DNA from: Eubacteriales bacterium | GTDB taxonomy: Bacteria > Bacillota > Clostridia > Lachnospirales > Lachnospiraceae | Reading direction: 5' to 3' | Length of the DNA: 45,712 nt | Assembly: GCA_030539395.1 (NCBI GenBank) | Contig: JAUNSC010000028.1 | Location: forward strand, 1 to 45,712 | In this document: piece by piece, positions 1-45,712 of the stretch | Layout of the letters: each line of letters opens with the position of its first letter | Position numbering within the stretch: position 1 is the first letter of the stretch | Program-made: the position numbers and the translations under genes | Notes under the pieces: model-generated | What the model was told of the DNA's origin: nothing | Database searches by the model: none | Seen by the model: the letters and a program-made list of their open reading frames with translations, nothing else

Positions 1-2
1 CG

Positions 3-143
3 AAATCGGGAATGAATCCAAAAACATTGCAGAAAATAATGGGACATTCCGATATCGGAGTAACATTGAATACTTATACGCATTTGGATTTTGAGGATAT
101 CCAAAAAGAAATGAAACAGGTACACTCAAGGAGTATACCGTAA
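3..143 (+). CDS. Tyrosine recombinase (phage integrase family), C-terminal fragment cut by window edge
   Basis: The first 46 codons of the window, open from the left edge, read as the end of a tyrosine site-specific recombinase. The diagnostic stretch is LQKIMGHSDIGVTLNTYTH, the catalytic GHS (His of the R-H-R/H-Y set) followed by the Tyr nucleophile in NTYTH. The reading frame ends at TAA 141-143 with an ordinary tail. The family cuts and joins DNA at att sites. An integrase gene ending about 200 bases before a housekeeping gene suggests that another integrated element lies to the left and that its attachment site is in the gap that follows. It is not the integrase of the right-hand element, which is 20 kb away. 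Confidence 0.9.
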   Translation, partial: KSGMNPKTLQKIMGHSDIGVTLNTYTHLDFEDIQKEMKQVHSRSIP

Positions 144-147
144 TACA

Positions 148-175
148 TGCCCTACGGGCAGGCGTGCTTTGCACG
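148..175. repeat. Two back-to-back GC-rich hairpins after the integrase
   Basis: TGCCC-TAC-GGGCA (148-160) is followed at once by CGTGC-TTT-GCACG (163-175). Both are perfect 5-bp stems with 3-base loops in an otherwise AT-rich gap. There is no T run, so they are not a standard terminator. They could be a small dispersed palindromic repeat or part of the recombination site. Confidence 0.5.
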
Positions 176-194
176 ACAAGGTATGTGATAGTGA

Positions 195-310
195 GTTGTA
201 AAGTTGTATATAACACATAGTTTTACAACTAATTTTACAACTTTTGAACGGAATCTTATACCAATTTATGCTAAGATATGCCAATAACAAAGAAAATGAA
301 ATGTTGTAAA
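195..310. repeat. Cluster of TTTTACAAC boxes, candidate integrase arm sites
   Basis: TTTTACAACT occurs at 221-230 and 233-242 in direct orientation. Inverted GTTGTA copies lie at 195-202, 203-208 and 303-310. Clusters of short direct and inverted boxes beside an integrase gene are typical of arm-type binding sites near att, but no core site can be named from one side. The rest of 144-358 holds only a weak promoter candidate for the next gene (TTGAAC at 244-249, TATGCT at 267-272, 17 apart). Confidence 0.35.
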
Positions 311-358
311 AACGCTGAAAAATCAAGGAAAAACCTATAATCAAAGGAGTTTAAATAT

Positions 359-820
359 ATGATAAAAGTATTATTTGTCTGCCACGGCAATATCTGCCGT
401 TCCCCCATGGCTGAGTTTGTTTTCGCTGATATGGTGAATAAAAAAGGTCTCTCAAATCAATTCCATATTGATTCAGCGGCCACCAGTACAGAGGAAACAG
501 GGAATGGTGTTCATTATGGAACACGTAATAAACTGCGGCAGGAAGGGATTCCCATGTGGGATCATCGGGCGCGCCAGATGACAAGAAAGGATTATGAAAA
601 ATTTGATTATATTATTGGAATGGATCAGTGGAATCTGCGGAATATGCATCGAATCCTGAAAAATGATCCGGAAGGCAAAACGCATCTGCTTCTGGAGTAT
701 AGTGATCATCCGAGAGATATTGCCGATCCCTGGTATACTGGAAATTTTGATCTGACTTATGAAGATGTGGTGGAAGGATGCAGAGGACTGCTTGATCACA
801 TTTTGGACCAGGGATTATGA
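359..820 (+). CDS. Low-molecular-weight protein-tyrosine phosphatase
   Basis: This gene encodes a 153-residue soluble phosphatase of the LMW-PTP/arsenate-reductase fold. The P-loop CHGNICRS lies at residues 8-15, with Cys8 as the expected nucleophile and Arg14 binding phosphate. A late DPWY motif near residue 122 supplies the general acid. Full length for the family (about 150). The ribosome binding site AAAGGAG is at 344-350. Its stop overlaps the next start by four bases (ATGA), so it is co-translated with the metallopeptidase. Such phosphatases often act on tyrosine-phosphorylated proteins in capsule or stress control, but no partner kinase is visible here. Confidence 0.95.
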   Translation: MIKVLFVCHGNICRSPMAEFVFADMVNKKGLSNQFHIDSAATSTEETGNGVHYGTRNKLRQEGIPMWDHRARQMTRKDYEKFDYIIGMDQWNLRNMHRILKNDPEGKTHLLLEYSDHPRDIADPWYTGNFDLTYEDVVEGCRGLLDHILDQGL

Positions 821-1395
821 TAACGGAATATATGCTTGGTGACGGGGAAGATGCTATTAAGGTAGCGATTGTCCGTTCTAAAAGAAAAAGTCTGGGACTG
901 GAAGTGAACATATACGGTGAGGTAAAGGCCAGAGTTCCGAATCGCATTTCGGATCGTACCATTTGCGTTTTTTTGGAGGAAAATGAGGGATGGATTCGAA
1001 GGAAAACGGCAATTGTGCAGGAGGGCAGTCCGGATCAGACGCAGATAATTTTGCGCCCGAAAGAATTGCCATTGAAGATGCGAAGAGAATTTCGGGAGAA
1101 GCTGTGCGGCAAGGTGGAAAGATATGCTCAAAGTATGGGTGTTACATATGGGCGGATTACTCTGCGGTTTCAAAAGAGCCGGTGGGGAAGCTGCAGCAGT
1201 GAAGGAAATTTGAGCTTTAATTATGCCATGGCGCTGATACCGGAAGAACTGGTGGATTATGTGGTTGTGCATGAACTTGCTCACAGAAAACATATGAATC
1301 ATTCGGCGGCATTCTGGGCAGAAGTGGAACGGCATCTTTCCGGATATAAGGATTTTCGGCAAAAACTCCGCAGATATAGGATAGATGTTTCATAA
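817..1395 (+). CDS. DUF45/YgjP-type M48-like metal-dependent hydrolase
   Basis: The product is a 192-residue protein with the zinc-binding signature HELAH at about residues 152-156 and a downstream His in MNHSAAFW, the pattern of the YgjP/DUF45 metallopeptidases. The preceding RLRFQKSRWGSCS-like stretch is also typical of the family (here FQKSRWGSCSSEGNLSFNY). Length agrees with single-domain members. The substrate is not known. It is translationally coupled to the phosphatase, the last gene of that short unit. Confidence 0.9.
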   Translation: MITEYMLGDGEDAIKVAIVRSKRKSLGLEVNIYGEVKARVPNRISDRTICVFLEENEGWIRRKTAIVQEGSPDQTQIILRPKELPLKMRREFREKLCGKVERYAQSMGVTYGRITLRFQKSRWGSCSSEGNLSFNYAMALIPEELVDYVVVHELAHRKHMNHSAAFWAEVERHLSGYKDFRQKLRRYRIDVS

Positions 1396-1431
1396 AAAGT
1401 TTCTAAAATACTTTTAATTGAAAACAGTTTG

Positions 1432-1440
1432 TGCTATACT
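1432..1440 (+). promoter_or_regulatory. Extended -10 promoter (TGCTATACT)
   Basis: TG-C-TATACT is a good extended -10 element. The -35 region at 17 bases (TTTTAA) is poor, as is usual for extended -10 promoters. It would serve the small membrane peptide at 1476 and possibly hom beyond the hairpin. Confidence 0.5.
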
Positions 1441-1475
1441 AACTTTAATAAAAGCGCGGAAATGGGGAAAAGAAG

Positions 1476-1610
1476 ATGGAATTTAATCTGACAATATTTT
1501 TTATCGCAATTGCGCTTGTGATCGTTGCGGCAGTGATTGCTGTGGTAGTGGCAGTTTCAGGCGGAGTTGCTGCGGCTGTTCATAATAAGCTTGAGGATGA
1601 TGACGAATAA
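1476..1610 (+). CDS. Small single-span membrane protein (44 aa)
   Basis: A 44-residue ORF with one long hydrophobic helix (about residues 5-29, rich in Ala, Val and Ile), a short turn, and an acidic tail LEDDDE. GGGGAAAAGAAG lies just upstream as a plausible ribosome binding site. It has its own extended -10 promoter and is followed by a terminator-like hairpin. The function is unknown. Composition and signals make it more likely real than not. Confidence 0.6.
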   Translation: MEFNLTIFFIAIALVIVAAVIAVVVAVSGGVAAAVHNKLEDDDE

Positions 1611-1638
1611 AATGTCGGCGGGGAAGCCGGAATAAGCA

Positions 1639-1661
1639 GGGGCTCATGGGAAGCCCCTTTT
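1639..1661 (+). terminator. Short terminator-like hairpin before hom
   Basis: GGGGCT (1639-1644) pairs with AGCCCC (1652-1657), loop CATGGGA, then TTTT. The T run is short, so it may be leaky and act as an attenuator upstream of hom. No leader peptide or T-box was recognised. Confidence 0.55.
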
Positions 1662-1687
1662 CGCAGTTTAGGGAAATGAGGAGAAAC

Positions 1688-2974
1688 ATGAAGAATAATA
1701 AAATTCAGGTGGCCCTGCTGGGGCTGGGAACGGTAGGCACAGGTGTATATAAAGTGTTTGAAAATCAGAAGACGGAAATGCTGCCAAAGCTGGGAGTTGA
1801 GTTGGAAATCAGTAAAATTCTGGTCCGCAATCTGGAAAAGGCGGCAGCAAAAGTATCAGATCCGTCAATTTTGACAAATAACTGGAAAGAAATTGCTGAA
1901 GATGAGACGATTGATATTGTGATTGAAGTGATGGGAGGCATGGAACCTGCACGCACTTATATTCTGGAGGCATTAAAATCAGGGAAAAATGTTGTAACTG
2001 CAAATAAAGATCTGATTGCTTCAGACGGACGTGTTCTTATGGACGCAGCTAAAGAATCCGGAAAAGATTTCCTGTTTGAGGCGGCCGTAGCAGGTGGAAT
2101 TCCGATTATCCGTCCGCTGAAGCAATGCCTGGCTGGAAATTGTATATCTGAAGTGGTTGGCATTGTTAATGGTACGACCAACTTTATTCTTACAAAAATG
2201 ACAGAAGAAAATATGGAATTTGGAGATGCGCTTGCTCTCGCAACGGAGCTTGGATATGCTGAGGCAGATCCTACGGCAGACATAGAGGGATTGGATGCGG
2301 CCAGAAAAGTGGCGATCATTGCATCGATTGCATTTAATTCAAGAGTGACATTTGATGATGTCTATACCGAGGGAATTACAAAAATCACGGCCCGTGATAT
2401 CAGGTATGCAAAAGAGATGGGATGTCATATTAAACTTCTTGGAATGGCAAGAAATACAGAGGGCGGAATAGAAGTAAGCGTGCATCCCATGCTGATTAAC
2501 AGCCGTCATCCTCTGGCATCAGTTAATGATTCTTTTAATGCAGTTTTTGTCCATGGCGACGCGGTGGGAGATACCATGTTTTATGGACGCGGAGCAGGGG
2601 AACTGCCTACAGCCAGCGCAATTGTGGGAGATGTGTTTGATGTTGTCCGAAATATGAAATATGGCTGTACCGGAAGAATCAGCTGTACCTGTTATAAAGA
2701 GCTGCCCATGAAGAAAATGGATGATGTGGTCAGCCGTTACTTTATGAGAATGCAGGTGGAAGACAGGCCGGGAGTCCTTGCTTCGGTTACCAGTGTATTT
2801 GGAAATAATGTTGTCAGCATTGAACAGTTTATTCAGAAGCGCAAAGAAGGGGAGCTTGCTGAAATTGTGGTAATAACAGAAGAAGTGGTAGAGCGCAATT
2901 TTAATGATGCTGTGAAGATTCTGCAGACAATGGATATGATTAAAGAGATTTCAGCGGTAATCCGTGTATATTAA
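1688..2974 (+). CDS. hom: Homoserine dehydrogenase with C-terminal ACT domain
   Basis: Hom reduces aspartate semialdehyde to homoserine, the branch point to threonine and methionine. The 428-residue protein has the NAD(P)-binding GLGTVGTGVYK near the N terminus, the catalytic-domain signature around GYAEADPTADIEGLDAARK, and a C-terminal ACT domain beginning at RMQVEDRPGVLASVTSVFG that usually carries threonine feedback control. The start chosen is ATG 1688, seven bases from GAGGAG; an in-frame ATG at 1646 lies in the hairpin and lacks a ribosome binding site. Confidence 0.96.
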   Translation: MKNNKIQVALLGLGTVGTGVYKVFENQKTEMLPKLGVELEISKILVRNLEKAAAKVSDPSILTNNWKEIAEDETIDIVIEVMGGMEPARTYILEALKSGKNVVTANKDLIASDGRVLMDAAKESGKDFLFEAAVAGGIPIIRPLKQCLAGNCISEVVGIVNGTTNFILTKMTEENMEFGDALALATELGYAEADPTADIEGLDAARKVAIIASIAFNSRVTFDDVYTEGITKITARDIRYAKEMGCHIKLLGMARNTEGGIEVSVHPMLINSRHPLASVNDSFNAVFVHGDAVGDTMFYGRGAGELPTASAIVGDVFDVVRNMKYGCTGRISCTCYKELPMKKMDDVVSRYFMRMQVEDRPGVLASVTSVFGNNVVSIEQFIQKRKEGELAEIVVITEEVVERNFNDAVKILQTMDMIKEISAVIRVY

Positions 2975-3033
2975 AAAGCAAAGCCGGATGCTGAAATGAC
3001 AAGGGAATCAGCGTGAAGTTTCACAGGAAGGAA

Positions 3034-3063
3034 TTGACAAGCGCCTGTGCAAACAGGTAAAAT
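3034..3063 (+). promoter_or_regulatory. Sigma-A promoter upstream of gpmI
   Basis: TTGACA (3034-3039) is followed after 18 bases by TAAAAT (3058-3063). A TATAAT at 3063-3068 sits too far away (23). The transcript would start near 3070 and carry a leader of about 65 bases to gpmI. Confidence 0.65.
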
Positions 3064-3135
3064 ATAATGCGTGATGTAAACAATGCGGATGCGAATATGC
3101 GTCCTGCAAATATAAAGAAAATGAGGAGAAAAATC

Positions 3136-4677
3136 ATGAGCAAAAAACCAACCGTTTTAATGATTCTTGATGGATACGGTCTGAACAAAAAAACAGAAGG
3201 AAATGCTGTGGCTGAAGCAAACACACCGGTAATGGATAAGCTGATGGCGGAATGCCCGTTTGTAGAGGGACAGGCCAGCGGTATGGCAGTAGGTCTTCCG
3301 GAAGGACAGATGGGTAACTCCGAGGTCGGACACCTCAACATGGGTGCAGGACGTATCGTATACCAGGAACTGACCAGAATTACAAAAGAAATTGAAGACG
3401 GTGATTTCTTTAAAAACGAAGCACTTCTTGCAGCATGCAGAAATGCAAAGGAAAACAATTCTGCACTTCATCTGTACGGACTTGTTTCTGACGGTGGTGT
3501 TCACAGCCATATTACACATATCTATGGTCTTCTTGAACTGGCTAAGAGAGAGGGGCTGGAAAAAGTATACGTTCACTGTTTTCTGGATGGACGTGATACA
3601 CCGCCTGCATCTGGAAAGAGTTATGTGGAACAGCTGGAAGCAAAGATGAAAGAGCTTGGCACAGGTGAGTGTGTGTCTGTTATGGGACGTTACTATGCCA
3701 TGGACAGAGATAACCGTTGGGACCGTGTGGAACTGGCATATAAAGCACTTGTAAAAGGGGAAGGTGTTCCGTGTACCTCTATTACGGATGCAATCCAGAA
3801 ATCTTATGACGATGAGAAGACAGACGAGTTCGTAATCCCGGCAGTACTCTATAAAGACGGTAAGCCTTACGGAAGAATCCAGGATAAGGATTCCATTATC
3901 TTTTATAACTTCCGCCCGGACCGTGCAAGAGAGATTACAAGAACATTCTGCTGTGACGATTTTGACGGATTTGACAGAGGTGAAAGACTGAATGTAACAT
4001 ATGTATGCTTTACAGAATATGATGCAACAATTCCGAATAAACAGGTTGCATTCCATAAAGTAGAGATTACAAATACATTTGGAGAATATCTTGCGGCACA
4101 TGGATTGAAGCAGGCAAGAATTGCTGAGACAGAAAAATATGCTCATGTAACCTTCTTCTTTAATGGCGGCGTGGAAGCTCCCAATGAAGGCGAAGACAGA
4201 ATTCTTGTAAAATCTCCGAAGGTTGCTACGTATGACCTGCAGCCGGAGATGAGCGCTTACGAGGTTTGTGATAAGCTCTGCGAGGCAATCCGCTCTCAGA
4301 ATTATGATGTGATCATCATCAACTTTGCAAATCCGGATATGGTAGGTCATACCGGCGTTGAAGCAGCGGCTGTCAAAGCGGTGGAAGCGGTAGATGAATG
4401 TGTTGGAAAAGCGGTGGAAGCTGTCAAAGAAGTAAACGGACAGATGTTTATCTGTGCGGACCACGGAAATGCTGAACAGCTGGTTGATTATGAGACAGGA
4501 GCACCGTTTACTGCCCATACAACAAATCCGGTTCCGTTTATTCTGGTAAATGCAGATCCGGCTTACGCATTGCGTGAGGGCGGACGTCTTGCAGATATCA
4601 TTCCGACATTGATTGAGCTTATGGGCCTGGAACAGCCAAAAGAAATGACAGGACAATCTTTGCTTGTTCGTAAATAA
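3136..4677 (+). CDS. gpmI: Phosphoglycerate mutase, 2,3-bisphosphoglycerate-independent
   Basis: GpmI interconverts 3- and 2-phosphoglycerate in glycolysis using two Mn ions and a phosphoserine intermediate. The 513-residue length is normal. The metal-binding DGYG lies near residue 12 and the catalytic Ser62 in GNSEVGHLNMGAGR; late metal ligands sit in ADHGNAEQ. The start is ATG 3136, just after GAGGAG; an upstream in-frame ATG at 3067 would add residues from the promoter region. Enolase, the next glycolytic step, is two genes downstream. A long open frame on the opposite strand (4656-3157) is a codon-bias shadow. Confidence 0.97.
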   Translation: MSKKPTVLMILDGYGLNKKTEGNAVAEANTPVMDKLMAECPFVEGQASGMAVGLPEGQMGNSEVGHLNMGAGRIVYQELTRITKEIEDGDFFKNEALLAACRNAKENNSALHLYGLVSDGGVHSHITHIYGLLELAKREGLEKVYVHCFLDGRDTPPASGKSYVEQLEAKMKELGTGECVSVMGRYYAMDRDNRWDRVELAYKALVKGEGVPCTSITDAIQKSYDDEKTDEFVIPAVLYKDGKPYGRIQDKDSIIFYNFRPDRAREITRTFCCDDFDGFDRGERLNVTYVCFTEYDATIPNKQVAFHKVEITNTFGEYLAAHGLKQARIAETEKYAHVTFFFNGGVEAPNEGEDRILVKSPKVATYDLQPEMSAYEVCDKLCEAIRSQNYDVIIINFANPDMVGHTGVEAAAVKAVEAVDECVGKAVEAVKEVNGQMFICADHGNAEQLVDYETGAPFTAHTTNPVPFILVNADPAYALREGGRLADIIPTLIELMGLEQPKEMTGQSLLVRK

Positions 4678-4682
4678 GAAAA

Positions 4683-5015
4683 ATGGAGAAGCAGATTGTC
4701 AGAGATGCCGTCCACATCAAAATGAAAGTACCTGTTGAGAGTCCGATCATTTCAGTATATGAGTTTTGTTATGCGTCCGGTTATGGATTATATAAAATGA
4801 ATGCATCTTCAGAAGTTATAAAAGAAATCCGTAAAATTACGGACTTTGAGCAGCTGAAAAAGAAAATGCATGAAGTTGTTTCAGCTTCTGATATCTGGGA
4901 AAGTTTCCCGGAGGGAGAACGGCTGAAAAGTCTGATACTTGGATGCAGGCTTAAAAATCGGCAGATGAATGAGGATTCGAAAGAATTATTCGAGATGGGT
5001 ATAAAAGGAAATTAG
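4683..5015 (+). CDS. Hypothetical protein between gpmI and eno
   Basis: A 110-residue protein starts five bases after the gpmI stop, so it is probably translated with gpmI. No recognised motif. It is mixed alpha/beta in appearance, charged, with no membrane segment or signal peptide. Its place between two glycolytic genes suggests co-expression but does not show function. Confidence 0.65.
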   Translation: MEKQIVRDAVHIKMKVPVESPIISVYEFCYASGYGLYKMNASSEVIKEIRKITDFEQLKKKMHEVVSASDIWESFPEGERLKSLILGCRLKNRQMNEDSKELFEMGIKGN

Positions 5016-5047
5016 GGATTTACAAAAAGGGACATAAGATTTTTTAA

Positions 5048-6352
<1,305 letters not shown>

Positions 6353-6382
6353 AGTTATATCTGACAGGACCGCAAAAAGTGG

Positions 6383-6411
6383 TTGAAAATTCCTGAAACC
6401 TGTGTTAGACT
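6383..6411 (+). promoter_or_regulatory. Sigma-A promoter for secG
   Basis: TTGAAA (6383-6388), 17-base spacer, TAGACT (6406-6411). Good match and spacing, about 30 bases before the secG ribosome binding site. Confidence 0.65.
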
Positions 6412-6439
6412 GATAATGTTTGACATAGGAGGTGGAGAA

Positions 6440-6676
6440 GTGGGAGTTTTAAGAATCATTCTTACCATAATTTTTATCATTGATTGTATCGCCTTGACAG
6501 TTCTTGTACTGATGCAGGAAGGCAAGCAGGCCGGGCTTGGAAGCATCGGCGGACTTTCTGAGACTTACTGGGGCAAAAACAAAGGTCGTTCTATGGAAGG
6601 CGCTCTTGTAAAATTTACGAAAGCACTTGCCATTGGATTTATAGTACTTGCAGTTATTTTAAATCTGAACTTTTAA
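6440..6676 (+). CDS. secG: Preprotein translocase subunit SecG
   Basis: SecG is the small third subunit of the SecYEG membrane channel. The 78-residue product has two hydrophobic helices (about 3-21 and 56-76) joined by the polar loop LMQEGKQAGLGSIGG, which is the family signature. GTG 6440 is chosen because AGGAGG lies at 6427-6432; an in-frame ATG at 6383 falls inside the promoter. The order secG-rnr-smpB-ssrA is common in Firmicutes. Confidence 0.92.
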   Translation: MGVLRIILTIIFIIDCIALTVLVLMQEGKQAGLGSIGGLSETYWGKNKGRSMEGALVKFTKALAIGFIVLAVILNLNF

Positions 6677-6683
6677 AGGTGAG

Positions 6684-6713
6684 ACACTCTTGTGATAAGC
6701 AAGAGTGTTTTTT
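6684..6713 (+). terminator. Rho-independent terminator after secG
   Basis: ACACTCTTG (6684-6692) pairs perfectly with CAAGAGTGT (6700-6708), loop TGATAAG, followed by a run of six T. Strong terminator. Confidence 0.9.
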
Positions 6714-6720
6714 ATGGTTT

Positions 6721-6737
6721 GCGCGCCATGGGCGCGC
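6721..6737. repeat. GC-only palindrome GCGCGCC-ATG-GGCGCGC
   Basis: A perfect 7-bp inverted repeat with a 3-base centre, GC-rich in an AT-rich gap between the secG terminator and rnr. No T run follows. It may be a small dispersed palindrome or an operator; only one copy is seen here. Confidence 0.45.
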
Positions 6738-6791
6738 TCTAACGGAAAATCCAGTTCCATAAAAATCTTTATATAAACAGGAGCCTGTTTA

Positions 6792-8933
6792 ATGGAAAAT
6801 CTTTTTGAAAAGCGAAAAGAAACAGTATATAAGTTAATATGTGACCCGCATTATGTTCCTATGAAAATAAAGGAAATTGCCATCGTAATGCAGGTGGCTC
6901 GTGAAGACAGACCGCAGTTGGAGACGATTCTGTTGGAACTTCAGGAGGAAGGAAAGATTGAGCTTACGAAGAGGGGGAAGTACAAAAAAGCAGAAAAGCA
7001 GAAAATTACCGGTAATTTTGTGGGAAATGCCAAAGGATTTGGATTTGTAGAGATAGAGGGATGGGATGAAGATGTATTTATTCCGGAATCTGGTATAAAC
7101 GGTGCAATCCATGGCGACACTGTGGAAATAGAAGTGCTGCCGGGACGTTCCGGTAAACGGCGGGAAGGTTATGTGGTCAAAATTATATCTCATGTGTTTA
7201 CGGAAATTGTGGGTACTTATGAGAAGTGTAAAAATTTTGGCTTTGTGATACCCGATAATCAAAAACTGATCAGGGATATCTTTATTCCGCAGGAAAGGTC
7301 AAAAGGGGCAGTAAACGGTCATAAAGTTGTGGTTGAACTGACGGACTATGGAACTGCATCCAAAAAGCCCGAGGGAAAAGTCGTTAAAATTATTGGTCAT
7401 GCAAATGATCCCGGGGTGGATATTCTGTCCATAGTATATGGTCATGAATTGCCCACAGAGTTTCCGGAACGTGTCCTGAATCAGGCAGAGCGTGTGGCAC
7501 AGCCGGTCAGTGAGGCTGACATGCAGGGGCGGCTTGATTTAAGAGATGTGCAGATGGTGACGATCGATGGAGAGGACGCAAAAGATCTGGATGATGCCGT
7601 ATCTTTATCGTATAATGAAGAAAGAAAACTGTGGCATCTTGGTGTGCATATTGCGGATGTGACAAATTATGTGCAGGAGAACAGTGCTCTTGACAGAGAG
7701 GCACAAAAGAGAGGAACGAGTGTATATCTGGTTGACAGGGTCATTCCAATGCTTCCGCATACACTTTCTAACGGAATGTGTTCCCTGAATCAGGGCGAAG
7801 ACCGACTGGCTCTCAGCTGCCTGATGGATATTGACAGCAGGGGAAATGTAACAGGCCATCAGATTGCGGAAACTGTCATCTGTGTAAATCAGCGGATGAG
7901 TTATACAAGTGTAAATAAGATTATTACGGATCATGATGCACAGGAAATCGAAAGATATGAAGAACTGGTACCCATGTTTTTTGAGATGGAGAAACTGGCG
8001 AATATACTGAGGGAGAAACGCCGTCAGCGCGGATCTATTGATTTTGATTTCCCGGAAAGCAAAATGGTGCTTGATGAAAATGGAAAACCGGTTGACATAA
8101 AGCCTTATGACCGAAATGCTGCAACAAGGATAATAGAGGATTTCATGTTGATTGCAAATGAGACTGTTGCTCAGGATTATTTCTGGCAGGAGATTCCCTT
8201 CGTATACCGTACTCATGATAATCCTGATCCGGAAAAAATACGGCAACTGGCGCTTTTCGTATCGAATTTTGGATTTGGTATGAAGGGAATACGGGAGGAT
8301 GTCCATCCCAAAGAATTGCAAAAATTGCTGGCGCGTATTGAAGATTCTCCTCAGGAGAATCTGATCAGCCGTTTGACTCTGCGTTCAATGAAACAGGCAA
8401 AATATACGGTTGAGTGTACCGGTCATTTTGGACTTGCCGCAAAGTATTACTGTCATTTTACATCTCCCATCCGCCGTTATCCGGATCTTCAGATTCACCG
8501 AATCATCAGGGAAAATCTGCGCGGCAGGATGAATGCTCAGCGGCTGCAGCACTATGAAGAGATTCTTCCGGGCATTGCCCGGCAGTGCAGCAGGACGGAA
8601 CGCCGTGCGGAGGAAGCAGAGCGGGATGTTGTAAAAATGAAAAAGGCGGAATTTATGCAGATGCACATCGGGGAGATTTATGAAGGGATTATTTCCGGTA
8701 TGCACAACTATGGATTCTATGTGGAACTTCCAAATACAGTGGAAGGTATGGTGCATGTAAGCAATCTGTATGATGACCGCTATTACTTTGATGAAAAAAA
8801 TTATGAAATGTATGGCACGGATACCGGAAAAGTATACTGTATGGGACAGAGTGTGAAAGTGCGTGTGCTGGATGCAGATAAGGAAACAAGGACGATAGAT
8901 TTTCAGGTTGTGGCTGATGATGAGGAAGTATAG
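6792..8933 (+). CDS. rnr: Ribonuclease R
   Basis: RNase R is a 3'-5' processive exoribonuclease that degrades structured RNA and works with tmRNA/SmpB in removing defective mRNA. The protein has 713 residues: an N-terminal winged-helix-like segment, cold-shock-type OB domains (GFGFVEIEGWDEDVFIP), the RNB catalytic domain with DGEDAKDLDDAVSL (metal-binding aspartates), and a C-terminal S1 domain starting near GEIYEGIISGMHNYGFYV. The ribosome binding site AGGAG is at 6779-6783. smpB follows after 22 bases. Confidence 0.96.
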   Translation: MENLFEKRKETVYKLICDPHYVPMKIKEIAIVMQVAREDRPQLETILLELQEEGKIELTKRGKYKKAEKQKITGNFVGNAKGFGFVEIEGWDEDVFIPESGINGAIHGDTVEIEVLPGRSGKRREGYVVKIISHVFTEIVGTYEKCKNFGFVIPDNQKLIRDIFIPQERSKGAVNGHKVVVELTDYGTASKKPEGKVVKIIGHANDPGVDILSIVYGHELPTEFPERVLNQAERVAQPVSEADMQGRLDLRDVQMVTIDGEDAKDLDDAVSLSYNEERKLWHLGVHIADVTNYVQENSALDREAQKRGTSVYLVDRVIPMLPHTLSNGMCSLNQGEDRLALSCLMDIDSRGNVTGHQIAETVICVNQRMSYTSVNKIITDHDAQEIERYEELVPMFFEMEKLANILREKRRQRGSIDFDFPESKMVLDENGKPVDIKPYDRNAATRIIEDFMLIANETVAQDYFWQEIPFVYRTHDNPDPEKIRQLALFVSNFGFGMKGIREDVHPKELQKLLARIEDSPQENLISRLTLRSMKQAKYTVECTGHFGLAAKYYCHFTSPIRRYPDLQIHRIIRENLRGRMNAQRLQHYEEILPGIARQCSRTERRAEEAERDVVKMKKAEFMQMHIGEIYEGIISGMHNYGFYVELPNTVEGMVHVSNLYDDRYYFDEKNYEMYGTDTGKVYCMGQSVKVRVLDADKETRTIDFQVVADDEEV

Positions 8934-8955
8934 GGCCGGACAGGAGTGAGGATAA

Positions 8956-9423
8956 GTGGGAGCACAGACAACAAAATTAGTAGCAAATAACAAAAAAGCG
9001 TACCATGATTATTTCATAGAAGAAACTTATGAAACGGGGATTTCACTTGCGGGAACAGAGGTGAAGTCCCTGCGCATGGGTAAATGCAGTATTAAGGAAT
9101 CTTTTGTTCGGATTGAAAACGGAGAAGTGATGATTTATGGTATGCATATCAGCCCTTATGAAAAGGGAAATATTTTTAACAAGGATCCGCTGCGGGTGCG
9201 GAAACTTTTGATGCACCGTTATGAAATTAATAAAATAACAGGAAAAATAAAGGAAAAAGGGTATACTCTTGTTCCGCTCAGGGTATATTTTAAAGGTAGT
9301 CTTGTAAAAGTGGAAATTGGTCTTGCAAGGGGTAAGAAATTATATGACAAACGTCAGGATATTGCAAAGAAAGACCAGAGAAGAGAAGCGGAAAAAGAAT
9401 TTAAAGTGAAAAATCTGTATTAA
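8956..9423 (+). CDS. smpB: SsrA-binding protein SmpB
   Basis: SmpB binds tmRNA and takes it to stalled ribosomes. The 155-residue length is typical. The N-terminal [18 protein letters not shown] and [11 protein letters not shown] motifs are diagnostic, and the basic tail ([12 protein letters not shown]) is the part that enters the mRNA channel. The start is GTG 8956 after AGGAGTGAGG. The ssrA gene lies 126 bases downstream with its own promoter. Confidence 0.97.
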
Positions 9424-9455
9424 ATTTTGGTGGAAATGCAGGCATGAAATGGTGC

Positions 9456-9484
9456 TTGACATTACACATGCAATGCGATATGAT
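9456..9484 (+). promoter_or_regulatory. Consensus promoter of ssrA
   Basis: TTGACA (9456-9461), 17-base spacer, TATGAT (9479-9484). The predicted start near 9491 gives a 5' leader of about 60 bases that RNase P would remove to make mature tmRNA. Confidence 0.85.
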
Positions 9485-9549
9485 AAAAATCCAAAGCAGT
9501 ATTTCTGCTTGTAATAAAACGTCTGCAAACCATACAGCAACAAATATCA

Positions 9550-9895
9550 GGGGTTGTACTGGTTTCGACGGGGATCTCGAAATTGAGGAAGCCATCCGCG
9601 GGCCGGGACCGCGCAGCAAACCGGACAATAAATATAAACGCAGACGAACAGTTAGCGTACGCAGCCTAATGGCTGCTGTCGGCCTTAGGTAGCTCACTGC
9701 TTAAGTCACCGGCATCAAAGAGGTGAGGCACTTCACACTCAAAGCTTTGAGAGTGCGGAAGAATTTATGAAGCTACTGAAGTCAGAAGCATGTCGTTAGG
9801 CGTCTGATGGAGGGAATGTCAAAATAGCGACTGTGATGGGAGATGCCGCAATGGACAGGTTTTCGGACAGGGGTTCGATTCCCCTCAGCTCCACT
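9550..9895 (+). ncRNA. ssrA: tmRNA
   Basis: The 5' end GGGGTTG pairs with the 3' CAGCTCC to form the tRNA-like acceptor stem, the T arm is GGACAGGGGTTCGATTCCCC, and the 5' half holds the conserved GTACTGGTTTCGACGG. The mRNA-like part runs from GCA 9616 to TAA 9667-9669 and encodes the tag ANRTININADEQLAYAA, ending in the AA recognised by ClpXP-type proteases. CCA is not fully encoded (ACT follows the acceptor), so it must be added. This is one-piece tmRNA in its usual place after smpB. Confidence 0.97.
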
Positions 9896-9952
9896 GGAAA
9901 AGTGCCGTTTTTTCTATTAATCATTTTATAAATGCATTATTCTGTCCCATTA

Positions 9953-9983
9953 AAAAACGCCCGGTTTTTAGCCGGGCATTTTT
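9953..9983. terminator. Bidirectional terminator between ssrA and galE
   Basis: GCCCGG (9959-9964) pairs with CCGGGC (9972-9977); an A run lies on the left and a T run on the right, so it can stop ssrA transcription and the galTE operon from the other side. Confidence 0.85.
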
Positions 9984-10016
9984 ATGGAACGGGAAGTCCT
10001 TATTAATTTATCTGTC

Positions 10017-11036
10017 TTATTCTTCGTTGTATCCATTCGGATTGTTTGACTGCCATCTCCAGGAATCTGCGCACATTTCTTCAATTCCATACTGAGCAAC
10101 CCAGCCAAGTTCCGCCTTTGCTTTGGAAGGTTCACAGTAGCATGTGGCGATATCGCCGGCACGGCGCGGCTTGATAACATAAGGAATTTCTTTTCCGCAG
10201 GCTTTGCCAAATGCATCGATAACCTGAAGTACGCTGTAGCCATGACCTGTTCCAAGATTGTAAATGCGTACGGTCTTTTCTTCTTTGAATTTCTCAAGAG
10301 CTTTTACATGGCCTTTTGCCAGATCGACTACATGGATATAGTCACGCACGCCGGTGCCGTCCGGAGTATCGTAATCATTACCGAATACGCCTACGGAAGG
10401 AAGTTTGCCGATGGCAACCTGTGCAACATAGGGCAGAAGATTGTTCGGGATACCTTTTGGATCTTCACCGATAAGGCCGGATTTGTGCGCCCCGATCGGA
10501 TTGAAATAACGAAGAAGGATTACATTCCATTCGGGATCAGATTTCTGGATATCCATTAGTACCTGCTCCAGCATGGTTTTGGTCTGACCATAAGGATTGG
10601 TCGGAGTTTTTTTCGGGCATTCCTCTGTGATGGGAATAATTGCCGGATCTCCGTATACAGTTGCGGAAGAGCTGAAAATAATATTTTTTACACCGTGTTT
10701 TCTCATGGAATCGCAGAGAAGGAGAGTACCGGTCATATTGTTGTGATAGTATTCGATCGGTTTTGCAACAGACTCACCTACGGCTTTATATCCGGCAAAA
10801 TGGATAACTGCGTCAACATTTTCTTTCTCCAAAATGGCGTCAATAGCCGGCTGGTCAAGCAGGTCAGCTTCATAGAATGTAAGAGTTTTTCCTGTGATCT
10901 GCTGCACACGGTCCAGGGCCTTCTCACTTGCGTTGTAGAGGTTGTCTACAACTACGACATCATAGCCCTCGTTCAAAAGTTCCACACAGGTGTGGCTGCC
11001 GATATATCCGGCACCGCCAGTAACTAAGATTTTCAT
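10017..11036 (-). CDS. galE: UDP-glucose 4-epimerase
   Basis: GalE interconverts UDP-galactose and UDP-glucose in the Leloir pathway. It is an extended short-chain dehydrogenase with the NAD-binding GGAGYIGSH at the N terminus and the catalytic Ser and YxxxK in SSSATVYG and YGQTK. ATG 11036 is preferred over ATG 11042 because AAGGAGG would be only one base from the latter; this gives 339 residues. It is the second gene of galTE, twelve bases after galT. Confidence 0.97.
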   Translation of the reverse strand: MKILVTGGAGYIGSHTCVELLNEGYDVVVVDNLYNASEKALDRVQQITGKTLTFYEADLLDQPAIDAILEKENVDAVIHFAGYKAVGESVAKPIEYYHNNMTGTLLLCDSMRKHGVKNIIFSSSATVYGDPAIIPITEECPKKTPTNPYGQTKTMLEQVLMDIQKSDPEWNVILLRYFNPIGAHKSGLIGEDPKGIPNNLLPYVAQVAIGKLPSVGVFGNDYDTPDGTGVRDYIHVVDLAKGHVKALEKFKEEKTVRIYNLGTGHGYSVLQVIDAFGKACGKEIPYVIKPRRAGDIATCYCEPSKAKAELGWVAQYGIEEMCADSWRWQSNNPNGYNEE

Positions 11037-11048
11037 ATTCATTCCTCC

Positions 11049-12536
11049 TTATAATGTATTGATAAATTTCATAAATGCTTTTCTGCCGTCTTCGGTGCAT
11101 TTGTAGACACCTGCATCTTCCAGAACCTGAACAAATACTTTTCCGATTTCTGTTTCTAAAATCTCATCAATGTTCTCTGCTGTGACGGAAGAGTATTTTG
11201 GAAGAAACCCGGATACCCAGTCGGCATGCTTTGCAAGAGTTTCATTTTCAGAAATATCTTTGCCGGAAAGGATATATTCTTTTAAGAGTTCCATCTCACC
11301 TTTTAATCTTGCCGGAAGTACAGCAAGCCCCATAACCTCGATCAGACCGATATTTTCCTTCTTGATATGGTGAAGATTTGCATGCGGGTGATAAACGCCC
11401 AACGGATGTTCTTCAGTGGTAATGTTGTTTCGAAGTACCAGATCCAGTTCATAGGTATCGTCGGTCTTTCTTGCGATAGGAGTAATAGTGTTGTGTGGCT
11501 CACCGTCAGTATGGGCGAAGATAAAGGCATCTTCATCGGTATAATCTCTCCAGTGATCCAGAATATGGGAAGCCAGATTGATGATCCGCGGTATTTCTTT
11601 GCTTCGAAGTCTCAATACAGACATTGGCCATTTTACAATGCCGGCTTCTACATCTTCATATCCCGGGATTTCTACGGTTGACTCTATGGGAGCGTTTGCC
11701 ATGGCAAAGGAATAGTTTCCGCCCTGGAAATGGTCATGTGTCAGGATAGAACCGCCTACGATGGGGAGGTCCGCATTTGAACCCAGTATGTAATGCGGAA
11801 ACTGTTTAACAAAATCAAACAGTTTGATAAAAGCATCACGGTTGATTTTCATCGGAGTATGCTGACTGTTAAATACGATACAGTGCTCATTGTAATATAC
11901 ATATGGAGAGTACTGAAATCCCCATTTGCTGTCATTTATTGTGATGGGAATAATACGGTGATTTTCTCTGGCAGGGTGATTCAGGCGTCCCGCATAACCT
12001 TCGTTTTCAAAGCAAAGCTGGCATTTTGGATAGGCAGTATTAACTGCAGTACGTGCTGCTGCAATCGCTTTCGGATCCTTTTCCGGTTTGGAAAGATTGA
12101 TTGTGATATCAATTTTTCCATAAGGACTGTCAACCTTCCATTTCTGGTCTTTTTTGATTCGGTAACGGCGGATGTAATCATTATCCTGACTGAATTTGTA
12201 GAACCAGTCTGTTGCCTGCTTCGGAGACTGTGCATATTTTTCAAAAAAAGTTTTCTGAACCTGTGCAGGGCGTGGCGTCAGGCAATTCATGAGGCGAGTA
12301 TCAAACAGATCCCGATAACCGATACTGTCAGGAATCAGACCGCGGCTGCATGCTTCATCAAGAAGCTCTTTTAAAATATCTTCCAGCGGCATCTCCGGGA
12401 TAACCTCTGGTTGGGTATACTCGTCTTCTTTAAAAATGTCGAGTAAAAGGTTGGTGGTATAAATACGTTCACATTCCGGAATCAATTCTGTGCGGATTCC
12501 GTATTCCACAAGTGCGGCAATCTTTTCTGATAACAT
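11049..12536 (-). CDS. galT: UDP-glucose--hexose-1-phosphate uridylyltransferase, class II
   Basis: GalT transfers UMP from UDP-glucose to galactose-1-phosphate. The 495-residue length and sequence are of the Firmicutes-type (class II) enzyme rather than the shorter E. coli form. The HPHANLHHIKKENIGLIE block and the THDHFQGG motif mark the two halves. GGGAGG lies seven bases before the ATG. It heads the galTE operon, divergent from an AraC-type regulator that is a natural candidate for its control. Confidence 0.95.
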   Translation of the reverse strand: MLSEKIAALVEYGIRTELIPECERIYTTNLLLDIFKEDEYTQPEVIPEMPLEDILKELLDEACSRGLIPDSIGYRDLFDTRLMNCLTPRPAQVQKTFFEKYAQSPKQATDWFYKFSQDNDYIRRYRIKKDQKWKVDSPYGKIDITINLSKPEKDPKAIAAARTAVNTAYPKCQLCFENEGYAGRLNHPARENHRIIPITINDSKWGFQYSPYVYYNEHCIVFNSQHTPMKINRDAFIKLFDFVKQFPHYILGSNADLPIVGGSILTHDHFQGGNYSFAMANAPIESTVEIPGYEDVEAGIVKWPMSVLRLRSKEIPRIINLASHILDHWRDYTDEDAFIFAHTDGEPHNTITPIARKTDDTYELDLVLRNNITTEEHPLGVYHPHANLHHIKKENIGLIEVMGLAVLPARLKGEMELLKEYILSGKDISENETLAKHADWVSGFLPKYSSVTAENIDEILETEIGKVFVQVLEDAGVYKCTEDGRKAFMKFINTL

Positions 12537-12559
12537 AAGTATTCCTCCCGATATAAATG

Positions 12560-12588
12560 TTGATTTATCCTGTTAATATTAATATAAT
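12560..12588 (+). promoter_or_regulatory. Promoter of the AraC-type regulator
   Basis: TTGATT (12560-12565), 17-base spacer, TATAAT (12583-12588). It lies in the 112-bp divergent region; the galT promoter on the other strand must overlap it, but its boxes are less clear. Confidence 0.7.
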
Positions 12589-12648
12589 GAGATTGTAAAT
12601 GGATTTCTATAATAATAATGGGTTTTTTTGAAAGGATATTGAGATTAT

Positions 12649-13536
12649 ATGCAGCTGCAGATAGATAAAGAGCAAAAAGAGATCAAAAGTCATGGGAGTT
12701 ATGAGTTTCCGCTCCGTATTACGCACAAAAAACTGTCCGGATATGAGACAGGAAGCTTCCCGCTCCACTGGCATCCGGAGATAGAATTGACTATGATCCT
12801 GGAAGGTGAAATGACTTATCAGATAAATGAAAAATTGTATCAGCTTAAAACCGGGGAAGGCCTATTTTGTAATAGTTATGCCATGCACAGCGGCAGCAGA
12901 GCAAATACTCCGGACTGTCATTACCTGTCAATTACCTTTCATCCGAGAATTTTATATGGTTACACCTCAAGCCTGATGCAGAGTAAATATGTAAATCCTG
13001 TTGTTGAAAATAGAAATCTCTCCAGCCTCTATTTCAAAACGGGAGAAGAGTGGATGTGTCAGATTCTGAAAAAAATGAACCAGATTCTGGTATTGCATGA
13101 GACGGACAGGGAGGACAAGGAAATTTTGATTCTCACATGCGTGATGCAGATTTGGACTTGTATTTTTCAGAATGTGGAGCGCAATAAACAAAATATCGGA
13201 AAAGACAGGGATACAGAGCGGATACGTCAGATTGTAGAATATATTCAGGCAAATTTTAAAGAGAATATTACGCTGGAAATGTTGGCAGATCAGGTGCATC
13301 TTTGTAAAAGTGAGACCTGCCGGATGTTTAAGAGATACATGAATGAGACGATATTCAGCTATTTGCTCAGATACCGCATTGAGAGAAGCCTGGAATATGT
13401 AAAAGACAATACTTATAATATGACGGAAATATCAGAAAAAGTCGGTTTTGAATCACCGGGATATTATTCCGGAGTATTTAAAAGGATTATGGGGATGACA
13501 CCTCTTGAATATCGTAAGGGACAAAAAATGGAGTAA
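12649..13536 (+). CDS. AraC-family transcriptional regulator
   Basis: The 295-residue protein has an N-terminal cupin-type sensing domain (HWHPEIELTMILEGEMTYQI, about residues 41-60) and a C-terminal double helix-turn-helix of the AraC/XylS type (from about residue 190, with the typical EISEKVGFESPGYYSGVFKRIMGMTPLEYRK). Such proteins usually activate sugar genes when ligand binds. Divergent placement beside galT suggests control of galactose use; this is inference from position. Confidence 0.92.
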   Translation: MQLQIDKEQKEIKSHGSYEFPLRITHKKLSGYETGSFPLHWHPEIELTMILEGEMTYQINEKLYQLKTGEGLFCNSYAMHSGSRANTPDCHYLSITFHPRILYGYTSSLMQSKYVNPVVENRNLSSLYFKTGEEWMCQILKKMNQILVLHETDREDKEILILTCVMQIWTCIFQNVERNKQNIGKDRDTERIRQIVEYIQANFKENITLEMLADQVHLCKSETCRMFKRYMNETIFSYLLRYRIERSLEYVKDNTYNMTEISEKVGFESPGYYSGVFKRIMGMTPLEYRKGQKME

Positions 13537-13583
13537 CTTTGCAGGAAAATACAGTTGGAATCAGGGAGATGCGGGTTTGTTCC

Positions 13584-13612
13584 TTGCCTAATATATAAAT
13601 ATATGATAGAAT
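13584..13612 (+). promoter_or_regulatory. Promoter of the degV-family gene
   Basis: TTGCCT (13584-13589), 17-base spacer, TAGAAT (13607-13612), 32 bases before the start codon. Confidence 0.55.
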
Positions 13613-13643
13613 TGGCAAAGAAAATTTAAATGAGGAGAAAGAT

Positions 13644-14513
13644 ATGGGATATTTTATTTATTCGGACGTTTCACTTGATATAGACAGAAATATTGCAGAG
13701 GAACAGGATATTCGCTTTGTTCCCATGGAATATATGCTTGGAGAAGAGGTCTTTTGTTGTGAGAATCTGGAGACAGAGGAAAAAATGCATAATTTTTACG
13801 AACAGCTTCGGAGGAAGGTTACGACAAAGACAAGTCAGATCACACCTTCCCGTTATATGGAAGCGTTTGAGCCTCTGGTAAAAGAAGGAAAGGCTCTGAT
13901 TTATCTGGCTCTTTCCAGCGGTCTCAGCGATACGTATTCTTCTGCCTGCCTTGCTGTGCAGAATTTGAAAGAAGAATATGACGAAGTAAATATTGAAGTA
14001 GTGGATACTTTAGCCGGAACCGGAGGAATGGGACTTCTTGCGGAATGCGCCATTGCCAACCGTCAGGCCGGAATGACTTTGCAGGAAAATGCACAGTGGC
14101 TGCGGGATCATGCTCTTGATATTCAGCACTGGTTTAAAGTTGAGGATCTGATGTATTTAAAAAGAGGCGGCCGCGTGTCAGCTGCTACGGCAATTATGGG
14201 TACAGCGCTTAATATCAAACCGATCCTTATGATCAATAAAGAAGGAAAACTGGACACAATTGATAAGAAACGCGGAAATAAGCAGGCAATGAAGGCCCTG
14301 GCAGAACGATTTGAAAGTTCTTATGATCCAACTAAGGGAACTACGGTATATATTTGTTGTGCTGATTGCATGAATGAGGCGCATAAACTGAAAGAGATGC
14401 TTCTTGAAAGGCATCCGGAGCTTAAAATACGTGTGACAATGCTCAGTCCGATTATTGGAGCGCATACGGGACCGGATATGCTTTCGCTGATTCATTTCGG
14501 GACAGGAAGATAA
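13644..14513 (+). CDS. DegV-family fatty-acid-binding protein
   Basis: The 289-residue protein begins with FIYSDVSLDI, the DegV-type opening, and contains the TSQITPSRYMEAFEPL and ALSSGLSDTYSSA segments that bind the lipid carboxylate. The GGRVSAATAIMGTALNIKPIL block is also diagnostic. Members (FakB) bind fatty acids and present them to the kinase FakA; no fakA gene is in the window. GAGGAG precedes the start. glmS follows 27 bases later. Confidence 0.92.
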   Translation: MGYFIYSDVSLDIDRNIAEEQDIRFVPMEYMLGEEVFCCENLETEEKMHNFYEQLRRKVTTKTSQITPSRYMEAFEPLVKEGKALIYLALSSGLSDTYSSACLAVQNLKEEYDEVNIEVVDTLAGTGGMGLLAECAIANRQAGMTLQENAQWLRDHALDIQHWFKVEDLMYLKRGGRVSAATAIMGTALNIKPILMINKEGKLDTIDKKRGNKQAMKALAERFESSYDPTKGTTVYICCADCMNEAHKLKEMLLERHPELKIRVTMLSPIIGAHTGPDMLSLIHFGTGR

Positions 14514-14540
14514 CTTTTAATCTGATAGGAGAATATAAAT

Positions 14541-16382
14541 ATGTGTGGAATTGTTGGCTATGTTGGAAATATGCAGGCCGCACCCATTCTTCTGGATGGA
14601 CTTGCAAGTCTTGAGTACAGAGGATATGACTCGGCCGGTATTGCTATCATGAATGAAGATGGGAATGGCAACAGGCGTATTGAGATGGTTAAAACCAAGG
14701 GAAGACTGAAAAATCTGTGTGAGATGACAGATAATGGAAAGGCATTGCATGGTACCTGCGGTATTGGACATACGAGGTGGGCCACTCACGGTGAGCCTTC
14801 TGTGGGAAATTCACATCCTCATATGAATAAAGACAGGAGCATCGCGATTGTCCACAACGGTATTATTGAAAATTATCAGCCGCTGAAAGAACGTCTGATG
14901 AAGAAGGGGTACGAATTCTGCTCAGAGACAGATACAGAGGTTGTAGTTCAATTGCTGGATAATTATTATAATGGGAATCCTCTTGATACTATAATAAAGG
15001 TAATGGTGCGCATACAGGGATCTTATGCGCTTGGAATCGTTTTTAAAGACCATCCGGGAGAGATTTATGCGGTGCGCAAATCCAGTCCGCTGATCGTTGG
15101 TACTTCTGAAGAAGGGAATTTTATTGCATCGGATGTGCCTGCAATCTTAAAACACACAAGAAATGTGGTATTTATAGAAGATCAGGAGATTGCGAAACTT
15201 TCTCCGGAGGGTGTTACATTTTATAATCTGGACAGAGAAGAGATACAGAAAGAAGCAACCACCATTCAATGGGATGCAGAATCTGCTGAAAAGGGCGGAT
15301 ATGAGCATTTTATGTTGAAAGAAATCTACGAGCAGCCGAAAGCCGTTCGTGATACCATCAGTCCACGTATCCAGAATGGAAAAATTGTGATTGAAGAGCT
15401 GAATATGACGGAAGAAGAAATCCGCAATATCAGCCGTATTTATATTGTGGCCTGTGGATCAGCCTACCATGTGGGCATGACGGGAAAATATGTTCTGGAA
15501 GGAATGACCAGGATTCCGGTGGAAGTGGATCTGGCGTCGGAATTTCGGTACAGAGAGCCGATCCTGGATAAAAATGCCATGGTGATCGTTATCAGCCAGT
15601 CAGGAGAAACAGCAGATTCTCTTGCGGCACTTCGTGAGTCTAAAGCCAGAGGTGTACGTGTTCTTGGAATTGTAAATGTGGTGGGAAGCTCTATTGCAAG
15701 AGAAGTGGACAATGTAATGTATACCTGGGCCGGACCGGAAATTTCTGTTGCTACAACGAAAGCATACAGTACCCAGCTGGCTGCGGTATATCTGATCGGA
15801 ATGCATTTTGGTGAGATCAGAGGTACTATCTCAAAAGAGGAACTTGATTCCATGCTGGAGGAAATCCAGCTCCTTCCGGATAAGATTGAGCAGATATTGA
15901 AGGACAGGGAAAGGATCCAGTGGTTTGCCAATAAGTTCTCTGCCAGCAGGGATATTTTCTTTATCGGACGCGGTCTGGATTATGCAACATCTCTGGAAGG
16001 CTCACTGAAGCTGAAAGAAATTTCTTATATTCATTCGGAAGCATATGCGGCAGGCGAATTGAAGCATGGAACGATTTCATTGATTGAAAAAGGAATTCTT
16101 GTTGCGGCTGTAGCAACACAGAACAATTTATATGAAAAAATGCTGAGCAATATTCAGGAAGTAAAATCCCGGGGCGCTTATATTATGGGGCTTACAAATT
16201 ATGGGAATTATTCTATGGAAGATACGGCAGATTTCACAGTGTATGTACCGAAGACAAATAAGTATTTTACTACTTCACTGGCAGTGATACCGCTCCAGCT
16301 GCTGGCTTATTATGTGTCACTTGCAAAAGGACTGGATGTTGATAAGCCGAGAAATCTTGCAAAATCTGTTACAGTGGAATAG
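14541..16382 (+). CDS. glmS: Glutamine--fructose-6-phosphate aminotransferase (isomerizing)
   Basis: GlmS makes glucosamine-6-phosphate, the first step to UDP-GlcNAc and cell wall. The N-terminal Ntn glutaminase begins MCGIVGYVG, with Cys2 as nucleophile after Met removal. Two SIS sugar-binding domains follow (VACGSAYHVG, SQSGETADS; FIGRGLDYATSLEGSLKLKE), and the C terminus is PRNLAKSVTVE. Full length, 613 residues. Only 27 bases separate it from the degV gene, so there is no room for a glmS ribozyme. Confidence 0.97.
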   Translation: MCGIVGYVGNMQAAPILLDGLASLEYRGYDSAGIAIMNEDGNGNRRIEMVKTKGRLKNLCEMTDNGKALHGTCGIGHTRWATHGEPSVGNSHPHMNKDRSIAIVHNGIIENYQPLKERLMKKGYEFCSETDTEVVVQLLDNYYNGNPLDTIIKVMVRIQGSYALGIVFKDHPGEIYAVRKSSPLIVGTSEEGNFIASDVPAILKHTRNVVFIEDQEIAKLSPEGVTFYNLDREEIQKEATTIQWDAESAEKGGYEHFMLKEIYEQPKAVRDTISPRIQNGKIVIEELNMTEEEIRNISRIYIVACGSAYHVGMTGKYVLEGMTRIPVEVDLASEFRYREPILDKNAMVIVISQSGETADSLAALRESKARGVRVLGIVNVVGSSIAREVDNVMYTWAGPEISVATTKAYSTQLAAVYLIGMHFGEIRGTISKEELDSMLEEIQLLPDKIEQILKDRERIQWFANKFSASRDIFFIGRGLDYATSLEGSLKLKEISYIHSEAYAAGELKHGTISLIEKGILVAAVATQNNLYEKMLSNIQEVKSRGAYIMGLTNYGNYSMEDTADFTVYVPKTNKYFTTSLAVIPLQLLAYYVSLAKGLDVDKPRNLAKSVTVE

Positions 16383-16428
16383 ATTTACTGATTATTTCAC
16401 AAAAAGGACAAAAAGTATTGATACAATA

Positions 16429-16458
16429 AAAGCAGGCGCAGAAGTTGCGTCTGCTTTT
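16429..16458 (+). terminator. Terminator after glmS
   Basis: A 12-bp stem (16429-16440 with 16446-16457, one G-T pair), loop GAAGT, with A-rich 5' and T-rich 3' arms. The T run proper is short because the stem itself ends in TTTT. Confidence 0.8.
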
Positions 16459-16491
16459 AATAAAAAGTGACCTTATATGGGAGATGGTAAA

Positions 16492-17169
16492 ATGGAAAAA
16501 TTAAAAGTGCTGGTTGTGGATGATGAAAGCAGGATGCGTAAACTCGTAAAGGATTTCCTTGCAAAAAAGGATTTTTATGTCTATGAAGCAGAAGACGGTG
16601 CTGAGGCAATCGACGTTTTCTTTGCGGAAAAAGATATTGCTCTGGTAATTCTCGATGTGATGATGCCCAAAATGGATGGATGGCAGGTATGCAGGGAGAT
16701 TAGAGCGGCGTCCGATGTTCCGATCATCATGCTCACGGCACGTTCTGATGAGCGTGATGAACTGCTTGGTTTTGAGCTTGGAGTAGATGAATATATATCC
16801 AAGCCCTTCAGCCCCAAAATTCTTGTGGCCCGCGTGGAGGCAATCTTAAGAAGAAGCAATATCATTGGAGCAGATAATCTTATAACAGCCGGAAAAATCA
16901 GTATGGATAAAGCCGCTCATGAAGTGAAAGCGGATGGAAAAACCGTTGATTTGAGCTATAAAGAGTTTGAACTTTTGAATTATTTTATGGAGAATCAGGG
17001 CATTGCCCTTTCAAGAGAGAAGATTTTGAACAGTGTTTGGAACTATGATTATTTTGGCGATGCCCGGACGATCGATACGCATGTTAAAAAACTGAGAAGC
17101 AAGCTGGGAGAACAGGGCGAATATATAAAGACCATCTGGGGTATGGGATATAAATTCGAGGTTGAATAG
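16492..17169 (+). CDS. OmpR-family response regulator
   Basis: The 225-residue protein has an N-terminal receiver with acidic pocket D10-D11, phospho-acceptor Asp55 in VILDVMMP, Thr/Ala in MLTARS and Lys in YISKPFSP, followed by a C-terminal winged helix (ELLNYFMENQGIALSREKILNSVW; RTIDTHVKKLRSKL). ATG 16492 has GGGAG eight bases upstream; ATG 16477 lies inside that sequence. The sensor kinase starts two bases after its stop. The target genes are not known. Confidence 0.94.
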   Translation: MEKLKVLVVDDESRMRKLVKDFLAKKDFYVYEAEDGAEAIDVFFAEKDIALVILDVMMPKMDGWQVCREIRAASDVPIIMLTARSDERDELLGFELGVDEYISKPFSPKILVARVEAILRRSNIIGADNLITAGKISMDKAAHEVKADGKTVDLSYKEFELLNYFMENQGIALSREKILNSVWNYDYFGDARTIDTHVKKLRSKLGEQGEYIKTIWGMGYKFEVE

Positions 17170-17171
17170 AG

Positions 17172-18665
17172 ATGAAATATTCGATAAAGACACAGCTTGC
17201 TATCAGTTTTGCGAGTCTGATTGCGGTAATAATGGTACTGTATCTGCTGATCAACAATCTTTTTCTGGAAAAATTCTACATTGCCCAGAAAGAAGCCGAT
17301 CTTGTGGAAATCTATAATGTGATAAACGCCATTGAAGATGAGGCGGATTATACGAATGATGCTTTTGAAGAAGATTTTCGGAAAATAAGCGGCGCCAATA
17401 ATGTGGAACTGGGAATTTTATGGATAAATGTGGAGGACGGGAGTGCGGAAATTCTCTACGAGAGCAGGAACAACCGGGTACTCAGAGGACGCTTACAGGG
17501 GTATTTGTATGGATTGGAATCTGTTGCAGACAATAAAGACGTGCTGGTGCAGACAGATTCTTACAGTATTCAGCGGTTCAGTGATTCGGTAGACACAACA
17601 GATTATCTTGAGGTGTGGGGACGCCTTCAGACAGGCTGTTTTTTCCTGATGCGTACTCCGATTGAGTCTATAAGGGAAAATGTTAAGATTTCAAATCAGT
17701 TTACAAGCTATATTATTATTGCGGGAATCCTTTTAAGCATGGCATTCGTCTGGTGGATTTCAAAGAAGATTTCGAATCCCATACAGGAACTGACCAGGAT
17801 ATCCAGCCGGATGGCAGACCTTGATTTTGAAGCCAAATTTACCAGCAGTGTTCAAAATGAGATTGGAGAGCTGGGAGAAAATTTTAACCAGATGTCAGAA
17901 ACGCTGGAGAGGACGATATCCGAACTGAAAACGGCGAATAATGAATTAAAAAAGGATATTGAGAAAAAGACCCGGATTGATGAGATGCGAAAAGAATTTC
18001 TTTCAAATGTATCCCACGAATTGAAGACCCCGATCGCACTTATCCAGGGATATGCGGAAGGGTTAAAAGAATGTATCAATGATGATGAACAAAGCCGTGA
18101 TTTTTATTGTGATGTCATTATGGATGAAGCATCTAAAATGAATAATATGGTAAAGAAACTTCTGACTTTGAACCAGCTGGAGTCAGGGACGGATATTGTG
18201 AGTATGGAAAGATTCAATCTGACGGAACTGATGGCGGGGGTTGTTCAGTCGGCCCGGATTCTGGCGGAGGCCAAAGGGGTTTCCATTTCATTTGATACAA
18301 AGGAGCCGGTGTATGTCTGGGGAGATGAATTTAAAGTGGAGGAAGTTGCCACAAACTACATCAGCAATGCACTAAATCATGTATATGAAAAAGGAAGAAT
18401 TGAAGTATCCATATGCCGGGATGCAGATAAAGTCCGGGTCACAGTGTTTAATACAGGAAATTCCATACCGGAAGAGTCACTGGACAAAATCTGGATCAAG
18501 TTTTATAAAGTTGACAAAGCCCGTACAAGAGAATATGGAGGAAGCGGAATTGGTCTGTCTATTGTGAAAGCAATTATGGATTCTATGAATCAGGGGTACG
18601 GAGTGTATAATACAAATGAAGGGGTTACCTTCTGGTTCGAACTGGACAGCAGCAAAGGAGATTAG
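17172..18665 (+). CDS. Membrane sensor histidine kinase
   Basis: The 497-residue protein has a first membrane helix at about 7-29, an extracytoplasmic region of roughly 145 residues, a second helix near 177-197, a HAMP domain (SNPIQELTRISSRMADLDFEAKF), the phospho-acceptor His near residue 281 in NVSHELKTPIALIQG, and HATPase motifs (YISNALNH, GSGIGLSIVKAI). It pairs with the response regulator two bases upstream. The sensed signal is unknown; the external region shows no recognised domain. Confidence 0.94.
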   Translation: MKYSIKTQLAISFASLIAVIMVLYLLINNLFLEKFYIAQKEADLVEIYNVINAIEDEADYTNDAFEEDFRKISGANNVELGILWINVEDGSAEILYESRNNRVLRGRLQGYLYGLESVADNKDVLVQTDSYSIQRFSDSVDTTDYLEVWGRLQTGCFFLMRTPIESIRENVKISNQFTSYIIIAGILLSMAFVWWISKKISNPIQELTRISSRMADLDFEAKFTSSVQNEIGELGENFNQMSETLERTISELKTANNELKKDIEKKTRIDEMRKEFLSNVSHELKTPIALIQGYAEGLKECINDDEQSRDFYCDVIMDEASKMNNMVKKLLTLNQLESGTDIVSMERFNLTELMAGVVQSARILAEAKGVSISFDTKEPVYVWGDEFKVEEVATNYISNALNHVYEKGRIEVSICRDADKVRVTVFNTGNSIPEESLDKIWIKFYKVDKARTREYGGSGIGLSIVKAIMDSMNQGYGVYNTNEGVTFWFELDSSKGD

Positions 18666-19202
18666 ATGGAAGAGATTTTAAAAGTTATCCGTGATTCTGA
18701 TATGGTCCTGATCGGAATCGGAGATGAATTTACAGAAAGAAAAGTAAAGAGAGAGCAGATTATTGAAGCGTATAATTATGTGAATCAGATGATTCAGGGG
18801 AAGCCCTGGTTTGCGGTGACGATAAATACGGATGACCTGATATATGAATCTGACCTGAACAAATTTTTTATCGTTGCTCCCTGTGGGAGTGAGACTGCAG
18901 GTAATACTGTAACAATGGAGAATTATGATGAATCAGCCTATCTTCTCCAATGGAAGTATTACATGAACTGGCTGGCGGCTACAATAGGAAAAAAACTGTG
19001 TATTCTGGAACTTGGGGTTGGAATGGCCTATCCTTCAATAATTCGGATGCCCTTTGAAAAGACTGCAATATTCAACGAAAAAGCACATCTGATAAGGATA
19101 CACAGTAAACTGGCACAGTCACCGGAGCAATTGGAAGGGAGAAGTATTTGCATTTCTGAGAATCCTGTGGATTTTTTGATAAAAATAAACAAAAAAGATT
19201 GA
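18666..19202 (+). CDS. Sir2-like (sirtuin-fold) hypothetical protein
   Basis: A 178-residue protein begins immediately after the kinase stop and so belongs to the same transcript. The opening SDMVLIGIGDEF resembles the Rossmann strand and loop of Sir2-type NAD-binding proteins, with later strands KLCILELGVGMAYPSIIRMP. The protein is shorter than a full deacylase, and I do not see a clear catalytic His or zinc Cys set. A related or degenerate NAD-binding role is possible. The Sir2 link is tentative. Confidence 0.5.
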   Translation: MEEILKVIRDSDMVLIGIGDEFTERKVKREQIIEAYNYVNQMIQGKPWFAVTINTDDLIYESDLNKFFIVAPCGSETAGNTVTMENYDESAYLLQWKYYMNWLAATIGKKLCILELGVGMAYPSIIRMPFEKTAIFNEKAHLIRIHSKLAQSPEQLEGRSICISENPVDFLIKINKKD

Positions 19203-19226
19203 TAATTTGTGAAATTATGGTAAAAT
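19199..19226 (+). promoter_or_regulatory. Promoter of the phosphoribosyltransferase-like gene
   Basis: TTGATA (19199-19204), 16-base spacer, TAAAAT (19221-19226), followed by AGGAGG at 19264-19269. Confidence 0.6.
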
Positions 19227-19276
19227 ATATACAAATACTATAAGCGGTGTGAAAACACAGGGCAGGAGGTTTGCGT

Positions 19277-19918
19277 ATGGAAACACGAGTTATCAAGATA
19301 CCGTCACAGGTAAATAACAATGTAGTTCTTCGGGTAATTCCCGGACATTTTGCAACCACTCACTCACATATTAATTATTATGTGGATATGACATTTTTAA
19401 AAGCCCGCAAGAGCGAGGCGGAAGGAGCTGCGAAAATTCTTGCGCACAGCTTCGGCACAAATACATATATTGATACAATTGTATGTATGGATGGCTGTGA
19501 AATAATCGGAGCATACTTGGCGGATGAATTGACCAGAAATGGAATCATGTCGATCAATGCTCATCAGACCATGTACGTGGTGTCCCCGGAAATACATACA
19601 GGAGGCCAGTTGATCTTCCGTGATAATATGCAGGGAATGATTGAAGGAAAACATGTTTTGCTGATGCTTGCAACAGCATCTACCGGTATTACCATCAAGC
19701 GTGCGGTAGAATGTATCCGTTATTATGGGGGTATTGTTGAAGGTGCGGCAGCACTGTTCAGTGCGGCAGACAGCGTGGAAGGAATTAAGATAAATTCACT
19801 ATTTACGGATAAAGATATTCCGGATTATAAAACATATCATTTTACAGAATGCCCTATGTGCCGTGATAAACAAAAATTGGATGCTATTGTAAACAGCTAC
19901 GGTTATTCAAGAGTTTAA
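19277..19918 (+). CDS. Phosphoribosyltransferase-like (orotate PRTase-like) protein
   Basis: The 213-residue protein has an alpha/beta pattern with a PRPP-loop-like segment HVLLMLATASTGITIKRAVE preceding an amphipathic helix and GGIVEGAAALFS. This resembles type I phosphoribosyltransferases, although the usual pair of acidic residues of the PRPP motif is replaced (LLMLATASTG). A late CPMC pair is present. It may be an orphan or regulatory member rather than PyrE itself. The start is ATG 19277, seven bases after AGGAGG; an upstream in-frame TTG at 19271 is too close. It is the last chromosomal gene before the element. Confidence 0.6.
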   Translation: METRVIKIPSQVNNNVVLRVIPGHFATTHSHINYYVDMTFLKARKSEAEGAAKILAHSFGTNTYIDTIVCMDGCEIIGAYLADELTRNGIMSINAHQTMYVVSPEIHTGGQLIFRDNMQGMIEGKHVLLMLATASTGITIKRAVECIRYYGGIVEGAAALFSAADSVEGIKINSLFTDKDIPDYKTYHFTECPMCRDKQKLDAIVNSYGYSRV

Positions 19919-19952
19919 CATTTTTAGAGACAATTTAAATCTGGAAAACAGG

Positions 19953-19999
19953 TCCCGAGTATGGTATGATATATTCAATATTGTATTCGGGGCTTTTTT
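19953..19999 (+). terminator. Terminator after the phosphoribosyltransferase-like gene
   Basis: CCCGAGTA (19954-19961) pairs with TATTCGGG (19984-19991, one G-T), followed by TTTTTT. The loop is long (22 bases). Confidence 0.65.
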
Positions 20000-20035
20000 A
20001 TGGAAAAAGCGCTGTACTGGTAAGGGATGGAGAAT

Positions 20036-20070
20036 AATGATCGCAATTATTGATTATGATAGCGGTCATT
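20036..20070. repeat. Unassigned hairpin in the boundary region
   Basis: AATGATCGC (20036-20044) pairs with GCGGTCATT (20062-20070) with one G-T pair and a 17-base loop. There is no T run. It could be an operator, recombination-site arm or small RNA structure. Confidence 0.4.
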
Positions 20071-20129
20071 AATTCAAAATCCTTATAAATACGGCGTTTG
20101 TAGCGTTGCATTTCACAGAATAAGAACAT

Positions 20130-20151
20130 TTTACGAATTATTTACGAATTA
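20130..20151. repeat. Tandem 11-bp direct repeat TTTACGAATTA x2
   Basis: Two perfect adjacent copies (20130-20140, 20141-20151), followed by TAACGCC. The layout is like arm-type integrase boxes and resembles the TTTTACAAC boxes at the left edge of the window in style, though not in sequence. Confidence 0.5.
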
Positions 20152-20194
20152 TAACGCCTCGAATGTGTCACTCAATAAAATAAGATTTAGACTA

Positions 20195-20240
20195 AGAGCA
20201 TCAGCGGATAGAATTTAATCTGGTGGTGCTCTTTTTTTTT
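20195..20240 (+). terminator. Strong orphan terminator at the element edge
   Basis: AGAGCATCA (20195-20203) pairs with TGGTGCTCT (20224-20232, one G-T), followed by nine T. No gene precedes it for 270 bases, so it either insulates the element or ends an unannotated small RNA. Confidence 0.8.
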
Positions 20241-20276
20241 ATTTCAGTAAATACTACGCGGTTTCTGTATTTCATC

Positions 20277-20304
20277 CTGACTTTTCTTTTTAGTGATGTA
20301 TAAT
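20277..20304 (+). promoter_or_regulatory. First promoter of the element
   Basis: CTGACT (20277-20282), 16-base spacer, TATAAT (20299-20304), then GAGGGAGAAGAA before ATG 20331. Unlike the ten internal modules it has a conventional sigma-A layout. Confidence 0.55.
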
Positions 20305-20330
20305 ATGCTACAAGGAAAGAGGGAGAAGAA

Positions 20331-20648
20331 ATGAACAACGAAAGAAAAACGATTTGTCCAGAATGTGGAAAACCGGTAAAATACTATGATAGCGTTCCAA
20401 GAATTGTGCGAACAAAAGGAAGACAAACCAGACAAGTACAAGTGCGTCGATTTCGCTGTCCTTGTTGCGGTGGTATACATAGAGACTTGCCAAATTATAT
20501 TTTTCCATATAAACAATACGAAGCAGAGGTTATCCGAGGTGTACTGGATGGGTTTATAACTTGCGAAACTATCGGATACGAAGATTATCCTTGTGAGATG
20601 ACTATGATCCGTTGGAAAACATCGCAGGAATTACAAGCGCTCTTATGA
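20331..20648 (+). CDS. DUF6431-type zinc-ribbon protein
   Basis: The 105-residue protein has two CxxC pairs (CPECGKPVKYYD; CPCCGGIHRDLP) and the segment LPNYIFPYKQYEAEVIRGVLDG, matching the DUF6431 family of small zinc-ribbon proteins related to transposase-type ribbons. No catalytic domain follows and no terminal repeats are seen, so it is not a complete insertion sequence. It is the first gene of the element and its last codons overlap the first 29-nt module. Confidence 0.65.
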   Translation: MNNERKTICPECGKPVKYYDSVPRIVRTKGRQTRQVQVRRFRCPCCGGIHRDLPNYIFPYKQYEAEVIRGVLDGFITCETIGYEDYPCEMTMIRWKTSQELQALL

Positions 20649-20651
20649 AAG
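20623..20651 (+). promoter_or_regulatory. 29-nt module copy 1 (CGCAGGAATTACA / TCTTAT)
   Basis: CGCAGGAATTACA, five bases, then TCTTATGAAAG. It overlaps the end of the DUF6431 gene and precedes the 25-codon ORF at 20665. Fixed spacing to the -10-like hexamer (18 bases from the first C) agrees with the other nine copies. Confidence 0.55.
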
Positions 20652-20664
20652 GAGCGTGATTAAA

Positions 20665-20742
20665 ATGCGTATCAAACAAAAATTTTGGACGGTGGTTGGT
20701 CGTATTTTATATCGAATTGGATATTTAAAAGAGGAGTCCTAA
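20665..20742 (+). CDS. Micro-protein (25 aa), basic amphipathic
   Basis: The ORF opens after GAAAGGAG and ends at TAA 20740-20742. The sequence MRIKQKFWTVVGRILYRIG is cationic with hydrophobic faces, a possible membrane-surface peptide. Its final codons GAG TCC TAA form the 5' arm of the next terminator, an arrangement shared by two other genes in the element; this supports it as a real gene. Confidence 0.5.
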   Translation: MRIKQKFWTVVGRILYRIGYLKEES

Positions 20743-20761
20743 CGAGGGCTCTTTTCTTTTT
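20734..20761 (+). terminator. Terminator module, GAGTCC type
   Basis: GAGTCC (20734-20739) pairs with GGGCTC (20746-20751), loop TAACGA containing the stop codon of the preceding ORF, then a T-rich tract TTTTCTTTT. Confidence 0.75.
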
Positions 20762-20837
20762 GCCTAATTTCCACCGAGATTGTTTTTACTAGCGCTTATT
20801 TTTAACCTAGAATAGCCAGTGAAAGGAGGACGAGTCT

Positions 20838-21257
20838 ATGGGAACAACAATACGTCCGGAGTTATCTCAGAAAAATCCTTACTGGCTTGAAAAGCATAGG
20901 TATTATGAATTGAAACATTTCTGTTTGCAATATCCAATCTGGAGGAAAGCATATTCATCATTAGACGGATTAGCTACCCGTCCGTCAGATCCATTGATGT
21001 TCATAGCAGCAAACACTATGAGCGATCCGACTGCGAGTTGTGCAATCGCAAAGACATTTTATTCTGAACGACTGGATATGGTCAAAGGGGTTGCCGAAGA
21101 GACTGATCCGACATTAACTGATTATATTTTAAAAGCTGTAACGGAAGGCTGGTCATATGACATTCTTAAAGCTAGATTAGGAATTCCATGTTGTAAAGAT
21201 GTTTATTATGACTTGTACAGACGGTTTTTCTGGCTATTGAGTAAGGAGCGGAAGTGA
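20838..21257 (+). CDS. Phage-type hypothetical protein with C-terminal HTH-like segment
   Basis: The 139-residue protein begins with NPYWLEKHRYYELKHFCLQYP and ends in GWSYDILKARLGIPCCKDVYYDLYRRFFWLL, a pattern resembling the end of ArpU/RinA-type phage transcription activators (short helix, turn, recognition-like helix). I cannot name the family with certainty. GAAAGGAGG precedes the start, and it is coupled to the next gene (one base between stop and start). It is a candidate for the factor that reads the repeated 29-nt modules; this is speculation. Confidence 0.6.
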   Translation: MGTTIRPELSQKNPYWLEKHRYYELKHFCLQYPIWRKAYSSLDGLATRPSDPLMFIAANTMSDPTASCAIAKTFYSERLDMVKGVAEETDPTLTDYILKAVTEGWSYDILKARLGIPCCKDVYYDLYRRFFWLLSKERK

Positions 21258-21258
21258 T

Positions 21259-21468
21259 ATGAAGATTGTGGATAAGGCTGTAAAGAAAGTGTATCGGTTC
21301 AACTGCCCGAACTGTCAGAGCAGGCTTGAGGGAGAAAGCCAGGAGTTCGTAGACATCGGCGGAAAGGTAAACAAATTCTTCTGTCCAGTTTGCAGACAAG
21401 ATCGTTATATTACATGGTCTGATTTGCGGAAGCGGATTATTTATGAGGGACAGGACACGCATAAATAG
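21259..21468 (+). CDS. Small zinc-ribbon protein (69 aa)
   Basis: Two Cys pairs, CPNC (about 16-19) and CPVC (about 43-46), separated by 26 residues form a typical zinc ribbon. The remainder is basic. It may bind nucleic acid or a protein partner. The tail overlaps the next 29-nt module. Translationally linked to the HTH-like protein upstream. Confidence 0.65.
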   Translation: MKIVDKAVKKVYRFNCPNCQSRLEGESQEFVDIGGKVNKFFCPVCRQDRYITWSDLRKRIIYEGQDTHK

Positions 21469-21486
21469 CAACTCCTATTATGAAAG
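21458..21486 (+). promoter_or_regulatory. 29-nt module copy 2 (CGCATAAATAGCA / TATTAT)
   Basis: CGCATAAATAGCA, five bases, TATTATGAAAG. It precedes the two-span membrane protein at 21501. Confidence 0.65.
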
Positions 21487-21500
21487 GAGAGTGAATTTTT

Positions 21501-21707
21501 ATGAAAAAATATTTAGCAACAGGTGTAATCGTACAAATATTCATTATTGTATTGAGATGGGTGCTTGGTAAATCACGAAGAATATTTAAAGAAAATAAAT
21601 CGAATGTATTTTTCTGGATTACTTTGTTCCTTGGCTCTATGGTTAATGTGATATTGTGGTCGATTTCTATCGTATGTGAAGTTATTTTAATTAAAGAAGA
21701 AAAATGA
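21501..21707 (+). CDS. Two-span membrane protein (68 aa)
   Basis: Hydrophobic segments lie at about residues 4-23 and 38-63, joined by a basic loop (GKSRRIFKENKS), and the tail is charged (IKEEK). GAAAGGAG is well placed. Unknown function; a terminator follows. Confidence 0.6.
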   Translation: MKKYLATGVIVQIFIIVLRWVLGKSRRIFKENKSNVFFWITLFLGSMVNVILWSISIVCEVILIKEEK

Positions 21708-21723
21708 TATTTTCGAGAAGATT

Positions 21724-21748
21724 GAGCCAGCAATGGCTCTTTCTTTTT
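21724..21748 (+). terminator. Terminator module, GAGCC type
   Basis: GAGCC (21724-21728) pairs with GGCTC (21735-21739), loop AGCAAT, T-rich tract TTTCTTTTT. The downstream gap to 21858 contains CCTAGATTAGAATCCAGT, similar to CCTAGAATAGCCAGT at 20809, and no gene. Confidence 0.75.
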
Positions 21749-21858
21749 ATCCTAGATTAGAATCCAGTACGGAGGTTACAGAAAAACATGCTATTTTGAT
21801 ATTTGAAAAATTGCCCGGGAGGAAATTTTCGAAAAATTTTTGAAAGGAGAAGGACGAA

Positions 21859-22080
21859 ATGCAGACTATTATTTTCTTGGTAATCGGAATCGCGATCGGA
21901 TGTATCTTATCAAGATTTATTCCGAAAAAGATTGTTGGTACACTCAGGATTGATCACTCTGATCCAGACAGCGGACCATATCTGTTCCTTGAAATTAAGC
22001 ATGGTGGAATGGAGACAATGAGAAAGAAGAAATATGTGTTGTTCGAGGTCAATCTAAAAAACTATATTCCGCACAAATAA
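21859..22080 (+). CDS. Membrane-anchored small protein (73 aa)
   Basis: An N-terminal membrane helix (residues 2-19) is followed by a soluble part with the recognisable stretch GTLRIDHSDPDSGPYLFLEI. Similar short proteins are familiar from Lachnospiraceae phage-like regions, as far as I recall, but no function is known. Preceded by TTGAAAGGAG. Its end overlaps a 29-nt module. Confidence 0.65.
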   Translation: MQTIIFLVIGIAIGCILSRFIPKKIVGTLRIDHSDPDSGPYLFLEIKHGGMETMRKKKYVLFEVNLKNYIPHK

Positions 22081-22098
22081 CACTTCCTATTATGGAAC
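22070..22098 (+). promoter_or_regulatory. 29-nt module copy 3 (CGCACAAATAACA / TATTAT)
   Basis: CGCACAAATAACA, five bases, TATTATGGAAC. It precedes the gene at 22132. Confidence 0.65.
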
Positions 22099-22131
22099 TG
22101 AGAAATTTATATTTTTGAAAGGAGAAACAAA

Positions 22132-22548
22132 ATGGATGAAAACAATATTAAGGAATTGTTGAATGAGGAGATTGCTGAGGAGATTCAGGTTTTATCTACT
22201 CTGGCATCCGGAAGTAAAGAAAAATCAACAGCGATTGATGATTTGACGAAGCTGTATAAACTGAGAATCGAGGAGAATAAGAGCGAATGGGACGCTGATG
22301 AAAAGTATAATCGTCGTGTGATGGAAGATGAATCCAACGTACGAGATGATGAGGTGAAGCGTGTCCAGATTGCGGAACAGGTCAAGGATCGATATTCCAG
22401 ACTGGGTATTGCGGCGGCGGAACTCATGATACCGTTGATGTTCTATGGTATTTGGATGAAAAGGGGATTTAAGTTTGAGGAAACTGGAACATACACCTCA
22501 ACGACATTCAGAGGTTTATTCAACCGTTTTAGACCGACAAAAAAGTAA
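22132..22548 (+). CDS. Coiled-coil protein with one membrane segment (138 aa)
   Basis: A long, acidic, helical N-terminal part (about 1-90) is followed by one hydrophobic segment near 95-112 (IAAAELMIPLMFYGIW) and a basic tail. The layout suggests a membrane-tethered helical scaffold. The ribosome binding site GAAAGGAGAAAC has the same form as elsewhere in the element. Confidence 0.6.
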   Translation: MDENNIKELLNEEIAEEIQVLSTLASGSKEKSTAIDDLTKLYKLRIEENKSEWDADEKYNRRVMEDESNVRDDEVKRVQIAEQVKDRYSRLGIAAAELMIPLMFYGIWMKRGFKFEETGTYTSTTFRGLFNRFRPTKK

Positions 22549-22567
22549 GTATTGAGATTCTGAACGG

Positions 22568-22600
22568 GAGGCGTGCTAATCGCATTGCCTCTTCGTTTTT
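22568..22600 (+). terminator. Terminator after the 138-aa membrane protein gene
   Basis: GAGGC (22568-22572) pairs with GCCTC (22587-22591); an inner TGC/GCA pairing extends the stem. Followed by TTCGTTTTT. Confidence 0.65.
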
Positions 22601-22603
22601 CTT

Positions 22604-22632
22604 CGCTAATAATACATTGCTTTTTATGAGAG
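22604..22632 (+). promoter_or_regulatory. 29-nt module copy 4 (CGCTAATAATACA / TTTTAT)
   Basis: CGCTAATAATACA, five bases, TTTTATGAGAG. It lies directly behind the terminator and 86 bases before the zinc-ribbon gene start. Confidence 0.5.
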
Positions 22633-22717
22633 AATAAAGCTTTATCTCTTGAACTGAAGTTACCGGTTTGTGTACAATATGTATATGAGCTGGACAGTAG
22701 AAAGGAGATATTTAGCT

Positions 22718-22945
22718 ATGAGTATTTTTAACGAGGAGCAAATTAAAGCAATGTTCAGTAGAGAGTATATCTGTCGTGAATGCGGAAAAATAATGGAGTT
22801 CGAGGATGAATGGGAAGACACATTAGTTTGTCCCCATTGCGGTCATAGTGTAGAGTTAGATAGATATGGCTGTGAAAATGATGAAGAATATGAAACCTTA
22901 TATCCGACACGAGAAGAAGTATTGGGAACTGCTGACGAGGAATAA
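22718..22945 (+). CDS. Small zinc-ribbon protein (75 aa)
   Basis: CRECGKIMEF and CPHCGHSVEL form the two knuckles of a zinc ribbon, and the tail is strongly acidic (CENDEEYETLYPTREEV). ATG 22718 is chosen because AAAGGAG lies eleven bases upstream; an earlier in-frame ATG at 22670 lacks a ribosome binding site. A weak GGCTC-type stem and T tract near 23010-23026 may be a worn terminator. Confidence 0.65.
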   Translation: MSIFNEEQIKAMFSREYICRECGKIMEFEDEWEDTLVCPHCGHSVELDRYGCENDEEYETLYPTREEVLGTADEE

Positions 22946-23040
22946 TAAGTTTGCAGAAAGTTAGATAATTAAAAACATAAGCTAAGGGAAAGTGTCTTGG
23001 AGAAATCTGAGGCTCTTTCTTTTTTGTTCAGGAGCAGATT

Positions 23041-23400
23041 ATGAGATACCATTATAAGAAACCGGGAATTTACTTATCGATGTACGGCAGAATTTATATT
23101 TGTGAGCATCCGGTTTACAATAGCTGTACATTATTTGAAATTAGAGATAAGGGACTGGCTGTTATACAGCAAAGATTTGATGCGGACACAAAAAGCACCT
23201 GGTGGGGAGAGGTGGATCCATGGCTGACCGATGATTTATATTTGCACCCCCAATTTAAGGAATATTTTGATAAGCGTGCCGGAACGTGTACGGACGGATT
23301 ATATCCAACGGTTACAGTCCGTCAAATTATGTGGGCATTAAAAATGAAGCCAATTAAACGAGAACGCTGGGAAACCGTTTTTGACAGACGAGATATTTAG
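23041..23400 (+). CDS. Hypothetical phage-type protein (119 aa)
   Basis: A soluble, aromatic-rich protein with WWGEVDPWLTDDLYLHPQFK and GLYPTVTVRQIMWALKMKP segments. I do not recognise a function; the good codon use and ribosome binding site (AGGAGCAG) support a real gene. No membrane segment or signal peptide. Confidence 0.65.
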   Translation: MRYHYKKPGIYLSMYGRIYICEHPVYNSCTLFEIRDKGLAVIQQRFDADTKSTWWGEVDPWLTDDLYLHPQFKEYFDKRAGTCTDGLYPTVTVRQIMWALKMKPIKRERWETVFDRRDI

Positions 23401-23401
23401 A

Positions 23402-23430
23402 CGCAAAATCTACAACTCCTTTTATGAAAA
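23402..23430 (+). promoter_or_regulatory. 29-nt module copy 5 (CGCAAAATCTACA / TTTTAT)
   Basis: CGCAAAATCTACA, five bases, TTTTATGAAAA. It starts two bases after the preceding stop and precedes ATG 23459. Confidence 0.6.
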
Positions 23431-23458
23431 TATACGTTTTTACGGAAGGAGAAAATTT

Positions 23459-23614
23459 ATGAGTACAGTAAAAAGACATTTAAGCAACAAGATTCGTATG
23501 TTTGAGGACATGCTATTGCGTAGCAAAAACAACTATGAAATTGAAACTCTGAGAAACGAATTAACGAAAATGCGTATATCATTACAAAAAATGCGATATG
23601 AGAAGGAGTCCTAA
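23459..23614 (+). CDS. Short helical protein (51 aa)
   Basis: A charged, probably coiled-coil peptide (KIRMFEDMLLRSKNNYEIETLRNEL). GGAAGGAG precedes the start. The final codons GAG TCC TAA form the first arm of the terminator, as in two other genes of the element. Confidence 0.55.
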   Translation: MSTVKRHLSNKIRMFEDMLLRSKNNYEIETLRNELTKMRISLQKMRYEKES

Positions 23615-23633
23615 CGAGGGCTCTTTCTTTTTG
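23606..23633 (+). terminator. Terminator module, GAGTCC type (second copy)
   Basis: GAGTCC (23606-23611), loop TAACGA, GGGCTC (23618-23623), then TTTCTTTTT. The hairpin is identical to that at 20734. Confidence 0.75.
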
Positions 23634-23635
23634 TC

Positions 23636-23664
23636 CGCATAAATTGCATCGTCTATTATGAAAC
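23636..23664 (+). promoter_or_regulatory. 29-nt module copy 6 (CGCATAAATTGCA / TATTAT)
   Basis: CGCATAAATTGCA, five bases, TATTATGAAAC, two bases after the terminator T tract. Confidence 0.65.
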
Positions 23665-23693
23665 CTATATGGATTTGAAAGGAGCAAAGGAGT

Positions 23694-23912
23694 ATGGACG
23701 AAGTGAAAATTGTATCTAAATTCACTAGGAGTGTGATTTCCAAACTAATAAAGGCAATGCTACATAAAAAGCTTGGGTACAATGTTGATATTCAACTGAA
23801 TGAAGTGAACGCCACTATTACGGATGGAAAAACACATGTTCATCTGGATGTAGATGCGGAATTGGATAAGGACGAACTTGTTAAGATCCTGAAAAGCATT
23901 GGTTTGAATTAA
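23694..23912 (+). CDS. Hypothetical protein (72 aa)
   Basis: A small alpha/beta protein with a basic N-terminal helix (SKLIKAMLHKKLGY) and an acidic C-terminal half (DVDAELDKDELVKILKSIGL). The internal alternation suggests one beta sheet. No family recognised. Good ribosome binding site (GGAGCAAAGGAG). Confidence 0.55.
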   Translation: MDEVKIVSKFTRSVISKLIKAMLHKKLGYNVDIQLNEVNATITDGKTHVHLDVDAELDKDELVKILKSIGLN

Positions 23913-23918
23913 GAAATT

Positions 23919-23945
23919 GAGCCGGCAGCGGCTCTTTCTTTTTCT
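23919..23945 (+). terminator. Terminator module, GAGCC type (second copy)
   Basis: GAGCC (23919-23923) pairs with GGCTC (23930-23934), then TTTCTTTTTC. It leads straight into a 29-nt module. Confidence 0.75.
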
Positions 23946-23946
23946 T

Positions 23947-23975
23947 CGCAAAATTTACAATTTCTATTATGGAGA
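23947..23975 (+). promoter_or_regulatory. 29-nt module copy 7 (CGCAAAATTTACA / TATTAT)
   Basis: CGCAAAATTTACA, five bases, TATTATGGAGA. This is the closest copy to the consensus. It is followed by a 115-base gap without a gene before ATG 24091. Confidence 0.65.
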
Positions 23976-24090
23976 GACAGAGAATGGCTGATTAGGATAG
24001 TTGAGGTCATCATAATAGTAAGTTTAAGCTTGGTTTACATCTGACTCTCTTTTATTTTTATTCAAATCGAAAGGAGAAAACGAAAATGAT

Positions 24091-24408
24091 ATGAGCATTG
24101 AACAATTTGAGTTGATTATGTGCGATATGTATCAGATGGATGCATGGATGCCGAATCCCGTCTTTGATAAGTATGAATTTGCTAAAAGCAGTTATTCGCA
24201 ATGGGCGATTGGTGAATTTCAAAATTATCTTGTACGGTCACTTTATCCAAGAATGGAAGGAACAATTGATGAGTTTATTAATATGGCAGAAGAGTTTATA
24301 GGAAAAATGGATTATTATTCCACAATTAATTCAGCCAATAGCAGGATGTTTTCAATAGCACGGGATACAGTCGTTGATATTCAAGATATGTTTCGGGCTA
24401 TGAAATAA
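24091..24408 (+). CDS. Hypothetical protein (105 aa), relative of the gene at 25478
   Basis: A soluble helical protein. The spacing of YSQWAIGEFQNYL, an acidic FINMAEEFIGKMDYYS segment and SRMFSIARDTVVDI is matched by the protein at 25478 (YARWTVDEILTSI, FIIKIEYLLHISE, NTIFTIAENTAENL), suggesting diverged paralogues. Function unknown. GAAAGGAGAAAAC precedes the start. Confidence 0.55.
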   Translation: MSIEQFELIMCDMYQMDAWMPNPVFDKYEFAKSSYSQWAIGEFQNYLVRSLYPRMEGTIDEFINMAEEFIGKMDYYSTINSANSRMFSIARDTVVDIQDMFRAMK

Positions 24409-24432
24409 AACGCAAATTGAAAGGGGAAGATT

Positions 24433-25227
24433 ATGAGAAACAAAAATACAATAATGTTATATCTAAAACGAGGTTCACCGACTATTTTGACCTGTATCGG
24501 TGCCATTGGGGTTGTTGCCACTTCAGCTATGGCTGTTCGTGTTACACCAAAGGCACTTAAGCTGATTCACAAGGACAGTCGGATAGAACATAATGGAGAT
24601 CCTTACGCATACACAAAAGCTGAAGCTATTCGATCAGCATGGAAATGTTATATTCCGTCTGTTCTGATCGGAACATCTACAATCGTGTGTATATTTGGGG
24701 CGAATGTTCTAAGCCGCCATCAACAGGCAGCACTGACAAGTGCTTATGCATTGGTTAATAATGCCTATCAGGAATATCGCAGCAAGGTAAAAGAATTATA
24801 CGGCGAAGAAACGCATCAAAGAATTGTAGATTCTATTGCGAAAGACAAGTGTAAGGATGTCTATATTTCCTCACCGGGGATTTTCAATAGTAGTTCTCTG
24901 GATTTCGATGAACATGATCCAGAAGACAACCGATTGTTTTACGATTCATTTTCAAAAAGATATTTTGAAAGTTCTGTTATTCGTGTTATTGAAGCAGAAT
25001 ACCATCTGAATCGTAATTGGTGGTTAGGAGCTGAAATTTGCCTTAATGATTTTTATGAATTACTCGGTTTAGACAATATTGATGGAGGTGATGAGCTTAG
25101 CTGGTTCCCCGAAGATGGAATTAATTGGATAGATTTTAATCATCATAAAACAGTATTGGATGACGGTCTTGAAATATATGTGATCGAATTTGTTTTTACT
25201 CCGAGACTGGCGACCGAATATGATTAA
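24433..25227 (+). CDS. DUF6353-type two-span membrane protein, paralogue 1
   Basis: The 264-residue protein has two hydrophobic segments (about 15-36, PTILTCIGAIGVVATSAMAV, and 72-93), a conserved ATSAMAVRVTPKAL motif after the first, a helical QEYRSKVKELYGEE region after the second, and a C-terminal soluble domain with LNDFYELLG and GGDELSWFPEDG. The same order occurs in the proteins at 26725 and 29036. The family is known only as a domain of unknown function in phage-like regions. The repeated helix-helix-globular design suggests a membrane complex. Confidence 0.7.
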   Translation: MRNKNTIMLYLKRGSPTILTCIGAIGVVATSAMAVRVTPKALKLIHKDSRIEHNGDPYAYTKAEAIRSAWKCYIPSVLIGTSTIVCIFGANVLSRHQQAALTSAYALVNNAYQEYRSKVKELYGEETHQRIVDSIAKDKCKDVYISSPGIFNSSSLDFDEHDPEDNRLFYDSFSKRYFESSVIRVIEAEYHLNRNWWLGAEICLNDFYELLGLDNIDGGDELSWFPEDGINWIDFNHHKTVLDDGLEIYVIEFVFTPRLATEYD

Positions 25228-25229
25228 TT

Positions 25230-25258
25230 CGCAAAATTCACAAACGCTATTATGAAGG
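25230..25258 (+). promoter_or_regulatory. 29-nt module copy 8 (CGCAAAATTCACA / TATTAT)
   Basis: CGCAAAATTCACA, five bases, TATTATGAAGG, beginning three bases after the preceding stop. Confidence 0.65.
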
Positions 25259-25273
25259 GAGGCTATATGCTTT

Positions 25274-25441
25274 ATGAATGGAAAGATTATTAAAGTTATT
25301 GGATTTATTGCAACGGTAGCCGGTGTGGGAGCAAATCTTATTACCGACTGGGTGAGCGAAAAGAAGATGGATGAGAAAATTGAGGAAAAGATCAATGAAG
25401 CATTGGCTGTCAGAGACAGAAAAGATGAGAATGAGTCCTAA
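25274..25441 (+). CDS. Small membrane-anchored protein (55 aa)
   Basis: An N-terminal membrane helix (IKVIGFIATVAGVGANLITDW) is followed by a charged helix KKMDEKIEEKINEALAV. The last codons GAG TCC TAA build the terminator arm. The gene is too short for routine gene callers, but the ribosome binding site GGGAGG and the shared 3' design support it. Confidence 0.6.
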   Translation: MNGKIIKVIGFIATVAGVGANLITDWVSEKKMDEKIEEKINEALAVRDRKDENES

Positions 25442-25460
25442 CGAGGGCTCTTTCTTTTTA
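25433..25460 (+). terminator. Terminator module, GAGTCC type (third copy)
   Basis: GAGTCC (25433-25438), loop TAACGA, GGGCTC (25445-25450), then TTTCTTTTTA. Same hairpin as at 20734 and 23606. No 29-nt module follows here; the next gene starts 17 bases later with a weak ribosome binding site (GAGG). Confidence 0.75.
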
Positions 25461-25477
25461 TTTTTGAGGTCAAGTCT

Positions 25478-25768
25478 ATGAACGAAGACGCAATCCAAAA
25501 AATTCTGAATTATGAAAAAGAGTTTTTGTTTGAACCTTACTTGTGTTGGTCAAAAGAAGACATTCAGAAACAAGCTTATGCGAGATGGACCGTTGATGAG
25601 ATTCTAACATCTATCATGGATCATCCTTTTACAGAACCGGAACTGATTGTAGAAAACTTTATTATCAAAATTGAATATTTGCTACATATTTCAGAAAATG
25701 CGACAGCAAATACTATATTCACAATTGCTGAAAATACGGCCGAGAATCTTCTCGGTCTTATTTTATAA
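25478..25768 (+). CDS. Hypothetical protein (96 aa), relative of the gene at 24091
   Basis: A soluble helical protein whose pattern of aromatic and helical blocks follows the protein at 24091. No catalytic motif. It ends shortly before the C-type-lectin-like gene. Unknown role. Confidence 0.5.
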   Translation: MNEDAIQKILNYEKEFLFEPYLCWSKEDIQKQAYARWTVDEILTSIMDHPFTEPELIVENFIIKIEYLLHISENATANTIFTIAENTAENLLGLIL

Positions 25769-25802
25769 CCACAAAACTTTAATTTGAAAGGAGAAACAAG
25801 AA

Positions 25803-26669
25803 ATGGAAAGAACATTTAACAACTACAGAGGATTGGAAACAACAGCGGTTTGTAATCTCATGAAACAGATGATTAAACGTGGGGCGACTGATGAGGAATT
25901 GCTTAAAGTTGTCACTTATTTTGAATCAGCAATTGATTTTGACGCCGCAAATATTCGACTTAATGATGCTGCGCAGAAAAACGACGTTAAAGCGTTGGCA
26001 GAAAAGTACAATTCGTTCGATTGGACGGATGGCATTGTGAGATATTGCGAAGCCGACGTTGAGGCAACAAAAGAAGCTATCAATCGGCTTTTTGGCATTC
26101 CTAATGGTGTTACTGTTTTCAGAAAGCAGAAAACAAGAATTCCGATTTCCGATATCAAAGTTGGGGATCAAATCACTATTCCGTTGAAAGGATTCGGAAC
26201 ATTCCTGGCTACAGCACATAAAGTGACCGATAATGGCGCGATGTTCATTTTTGACGAATACGTTGCGAAAAGACCAATGAATGAGAAAAACACCAACCAT
26301 GGAGGATTTGAAGAATCCGATTTGAAGCGATGGATGGACACAGAACTTTTTGGTTCTTTTCCAGATTGGATCAAATCAAGAATTTACGGTCTGACAATTC
26401 CGACAGTAGGAGAAATTATTGGCTGGGGTGACAATTGGGATAAAGAACATTTTGAGAAGGATTTTGATCAGCAGCTTCCATTAATGAAAGAGTGCAAAAA
26501 CAGGAGTGCCTATTTTAAGAATAAGTTAGAGTGGGGATGGCTTAGAAATGCAGTGAAACAGGAATATTCTTCGGCTGGCTTCGCCGTTGTGAGCAACTTT
26601 GGCGTTGCGTACTACGGCGGCGCTTCGTTCTCTGGTGGGGTTCGTCCGGAATTCTGGTTGGTTAGGTAA
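25803..26669 (+). CDS. C-type-lectin-like (DUF6273-type) protein, candidate diversity-generating retroelement target
   Basis: The 288-residue protein has a helical N-terminal part (1-105) and a C-terminal domain from about 110 (ISDIKVGDQITIPLKGFGTFLATA ... WGWLRNA ... GGVRPEFWLVR) typical of DUF6273/formylglycine-like C-type lectin folds. The last 40 codons differ from the rest of the gene: GC-richer, poor in A, with many codons ending in C or T (GCC, AGC, AAC, TAC, GGC, TTC), as expected if AAC codons of a template were mutagenised. The GVRPxFWLV ending is the fixed edge commonly seen in such variable proteins. No reverse transcriptase or template repeat lies in the window, so the retroelement would be outside it. 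Confidence 0.65.
   Translation: MERTFNNYRGLETTAVCNLMKQMIKRGATDEELLKVVTYFESAIDFDAANIRLNDAAQKNDVKALAEKYNSFDWTDGIVRYCEADVEATKEAINRLFGIPNGVTVFRKQKTRIPISDIKVGDQITIPLKGFGTFLATAHKVTDNGAMFIFDEYVAKRPMNEKNTNHGGFEESDLKRWMDTELFGSFPDWIKSRIYGLTIPTVGEIIGWGDNWDKEHFEKDFDQQLPLMKECKNRSAYFKNKLEWGWLRNAVKQEYSSAGFAVVSNFGVAYYGGASFSGGVRPEFWLVR
26560..26669 (+). other. Possible variable repeat (VR) of a diversity-generating retroelement
   Basis: The 3' end of the lectin-like gene from about AAACAGGAA onward is compositionally distinct (GGCTTCGCCGTTGTGAGCAA ... GGCGGCGCTTCGTTC) and ends just before a GC hairpin. Exact limits cannot be set without the template. Confidence 0.4.
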
Positions 26670-26675
26670 GATTAA

Positions 26676-26690
26676 GGGGCCTTGTGCCCC
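26676..26690. repeat. GC hairpin right after the lectin-like gene
   Basis: GGGGC-CTTGT-GCCCC, a perfect 5-bp stem beginning six bases after the stop. Hairpins or cruciforms just downstream of the variable repeat are required in well-studied retroelements. It has only a weak T tract (TGTTTATATTTATT), so it could also be a poor terminator. Confidence 0.5.
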
Positions 26691-26724
26691 TGTTTATATT
26701 TATTAAATTGAGAGGAATGCAATA

Positions 26725-27546
26725 ATGAAGAAACCAAACATATCAAAAATGTTGTTATCAATTCGGACATCCGCGGCAAAGCACAGTCCTGAAATCCTAA
26801 CAGGCATCGGTATTGCTGGAATGATTGTGACAACCGTAATGGCTGTTCAGGCTACCCCTAAAGCGTTAATTCTGATTGATAATGAAAAAAAGAGAATCAA
26901 TCAACAGCTTTTTGATGAAGCAAAAGCAGAGGGTTATGAAGAATTTGCTAGGGTGAATCGTTTAAAAATCGTTGAAATCGTAAAAACGACGTGGACATGT
27001 TACCTTCCTACTGTAATAACGGGAGGCATATCTGTTGCCTGCCTGGTCGGGGCCAATTCCGTAAATGCTCGGAGGAATGCTGCACTCGCTACCGCATATA
27101 CATTGTCCGAATCGGCACTGAAAGAATATCAGGAAAAGGTTGTTGAAACAATTGGTGAAAAGAAAGAACAGTCGGTACGAGATGCTATTGCAAAAGACAA
27201 GTTGGAACAGAATCCCGTAACGAACCGAGAGATTATTATTACGGACAAGGGCGATACCCTCTGCTTTGATGCGGTATCCGGACGGTATTTTAAGTCTGAC
27301 ATTGAAAAGTTGAAGAAGGCTGTGAACGAGCTTAATCGTCAGATGCGGGATGAGATGTATATTTCACTGAACGAGTTCTATTATGAAATTGGTCTGAGCG
27401 GTATCAGCATTGGTGATGATCTAGGTTGGAATATTGACAATGGTTATATTGAGCCACGTTTCAGTTCACAACTGGCAGAAGATGGAACACCTTGTATGGT
27501 GATAGGTTATTGTGTTGAACCACGATACGATTATCGCAATGGTTGA
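26725..27546 (+). CDS. DUF6353-type two-span membrane protein, paralogue 2
   Basis: The 273-residue protein shows SPEILTGIGIAGMIVTTVMA as first membrane helix, the motif AVQATPKAL after it, a second helix near 93-113, a LKEYQEKVVETIGEKKEQ helix and the C-terminal domain LNEFYYEIGL, GDDLGWNIDNG. It is collinear with paralogues at 24433 and 29036. Ribosome binding site GAGAGGAATG. Unknown function; membrane location inferred. Confidence 0.7.
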   Translation: MKKPNISKMLLSIRTSAAKHSPEILTGIGIAGMIVTTVMAVQATPKALILIDNEKKRINQQLFDEAKAEGYEEFARVNRLKIVEIVKTTWTCYLPTVITGGISVACLVGANSVNARRNAALATAYTLSESALKEYQEKVVETIGEKKEQSVRDAIAKDKLEQNPVTNREIIITDKGDTLCFDAVSGRYFKSDIEKLKKAVNELNRQMRDEMYISLNEFYYEIGLSGISIGDDLGWNIDNGYIEPRFSSQLAEDGTPCMVIGYCVEPRYDYRNG

Positions 27547-27551
27547 TGGTT

Positions 27552-27580
27552 CGCAAAAAATACAATGTCTATTATGAAAA
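27552..27580 (+). promoter_or_regulatory. 29-nt module copy 9 (CGCAAAAAATACA / TATTAT)
   Basis: CGCAAAAAATACA, five bases, TATTATGAAAA. It precedes the gene at 27615. Confidence 0.65.
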
Positions 27581-27614
27581 GATTACATATTTTATTCTGA
27601 AAGGAGAAAACAAA

Positions 27615-27890
27615 ATGGAAACTAACGAAATTATGAACAACGAGGAAGCTATTGAAGAGACGACTGAGGAAATCGTGAAAGCGGCTTCTCGCAGCGGTTT
27701 GAAAACAGCGACAACGATTGGGTTAGCTATGATTGCTGGCGGAATAGCTTGCAAATTCGTAGTGGAGCCTGCGTTGGAAAAGTTTAAAATTTGGAGAGCG
27801 AGTCGCAAAGTAACGATGTGTTCTCATGAGGATTCTGAATGTGGTTATGACGAAGATTTCGAGGAAGGAGAGAAAGACTCCGAAGAATAG
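27615..27890 (+). CDS. Single-span membrane protein with acidic ends (91 aa)
   Basis: An acidic N-terminal stretch (NNEEAIEETTEEI) precedes a hydrophobic segment (TTIGLAMIAGGIACKFVV, about 36-53) and a tail ending CGYDEDFEEGEKDSEE. ATG 27615 follows a perfect TGAAAGGAGAAAACAAA ribosome binding site; the frame is open to 27543 but without a start signal. Confidence 0.6.
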   Translation: METNEIMNNEEAIEETTEEIVKAASRSGLKTATTIGLAMIAGGIACKFVVEPALEKFKIWRASRKVTMCSHEDSECGYDEDFEEGEKDSEE

Positions 27891-27910
27891 GAAGTAAAAA
27901 TTTTAGACGA

Positions 27911-27947
27911 GGGAAGGCATCTGTGACAAGGTGCTTTTCCTTTTTTC
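27911..27947 (+). terminator. Terminator before the 67-aa gene
   Basis: GGAAGGCATC (27912-27921) pairs imperfectly with GGTGCTTTTCC (27930-27940), followed by TTTTTTC. Confidence 0.55.
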
Positions 27948-27969
27948 TTTTGGTGTATGGAGGGATATT

Positions 27970-28173
27970 ATGAACCAGTACGCATATGACGGACCCGTTA
28001 TGGAATTTGGTACCTGCGTTGCGACAAGATGGAAAGCTTCTACATATGCAGTCTCTGAAAATAAAGCAAGAAGCAATCTTACATATCAGTTTAAAAAAAG
28101 ACACAACCGAGTTCCCGGGACAAAAATCACGCTTCCAGGGAAGGTTATTATGATAAATGAAGGGAGGTCGTGA
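27970..28173 (+). CDS. Hypothetical phage-type protein (67 aa)
   Basis: A small basic protein, YDGPVMEFGTCVATRWKAST followed by KARSNLTYQFKKRHNRVPG and TKITLPGKVIM. The look is that of a conserved nucleic-acid- or protein-binding accessory factor, but the family is unknown to me. ATG 27970 follows GGAGGG. The next gene starts right after its stop. Confidence 0.6.
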   Translation: MNQYAYDGPVMEFGTCVATRWKASTYAVSENKARSNLTYQFKKRHNRVPGTKITLPGKVIMINEGRS

Positions 28174-28174
28174 G

Positions 28175-28765
28175 ATGGAGGATTACAAGCCTAATTCTCA
28201 CAAGTCAAAAGAAGAACGCGAGACATCTTTGCCTGAAAAGAAGGTGGAGAAGATTGTCAGCGGTTCCGTTAAATCGAAAAAGAAAAATGGAATTCAGAAA
28301 ATAACAGATGTGTTTATTCCAGAAGATGTGGAGAATGTAAAAACATATGTTTTTGAAGATGTTATTGTCCCTGCGGTAAAAGATATTATTTTGGATACGG
28401 TTAGAGCTTTTCTCGGTATTGATAAAAAAACTGGAAGAAATTCAAATGCGTCTAAAGTGGCGTATAGAAGCTATTACGATAAAGATAACAGAAGAGATTC
28501 TAATGCGACGAGAATACGGACAGGTTACGATTTTGACGATATTATTTTGGATAACCGTGGGGAAGCGGAGGATGTTCTGGCAAGAATGGACGAGTTGATT
28601 GATACCTATGGTTTAGTCAGCGTGGCAGATTTTTATGATCTTGTAGGGGTCAGTGGAAATTACACAGACAATAAATACGGATGGTCGAATATTCGAAGTG
28701 CTTCCGTAATTCGGGTCAGAGATGGTTATATGATTAAACTTCCGAAGGCTTTACCGCTGAATTAG
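28175..28765 (+). CDS. Phage-type protein with DUF6353-like C-terminal domain (196 aa)
   Basis: A basic disordered N-terminal part (rich in Lys/Glu to about residue 45), then a helix FEDVIVPAVKDIILDTVRAFLG, a Gly/Arg/Asn linker, and a C-terminal domain with VADFYDLVGV, KYGWSNI and RDGYMIKLPKALPL. That last domain has the same layout as the ends of the three DUF6353-type proteins (xxFYxxxG...GW). It lacks membrane spans, so it may be a soluble partner. ATG 28175 follows GGGAGG. Confidence 0.6.
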   Translation: MEDYKPNSHKSKEERETSLPEKKVEKIVSGSVKSKKKNGIQKITDVFIPEDVENVKTYVFEDVIVPAVKDIILDTVRAFLGIDKKTGRNSNASKVAYRSYYDKDNRRDSNATRIRTGYDFDDIILDNRGEAEDVLARMDELIDTYGLVSVADFYDLVGVSGNYTDNKYGWSNIRSASVIRVRDGYMIKLPKALPLN

Positions 28766-28781
28766 ATTGGAGGGAATAACG

Positions 28782-29033
28782 ATGTACGAATCAAAAGATA
28801 AATTAGTATCGCATCCAGCTCATTATCAGTCGGAAACTGGGATGGAAGTTATCGATGTCATTGAAGCGTTTACGTTCGATTTAAAAGGCATTGAGGCGAC
28901 GGATACCGGAAACATCATTAAGTATGCATGCCGTTGGAAGAACAAAAACGGTATTCAGGATTTGGAGAAGATCATGTGGTATACACAGCATCTGATTGAT
29001 CATTTGAGAAAACTTGAAAAGGAGAATAGTTGA
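28782..29033 (+). CDS. DUF3310 (SaV-like) protein
   Basis: The 83-residue protein matches the DUF3310 family, common in phages and sometimes fused to nucleotide-metabolism domains: SHPAHYQSETGMEVIDVIEAF near the N terminus and GNIIKYACRWKNKNGIQDLEK later. The biochemical role is not established. ATG 28782 follows GGAGGG. Confidence 0.8.
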   Translation: MYESKDKLVSHPAHYQSETGMEVIDVIEAFTFDLKGIEATDTGNIIKYACRWKNKNGIQDLEKIMWYTQHLIDHLRKLEKENS

Positions 29034-29035
29034 TT

Positions 29036-29995
29036 ATGAAAAAAACAGAAATTATAAAAAAGATGAGCACGACCTTTAGTAAAGTCGGTTTTCAGATGAA
29101 AAAGCACAGCCCGGAGATTCTTATTGTGGCTGGTGTTATTGGTACGGTGACGAGTGCGGTAATGGCTTGTAAAGCTACCACCAAAGTAGGAGAAATCGTA
29201 GAAAAGACGAAGGGCGACGTAGACGAGATCCACAAAGCAGTCAAGACCGGTGTCACTAATGCCGGCGAAACATATAACGAGGACGATTCAAAAAAAGATC
29301 TGGCTATTGTATATGCTCATACCGGCTTTGAATTTATAAAACTTTACGCGCCGTCTATTATTATGGGTGCACTTTCACTTACGAGTATTATTGCGTCCAA
29401 TAATATCCTTCGTAAAAGAAATGCCGCACTGGCAGCAGCATATGCGACTGTAGACAAAGGTTTTAAAGATTATCGGGGACGAGTGATCGAACGCTTTGGC
29501 GAAGGCGTTGACCGAGAATTAAAAAATGGTGTGAAAGCAAAAAAGGTCGATGCAATTGAAACTGATCCAGAAACCGGGAAAGAGAAAAAAGTTAAAAAAC
29601 AGAAATTAGTAGCGAATCCGTCTGATATCAGTGGATATGCCCGATTCTTTGAGCAGTACACAACTGATGAAGATGGAACAACTATTTTAAATCGGAATTG
29701 GGAAAGCAACAATGATTACAATCTGATGTTTCTTAAAGCTCAGGAAAAATTTGCCAACGATCTTTTGATAGCTAAAAAACGTGTATTTCTGAATGAGGTT
29801 TATGAAGCACTTGGATTCCCTCGTACAAAAGCAGGACAGATTGTCGGTTGGGTATATGACGAAGAAAATCCAATCGGAGACAATTATATTGATTTTGGAC
29901 TTCATGAGGATAATCCGGTATATTCCGATACTGAAAATAATTCCGCGATTTTGCTTGACTTCAACGTTGACGGAAACATATGGGATCTGATGTAG
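29036..29995 (+). CDS. DUF6353-type two-span membrane protein, paralogue 3
   Basis: The largest of the three paralogues (319 residues). First membrane helix in SPEILIVAGVIGTVTSAVMA, motif ACKATTKVGEIVEKTKGD, second helix near IIMGALSLTSIIASNNI, a helix KGFKDYRGRVIERFGEG, an inserted basic region, and the C-terminal domain (LNEVYEALGFPRTKAGQIVGW). Preceded by AAAAGGAG. The duplication suggests a hetero-oligomeric membrane assembly; unknown function. Confidence 0.7.
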   Translation: MKKTEIIKKMSTTFSKVGFQMKKHSPEILIVAGVIGTVTSAVMACKATTKVGEIVEKTKGDVDEIHKAVKTGVTNAGETYNEDDSKKDLAIVYAHTGFEFIKLYAPSIIMGALSLTSIIASNNILRKRNAALAAAYATVDKGFKDYRGRVIERFGEGVDRELKNGVKAKKVDAIETDPETGKEKKVKKQKLVANPSDISGYARFFEQYTTDEDGTTILNRNWESNNDYNLMFLKAQEKFANDLLIAKKRVFLNEVYEALGFPRTKAGQIVGWVYDEENPIGDNYIDFGLHEDNPVYSDTENNSAILLDFNVDGNIWDLM

Positions 29996-30026
29996 TTGTA
30001 AAATTTGGAATAGGAGGATTTACATT

Positions 30027-30128
30027 ATGAATAGTATTTTATCATTTGTATCTTATACGTTAGCGGCTATGGCTGGGATCTGCTTTGTAAGCGGCATTGC
30101 TGTGTTATCGGGTGGGAAGGAGAATTGA
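30027..30128 (+). CDS. Single-span micro-membrane protein (33 aa)
   Basis: MNSILSFVSYTLAAMAGICF is followed by FVSGIAVLSGGKEN: one membrane helix over most of the length. AGGAGG is fourteen bases upstream. It sits in a run of membrane micro-proteins. Short but well signalled. Confidence 0.5.
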   Translation: MNSILSFVSYTLAAMAGICFVSGIAVLSGGKEN

Positions 30129-30131
30129 GTT

Positions 30132-30293
30132 ATGGATGGAATCGGAAATTTTATATCCATGCTTGATTATGTACTGGATACAAAACGAAAAAGGCATATC
30201 ACTGGAGGCATTCTTTTGAGTGCCTCTCTTCTTTTTGGTGGGTTGGCGCTCACGGTTATTACTATAAACGATGAGGAGGAAGAGGATGAGTAA
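30132..30293 (+). CDS. Small membrane protein (53 aa) with a terminator-like hairpin inside
   Basis: The N-terminal half is polar (DYVLDTKRKRHITG), the second half a membrane helix (GILLSASLLFGGLALTVITI) and the tail acidic (NDEEEEDE). The start lies three bases after the preceding stop and the gene overlaps the next one by eight bases. A strong hairpin plus T tract lies in the middle of the coding sequence (30205-30236). Confidence 0.6.
   Translation: MDGIGNFISMLDYVLDTKRKRHITGGILLSASLLFGGLALTVITINDEEEEDE
30205..30236 (+). terminator. Terminator-like hairpin inside a coding sequence
   Basis: GAGGCATTC (30205-30213), loop TTTT, GAGTGCCTC (30218-30226, one G-T), then TCTTCTTTTT. If active it would cut transcription of everything downstream, including the replicase gene. 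Confidence 0.45.
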
Positions 30294-30906
30294 TAAAACA
30301 ACCACTTTTCTGGTATTTGTTCTGGGCGCATCCGCTGGTTCATTCATAACTTGGCGTCATGTCAAAGATATTTATGAACGGATTGCACAGGAAGAAATTG
30401 ATTCTGTAAAAAAAGTATTTTTGAAGCGGGAAGCGGAAACGAATCCCAAAAAAGATGATGAATCGAGTTTATATCCTAAGATTGCAGCTTGTTACGAAAA
30501 TGGTGAAAGCAAAACACGTGAAAAAGATATTGCTGAGTATACGGCAAGACTGGAAAAAGAGGGGTATAGACAGTATTATGGCAATGATTCTGAAGAGAAG
30601 AAGGCTAAAACAGAGAAAAATACTCCTTATGTTATTTCACCGGAAGAGTTCGGGGAATTTGACGAATATGAAAAAATCAGCCTGACGTACTATAGCAATC
30701 ATATTTTGGCTGATGAAAATGATGAAGTGATAGAAGATGTGGAGGAAACTGTTGGAGTTGAATCGCTGACTCACTTTGGAGAATATGAGGACGATTCCGT
30801 ATTTGTCAGAAATGATGTACGGAGGTGTGATTATGAGATTCTTCTGGATCAGAGATCGTATTCCGAAGTTGTCAGTAAAATACCGCATCGGATGGAGGAA
30901 AAATGA
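30286..30906 (+). CDS. Membrane-anchored acidic protein (206 aa)
   Basis: An N-terminal membrane helix (TTTFLVFVLGASAGSFITW) is followed by a charged coiled-coil-like stretch, then a C-terminal domain with YVISPEEFGEFDEYEKISLTYY and SLTHFGEYEDDSVFVRND. The C-terminal domain is, as I recall, common in Clostridia phage genomes but unnamed. The start overlaps the previous gene; its stop overlaps the next start by four bases. Confidence 0.7.
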   Translation: MSNKTTTFLVFVLGASAGSFITWRHVKDIYERIAQEEIDSVKKVFLKREAETNPKKDDESSLYPKIAACYENGESKTREKDIAEYTARLEKEGYRQYYGNDSEEKKAKTEKNTPYVISPEEFGEFDEYEKISLTYYSNHILADENDEVIEDVEETVGVESLTHFGEYEDDSVFVRNDVRRCDYEILLDQRSYSEVVSKIPHRMEEK

Positions 30907-31451
30907 CAAGAGACGAGTTGAATAATGCATATTTTGAGTGGATGTATCAACTTGTATGCGGTGAACAGTGTTCTAAGAGACTGTCTTATCGAAAACTTTT
31001 GTATTTGCTTCATGATATGGAATTCACTTATACGATTCCAATGGATGGAAATCGAGCGGAGGATGGGATAGATCTCAGATATAGATTCGGCTATGAGAAC
31101 GCATATAAGAGTTCCATGATTGCAACTTATTTGGATAACCAACCATGCAGCGTATTAGAAATGATGGTAGCGCTTGCTATTCGTTGTGAAGAACATATTA
31201 TGGACGATCCGGATATTGGCGATAGAACCGGACAGTGGTTTTGGAATATGATTGTCAACTTAGGACTTGGTTCCATGAGTGATACAAACTTCGACAGAGA
31301 CCATGCGGAGAAGATCGTCCATAAATTTTTAAATCACGAATATAAACGGGATGGTAAAGGCGGTCTGTTTACTGTAAAACGCTTCCAAATTGATATGAGG
31401 TCGGTTGAGATTTGGTATCAGATGTGCTGGTATTTAGATGAAAATTTGTAG
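30903..31451 (+). CDS. Hypothetical phage-type protein (182 aa)
   Basis: A soluble protein with conserved-looking aromatic blocks (EFTYTIPMDGNRAEDGIDLRYRF; GQWFWNMIVNLGLG; RSVEIWYQMCWYLDEN). I recognise the style from phage early regions but no function. It is coupled to the preceding gene by ATGA. Confidence 0.65.
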   Translation: MTRDELNNAYFEWMYQLVCGEQCSKRLSYRKLLYLLHDMEFTYTIPMDGNRAEDGIDLRYRFGYENAYKSSMIATYLDNQPCSVLEMMVALAIRCEEHIMDDPDIGDRTGQWFWNMIVNLGLGSMSDTNFDRDHAEKIVHKFLNHEYKRDGKGGLFTVKRFQIDMRSVEIWYQMCWYLDENL

Positions 31452-31463
31452 GAGGAAAACGAT

Positions 31464-31697
31464 ATGGGTGAGATATTGAACTATATTTTTGGCAGCATGA
31501 AAAGTACAGAGATGGCATTGAAGAACATCAACAAAGCTCTCCGAAATCAGTCAAAACTGAATAACGAGGTGATGATATTTTCCATTGCCATGACAACCTA
31601 TGCAGTTCTGTCAGAACGTGATCGTCGCAGACAGGAAAAAGAAATAAAAAGGCTGAGCAAAGAAATTGAGGGACTGAAGCACTCAGAAGGGGAGTAA
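31464..31697 (+). CDS. Small helical protein (77 aa)
   Basis: A helix with hydrophobic centre (NEVMIFSIAMTTYAVLS, about 34-50) followed by a highly charged coiled-coil tail (RDRRRQEKEIKRLSKEIEGLK). GGAGGAAAAC precedes the start and the stop is nine bases before the replicase start, so both are probably on one mRNA. Confidence 0.55.
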   Translation: MGEILNYIFGSMKSTEMALKNINKALRNQSKLNNEVMIFSIAMTTYAVLSERDRRRQEKEIKRLSKEIEGLKHSEGE

Positions 31698-31705
31698 AAA
31701 ATGCA

Positions 31706-34700
31706 ATGATTGACTTTATGGTGATTTCAACACGTAGTACGAAGCGTGGCATAATAGAAATCTATCCAAAGTTCATTATAAAAAAAAGTTCTGATCTGAT
31801 GATTCGAGGTGGTGATTTCTATGCTATCTGGATTGAGGAACGTGGTTTATGGTCTACGGACGAACAGGATGCTTTGCAGCTTATTGACTATGAACTGGAT
31901 AGATATGCAAAGGAAAACCGCCAGCATTTTGACTCCGATATAAAAGTCCTGCATATGTGGGATGCTGAATCCGGGATGATCGATTCCTGGCATAAATATT
32001 GTCAGAAACAGATGAGGGATAATTTTCATACGTTGGATGACAAACTTATATTTTCCAATACAGAGACCAATAAAAAAGACTACGCCAGTAAAAAGCTAAA
32101 TTATCCGCTTGAAGCTGGTGATTTGTCCGCCTATGACAAGTTGATGTCCACCTTATATTCCGAAGAAGAACGGCACAAACTTGAATGGGCGATTGGCGCT
32201 ATTGTATCTGGAGAATCTACAAAGCTGCAAAAATTTATGGTGTTGTATGGTGCTGCCGGAACAGGTAAATCTACGGTGCTTAATATTATTCAGCAGCTTT
32301 TTGAGGGATATTATTCCGTATTTGATGCGAAAGCTCTTGGCTCGTCAACGAATTCTTTTGCTTTGGAGGCGTTTAAGAATAATCCATTGGTAGCCATTCA
32401 ACATGATGGGGATTTATCCAGAATCGAGGACAATACAAGACTGAATAGTCTGGTTTCGCACGAATTGATGACTGTGAATGAGAAGTTTAAATCGACTTAT
32501 TCCAATCGCTTTAAATGTTTTCTTTTTATGGGTACTAATAAACCAGTAAAGATTACGGATGCTAAATCGGGCTTAATTCGAAGGTTGATTGATGTATCTC
32601 CATCTGGAAATAAGCTGAATTCGAGAGAATACAAGGATACAGTAAAACAGGTTGGATTTGAATTGGGAGCGATTGCGTATCATTGTCAGGAAGTATATTT
32701 GGATAACCCTGGAAAATATGACGACTATATTCCGCTCACCATGCTTGGAGCATCGAATGACTTCTACAATTTTATTATTGATTCGTACCATGTGTTTAAG
32801 AAAGAAGACGGAACAACGTTAAAAGCTGCGTGGGAAATGTACAAAACCTATTGTGAAGAAGCAAAAGTCGCATTTCCATTTTCGCAGCGAATATTTAAAG
32901 AAGAATTAAGGAACTATTTTCGTGATTTCCAGGAACGATTTAATCTTGATGACGGTTCAAGAGTTCGTAGTTATTATATCGGATTTAGAACTGAAAAATT
33001 TGAAGATCAGACGATAGATGTGCAAGCAAAGCATCATACCAATGTCAGGCAGATTAAATTTGAGGAAGGTGTGCCATCTATATTTGATCAAATGTGTTCT
33101 GATTGTTTTGCGCAATATGCTACAGCGAAGGAAACGCCAACAAAAAAATGGGAGAACGTAAAAACAAAATTATCAGATCTTGACACATCAAAAACTCATT
33201 ATGTAAAAGTTCCGGAGAATCATATTGTAATTGATTTCGATATTCCAGATGAGAATGGAAACAAATCATTCGAAAAGAATGTCGAAGAAGCCAGTAAATG
33301 GCCGCCTACATATGCAGAGCTTAGTAAAAGTGGATGCGGAGTACATCTTCATTATATTTATACAGGAGATCCCGTACAACTGAGTCGTATATATGACGAC
33401 CATATTGAAGTTAAAGTGTTCACAGGTAAAAGTTCATTGCGGCGGAAGCTGTCACAGTGCAACAATTTACCTATCGCGACAATTAGCTCTGGTTTACCAC
33501 TGAAAGGAGAAAACAAAATGGTAAATTTTGAAGCGGTTCAAAGCGAAAAAGGGCTTAGGACACTGATTAAGAGGAATCTTAATAAAGAGATTCACCCAGG
33601 TACTAAGCCTAGTGTAGATTTTATTTACAAGATACTCGAAGACGCATATACCAGCGATCTAAACTATGATGTAACAGACATGCGAAACACTGTGTTGGCA
33701 TTTGCAGCAAATAGCACGCATCAATCTGATTATTGTATTAAACTGGTAAATAAAATGCAGTTTAAGTCGGAAGATGCATCCACAGCCACGAAGAACGATG
33801 CGGCTAAGCTTGTATTTTATGATATTGAGGTTTTTCCTAACCTGTTCCTTGTGAATTGGAAGATTGAAGGGAAGGAAAAGCCTGTTGTAAGAATGATTAA
33901 CCCATCTCCAGGCGAAATTGAAGATTTAATGCGATTTCGTCTCGTAGGATTTAACTGCCGAAGGTACGACAATCATATTTTGTATGCGAGACTTATGGGT
34001 TATACGAATGAGCAGTTGTATCGTCTGTCGCAGAAAATTATTAATGGCGAACCGAACTGTTTCTTTGGGGAAGCTTATAATGTTTCCTATACGGATGTAT
34101 ATGACTTTGCATCTGCCGGAAATAAGAAGAGTCTGAAGAAACTTGAGATTGAGATGGGAAATGTTTCCGAAAAAGAATTATTGAAAAAGGGTTATACCGA
34201 AGCGGAAATCAGACTCATTAAAGCTGGAACGCATCATCAGGAGCTTGGATTGCCTTGGGATCAGCCTGTGCCAGAAGAATTATGGACCAAAGTTGCTGAG
34301 TATTGTGATAACGATGTAATTGCAACAGAGGCAGCATTCCATTATCTGAAAGCAGATTGGACGGCAAGACAGATTCTGGCGGATTTAGCTGGCATGACAG
34401 TGAACGATACCACCAATACTCTAACACAGAGAATTATATTTGGGAATAATCGTAAGCCGCAGAGTGAGTTCCATTATCGAAATCTGGCGGATCCCGTTTA
34501 TGATATAGATGAGGAAACATATACATTCTTAGCTGGAGCATGTCCCGAAATGATGGAGAAGACGCATGGTGAGGATGGAAGTCTTCTTCCATATTTTCCT
34601 GGATATACGTTCGACCACGGAAAATCTATTTATCGTGGAGAAGAAGTTGGAGAAGGCGGATATGTATATTCTGAGCCAGGTATGTACGTTGACGTGGCGC

Positions 34701-35971
34701 TGCTTGATATTGCTTCTATGCATCCGCACAGTGCAATTGCAGAAGTTCTCTTCGGAGTAAGATTCACAACCGCATTCCGAGAGATTGTAGAAGGACGTGT
34801 CAGCATTAAGCATGAGGCATGGGACGTTGTAAATACAATGCTGGATGGAAAACTGACGCCTTATATTCAGAAAGTAATTGACGGCGAATTGACGTCTAAA
34901 GATTTAGCGAATGCTTTGAAAACGGCGATCAATTCTGTTTATGGTCTGACATCTGCATCCTTCGATAATCCGTTCCGTGATCCTAGAAATAAAGATAATA
35001 TTGTTGCTAAGCGTGGAGCCCTGTTTATGATTGACCTTAAAAATGAGGTACAGAAACGGGGCTTTACTGTTGCACATATTAAGACGGATTCCATTAAGAT
35101 TCCTGACGCTACGCCGGAAATCATCCAGTTTGTTATGGATTTCGGTAAGAGGTACGGTTACACCTTCGAACATGAGGCTACATACGAGCGGATGTGTCTG
35201 GTAAACGATGCAGTTTATATTGCAAAGTATAAGGACAGCGGCGAGTGGACGGCTACTGGTACTCAGTTCCAGATTCCTTATGTGTTCAAGAAGCTGTTTA
35301 GCAGAGAAGAAATCATATTTGAGGACATGTGTGAAACAAAATCTGTGAGCAGCGCTTTATATTTGGACATGAATGAAGGACTGCCGGATGTATCTGAGTA
35401 TGAAAAGAAATTGTCAAAAGCAGAGAGCGATTACAAAAAGGGATTGCTTTCTGATATGACTTTTGAGTCAACTTGTAAAGAACTGGTAGAGCCCATTTCA
35501 AAAGGGCATAACTATCGTTTCGTCGGAAAAGTAGGACAATTCTGCCCGATTAAGGACGGTGCCGGGGGCGGTTTGCTGACACGTGAAAAGAATGGAAAGT
35601 ATTATGCCGCAACAGGATCAAAGGGATATCGCTGGTTAGAATCGGAGATGGTAAAAGAACTTGGCAAGGAAAACGATATTGACCGGAAGTATTACGACAA
35701 TCTTGTTGACGAGGCAGTAAAGACCATTTCACAATACGGTGATTTTGAGTGGTTTGTTTCCGATGATCCGTATGTAAAAGAATTTGGAGCGAACGATGCG
35801 GATGTAGATTGCAGTCCTCCATGGGCAATGCCTTGTGGGGAGGAAAAATATGCGACCTGTTATGATTGCCCGTGTTTCGGTGATGACCAGAGCCATATGA
35901 CATGCGGGCTTGGATACGATATTTCAAATATTATTATGAGACGGGTTATGAACCCACCAGAAAACAATTAA
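31706..35971 (+). CDS. SF3 helicase - AEP primase - family B DNA polymerase fusion
   Basis: One uninterrupted 1421-codon frame joins three replication activities. Residues ~1-430 form a D5-type SF3 helicase: Walker A GAAGTGKST near 182 and an SF3 motif FMGTNKPVKI with a late RRLIDV arginine pair. Residues ~480-600 look like an archaeo-eukaryotic primase: IVIDFDIPDENG near 506 (DxD), SGCGVHLHY near 542 (GxH), IEVKVF near 567. From ~605 follows a family B polymerase: ExoI FYDIEVFPN (~702), ExoII FNCRRYDNH (~747), ExoIII YCDNDVIATE (~866), motif A LLDIASMHP (~1000), motif B KTAINSVYG (~1071), motif C KTDS (~1125). All exonuclease and polymerase signatures look intact. At codon 605 the reading frame passes through a perfect ribosome binding site and ATG, so a separate polymerase could also be made. 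SSB follows 18 bases downstream. Confidence 0.85.
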   Translation: MIDFMVISTRSTKRGIIEIYPKFIIKKSSDLMIRGGDFYAIWIEERGLWSTDEQDALQLIDYELDRYAKENRQHFDSDIKVLHMWDAESGMIDSWHKYCQKQMRDNFHTLDDKLIFSNTETNKKDYASKKLNYPLEAGDLSAYDKLMSTLYSEEERHKLEWAIGAIVSGESTKLQKFMVLYGAAGTGKSTVLNIIQQLFEGYYSVFDAKALGSSTNSFALEAFKNNPLVAIQHDGDLSRIEDNTRLNSLVSHELMTVNEKFKSTYSNRFKCFLFMGTNKPVKITDAKSGLIRRLIDVSPSGNKLNSREYKDTVKQVGFELGAIAYHCQEVYLDNPGKYDDYIPLTMLGASNDFYNFIIDSYHVFKKEDGTTLKAAWEMYKTYCEEAKVAFPFSQRIFKEELRNYFRDFQERFNLDDGSRVRSYYIGFRTEKFEDQTIDVQAKHHTNVRQIKFEEGVPSIFDQMCSDCFAQYATAKETPTKKWENVKTKLSDLDTSKTHYVKVPENHIVIDFDIPDENGNKSFEKNVEEASKWPPTYAELSKSGCGVHLHYIYTGDPVQLSRIYDDHIEVKVFTGKSSLRRKLSQCNNLPIATISSGLPLKGENKMVNFEAVQSEKGLRTLIKRNLNKEIHPGTKPSVDFIYKILEDAYTSDLNYDVTDMRNTVLAFAANSTHQSDYCIKLVNKMQFKSEDASTATKNDAAKLVFYDIEVFPNLFLVNWKIEGKEKPVVRMINPSPGEIEDLMRFRLVGFNCRRYDNHILYARLMGYTNEQLYRLSQKIINGEPNCFFGEAYNVSYTDVYDFASAGNKKSLKKLEIEMGNVSEKELLKKGYTEAEIRLIKAGTHHQELGLPWDQPVPEELWTKVAEYCDNDVIATEAAFHYLKADWTARQILADLAGMTVNDTTNTLTQRIIFGNNRKPQSEFHYRNLADPVYDIDEETYTFLAGACPEMMEKTHGEDGSLLPYFPGYTFDHGKSIYRGEEVGEGGYVYSEPGMYVDVALLDIASMHPHSAIAEVLFGVRFTTAFREIVEGRVSIKHEAWDVVNTMLDGKLTPYIQKVIDGELTSKDLANALKTAINSVYGLTSASFDNPFRDPRNKDNIVAKRGALFMIDLKNEVQKRGFTVAHIKTDSIKIPDATPEIIQFVMDFGKRYGYTFEHEATYERMCLVNDAVYIAKYKDSGEWTATGTQFQIPYVFKKLFSREEIIFEDMCETKSVSSALYLDMNEGLPDVSEYEKKLSKAESDYKKGLLSDMTFESTCKELVEPISKGHNYRFVGKVGQFCPIKDGAGGGLLTREKNGKYYAATGSKGYRWLESEMVKELGKENDIDRKYYDNLVDEAVKTISQYGDFEWFVSDDPYVKEFGANDADVDCSPPWAMPCGEEKYATCYDCPCFGDDQSHMTCGLGYDISNIIMRRVMNPPENN
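33503..33520 (+). promoter_or_regulatory. Ribosome binding site and ATG inside the replicase frame
   Basis: AAAGGAGAAAACAAAATG is in frame and encodes KGENKM at the primase-polymerase border. It is identical in sequence and spacing to the translation start of the gene at 27615 and nearly so to that at 22132. It would start an 818-residue stand-alone family B polymerase. Confidence 0.6.
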
Positions 35972-35989
35972 AAGCAAAGGAGAATTACT

Positions 35990-36478
35990 ATGTCATACAA
36001 AAACGTTAATAACATTATTATTGAAAACGCTCGTATTATTTTCCGTAATTTCAGAGGCGAAGAAGACAAGTATAATCGGGCAGGCAACAGAAATTTCTGC
36101 GTTATTATCGAAGATCCCGAGCAGGCACAGCAGTTGGCTGAGGATGGATGGAATGTGAGGATTCTGGCTCCGAGGGATGTAGATGATGAGCCGAGGCATT
36201 ATATTCAGGTCGCTGTAAGCTTTAAAAACATTCCGCCTAAGGTGTTCATGATCACAAGGAAAGTAAAGACGCCTTTGGACGAGGAGTCCATTGATACGCT
36301 TGACTTTGCAGAGATCCGTAATGTTGATTTGACAATCAGACCATACAATTGGGAAGTCAATGGAAAAACCGGTATTAAGGCTTATCTGAAAACCATGTAT
36401 GTCACAATCGAGGAAGACGAGTTTGCGGATAAATATGCTGAAAACGAGGGACCGGACGAAGTTCCGTTTAACTTATAA
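35990..36478 (+). CDS. Single-stranded-DNA-binding-like protein
   Basis: The 162-residue protein directly follows the replicase gene. It opens with beta-rich [19 protein letters not shown] and contains [23 protein letters not shown], the pattern of phage SSB-type OB proteins. It ends in the acidic tail [12 protein letters not shown], which resembles the DDIPF tip by which SSB recruits partner proteins. AAAGGAG is well placed. Function inferred from fold pattern, tail and position. Confidence 0.65.
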
Positions 36479-36506
36479 TTAAGGTGCCGATAAAGCTCTG
36501 ATTATG

Positions 36507-36516
36507 TGTGTACACA
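36507..36516. promoter_or_regulatory. Perfect palindrome TGTGTACACA, candidate operator
   Basis: A 10-bp perfect palindrome in the 85-base gap between the SSB-like and methylase-like genes. It could bind a small dimeric repressor. Single copy, so support is weak. Confidence 0.3.
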
Positions 36517-36563
36517 TATGGAGATAAGAGGAAATAGCCTTACTTTTCGAAAGGGGAAATGGA

Positions 36564-37502
36564 ATGGCATTTTGGAAGAAAAAACGAAAGCGGCAGACCA
36601 CAGCCAAAAAGAAAACAAATGTCGCTTCTATGAAACCAAAATTGGAATATAAACCGCCAACATGGCAGCCTACAATTCCAATGCCAGATAAAAAATTAGG
36701 TGATGTTTCAACAAAATCGCCGGATGAGAAAATTCCAGAAACAAAGCCGGTTGAAAAACATCCAGATTATCGTAAAGAATTTTTGAATGCGTTTCAGAAG
36801 CTTACATATCAGCATAGGACGTGGGATATTTGGAGAGATTTCATCATTATGTTTGCATGTTCTTTATCTAATTCAATGGATAAAGCGCGCTACGATGAAC
36901 GTGAAAAAAGATATTTGCTCATTATAAAAAAATACAACAAACAGGAACAAATGTTATTTCCTGAATTAGCTGCTCATACAGTCATGGCTTTGGAAGATAA
37001 TCCGGAACAAGACTTTCTGGGCAGCATTTTTATGGAATTAAAACTTGGAAATGAATCGGGAGGCCAATTTTTCACACCATATCATGTGTGCCAGTTAATG
37101 GCTGATATTACAATTGGCGATGTGGCAGCGCAGATAGAGAAAGACGGATATGTAACGATACATGATCCATGCTGCGGAGCAGGTGCTACATTGATTGCCG
37201 GAGTCCATAGCGCGAGAAAACAACTGGAAAAAGCAGGCTTGAATTTTCAGAATCATGTTCTTGTGGCAGCTCAGGATATTGACGAGATTGTTGCACTGAT
37301 GTGTTATATCCAGCTTTCACTTCTAGGGGTAGCGGCCTATATCAAAGTTGGAAATGCCTTGACTGATCCGATGACAGGAAACGATAGTCTTGATAACTAC
37401 TGGTTTACCATGATGTATTATTCCGATGTTTGGACAATGCGGAGGATATTCCATAGAATGGATGATTTGACGAAAGGAGAAACGAATGAACGAGAGACTT
37501 AA
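36564..37502 (+). CDS. N6-adenine-methylase-like protein lacking an evident catalytic NPPF/Y
   Basis: The 312-residue protein has a very basic N-terminal tail (KKKRKRQTTAKKK), a helical region, and an N6-methylase-type SAM domain: GQFFTPYHVCQLM (about 173), motif I DPCCGAGATLI (about 203), AAQDIDEIVALM, then VGNALTDPM. In true M.HsdM/Eco57I enzymes a (N/D)PP(F/Y) motif follows; here the sequence reads SLDNYWFTMMYYSDVWTMRR and stops. It may therefore bind SAM/DNA without methylating, or use another geometry. A helicase gene follows, and no restriction or specificity subunit is seen. Confidence 0.7.
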   Translation: MAFWKKKRKRQTTAKKKTNVASMKPKLEYKPPTWQPTIPMPDKKLGDVSTKSPDEKIPETKPVEKHPDYRKEFLNAFQKLTYQHRTWDIWRDFIIMFACSLSNSMDKARYDEREKRYLLIIKKYNKQEQMLFPELAAHTVMALEDNPEQDFLGSIFMELKLGNESGGQFFTPYHVCQLMADITIGDVAAQIEKDGYVTIHDPCCGAGATLIAGVHSARKQLEKAGLNFQNHVLVAAQDIDEIVALMCYIQLSLLGVAAYIKVGNALTDPMTGNDSLDNYWFTMMYYSDVWTMRRIFHRMDDLTKGETNERET

Positions 37503-37638
37503 TAAGCTGTTGGGAGAACTTGAATTCTTCCTGAATCATTCTCTAGTTGAAGATGATTGTACCGATAAGCAAAACGAGATGTATTCGGATATGGCTAATC
37601 TGAAAAATAGCATTGAGGCTGTACTAGAGGAGGCTTAA
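37486..37638 (+). CDS. Small acidic helical protein (50 aa)
   Basis: Begins inside the end of the methylase-like gene after GAAAGGAG and ends three bases before the helicase start. LNKLLGELEFFLNHS and NLKNSIEAVLEEA look like a helical hairpin. It could be a helicase accessory peptide; position is the only evidence. Confidence 0.5.
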   Translation: MNERLNKLLGELEFFLNHSLVEDDCTDKQNEMYSDMANLKNSIEAVLEEA

Positions 37639-37640
37639 AC

Positions 37641-38879
37641 ATGGCGGGTGTGGAATTATACGACTACCAACTTGCCGCGGTTGAAAAAATGAAAAATGGA
37701 TGCATTCTTTGTGGAGGGGTTGGGAGTGGAAAATCCCGCACTGCTTTAGCTTATTATTATCTGCAAAATGGTGGTGCTGTAGAGTGCCTAATGGGGCTTG
37801 AGGATTATCTTCCTATGGATGATCCGCCAAAGGATTTGTACATCATCACAACCGCAAGAAAAAGAGATACACTTGAATGGGAGGGTGAGCTTTCGCCCTT
37901 CCTTCTTTCTGTTCACGAAGACCTTGATTTTTATCGAGAAGGGCATAAGGTAGTCGTCGATTCGTGGAACAACATAAAAAAATATGCGGAAACAAAAGAC
38001 GCATTCTTTATATTTGACGAGCAGCGTGTGATCGGTTCCGGAGCATGGGTAAAAGCATTCCTAAAAATTGCAAAAAGTAATGATTGGATTCTACTGTCCG
38101 CAACTCCGGGCGATACGTGGGAAGACTATATTCCGGTATTTGTTGCTAACGGATTCTATAAGAATCGGACGGAGTTCATACGAGAGCATGTTGTTTACAG
38201 TCGATTTACGAAATACCCAAAGATTGATAAATATATCAATACCGGTAAACTAATTCGGTTACGCAACAGCATTCTTGTCAATATGGATTTCAAAAGGCAG
38301 ACAGTATCGCATCACGAGGACGTGTTTGTTAAGTATGATATTTCAAAGTATAAGGATGCTGGCAGAACAAGATGGGACCCATTTAAGGATGAACCGATTG
38401 TGAACGCAGCAGGTCTTTGTTATGTATGGCGAAAACTTGTAAATGTGGATAAGTCCCGTCAGGTAGCATTGTTGCAGATATTAGAGAAACATCCAAAAGC
38501 AATTATATTTTATAACTTTGATTATGAGTTGGAGATTTTGAAGGAGGTATGTGCTAGAAATGGTTACGAGATTGCCGAATGGAATGGACATAAACATCAA
38601 CCTGTGCCTGACAGCGGCAAGAGGTGGACGTACCTGGTACAGTATAATGCTGGAGCAGAAGGATGGAACTGCATTAAAACTGATACCATTATCTTCTTTT
38701 CTCAGAACTACTCCTACAAAATCATGCAGCAGTCAGCAGGACGAATTGATAGATTGAATACACCTTATAAAGATTTGTACTATTATCATCTAAAATCCCG
38801 TTCTGGAATTGATCTTGCAATTAGTCGGACGTTGAGGGATAAGAAAGATTTTAATGAATCAAGGTATGTGAAATGGTAA
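37641..38879 (+). CDS. SF2/SNF2-like helicase of phage type
   Basis: The 412-residue protein begins LYDYQLAAVEKM (Q-like motif), Walker A GGVGSGKSRTA (about 25-35), motif Ia YIITTARKRDTLEW, motif II FIFDEQR (DEQR rather than DEAH), motif III LLSATPGDTWEDY, and in domain 2 GAEGWNCIKTDTIIFF and QQSAGRIDRLNTPY (motif VI). It is compact, without accessory domains, as in phage recombination or replication helicases. AGAGGAGG precedes the start. Confidence 0.88.
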   Translation: MAGVELYDYQLAAVEKMKNGCILCGGVGSGKSRTALAYYYLQNGGAVECLMGLEDYLPMDDPPKDLYIITTARKRDTLEWEGELSPFLLSVHEDLDFYREGHKVVVDSWNNIKKYAETKDAFFIFDEQRVIGSGAWVKAFLKIAKSNDWILLSATPGDTWEDYIPVFVANGFYKNRTEFIREHVVYSRFTKYPKIDKYINTGKLIRLRNSILVNMDFKRQTVSHHEDVFVKYDISKYKDAGRTRWDPFKDEPIVNAAGLCYVWRKLVNVDKSRQVALLQILEKHPKAIIFYNFDYELEILKEVCARNGYEIAEWNGHKHQPVPDSGKRWTYLVQYNAGAEGWNCIKTDTIIFFSQNYSYKIMQQSAGRIDRLNTPYKDLYYYHLKSRSGIDLAISRTLRDKKDFNESRYVKW

Positions 38880-38881
38880 AA

Positions 38882-38910
38882 CGCGTGTTTTACACGCCCT
38901 ATAATACGAG
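38882..38910 (+). promoter_or_regulatory. 29-nt module copy 10 (CGCGTGTTTTACA / TATAAT)
   Basis: CGCGTGTTTTACA, five bases, TATAATACGAG, two bases after the helicase stop. More diverged than the others, but the spacing is identical and its hexamer is the perfect sigma-A -10, which supports a promoter role for the family. GCGTG-TTTTA-CACGC also forms a small hairpin here. Confidence 0.5.
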
Positions 38911-38922
38911 GAGCGTGATTTT

Positions 38923-39159
38923 ATGGAAGAATTAAAACGGATCAATGCAGGAATTGCTAAAAAACAACTCGGAAGAATTGGATTAGGAGTTGGATCGCTG
39001 ATTTTGGGAGTAGTGTGTATTGGAAAATATGCATATCAAGCTGGAATCACTGCGGAACAAAGATACCTGTCCAAAGAACATCCAGATGTTTATGAAATTC
39101 TTACAGAGAGAGTTTTAGAAGAATTTGATAAAATGCGTGAACAATGTAGAAGAGATTGA
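38923..39159 (+). CDS. Single-span membrane protein (78 aa)
   Basis: Basic N-terminal helix (KRINAGIAKKQLGR), one membrane segment (IGLGVGSLILGVVCIGKYAY, about 20-39), then a polar tail. Its stop codon TGA lies in the first arm of a GAGCC terminator. Ribosome binding site GAGGAG. Confidence 0.6.
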   Translation: MEELKRINAGIAKKQLGRIGLGVGSLILGVVCIGKYAYQAGITAEQRYLSKEHPDVYEILTERVLEEFDKMREQCRRD

Positions 39160-39184
39160 GCCAGCAATGGCTCTTTCTTTTTAT
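39158..39184 (+). terminator. Terminator module, GAGCC type (third copy)
   Basis: GAGCC (39158-39162), loop AGCAAT, GGCTC (39169-39173), TTTCTTTTT. Same hairpin as at 21724; it is followed by TATGAAAGGAG, the second half of the usual 29-nt module. Confidence 0.75.
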
Positions 39185-39202
39185 GAAAGGAGAAAATTTT
39201 TT

Positions 39203-39661
39203 ATGAATATCGTAGGAACGATTAAGTTTGGAAATAAGACATTGGATGTATATGACTCCCTTGATAATCCTTTATTCAGAGCATCAGACGTAGCAGATAT
39301 GATTGACTACAGCTCTGGTAATACATGGGGGATGCTTCAAATGTGCGAGGAAGATGAAAAGCTGAACCTACCAATGGTAGTTGCAGGTCAAAGGCGTTCT
39401 ATTAGTTTTTTGACAGAAAACGGACTCTATAATGTCCTCTCCCAGAGCCGGAAGCAAATTGCACGCGGTTGGAGAAGAATTATTCATAATGAACTTATTT
39501 CACTTAGACGTTCTCGTGAAAAAGATATTGTCGAACAATTTGAAGATTGGGATCATCAGTTGGACGATATTTATTTTGACGAGGAAACAGGCATTTTGAT
39601 GCAGTCTGTCACTGTCCAAGGTGGAGATGTGATACAGATTCCATATGAAAAGGGGAGATAA
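39203..39661 (+). CDS. BRO-N domain protein
   Basis: The 152-residue protein is a BRO-N (antirepressor-type) domain: VYDSLDNPLFRASDVADMIDY, LPMVVAGQRRSISFLTENGLY and SRKQIARGWRRIIHNELI are typical. BRO-N proteins bind DNA and often regulate phage development. No second (KilA-C/ANT) domain is attached, so this is a minimal version. ATG 39203 follows GAAAGGAG; the frame stays open upstream to 39125 only through the terminator. Confidence 0.8.
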   Translation: MNIVGTIKFGNKTLDVYDSLDNPLFRASDVADMIDYSSGNTWGMLQMCEEDEKLNLPMVVAGQRRSISFLTENGLYNVLSQSRKQIARGWRRIIHNELISLRRSREKDIVEQFEDWDHQLDDIYFDEETGILMQSVTVQGGDVIQIPYEKGR

Positions 39662-39664
39662 TTC

Positions 39665-39823
39665 GTGGACGAAAATTATCAGGAAGTATATTTCGACAAG
39701 TATTGTAAAACCTGTAAACATGAAAAAATGGAAGAAAAATTCGATCCATGTAATGAATGTTTAAGTGAACCGGTGAATGCTGGTTCTCATGTGCCTGTAA
39801 ATTGGGAGGATCAAGGAAAATGA
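39665..39823 (+). CDS. Small Cys-rich protein (52 aa)
   Basis: GTG start after AAGGGGAG. YCKTCKHEKMEEKFDPCNEC has four cysteines in two pairs, a likely zinc site, followed by HVPVNWEDQGK. Its stop overlaps the next start by four bases. Conserved look, no function known. Confidence 0.6.
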   Translation: MDENYQEVYFDKYCKTCKHEKMEEKFDPCNECLSEPVNAGSHVPVNWEDQGK

Positions 39824-40023
39824 AATCTGTAGGTAGCGTAATTGTGAGTTGGGATTTCTCAAACGGAAAAGACGTGGGTGTTTTGCTTGTTGGTAAACAG
39901 GTGAATGGAAAAGTAGAAGTTATCAATGCTTTTCAAGGTGAGGAGGCATATGAACTTTATCGCCGGCTCACGGTTCAAAAGAAAAAACAGAAAACAAGTT
40001 TTGCGGGGGAGGCGAACAAATGA
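39820..40023 (+). CDS. Hypothetical phage-type protein (67 aa)
   Basis: VGSVIVSWDFSNGKDVGVLL and VINAFQGEEAYELYRRL form two halves of a small alpha/beta protein with a basic tail. Coupled by overlapping stop/start to both neighbours. No recognised function. Confidence 0.65.
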   Translation: MKSVGSVIVSWDFSNGKDVGVLLVGKQVNGKVEVINAFQGEEAYELYRRLTVQKKKQKTSFAGEANK

Positions 40024-40964
40024 GTTTTCAGTATGATCAGTATTTAGCGCAACACCGCTCAAATGTAAAAAGAGGATTTGACTGGATTGCTGAAAATCTG
40101 CCGGAATTGCTGGTCGATGGATTTGACTATGGCTGGCAGATCGAGTTTGCGCATGATAAATCTAAAGATGGGTCGGACGAGTACGAGGCTTATGATGCAT
40201 ATTTTTATGGTGGGAATCGCTCTTATGCAGTTGTGCAGAATTATCGAAAGGCGTGGTTGCTGCATTTACATAGGAATCCTCATCACTGGCAGCACTGGAT
40301 TCTGATTAATGATGATCCGGAAGAAGGAGAAATTATTCTGGAGATGCCATACAACTATGTCATTGAGATGATTTGTGATTGGTGGGCATTCAGTTGGCAG
40401 AAGGGAAAGTTGGACGAGATATTCGCTTGGTACGATGAACATTCCAAATATATGAAGCTGCATCCAAAGACCCGGAAAACCGTTGAGGAGATTCTGGCGA
40501 AGATGAAAGATAAGCTGGATGAAATCGCTCTGACAGCTAACGAATCGATACTGAAGCATCACGGAATTAAGGGACAGAAGTGGGGCGTAAAAAACGGTCC
40601 GCCGTATCCTATTGATAAATCATCTGGACGTGGTACAATAGTGAAAAATGCTATTGAGTCGGGCGAAGTTTCTAAGAAAATCAACCGTGAGAAACAGATA
40701 CGTCATACGAAAAGCGGTCATATTCCAGGAAGGAGTTATCTGGATGGAGAACTTGAATATGCTCAGGGGTTGGTAGATAAATTGAGTGGAACGGGAACGC
40801 CGGTCATTAGTAATTCTGGGGAATGGCTTCACATGGAGCGAGTAGAAAATGATAAGCAACTTGGTGTTCTTGTGGATCATGAAACAGGACAAGAAACAAG
40901 AACTAATAAAGCAATGATACGATATTCTAAAACCGGATCGCATATTCATCCGAGAAAGGGGTAA
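40020..40964 (+). CDS. DUF5662 - HGIKGQKWG - toxin-50 fusion protein
   Basis: The 314-residue protein joins three parts. Residues ~1-150 are DUF5662-like (HDKSKDGSDEYEAYDAYF and LHRNPHHWQHWI). At ~181 stands HHGIKGQKWGVK, a motif seen in phage virion-associated proteins. The last ~100 residues match the polymorphic-toxin type 50 (Ntox50) pattern, a predicted RNase: KLSGTGTPVISNSGEW, TGQETRTNKAMIRYSKTGSHIHP. The next gene, three bases later, encodes an LSM-like protein that may be its antidote. How the toxin is delivered is unknown. The domain names rest on pattern recognition. Confidence 0.65.
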   Translation: MSFQYDQYLAQHRSNVKRGFDWIAENLPELLVDGFDYGWQIEFAHDKSKDGSDEYEAYDAYFYGGNRSYAVVQNYRKAWLLHLHRNPHHWQHWILINDDPEEGEIILEMPYNYVIEMICDWWAFSWQKGKLDEIFAWYDEHSKYMKLHPKTRKTVEEILAKMKDKLDEIALTANESILKHHGIKGQKWGVKNGPPYPIDKSSGRGTIVKNAIESGEVSKKINREKQIRHTKSGHIPGRSYLDGELEYAQGLVDKLSGTGTPVISNSGEWLHMERVENDKQLGVLVDHETGQETRTNKAMIRYSKTGSHIHPRKG

Positions 40965-40966
40965 TT

Positions 40967-41176
40967 ATGAATCTCATAAAATATGAAGGAAAACTAGTAA
41001 GGATAATGAGTACGAATGGGGATATGTTTGAAGGCACTGTTGGTGATTATTGTTATCCTGAGGATGATGGGAGCAATTTGGAAATGATTGTTGTTGATGT
41101 CACCAAGGGAAAGTATGTTGGACAGCCAGTAGGGTTTTATGAAAAAGATATTAAGTCGATTGAAATTATTTCTTAA
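40967..41176 (+). CDS. LSM-like small protein, candidate immunity protein
   Basis: The 69-residue protein reads LIKYEGKLVRIMSTNGDMFEGTV and ends YEKDIKSIEIIS, the strand pattern of an LSM/SH3-like barrel. It is acidic overall and lies two bases after the toxin-50 fusion, so an immunity role is plausible. This is inferred from position and size only. Confidence 0.55.
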   Translation: MNLIKYEGKLVRIMSTNGDMFEGTVGDYCYPEDDGSNLEMIVVDVTKGKYVGQPVGFYEKDIKSIEIIS

Positions 41177-41247
41177 ACGCTTTCCAAAATTCTATAGAAA
41201 TACCGCTACGCTTGTGCTAATATTGAAGAATTGGAGGATTTGATAAA

Positions 41248-41424
41248 ATGTTTGGTGTTATAAAGAAAGTTGGAAGGGGTATTAAGGAATTTATGGATGA
41301 GAAAATTAAAACCTGTAAAGAGATTTTATCTTCTGCTCAGAACAGATTAATTGTGGGATTTGTCATGGTAGGCGCTGGGGTTGGATTTATTGCCTCCGCA
41401 TACATACGAGCGCCAAAGGATTGA
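41248..41424 (+). CDS. Single-span membrane protein (58 aa)
   Basis: Polar basic helix first (KKVGRGIKEFMDEKIKTCKE), then a membrane helix (LIVGFVMVGAGVGFIASAY). TTGGAGG precedes the start. Similar in design to the other micro-membrane proteins of the element. A terminator follows. Confidence 0.55.
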   Translation: MFGVIKKVGRGIKEFMDEKIKTCKEILSSAQNRLIVGFVMVGAGVGFIASAYIRAPKD

Positions 41425-41447
41425 TATTAAATTTAGAAATAGAACGC

Positions 41448-41485
41448 AGAGAACTGTCAAAATTTGATGGTTCTCTATTTTTTTT
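41448..41485 (+). terminator. Strong terminator after the toxin-containing unit
   Basis: A 14-bp stem (41448-41461 with 41463-41476, two G-T pairs at the centre) followed by ATTTTTTTT. It separates the toxin/LSM/membrane group from the next operon. Confidence 0.85.
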
Positions 41486-41509
41486 GCCGATTTTGAAAGG
41501 AGAAAATCA

Positions 41510-41899
41510 ATGAATAGTGGTACATCTGCTAGAAAGGTGATTGATATTATTGACTCACAGTCTTATGAGGCCGGTTACGCTGCTGGATATTCAGAGGCAG
41601 AAGCTATAAGCTATAGCGAAGGGTATCGGACTTGCAGACTTGACTATAAAAAAAGAGCAAGAGAACGAAAACAACTGAAAATGCGTAAAAAGAGACGTCT
41701 ATTATATTTTCTTAAACAGAAAGTAATAGGCGTTTTTCTTTTGGTTCTGACAATCTTTGTGGTGAAACTTTTGGAAGGGGATGCGACTGTGGCACTATTT
41801 ACCGTTCCGCTTGGATTGACACTGATATTCAGTAGGGAAAAATGGTGGATGGATAGCTATTATCATGAAACTCGGATGGAAGAAAGGAGAAAACGTTGA
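41510..41899 (+). CDS. Two-span membrane protein with repeated-Tyr N terminus (129 aa)
   Basis: N-terminal repeats YEAGYAAGYSEAEAISYSEGY, then a very basic stretch (KKRARERKQLKMRKKRR) and two membrane helices near 70-87 and 92-107. Basic residues before the first helix suggest the N terminus stays in the cytoplasm. First gene after the terminator; GAAAGGAG precedes it. Confidence 0.6.
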   Translation: MNSGTSARKVIDIIDSQSYEAGYAAGYSEAEAISYSEGYRTCRLDYKKRARERKQLKMRKKRRLLYFLKQKVIGVFLLVLTIFVVKLLEGDATVALFTVPLGLTLIFSREKWWMDSYYHETRMEERRKR

Positions 41900-42066
41900 A
41901 GCAGCCGAAAAGACTTACCAGAGAACAGAAACGGTGTGTCTCTGCACATTATTTAAACGCTAAAGATTGGATGCTGGTTGAGGAAACTGAGTTTTATTAC
42001 AAGATAATTCATAAGAAAACCGGCAAAACGAAGAGTGTAGATAAATTTAGAAGGAGGCTGAGATGA
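41896..42066 (+). CDS. DUF6906-type small protein (56 aa)
   Basis: TTG start after GAAAGGAG; MKQPKRLTREQKRCVSAHYL, WMLVEETEFYYKIIHKKTGK and KFRRRLR match, from memory, a small basic phage/plasmid family. Its end overlaps the next start (ATGA). Function unknown. Confidence 0.65.
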   Translation: MKQPKRLTREQKRCVSAHYLNAKDWMLVEETEFYYKIIHKKTGKTKSVDKFRRRLR

Positions 42067-42305
42067 AAATATGTAAAGTGAGACCAAATTACAATCAGTG
42101 TTGCGCTTGTTTAGATATTCAAATTTCAAACAATTCTGTTCTGGATTGTAAAAAATGTAGTTTAAATAATAAGACTTATGAGCTTCTGCAAATTGGAACC
42201 GGATTTTGGAGTGGAGATTATGCAATGGTGCAAAATGATGGAAAAATTGAAAAAGTAGCTTTAAGTAGAATCTATGACGTGAGAGAAACGAAAGGAGAAA
42301 ACTAA
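42063..42305 (+). CDS. Small Cys-rich protein (80 aa)
   Basis: CCACLD and LDCKKCSL supply two Cys pairs, a possible zinc site. The C-terminal half is beta-like. Overlaps neighbours at both ends. No recognised family. Confidence 0.6.
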   Translation: MKICKVRPNYNQCCACLDIQISNNSVLDCKKCSLNNKTYELLQIGTGFWSGDYAMVQNDGKIEKVALSRIYDVRETKGEN

Positions 42306-42835
42306 TGAATTCTAAAATTATTGCAGTAGATTTTGACGGAACTTTATGTGAGAACAATTGGCCGGAGATTGGAGAGCCGAAAAAAGGTGTGATTGAGTAT
42401 CTTAAAGAGCGGCGAAAAAATGGAGATAAACTTATTCTTTGGACGTGCCGTGTTGGAGAGATGCTTGAAAAAGCGGAGGCATGGTGTTCTGAGCATGGGC
42501 TTGAGTTTGATGCGGTCAATGAGAATCTTCCGGAAATCATTGAGTCTTTCGGCTCCGATACTCGAAAGATATTTGCAAATGAGTATCTGGATGACAGGAA
42601 TCCTTTGTATGTTTCCGATACGGTAGATGATGTTCTTTATATTTGCGATGGTAAAAAGTGTGGCGATGCCTGCCCCGGTAAAGAATGCAAACATACATCA
42701 GATATAACCCACGCCAAGAATTTTGTAAAAGGAGATTATGATTCTTACTGGGAAGCGGTGCCCAAAAATTGTCACGGTTGCTTTGGTGCTTCGGATGACA
42801 GTTGTCAATGCTGCGAGGAGGAAAGACCAGTATGA
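42305..42835 (+). CDS. HAD-family hydrolase with Cys-rich tail
   Basis: The first ~120 residues are a HAD phosphatase: IIAVDFDGTLCENNWP (Asp nucleophile and DxD at about 8-10), LILWTCRVGEML (motif II) and acidic residues in NEYLDDRNPLY. After that comes a Cys-rich tail (CDGKKCGDACPGKECKH, CHGCFGASDDSCQCCEEE) that standard members lack; it may bind zinc. It sits in a group of nucleotide-metabolism-like genes. The tail overlaps the next frame. Confidence 0.75.
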   Translation: MNSKIIAVDFDGTLCENNWPEIGEPKKGVIEYLKERRKNGDKLILWTCRVGEMLEKAEAWCSEHGLEFDAVNENLPEIIESFGSDTRKIFANEYLDDRNPLYVSDTVDDVLYICDGKKCGDACPGKECKHTSDITHAKNFVKGDYDSYWEAVPKNCHGCFGASDDSCQCCEEERPV

Positions 42836-43055
42836 ATCGGAGTGGATTTATCCAGGGTTTGCAGAGTTGCAGCAACAAATCAGCAAACAGATCCGTGGAT
42901 ATGGTGACAGAATTGGACTCTTGGAAGAGATGGCAGATGCTTATATTTGTCTTCGCTTTCTGGAGTCCATTTTTGATATTGAAGCAGATGATTTACAGAA
43001 AGCCATTGATGTAAAGTTAGATCAGGAAAGGGGAAATTTAAATGGCAGGAATTAA
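42795..43055 (+). CDS. MazG-like nucleotide pyrophosphohydrolase domain protein
   Basis: The core AELQQQISKQIRGYGDRIGL then LLEEMADAYICLRFLE and DLQKAIDVKLDQE follows the MazG-like pattern (helix, EExAD metal site, helix with Lys). Such enzymes hydrolyse NTPs or modified dNTPs. The start is unclear: ATG 42795 is in frame but lies 40 bases inside the HAD gene with no good ribosome binding site, while ATG 42832 has a good site (GAGGAGGAAAG) but is in a different frame. A frameshift or use of a weak start is possible. Confidence 0.55.
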   Translation: MTVVNAARRKDQYESEWIYPGFAELQQQISKQIRGYGDRIGLLEEMADAYICLRFLESIFDIEADDLQKAIDVKLDQERGNLNGRN

Positions 43056-43332
43056 CGCTACGATTGAATTAAGAACCAGACTTTGCATCGTTGGCAATGA
43101 ATATGGCTGGTTTCATGTTTGGGAGTTATATTCTCAACCTTTGGAAGCAAGTCCCATGATTGGCGGCGCTCCAGCGGGGGTATTCAGTAGAATATTTGGC
43201 ATTGTCGAGTTTGCAGATGGTATTAGACGAGTAGATCCGACTGATATTTACTTCTGCGATGAGGATAACGAATCACTTAAAGAGCTTAATAAAACGAAGG
43301 AAGGTAAAATTAATGTATATCCTTCAAATTGA
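43042..43332 (+). CDS. Hypothetical protein (96 aa)
   Basis: Beta-rich small protein (INATIELRTRLCIVG, GWFHVWELYSQPLE, GVFSRIFGIVEFADG). Overlaps both neighbours; AAAGGGGAAA precedes the start. Family not recognised. Confidence 0.6.
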   Translation: MAGINATIELRTRLCIVGNEYGWFHVWELYSQPLEASPMIGGAPAGVFSRIFGIVEFADGIRRVDPTDIYFCDEDNESLKELNKTKEGKINVYPSN

Positions 43333-43465
43333 CCGTTCAAAATTTTACCCTGACATAAACAGAGAGGCACTCAGAAAAAGACTATTAAACTCACTAAGAG
43401 ATTCTGCTGATATGTCTAAGATTATTGAATTAGCATTAAAGAAGGAGGAACCAATCGATGATTGA
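43313..43465 (+). CDS. Hypothetical small protein (50 aa)
   Basis: YILQIDRSKFYPDINREALR followed by a helical acidic region. AAGGAAGG lies upstream. It overlaps both flanking genes, as expected in this compact operon. Function unknown. Confidence 0.5.
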   Translation: MYILQIDRSKFYPDINREALRKRLLNSLRDSADMSKIIELALKKEEPIDD

Positions 43466-43730
43466 AAATTTGTTAAAAGAACTGGGTGAACGCCATTTTG
43501 AAGTTCTTTGGAGATATGAGGTCGTAACAAATTCTATCGTTATTCAGATGGATAAAAGATACGGTCATCAATGGCATAGGTTAGCTCGTAAAGTTACATT
43601 CGATGATTTTCGTCATCTTAGAAGCAATCAGTTTGAAGGTATTATGGTTCGATTTTTAAAAGATATGGCTCAGGAACTGGAGTATCAAATTAAAGTTGCG
43701 CCAGAACCTATGAAAGGAGAAGAACAATGA
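43458..43730 (+). CDS. Hypothetical protein (90 aa)
   Basis: A mixed alpha/beta soluble protein (FEVLWRYEVVTNSIVIQMDK; FEGIMVRFLKDMAQELEYQI). GAAGGAGG precedes the start and ATGA links it to the following ThyX-like gene. No motif recognised. Confidence 0.6.
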   Translation: MIENLLKELGERHFEVLWRYEVVTNSIVIQMDKRYGHQWHRLARKVTFDDFRHLRSNQFEGIMVRFLKDMAQELEYQIKVAPEPMKGEEQ

Positions 43731-44521
43731 TCAAAATCGAAAACGTAGAAGTTATGGGTTGGGAGCATGTTATCAAAGGTATGCGGAATCCAATGAACAG
43801 TTGGGATAAGTCCGATAGCGGTATCTGTAAAGGTGGCGATGACGGTATCGGTTGTAAAAACTGTGCTGGATATGACTGCGGGCATACATACGACCATTCT
43901 TTCCAGCTTGGTAAAGCCGACCACGAACTGATGATGAAGTTGGCAGCAGGTGGTCCGGTTCATGCGAAGTATCGGAGAATGATTGTGGTATATCTGGACA
44001 TCACAGCTCCGCTGTATTGGTGGAAAGAGTTTGATACCTATAAGGTCGGTACAGTGGCTAACTCCTGCTCTACGATGCACAAAATTGCGGAGAAGGAGTT
44101 TACTTTAAATGACTTTTCATATGAACATCTTTTCGGCATCTATGATAGAAAGGGTGCGGAAAACGGATTAGCATTGGATGTATCACCCCTTCATGATAAG
44201 AGTGTATTGTTTTCTCCTTGCGGAGTTTTGCGATTAACAATACGGATGTTAAATGCGTGCCGCGAAAAATATCTCGAAACCAAAGACAAGAAATACTGGT
44301 GGCAGATGATTCAGCTTCTACCAACATCTTACAACCAGAAGCGGACGATTATGCTGAATTACGAAGTCCTTGCCGGTATTTATCCGATGCGGAAGAATCA
44401 CAAGCTGGATGAATGGCGTGAGTTTTGCCAATGGATTGAGCGGTTGCCGTATTCGGAGATTATAGTTGGCGCAGAAACTGTAAAATTGTATGCTAACGGA
44501 AAAGAAGTGGAGGAAAAGTAA
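43727..44521 (+). CDS. Phage protein with possible ThyX-like fold
   Basis: The 264-residue protein has CKGGDDGIGCKNCAGYDCGH early, then IVVYLDITAPLYWWKEFDTY, TVANSCSTMHKIAEK and LLPTSYNQKRTIMLNYEVL. The WWKEFDTYKVGT and NSCSTM blocks recall flavin-dependent thymidylate synthase-related proteins, although the canonical RHR motif is not visible. Neighbouring HAD and MazG-like genes fit a nucleotide-metabolism role. Treat the ThyX link as a hypothesis. Confidence 0.4.
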   Translation: MIKIENVEVMGWEHVIKGMRNPMNSWDKSDSGICKGGDDGIGCKNCAGYDCGHTYDHSFQLGKADHELMMKLAAGGPVHAKYRRMIVVYLDITAPLYWWKEFDTYKVGTVANSCSTMHKIAEKEFTLNDFSYEHLFGIYDRKGAENGLALDVSPLHDKSVLFSPCGVLRLTIRMLNACREKYLETKDKKYWWQMIQLLPTSYNQKRTIMLNYEVLAGIYPMRKNHKLDEWREFCQWIERLPYSEIIVGAETVKLYANGKEVEEK

Positions 44522-44522
44522 A

Positions 44523-44696
44523 GTGACACTTTTGCAATATTTTATTGTATTTTTGATTTTTTATCTTTGTGTCTATGCACTGACTGACCGTATTTGTAAG
44601 TGCATTGAATATTGTACTGGGATGAAAGCACATTCCAACCAACAGGAGGAAACAAAGTATGGGGCGAGCAGAAAGGAGACGTGCTCAGAAAAATGA
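44523..44696 (+). CDS. Single-span membrane protein (57 aa)
   Basis: GTG start nine bases after GGAGG. An N-terminal membrane helix (LLQYFIVFLIFYLCVYAL) is followed by TDRICKCIEYCTGM with three cysteines. It overlaps the next gene by 38 bases. Function unknown. Confidence 0.6.
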   Translation: MTLLQYFIVFLIFYLCVYALTDRICKCIEYCTGMKAHSNQQEETKYGASRKETCSEK

Positions 44697-45033
44697 GCAA
44701 AAAGCAAAGACCGCTACATACAATCTCACAAAGGCTCAATTGGATGCTGTAGTCCGTGAGAAAATTAGTGATGAACTTGCCAGAGTGAAACAAGAGGCTA
44801 CGGAGGAGGCTATCAATACGGCAATGGCGCTGTTACTGACGCTTCCTCTGGAAGTGCTTATGGATCATTATTGGAAGAAGTCTTATGCAAAACGAATTCC
44901 AGAATTTATTGATCATGTTCTTGAGTATTACGAGATGTGGCAGAATGGAGAACTTGATATGGATGAGCTGAAAGAAGATCTTTGGAAGTATGGCGGCGTA
45001 AAATTATTAGTGGAAGGGGACAAAAATGGCTAA
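44659..45033 (+). CDS. Hypothetical phage-type protein (124 aa)
   Basis: Starts MGRAERRRAQKNEQKAK, a basic tail, then a helical body (AQLDAVVREKISDELARVKQ; NTAMALLLTLPLEVLMDHYW). Helical throughout, no membrane span. CAGGAGG precedes. The basic start could bind nucleic acid; this is not shown. Confidence 0.6.
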   Translation: MGRAERRRAQKNEQKAKTATYNLTKAQLDAVVREKISDELARVKQEATEEAINTAMALLLTLPLEVLMDHYWKKSYAKRIPEFIDHVLEYYEMWQNGELDMDELKEDLWKYGGVKLLVEGDKNG

Positions 45034-45226
45034 AGATGATTTGAGAAGAAATGCTGAAGGGTATTCCGATCCGACAGCGTATGGAGCTTTAAAAGATATT
45101 GATCGGGATGATGACAGATTTCATAAACTTCTTGATACGATATTTGCACTTTGTGAATTGTCGGGTTTTCATATCGAAGAGCGTATTGTGATCAAGGATA
45201 AACGGACAGGAAAGATTTGGAGGTAG
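45026..45226 (+). CDS. Hypothetical protein (66 aa)
   Basis: A short acidic/basic mixed protein (GYSDPTAYGALKDIDRDDDR; SGFHIEERIVIKDKRTGKIW). The start overlaps the preceding gene by eight bases. Conserved look, unknown function. Confidence 0.6.
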   Translation: MAKDDLRRNAEGYSDPTAYGALKDIDRDDDRFHKLLDTIFALCELSGFHIEERIVIKDKRTGKIWR

Positions 45227-45232
45227 CGTAAC

Positions 45233-45412
45233 ATGAGAAATCGAGGAAGACCGCCGAAAGCAGATTCTAAAACTGATCAGTTTCGGGTACGGTTAGATGC
45301 AGAAGAACGGGCAATGATGGAACATTTATCTGTAGAATCTGGCATGAGTATGTCTGAAATTTTAAGAAGAGGGCTTCGGATTCAGTATAACATGGCTCGA
45401 TTTTCACATTAA
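45233..45412 (+). CDS. Ribbon-helix-helix DNA-binding protein
   Basis: The 59-residue protein reads RGRPPKADSKTDQFRVRLDA then EERAMMEHLSVESGMSMSEIL, the beta-strand plus two helices of Arc/CopG/MetJ-type repressors. It lies directly before a repeat-rich non-coding region, and such proteins often bind repeats beside their own gene (plasmid copy control, partition, autoregulation). Ribosome binding site weak (GGAGGTAGCG). Confidence 0.8.
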   Translation: MRNRGRPPKADSKTDQFRVRLDAEERAMMEHLSVESGMSMSEILRRGLRIQYNMARFSH

Positions 45413-45413
45413 A

Positions 45414-45632
45414 TGTGTATCCAATAAATGGTTATTTCTGCCCACTTTTGAGTTTTGAAAAGTGACCACAGCCCACTTTTTTTTTGACCAATGGGTGAAA
45501 AATTTGGAAGATTTTTGAGAATTTGGGGACTTGTACGGACAATTTTGGTCAAATTTCTGGCCATTTGCCCGGTTTCTGCCCACTTTTAAAATATGGATTT
45601 GGCCAAAAAATAATTTTTGTGTATCCAATAAA
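45414..45632. repeat. Repeat-rich gene-free region after the RHH gene
   Basis: TGTGTATCCAATAAA occurs at 45414-45428 and 45618-45632 (204 bases apart). TTTCTGCCCACTTTT occurs at 45435-45449 and 45573-45587, with a third GCCCACTTTT at 45471-45480. All are in direct orientation. No ORF or terminator lies in 45413-45712. The layout suits an operator, partition or replication-origin region, or the edge of a larger untranslated segment. Confidence 0.6.
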
Positions 45633-45712
45633 AAAGTCTGGAAACCCGCATAAATACTCAATGTCATTAACTTAAGGAGTCTTTTACATTTTAAATTGTA
45701 GAAGGTTCCTTT

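What the first reader, a model, noticed from the sequence alone, without database searches (positions are those of the whole stretch)
20623..38910. Ten copies of a 29-nt module with promoter-like architecture
Copies start at 20623, 21458, 22070, 22604, 23402, 23636, 23947, 25230, 27552 and 38882. Each has CGCA (or CGC) at its first positions, TACA or a close form at 10-13, and TATTAT/TTTTAT/TATAAT at 19-24, then GA(A)AG. All lie between genes, often right behind a terminator and before a GAAAGGAG site. No -35 TTGACA is present at 17 bases; instead the conserved CGCA sits near -30. By analogy with T4 middle promoters (MotA box near -30 plus a -10), this looks like an activator-dependent promoter family controlling a regulon of small genes.
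Basis: partly seen in the sequence, partly recalled or inferred. Interest (0 to 1): 0.85.

Follow-up and report, generated by a model that had tools for sequence, protein, structure and literature searches.

The report
Promoter for a phage's own RNA polymerase
A short DNA signal repeated about ten times in this bacterial prophage is very probably the start signal read by a single-chain RNA polymerase that the phage itself encodes, and variants of the signal accompany that enzyme in phages of very different bacteria.

Summary
The repeat is real: nine strong copies and one marginal (38882), one strand. In the 3.37 Mb host genome a strict pattern matches ten places: the nine copies, and one heading an operon on another contig that encodes a 915-residue protein. 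That protein is a two-barrel RNA polymerase (PHROG 4291; DFDGD; best fold matches QDE-1, at low TM; HTH-like segments). The motif TNCGCRAAAWTTACA-N4-CTWTWATGRAA has rigid spacing; 65 of 66 polymerase loci carry it about 0.93 kb upstream of the polymerase gene. Of 26 contigs chosen from hits to the DNA pattern, 24 encode the polymerase. In 295 genomes, the five with three or more hits are among the six with a strong polymerase match. Actinobacterial and lactococcal phages carry variants; three control phages gave no matrix hit. Of 19 tRNA-like genes behind a motif, 17 begin at positions 27-29, and many ribosome-binding sites begin within 5 nt after TATWAT; so RNA probably starts near G25, as at phiKZ TATG promoters, not about 7 nt downstream as with host sigma-A. 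Best reading: promoter of the phage polymerase, not an activator-dependent host promoter. No transcript data; direct recognition is inferred.

The parts
20623..20651 (+). promoter copy 1 (CGCAGGAATTACAAGCGCTCTTATGAAAG), overlaps the 3' end of ORF 20331-20648; followed by a 25-aa ORF from 20665
   Evidence: 29.4 bits with relatives-only matrix; a very similar copy in genome G006 (L112)
21458..21486 (+). promoter copy 2, before ORF 21501-21707
   Evidence: 35.1 bits; its ribosome-binding site begins within +1..+5
22070..22098 (+). promoter copy 3, before ORF 22132-22548
   Evidence: 30.3 bits
22604..22632 (+). promoter copy 4, before ORF 22718-22945
   Evidence: 27.8 bits
23402..23430 (+). promoter copy 5, before ORF 23459-23614
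   Evidence: 31.5 bits
23636..23664 (+). promoter copy 6, right behind a terminator-like sequence, before ORF 23694-23912
   Evidence: 32.8 bits; sequence
23947..23975 (+). promoter copy 7, right behind a terminator, before a degenerate tRNA-like RNA
   Evidence: 39.9 bits; terminator 23919-23934
23971..24055 (+). degenerate tRNA-like RNA: its terminal stem closes at the conserved G25 and it ends in a U-tract
   Evidence: fold (z-score only -0.17 in this copy, not found by ARAGORN); intact tRNA-like relatives
25230..25258 (+). promoter copy 8, before ORF 25274-25441
   Evidence: 35.6 bits
27552..27580 (+). promoter copy 9, before ORF 27615-27890
   Evidence: 40.7 bits
38882..38910 (+). possible promoter copy 10, actinophage-like variant lacking G25, before ORF 38923-39159
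   Evidence: 14.9 bits against a window background maximum of 12.6
31706..35971 (+). DNA polymerase of the prophage, marker of the phage group that carries motif and RNA polymerase
   Evidence: phrog_4210, 2065 bits; relatives in 10 of 10 RNAP phages

Best explanation
The 29-nt element is the promoter of a phage-encoded single-chain two-barrel (double-psi beta-barrel) DNA-dependent RNA polymerase, PHROG family 4291, usually annotated 'RNA-dependent RNA polymerase' or 'HTH protein'. Proposed working: the polymerase, alone or with a phage cofactor, binds the duplex CGC and ACA boxes, which lie about one helical turn apart, perhaps through its own N- and C-terminal helix-turn-helix segments. It melts TWTWAT and starts RNA at the G that follows (G25 = +1, transcripts GRAAR...). 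Most copies drive a small gene, one a tRNA-like RNA, often with a terminator of their own. A further copy in front of the VRR-Nuc/exonuclease/polymerase operon lets the polymerase amplify its own synthesis. Shown by sequence: motif, rigid spacing, strand, gene context, co-occurrence, parallel divergence in lactococcal phages, fold class. Inferred: promoter activity, the start at G25, direct recognition, the role of the HTH segments, autoregulation. Unknown: how the first polymerase molecules are made (host promoter, or carried in the virion).
For: Genome-wide specificity: 10 pattern hits in 3.37 Mb, nine in the prophage part of the window and one heading the RNAP operon on C44. Strand: 582 hits on the gene strand to 7 opposite over 93 loci, redundancy not removed. 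Rigid spacing: 374 of 411. 65 of 66 RNAP loci have the motif 905-1502 nt upstream, same strand, near-duplicates included. 24 of 26 contigs chosen from DNA-pattern hits, and 26 of 30 contigs found by DUF6353, encode the RNAP. In 295 genomes of the order, all 5 with at least 3 hits are among the 6 with an RNAP match over 1000 bits, p 3.3e-10. Variants in Arthrobacter, Gordonia, Streptomyces, Microbacterium, Curtobacterium, Faecalibacterium and Lactococcus RNAP phages; no matrix hit in what was scanned of phiC31, FP_Mushu, c2. Start near G25: of 21 predicted tRNA genes in 50 loci, 19 lie just behind a motif, 18 of these with 5' end at position 29 or earlier; 5 of 6 RNAs fold with a stem closing at the first nucleotide; in 92 of 377 copies the ribosome-binding site starts at +1..+5 with no other before the start codon. 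RNAP: DFDGD invariant; HTH-type Pfam matches; best fold hits QDE-1, E 1e-6. phiKZ two-barrel nvRNAP starts at the G of TATG (PMC4666361, passages).
Against: No transcript ends, binding or in vitro transcription are available. Motif and RNAP belong to one conserved phage lineage, so co-occurrence alone does not prove direct reading; ten other own-phage proteins (three DUF6353, phrog_4079, DNA polymerase, annealing protein, helicase, VRR-Nuc, exonuclease and the small phrog_4303 protein) also have relatives in 10 of 10 RNAP phages. Some motif-bearing records lack the RNAP: 4 of 30, 2 of 26 and the MT835485 scaffold; these may be fragments. Genome G043, without an RNAP match, has two good copies 1 kb apart. 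Isolated matches scoring 22-23 bits occur in relatives' genomes (L088, L095). The matrix finds only 1 hit each in 1706 and P078; their variants were found with looser patterns, and P078 lacks the CGC box. TATWAT also resembles a host -10. SPbeta, with the distant polymerase YonO, has no hit above 14.0 bits in 50 kb. In L042 ARAGORN starts the tRNA at position 23, in L065 at 31. Only 3 of the 6 folded RNAs have z-scores below -2. The model's match to QDE-1 has TM 0.30 and rmsd near 19 A.
Confidence: 0.82

Rival explanations
1. Activator-dependent host promoters: host sigma-A RNAP uses TATWAT as -10, and a phage activator bound at the CGC/ACA boxes replaces the -35 contact, as MotA does in T4.
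For: TATWAT fits a host -10 and no -35 is conserved; boxes lie near -30 and -20 if TATWAT is -12..-7; regulated small genes.
Against: Start-site geometry: tRNA-like 5' ends and ribosome-binding sites would be cut off by a start about 7 nt after TATWAT. The motif is kept in phages of Faecalibacterium as well as of actinobacteria. The named candidate 20838-21257 has a relative in 1 of 10; the polymerase in 10 of 10.
Confidence: 0.1
2. A special case of the best explanation, not exclusive of it: the phage polymerase reads the motif only together with a phage cofactor, most likely the small phrog_4303 protein encoded behind it.
For: A phrog_4303 relative is in 10 of 10 RNAP phages, and a small gene lies right behind the RNAP gene in the own operon and in nine of these ten records (not annotated so in contig89); AR9 and phiKZ nvRNAPs need several subunits (recalled).
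Against: The polymerase has HTH-like segments of its own; nothing here shows that phrog_4303 binds DNA or RNAP.
Confidence: 0.25
3. RNA-level or DNA-structural element (leader motif, processing or recombination site) and not a promoter.
For: Near-constant position just before ribosome-binding sites and tRNA-like RNAs.
Against: Conservation is strongest upstream of the implied RNA 5' end and fades after about +5; several copies follow terminators directly; it stands before unrelated genes.
Confidence: 0.03

Closest known systems
phiKZ non-virion RNA polymerase and its TATG late promoters (PMC4666361, passages read)
   Same: Two-barrel phage RNAP; short AT box ending in G, with that G as +1. phiKZ middle promoters carry AAanTTACc centred near -24, which looks like AAAWTTACA here.
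   Different: phiKZ nvRNAP is multi-subunit and its late consensus is only TATG; here one chain, a motif of about 29 nt with CGC and ACA boxes; different phages and hosts.
YonO of SPbeta (PMC5467207, passages read)
   Same: Single-chain phage DNA-dependent RNAP distantly related to multi-subunit RNAPs, in a Bacillus prophage; its promoter sequence was stated in 2017 as still to be determined.
   Different: No significant blastp similarity to this polymerase (E 0.55); [quoted passage not shown] no matrix hit above 14.0 bits in 50 kb of SPbeta.
P23-45 gp64 and gp96 RNAPs (PMC10770324, passages read)
   Same: Two-barrel phage RNAPs with their own repeated promoter motifs, found upstream of mapped starts.
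   Different: GC-rich (assigned to gp64) and AT-rich (gp96) motifs in a Thermus phage; similarity to this motif was not tested.
AR9 nvRNAP late promoters A(-11)ACA-6N-UA/G(+1) (PMC7598289, passages read)
   Same: ACA box upstream and a start right after T by a phage RNAP of the multi-subunit type.
   Different: ACA is about 4 nt closer to the start, and uracil in the DNA is required.
T4 middle promoters (MotA/AsiA; recalled)
   Same: -10-like box, no -35, upstream box near -30.
   Different: Implied start too close to TATWAT; no conserved activator found; a phage polymerase is present.

Membership tests
Promoter of a phage-encoded two-barrel RNA polymerase | the phage encodes a two-barrel RNAP with DxDGD | tested here: met
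   915-aa PHROG 4291 protein on C44, DFDGD invariant, model's best matches QDE-1, TM 0.30; that C44 and the window are one prophage is inferred (one strong RNAP match, DUF6353 only on C31)
Promoter of a phage-encoded two-barrel RNA polymerase | motif repeated before phage genes, one strand, fixed spacing | tested here: met
Promoter of a phage-encoded two-barrel RNA polymerase | motif occurs with the polymerase and not without it | tested here: met
   exceptions are possible fragments (4 of 30, 2 of 26, MT835485) and genome G043
Promoter of a phage-encoded two-barrel RNA polymerase | RNA starts at the motif's end | tested here: inconclusive
   indirect only: tRNA-like 5' ends, RNA folds, ribosome-binding sites
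Promoter of a phage-encoded two-barrel RNA polymerase | the polymerase binds and transcribes the motif | not testable with these tools
   needs purified enzyme
Host sigma-A promoter | -35 TTGACA-like box 16-18 nt before TATAAT | tested here: not met
   no conserved -35 in 377 copies; single copies have weak matches
T4 middle promoter | conserved activator (MotA-like) | tested here: inconclusive
   the proposed activator has a relative in 1 of 10 phages; no MotA profile was run
T4 middle promoter | start about 7 nt downstream of the -10 | tested here: inconclusive
   geometry argues against it; no 5' ends mapped
T7-type single-subunit RNAP promoter | PF00940 RNAP encoded | tested here: inconclusive
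   none in the own genome, but the control genomes were silent too

The most novel reading that the evidence does not exclude
One promoter code, kept with dialects across phages of Firmicutes and Actinobacteria, is read by a single polypeptide that fuses a two-barrel RNA polymerase to its own sigma-like HTH readers. Phages of several genera would carry a largely autonomous transcription system, now mislabelled 'RNA-dependent RNA polymerase' or 'HTH protein', in which the polymerase amplifies itself and expresses cassettes of promoter, small gene and terminator, including a tRNA mimic. This would make the open YonO-type promoter question testable.
Probability: 0.6. Interest if true: 0.85.

Novelty: new variant of a known kind. 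Interest (0 to 1): 0.78.

Why it matters
It would give a promoter code for a whole family of phage RNA polymerases for which I found only annotations such as 'RNA-dependent RNA polymerase'. Forrest 2017 left open which sequence the related YonO enzyme reads and whether it needs helpers; here there are hundreds of natural promoter variants paired with their polymerases, some in cultured phages (Arthrobacter, Gordonia, Streptomyces, Lactococcus). It could explain how the 250 phage records with this polymerase are transcribed, offer a compact orthogonal transcription system, and show how a two-barrel polymerase finds promoters without a separate sigma factor.

Tried and rejected
T7-like RNAP: PF00940 gave nothing in the own genome, but the control genomes were silent too, so this shows little. 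Pfam RdRP PF05183 missed the own polymerase at E 0.001; PHROG 4291 found it (a second hit there, 18.5 bits inside the window, is taken as noise). The C71 hit of the first pattern has one base more spacing and scores nothing with the matrix: rejected. A first scan of 60 relatives gave one or two pattern hits in 11 other genomes; of these, the G006 contig has two good copies. YonO/SPbeta: no hit above 14.0 bits in 50 kb; repeats of the type CATTTATGARGG between yonN and yonK were seen, but the published start coordinate could not be placed (one search found no genome). A sequence search of PDB chains gave no clear relative (best E 0.0012 over an N-terminal stretch). MT835485's 897-residue ORF, first taken for the polymerase, matches tail families. 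In P078, 4 of 14 hits of the loose pattern were set aside as unlike the rest. The loosest core pattern also hits controls a few times (c2 2 and 1, SPbeta 2 and 1), and two of the four-shuffle sets (1706, c2) had one matrix hit. Literature: searches showed me no paper describing this motif; I saw listings, and passages of ten papers; only open-licence PMC papers are held, so this does not show absence from print. Klyczek 2017 on Arthrobacter phages has no occurrence of promoter, RNA polymerase or intergenic. The Microbacterium paper (12 of 18 places shown) describes intergenic repeats in clusters EC, EG and EI and start-associated sequences in EF; none of the places shown for EL (Camille) does. 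Two pattern slips: the reversed control is one letter shorter than the motif pattern (4 stretches, against at least 120 for the motif), and the pattern has a box one base out of register (2 hits, neither in the prophage); the correct one is.

Rows dropped before counts: one search left out L001-L006 (window pieces) and used 13 bits; one search kept copies of 16 bits or more, dropped those too near a locus end and merged near-identical ones (419 to 377); one search scanned 50 of the 80 DUF6353 loci; one search used 30 of the 80 (contigs of 40 kb or more); one search used 26 contigs from the listed hits not in the DUF6353 list (all 25 of 40 kb or more, and one of 37.8 kb picked freely), plus 4 control contigs, three of them under 9 kb; one search used 66 of the 80 RNAP loci (those with 1.2 kb or more upstream); one search used 26 of the 80; one search scanned parts of most genomes; skipped ORF 27971-28153.


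Full report
WHAT IS THERE. All ten reported sequences exist. A matrix built only from 368 copies in related viral contigs scores nine of them 27.8-40.7 bits and the tenth (38882) 14.9; the next best place in 45.7 kb, both strands, is 12.6. In the host genome (3.37 Mb, 77 contigs) the pattern CGC-N7-RCA-N5-TNTTATGRRR, written with the copies in view, occurs ten times: nine times here and once on contig C44; read backwards it occurs nowhere. The window looks like bacterial chromosome up to about 19.9 kb and prophage from about 20 kb on (boundary by eye; three DUF6353 proteins, DNA polymerase, annealing protein, helicase). Each copy but 23947 is followed by a ribosome-binding site and start codon 17-90 nt after G25; 23947 is followed by a degenerate tRNA-like RNA. 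Terminator-like hairpins are in excess in 19950-39200 (25 against 10.0, sd 2.5).

CONSERVATION. Eighty viral contig loci with a DUF6353 relative were fetched (119 relatives were found, the best 80 kept). A matrix from eight window copies gave 582 hits on the gene strand and 7 on the other over 93 loci, redundancy not removed. The logo of 377 non-redundant copies, sharpened by the choice with a window-seeded matrix, shows CGC at positions 1-3 (99% each), AT-rich 5-10, CA at 12-13 (100 and 99%), T21 99%, A23 97%, T24 99%, G25 99%, then R-A-A; conservation fades after about +5 and nothing resembling a -35 precedes it. Spacing is rigid: 374 of 411 box combinations have exactly the standard gaps; 20 of the rest are probably CGCGCG sites read in a second register. 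307 of 377 copies have a ribosome-binding site and start within 60 nt, against 15% of random positions; 51 of 377 lie well inside an ORF of 80 codons or more, against 74%.

THE POLYMERASE. Characterised relatives (Arthrobacter phage Circum, Gordonia Kenosha, Streptomyces Rima) carry the same motif (9, 8 and 13 copies of 14 bits or more in the parts scanned, gene strand only) and a protein of about 900 residues annotated 'RNA-dependent RNA polymerase' or 'HTH DNA binding domain protein', PHROG 4291. The own genome has one strong match, 915 residues, on C44, a 5.8 kb contig with VRR-Nuc, exonuclease, polymerase and a small protein in a row, headed by the tenth genome-wide motif match. DUF6353 occurs only on C31, so one prophage split over contigs is the simplest reading, not proven. 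Thirteen polymerases from own to lactococcal (42-43% identical) share SGADFDGD. Pfam finds HTH-type matches near the C-terminus of all eight polymerases scanned and, mostly weaker, near the N-terminus; sigma-70 region 4 models are among them. The model of a close relative (pLDDT 76, pTM 0.58) has QDE-1 as best PDB match (E 1.2e-6 over 958 columns, but TM 0.30 and rmsd near 19 A), then plant RDR2 and, above E 0.001, cellular RNAP large subunits: a two-barrel RNA polymerase.

DO MOTIF AND POLYMERASE TRAVEL TOGETHER? From polymerase to motif: 65 of 66 polymerase loci with enough upstream DNA have the motif on the same strand 905-1502 nt (median 934) upstream, and none of the 66 has one on the other strand (some loci are near-duplicates). 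In whole genomes: of 295 drawn from the order, six have a polymerase match over 1000 bits (in G362 its N-terminal part is broken; five others had hits under 30 bits); their pattern counts are 10, 6, 1, 12, 7 and 7, while the other 289 have 0-2 (27 of them 1 or 2, same number and handles as far as listed); all five genomes with three or more hits are among the six (p 3.3e-10). Polymerase phages of Microbacterium (Camille), Curtobacterium (Pippin15), Streptomyces (Scap1), saliva (contig89) and Faecalibacterium (FP_oengus) have 5, 5, 2, 4 and 14 hits, all on one strand; phiC31 and what was scanned of FP_Mushu and c2 have none.

PARALLEL DIVERGENCE. Lactococcal polymerases are the most diverged of those aligned, and so are their promoters, of which the matrix finds one each. 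Looser patterns show that 1706 has ten copies with TTTTACA-N5-TATAGTAGA or TATAGTGAA, several with CRCA in the place of CGCR; P078 has ten copies of the core, eight with TTTTACATRCCCTATAATGARA, with no CGC box. ACA-N5-TATARTR is what they share with the rest; CGC is lineage-specific.

WHERE RNA STARTS. In 50 of the 80 loci ARAGORN found 21 tRNA or tRNA-like genes; 19 sit directly behind a motif, with 5' ends at motif position 28 (11), 27 (4), 29 (2), 23 (1) and 31 (1) (some loci are near-identical). In 5 of 6 such RNAs folded from the nucleotide at position 25, the terminal stem closes on that first nucleotide, followed by a U-rich run; z-scores against shuffles are -3.3, -2.7, -2.4, -1.7, -1.1 and -0.2. 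In 92 of 377 copies the ribosome-binding site begins at +1..+5 (often GAAAGGAG) with no other before the start codon. A host sigma-A start, about 7 nt after TATWAT, would remove these 5' ends. The phiKZ two-barrel nvRNAP starts at the G of TATG (PMC4666361, passages). I therefore place +1 at G25.

ALTERNATIVES. Only the polymerase is an evident transcription protein in that set; phrog_4303 remains a possible cofactor. Results against the reading: MT835485 has the motif but no polymerase in the scaffold; 4 of 30 and 2 of 26 contigs lack it; G043 has two good copies without a polymerase match; isolated 22-23 bit matches occur in two other genomes; SPbeta lacks the motif.

VERDICT. Observation confirmed with small corrections. 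Most likely a promoter family of a phage-encoded single-chain two-barrel RNA polymerase, with a self-promoting polymerase operon. The kind (phage polymerase with its own promoters) is known; this polymerase family's promoter code turned up in no paper I could search (listings and passages only), and the related YonO question was stated open in 2017 (PMC5467207, passages).

Noticed in passing
window 23971-24055; L009 313-386, L022 5369-5440, L021 6616-6686, L108 about 19560-19646, L109 2935-3006: A tRNA-like RNA directly behind the promoter in many relatives: D and T arms present, anticodon loop often of the wrong size, mostly no CCA, acceptor stem closing near +1 and running into a U-tract. 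Possibly a phage tRNA mimic; degenerate in the window.
   Followed up: partly
L102 39356-42031, L103 37772-40474, L104 36944-39730, L366 20513-23173: The same polymerase is annotated in public records as RNA-dependent RNA polymerase, HTH protein, or even tail fiber protein; it looks like a DNA-dependent two-barrel RNAP.
   Followed up: yes
L113 31152-32834 (SPbeta, between yonN and yonK): Repeats of the type CATTTATGARGG in the region upstream of yonK, where the literature places the YonO start; possibly YonO's promoter.
   Followed up: no
L110 243-485 (minus strand): Small protein (phrog_4303) encoded directly after the polymerase, with relatives in 10 of 10 polymerase phages; possible cofactor.
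   Followed up: partly
window 20730-20755, 25433-25450, 21724-21739, 39158-39173: Near-identical terminators (GAGTCCTAACGAGGGCTC, GAGCCAGCAATGGCTC) recur behind different small genes, as if promoter-gene-terminator cassettes had been duplicated.
   Followed up: no
G079, G080, G086 (L137-L142): The polymerase profile matches in two overlapping pieces within one open frame of 993-1003 residues, suggesting an insertion or repeated segment near profile position 665-708.
   Followed up: no
window 25803-26669: DUF6273 protein whose C-terminus (FGVAYYGGASFSGGVRPEFWLVR) resembles target proteins of variable-region systems by eye.
   Followed up: no
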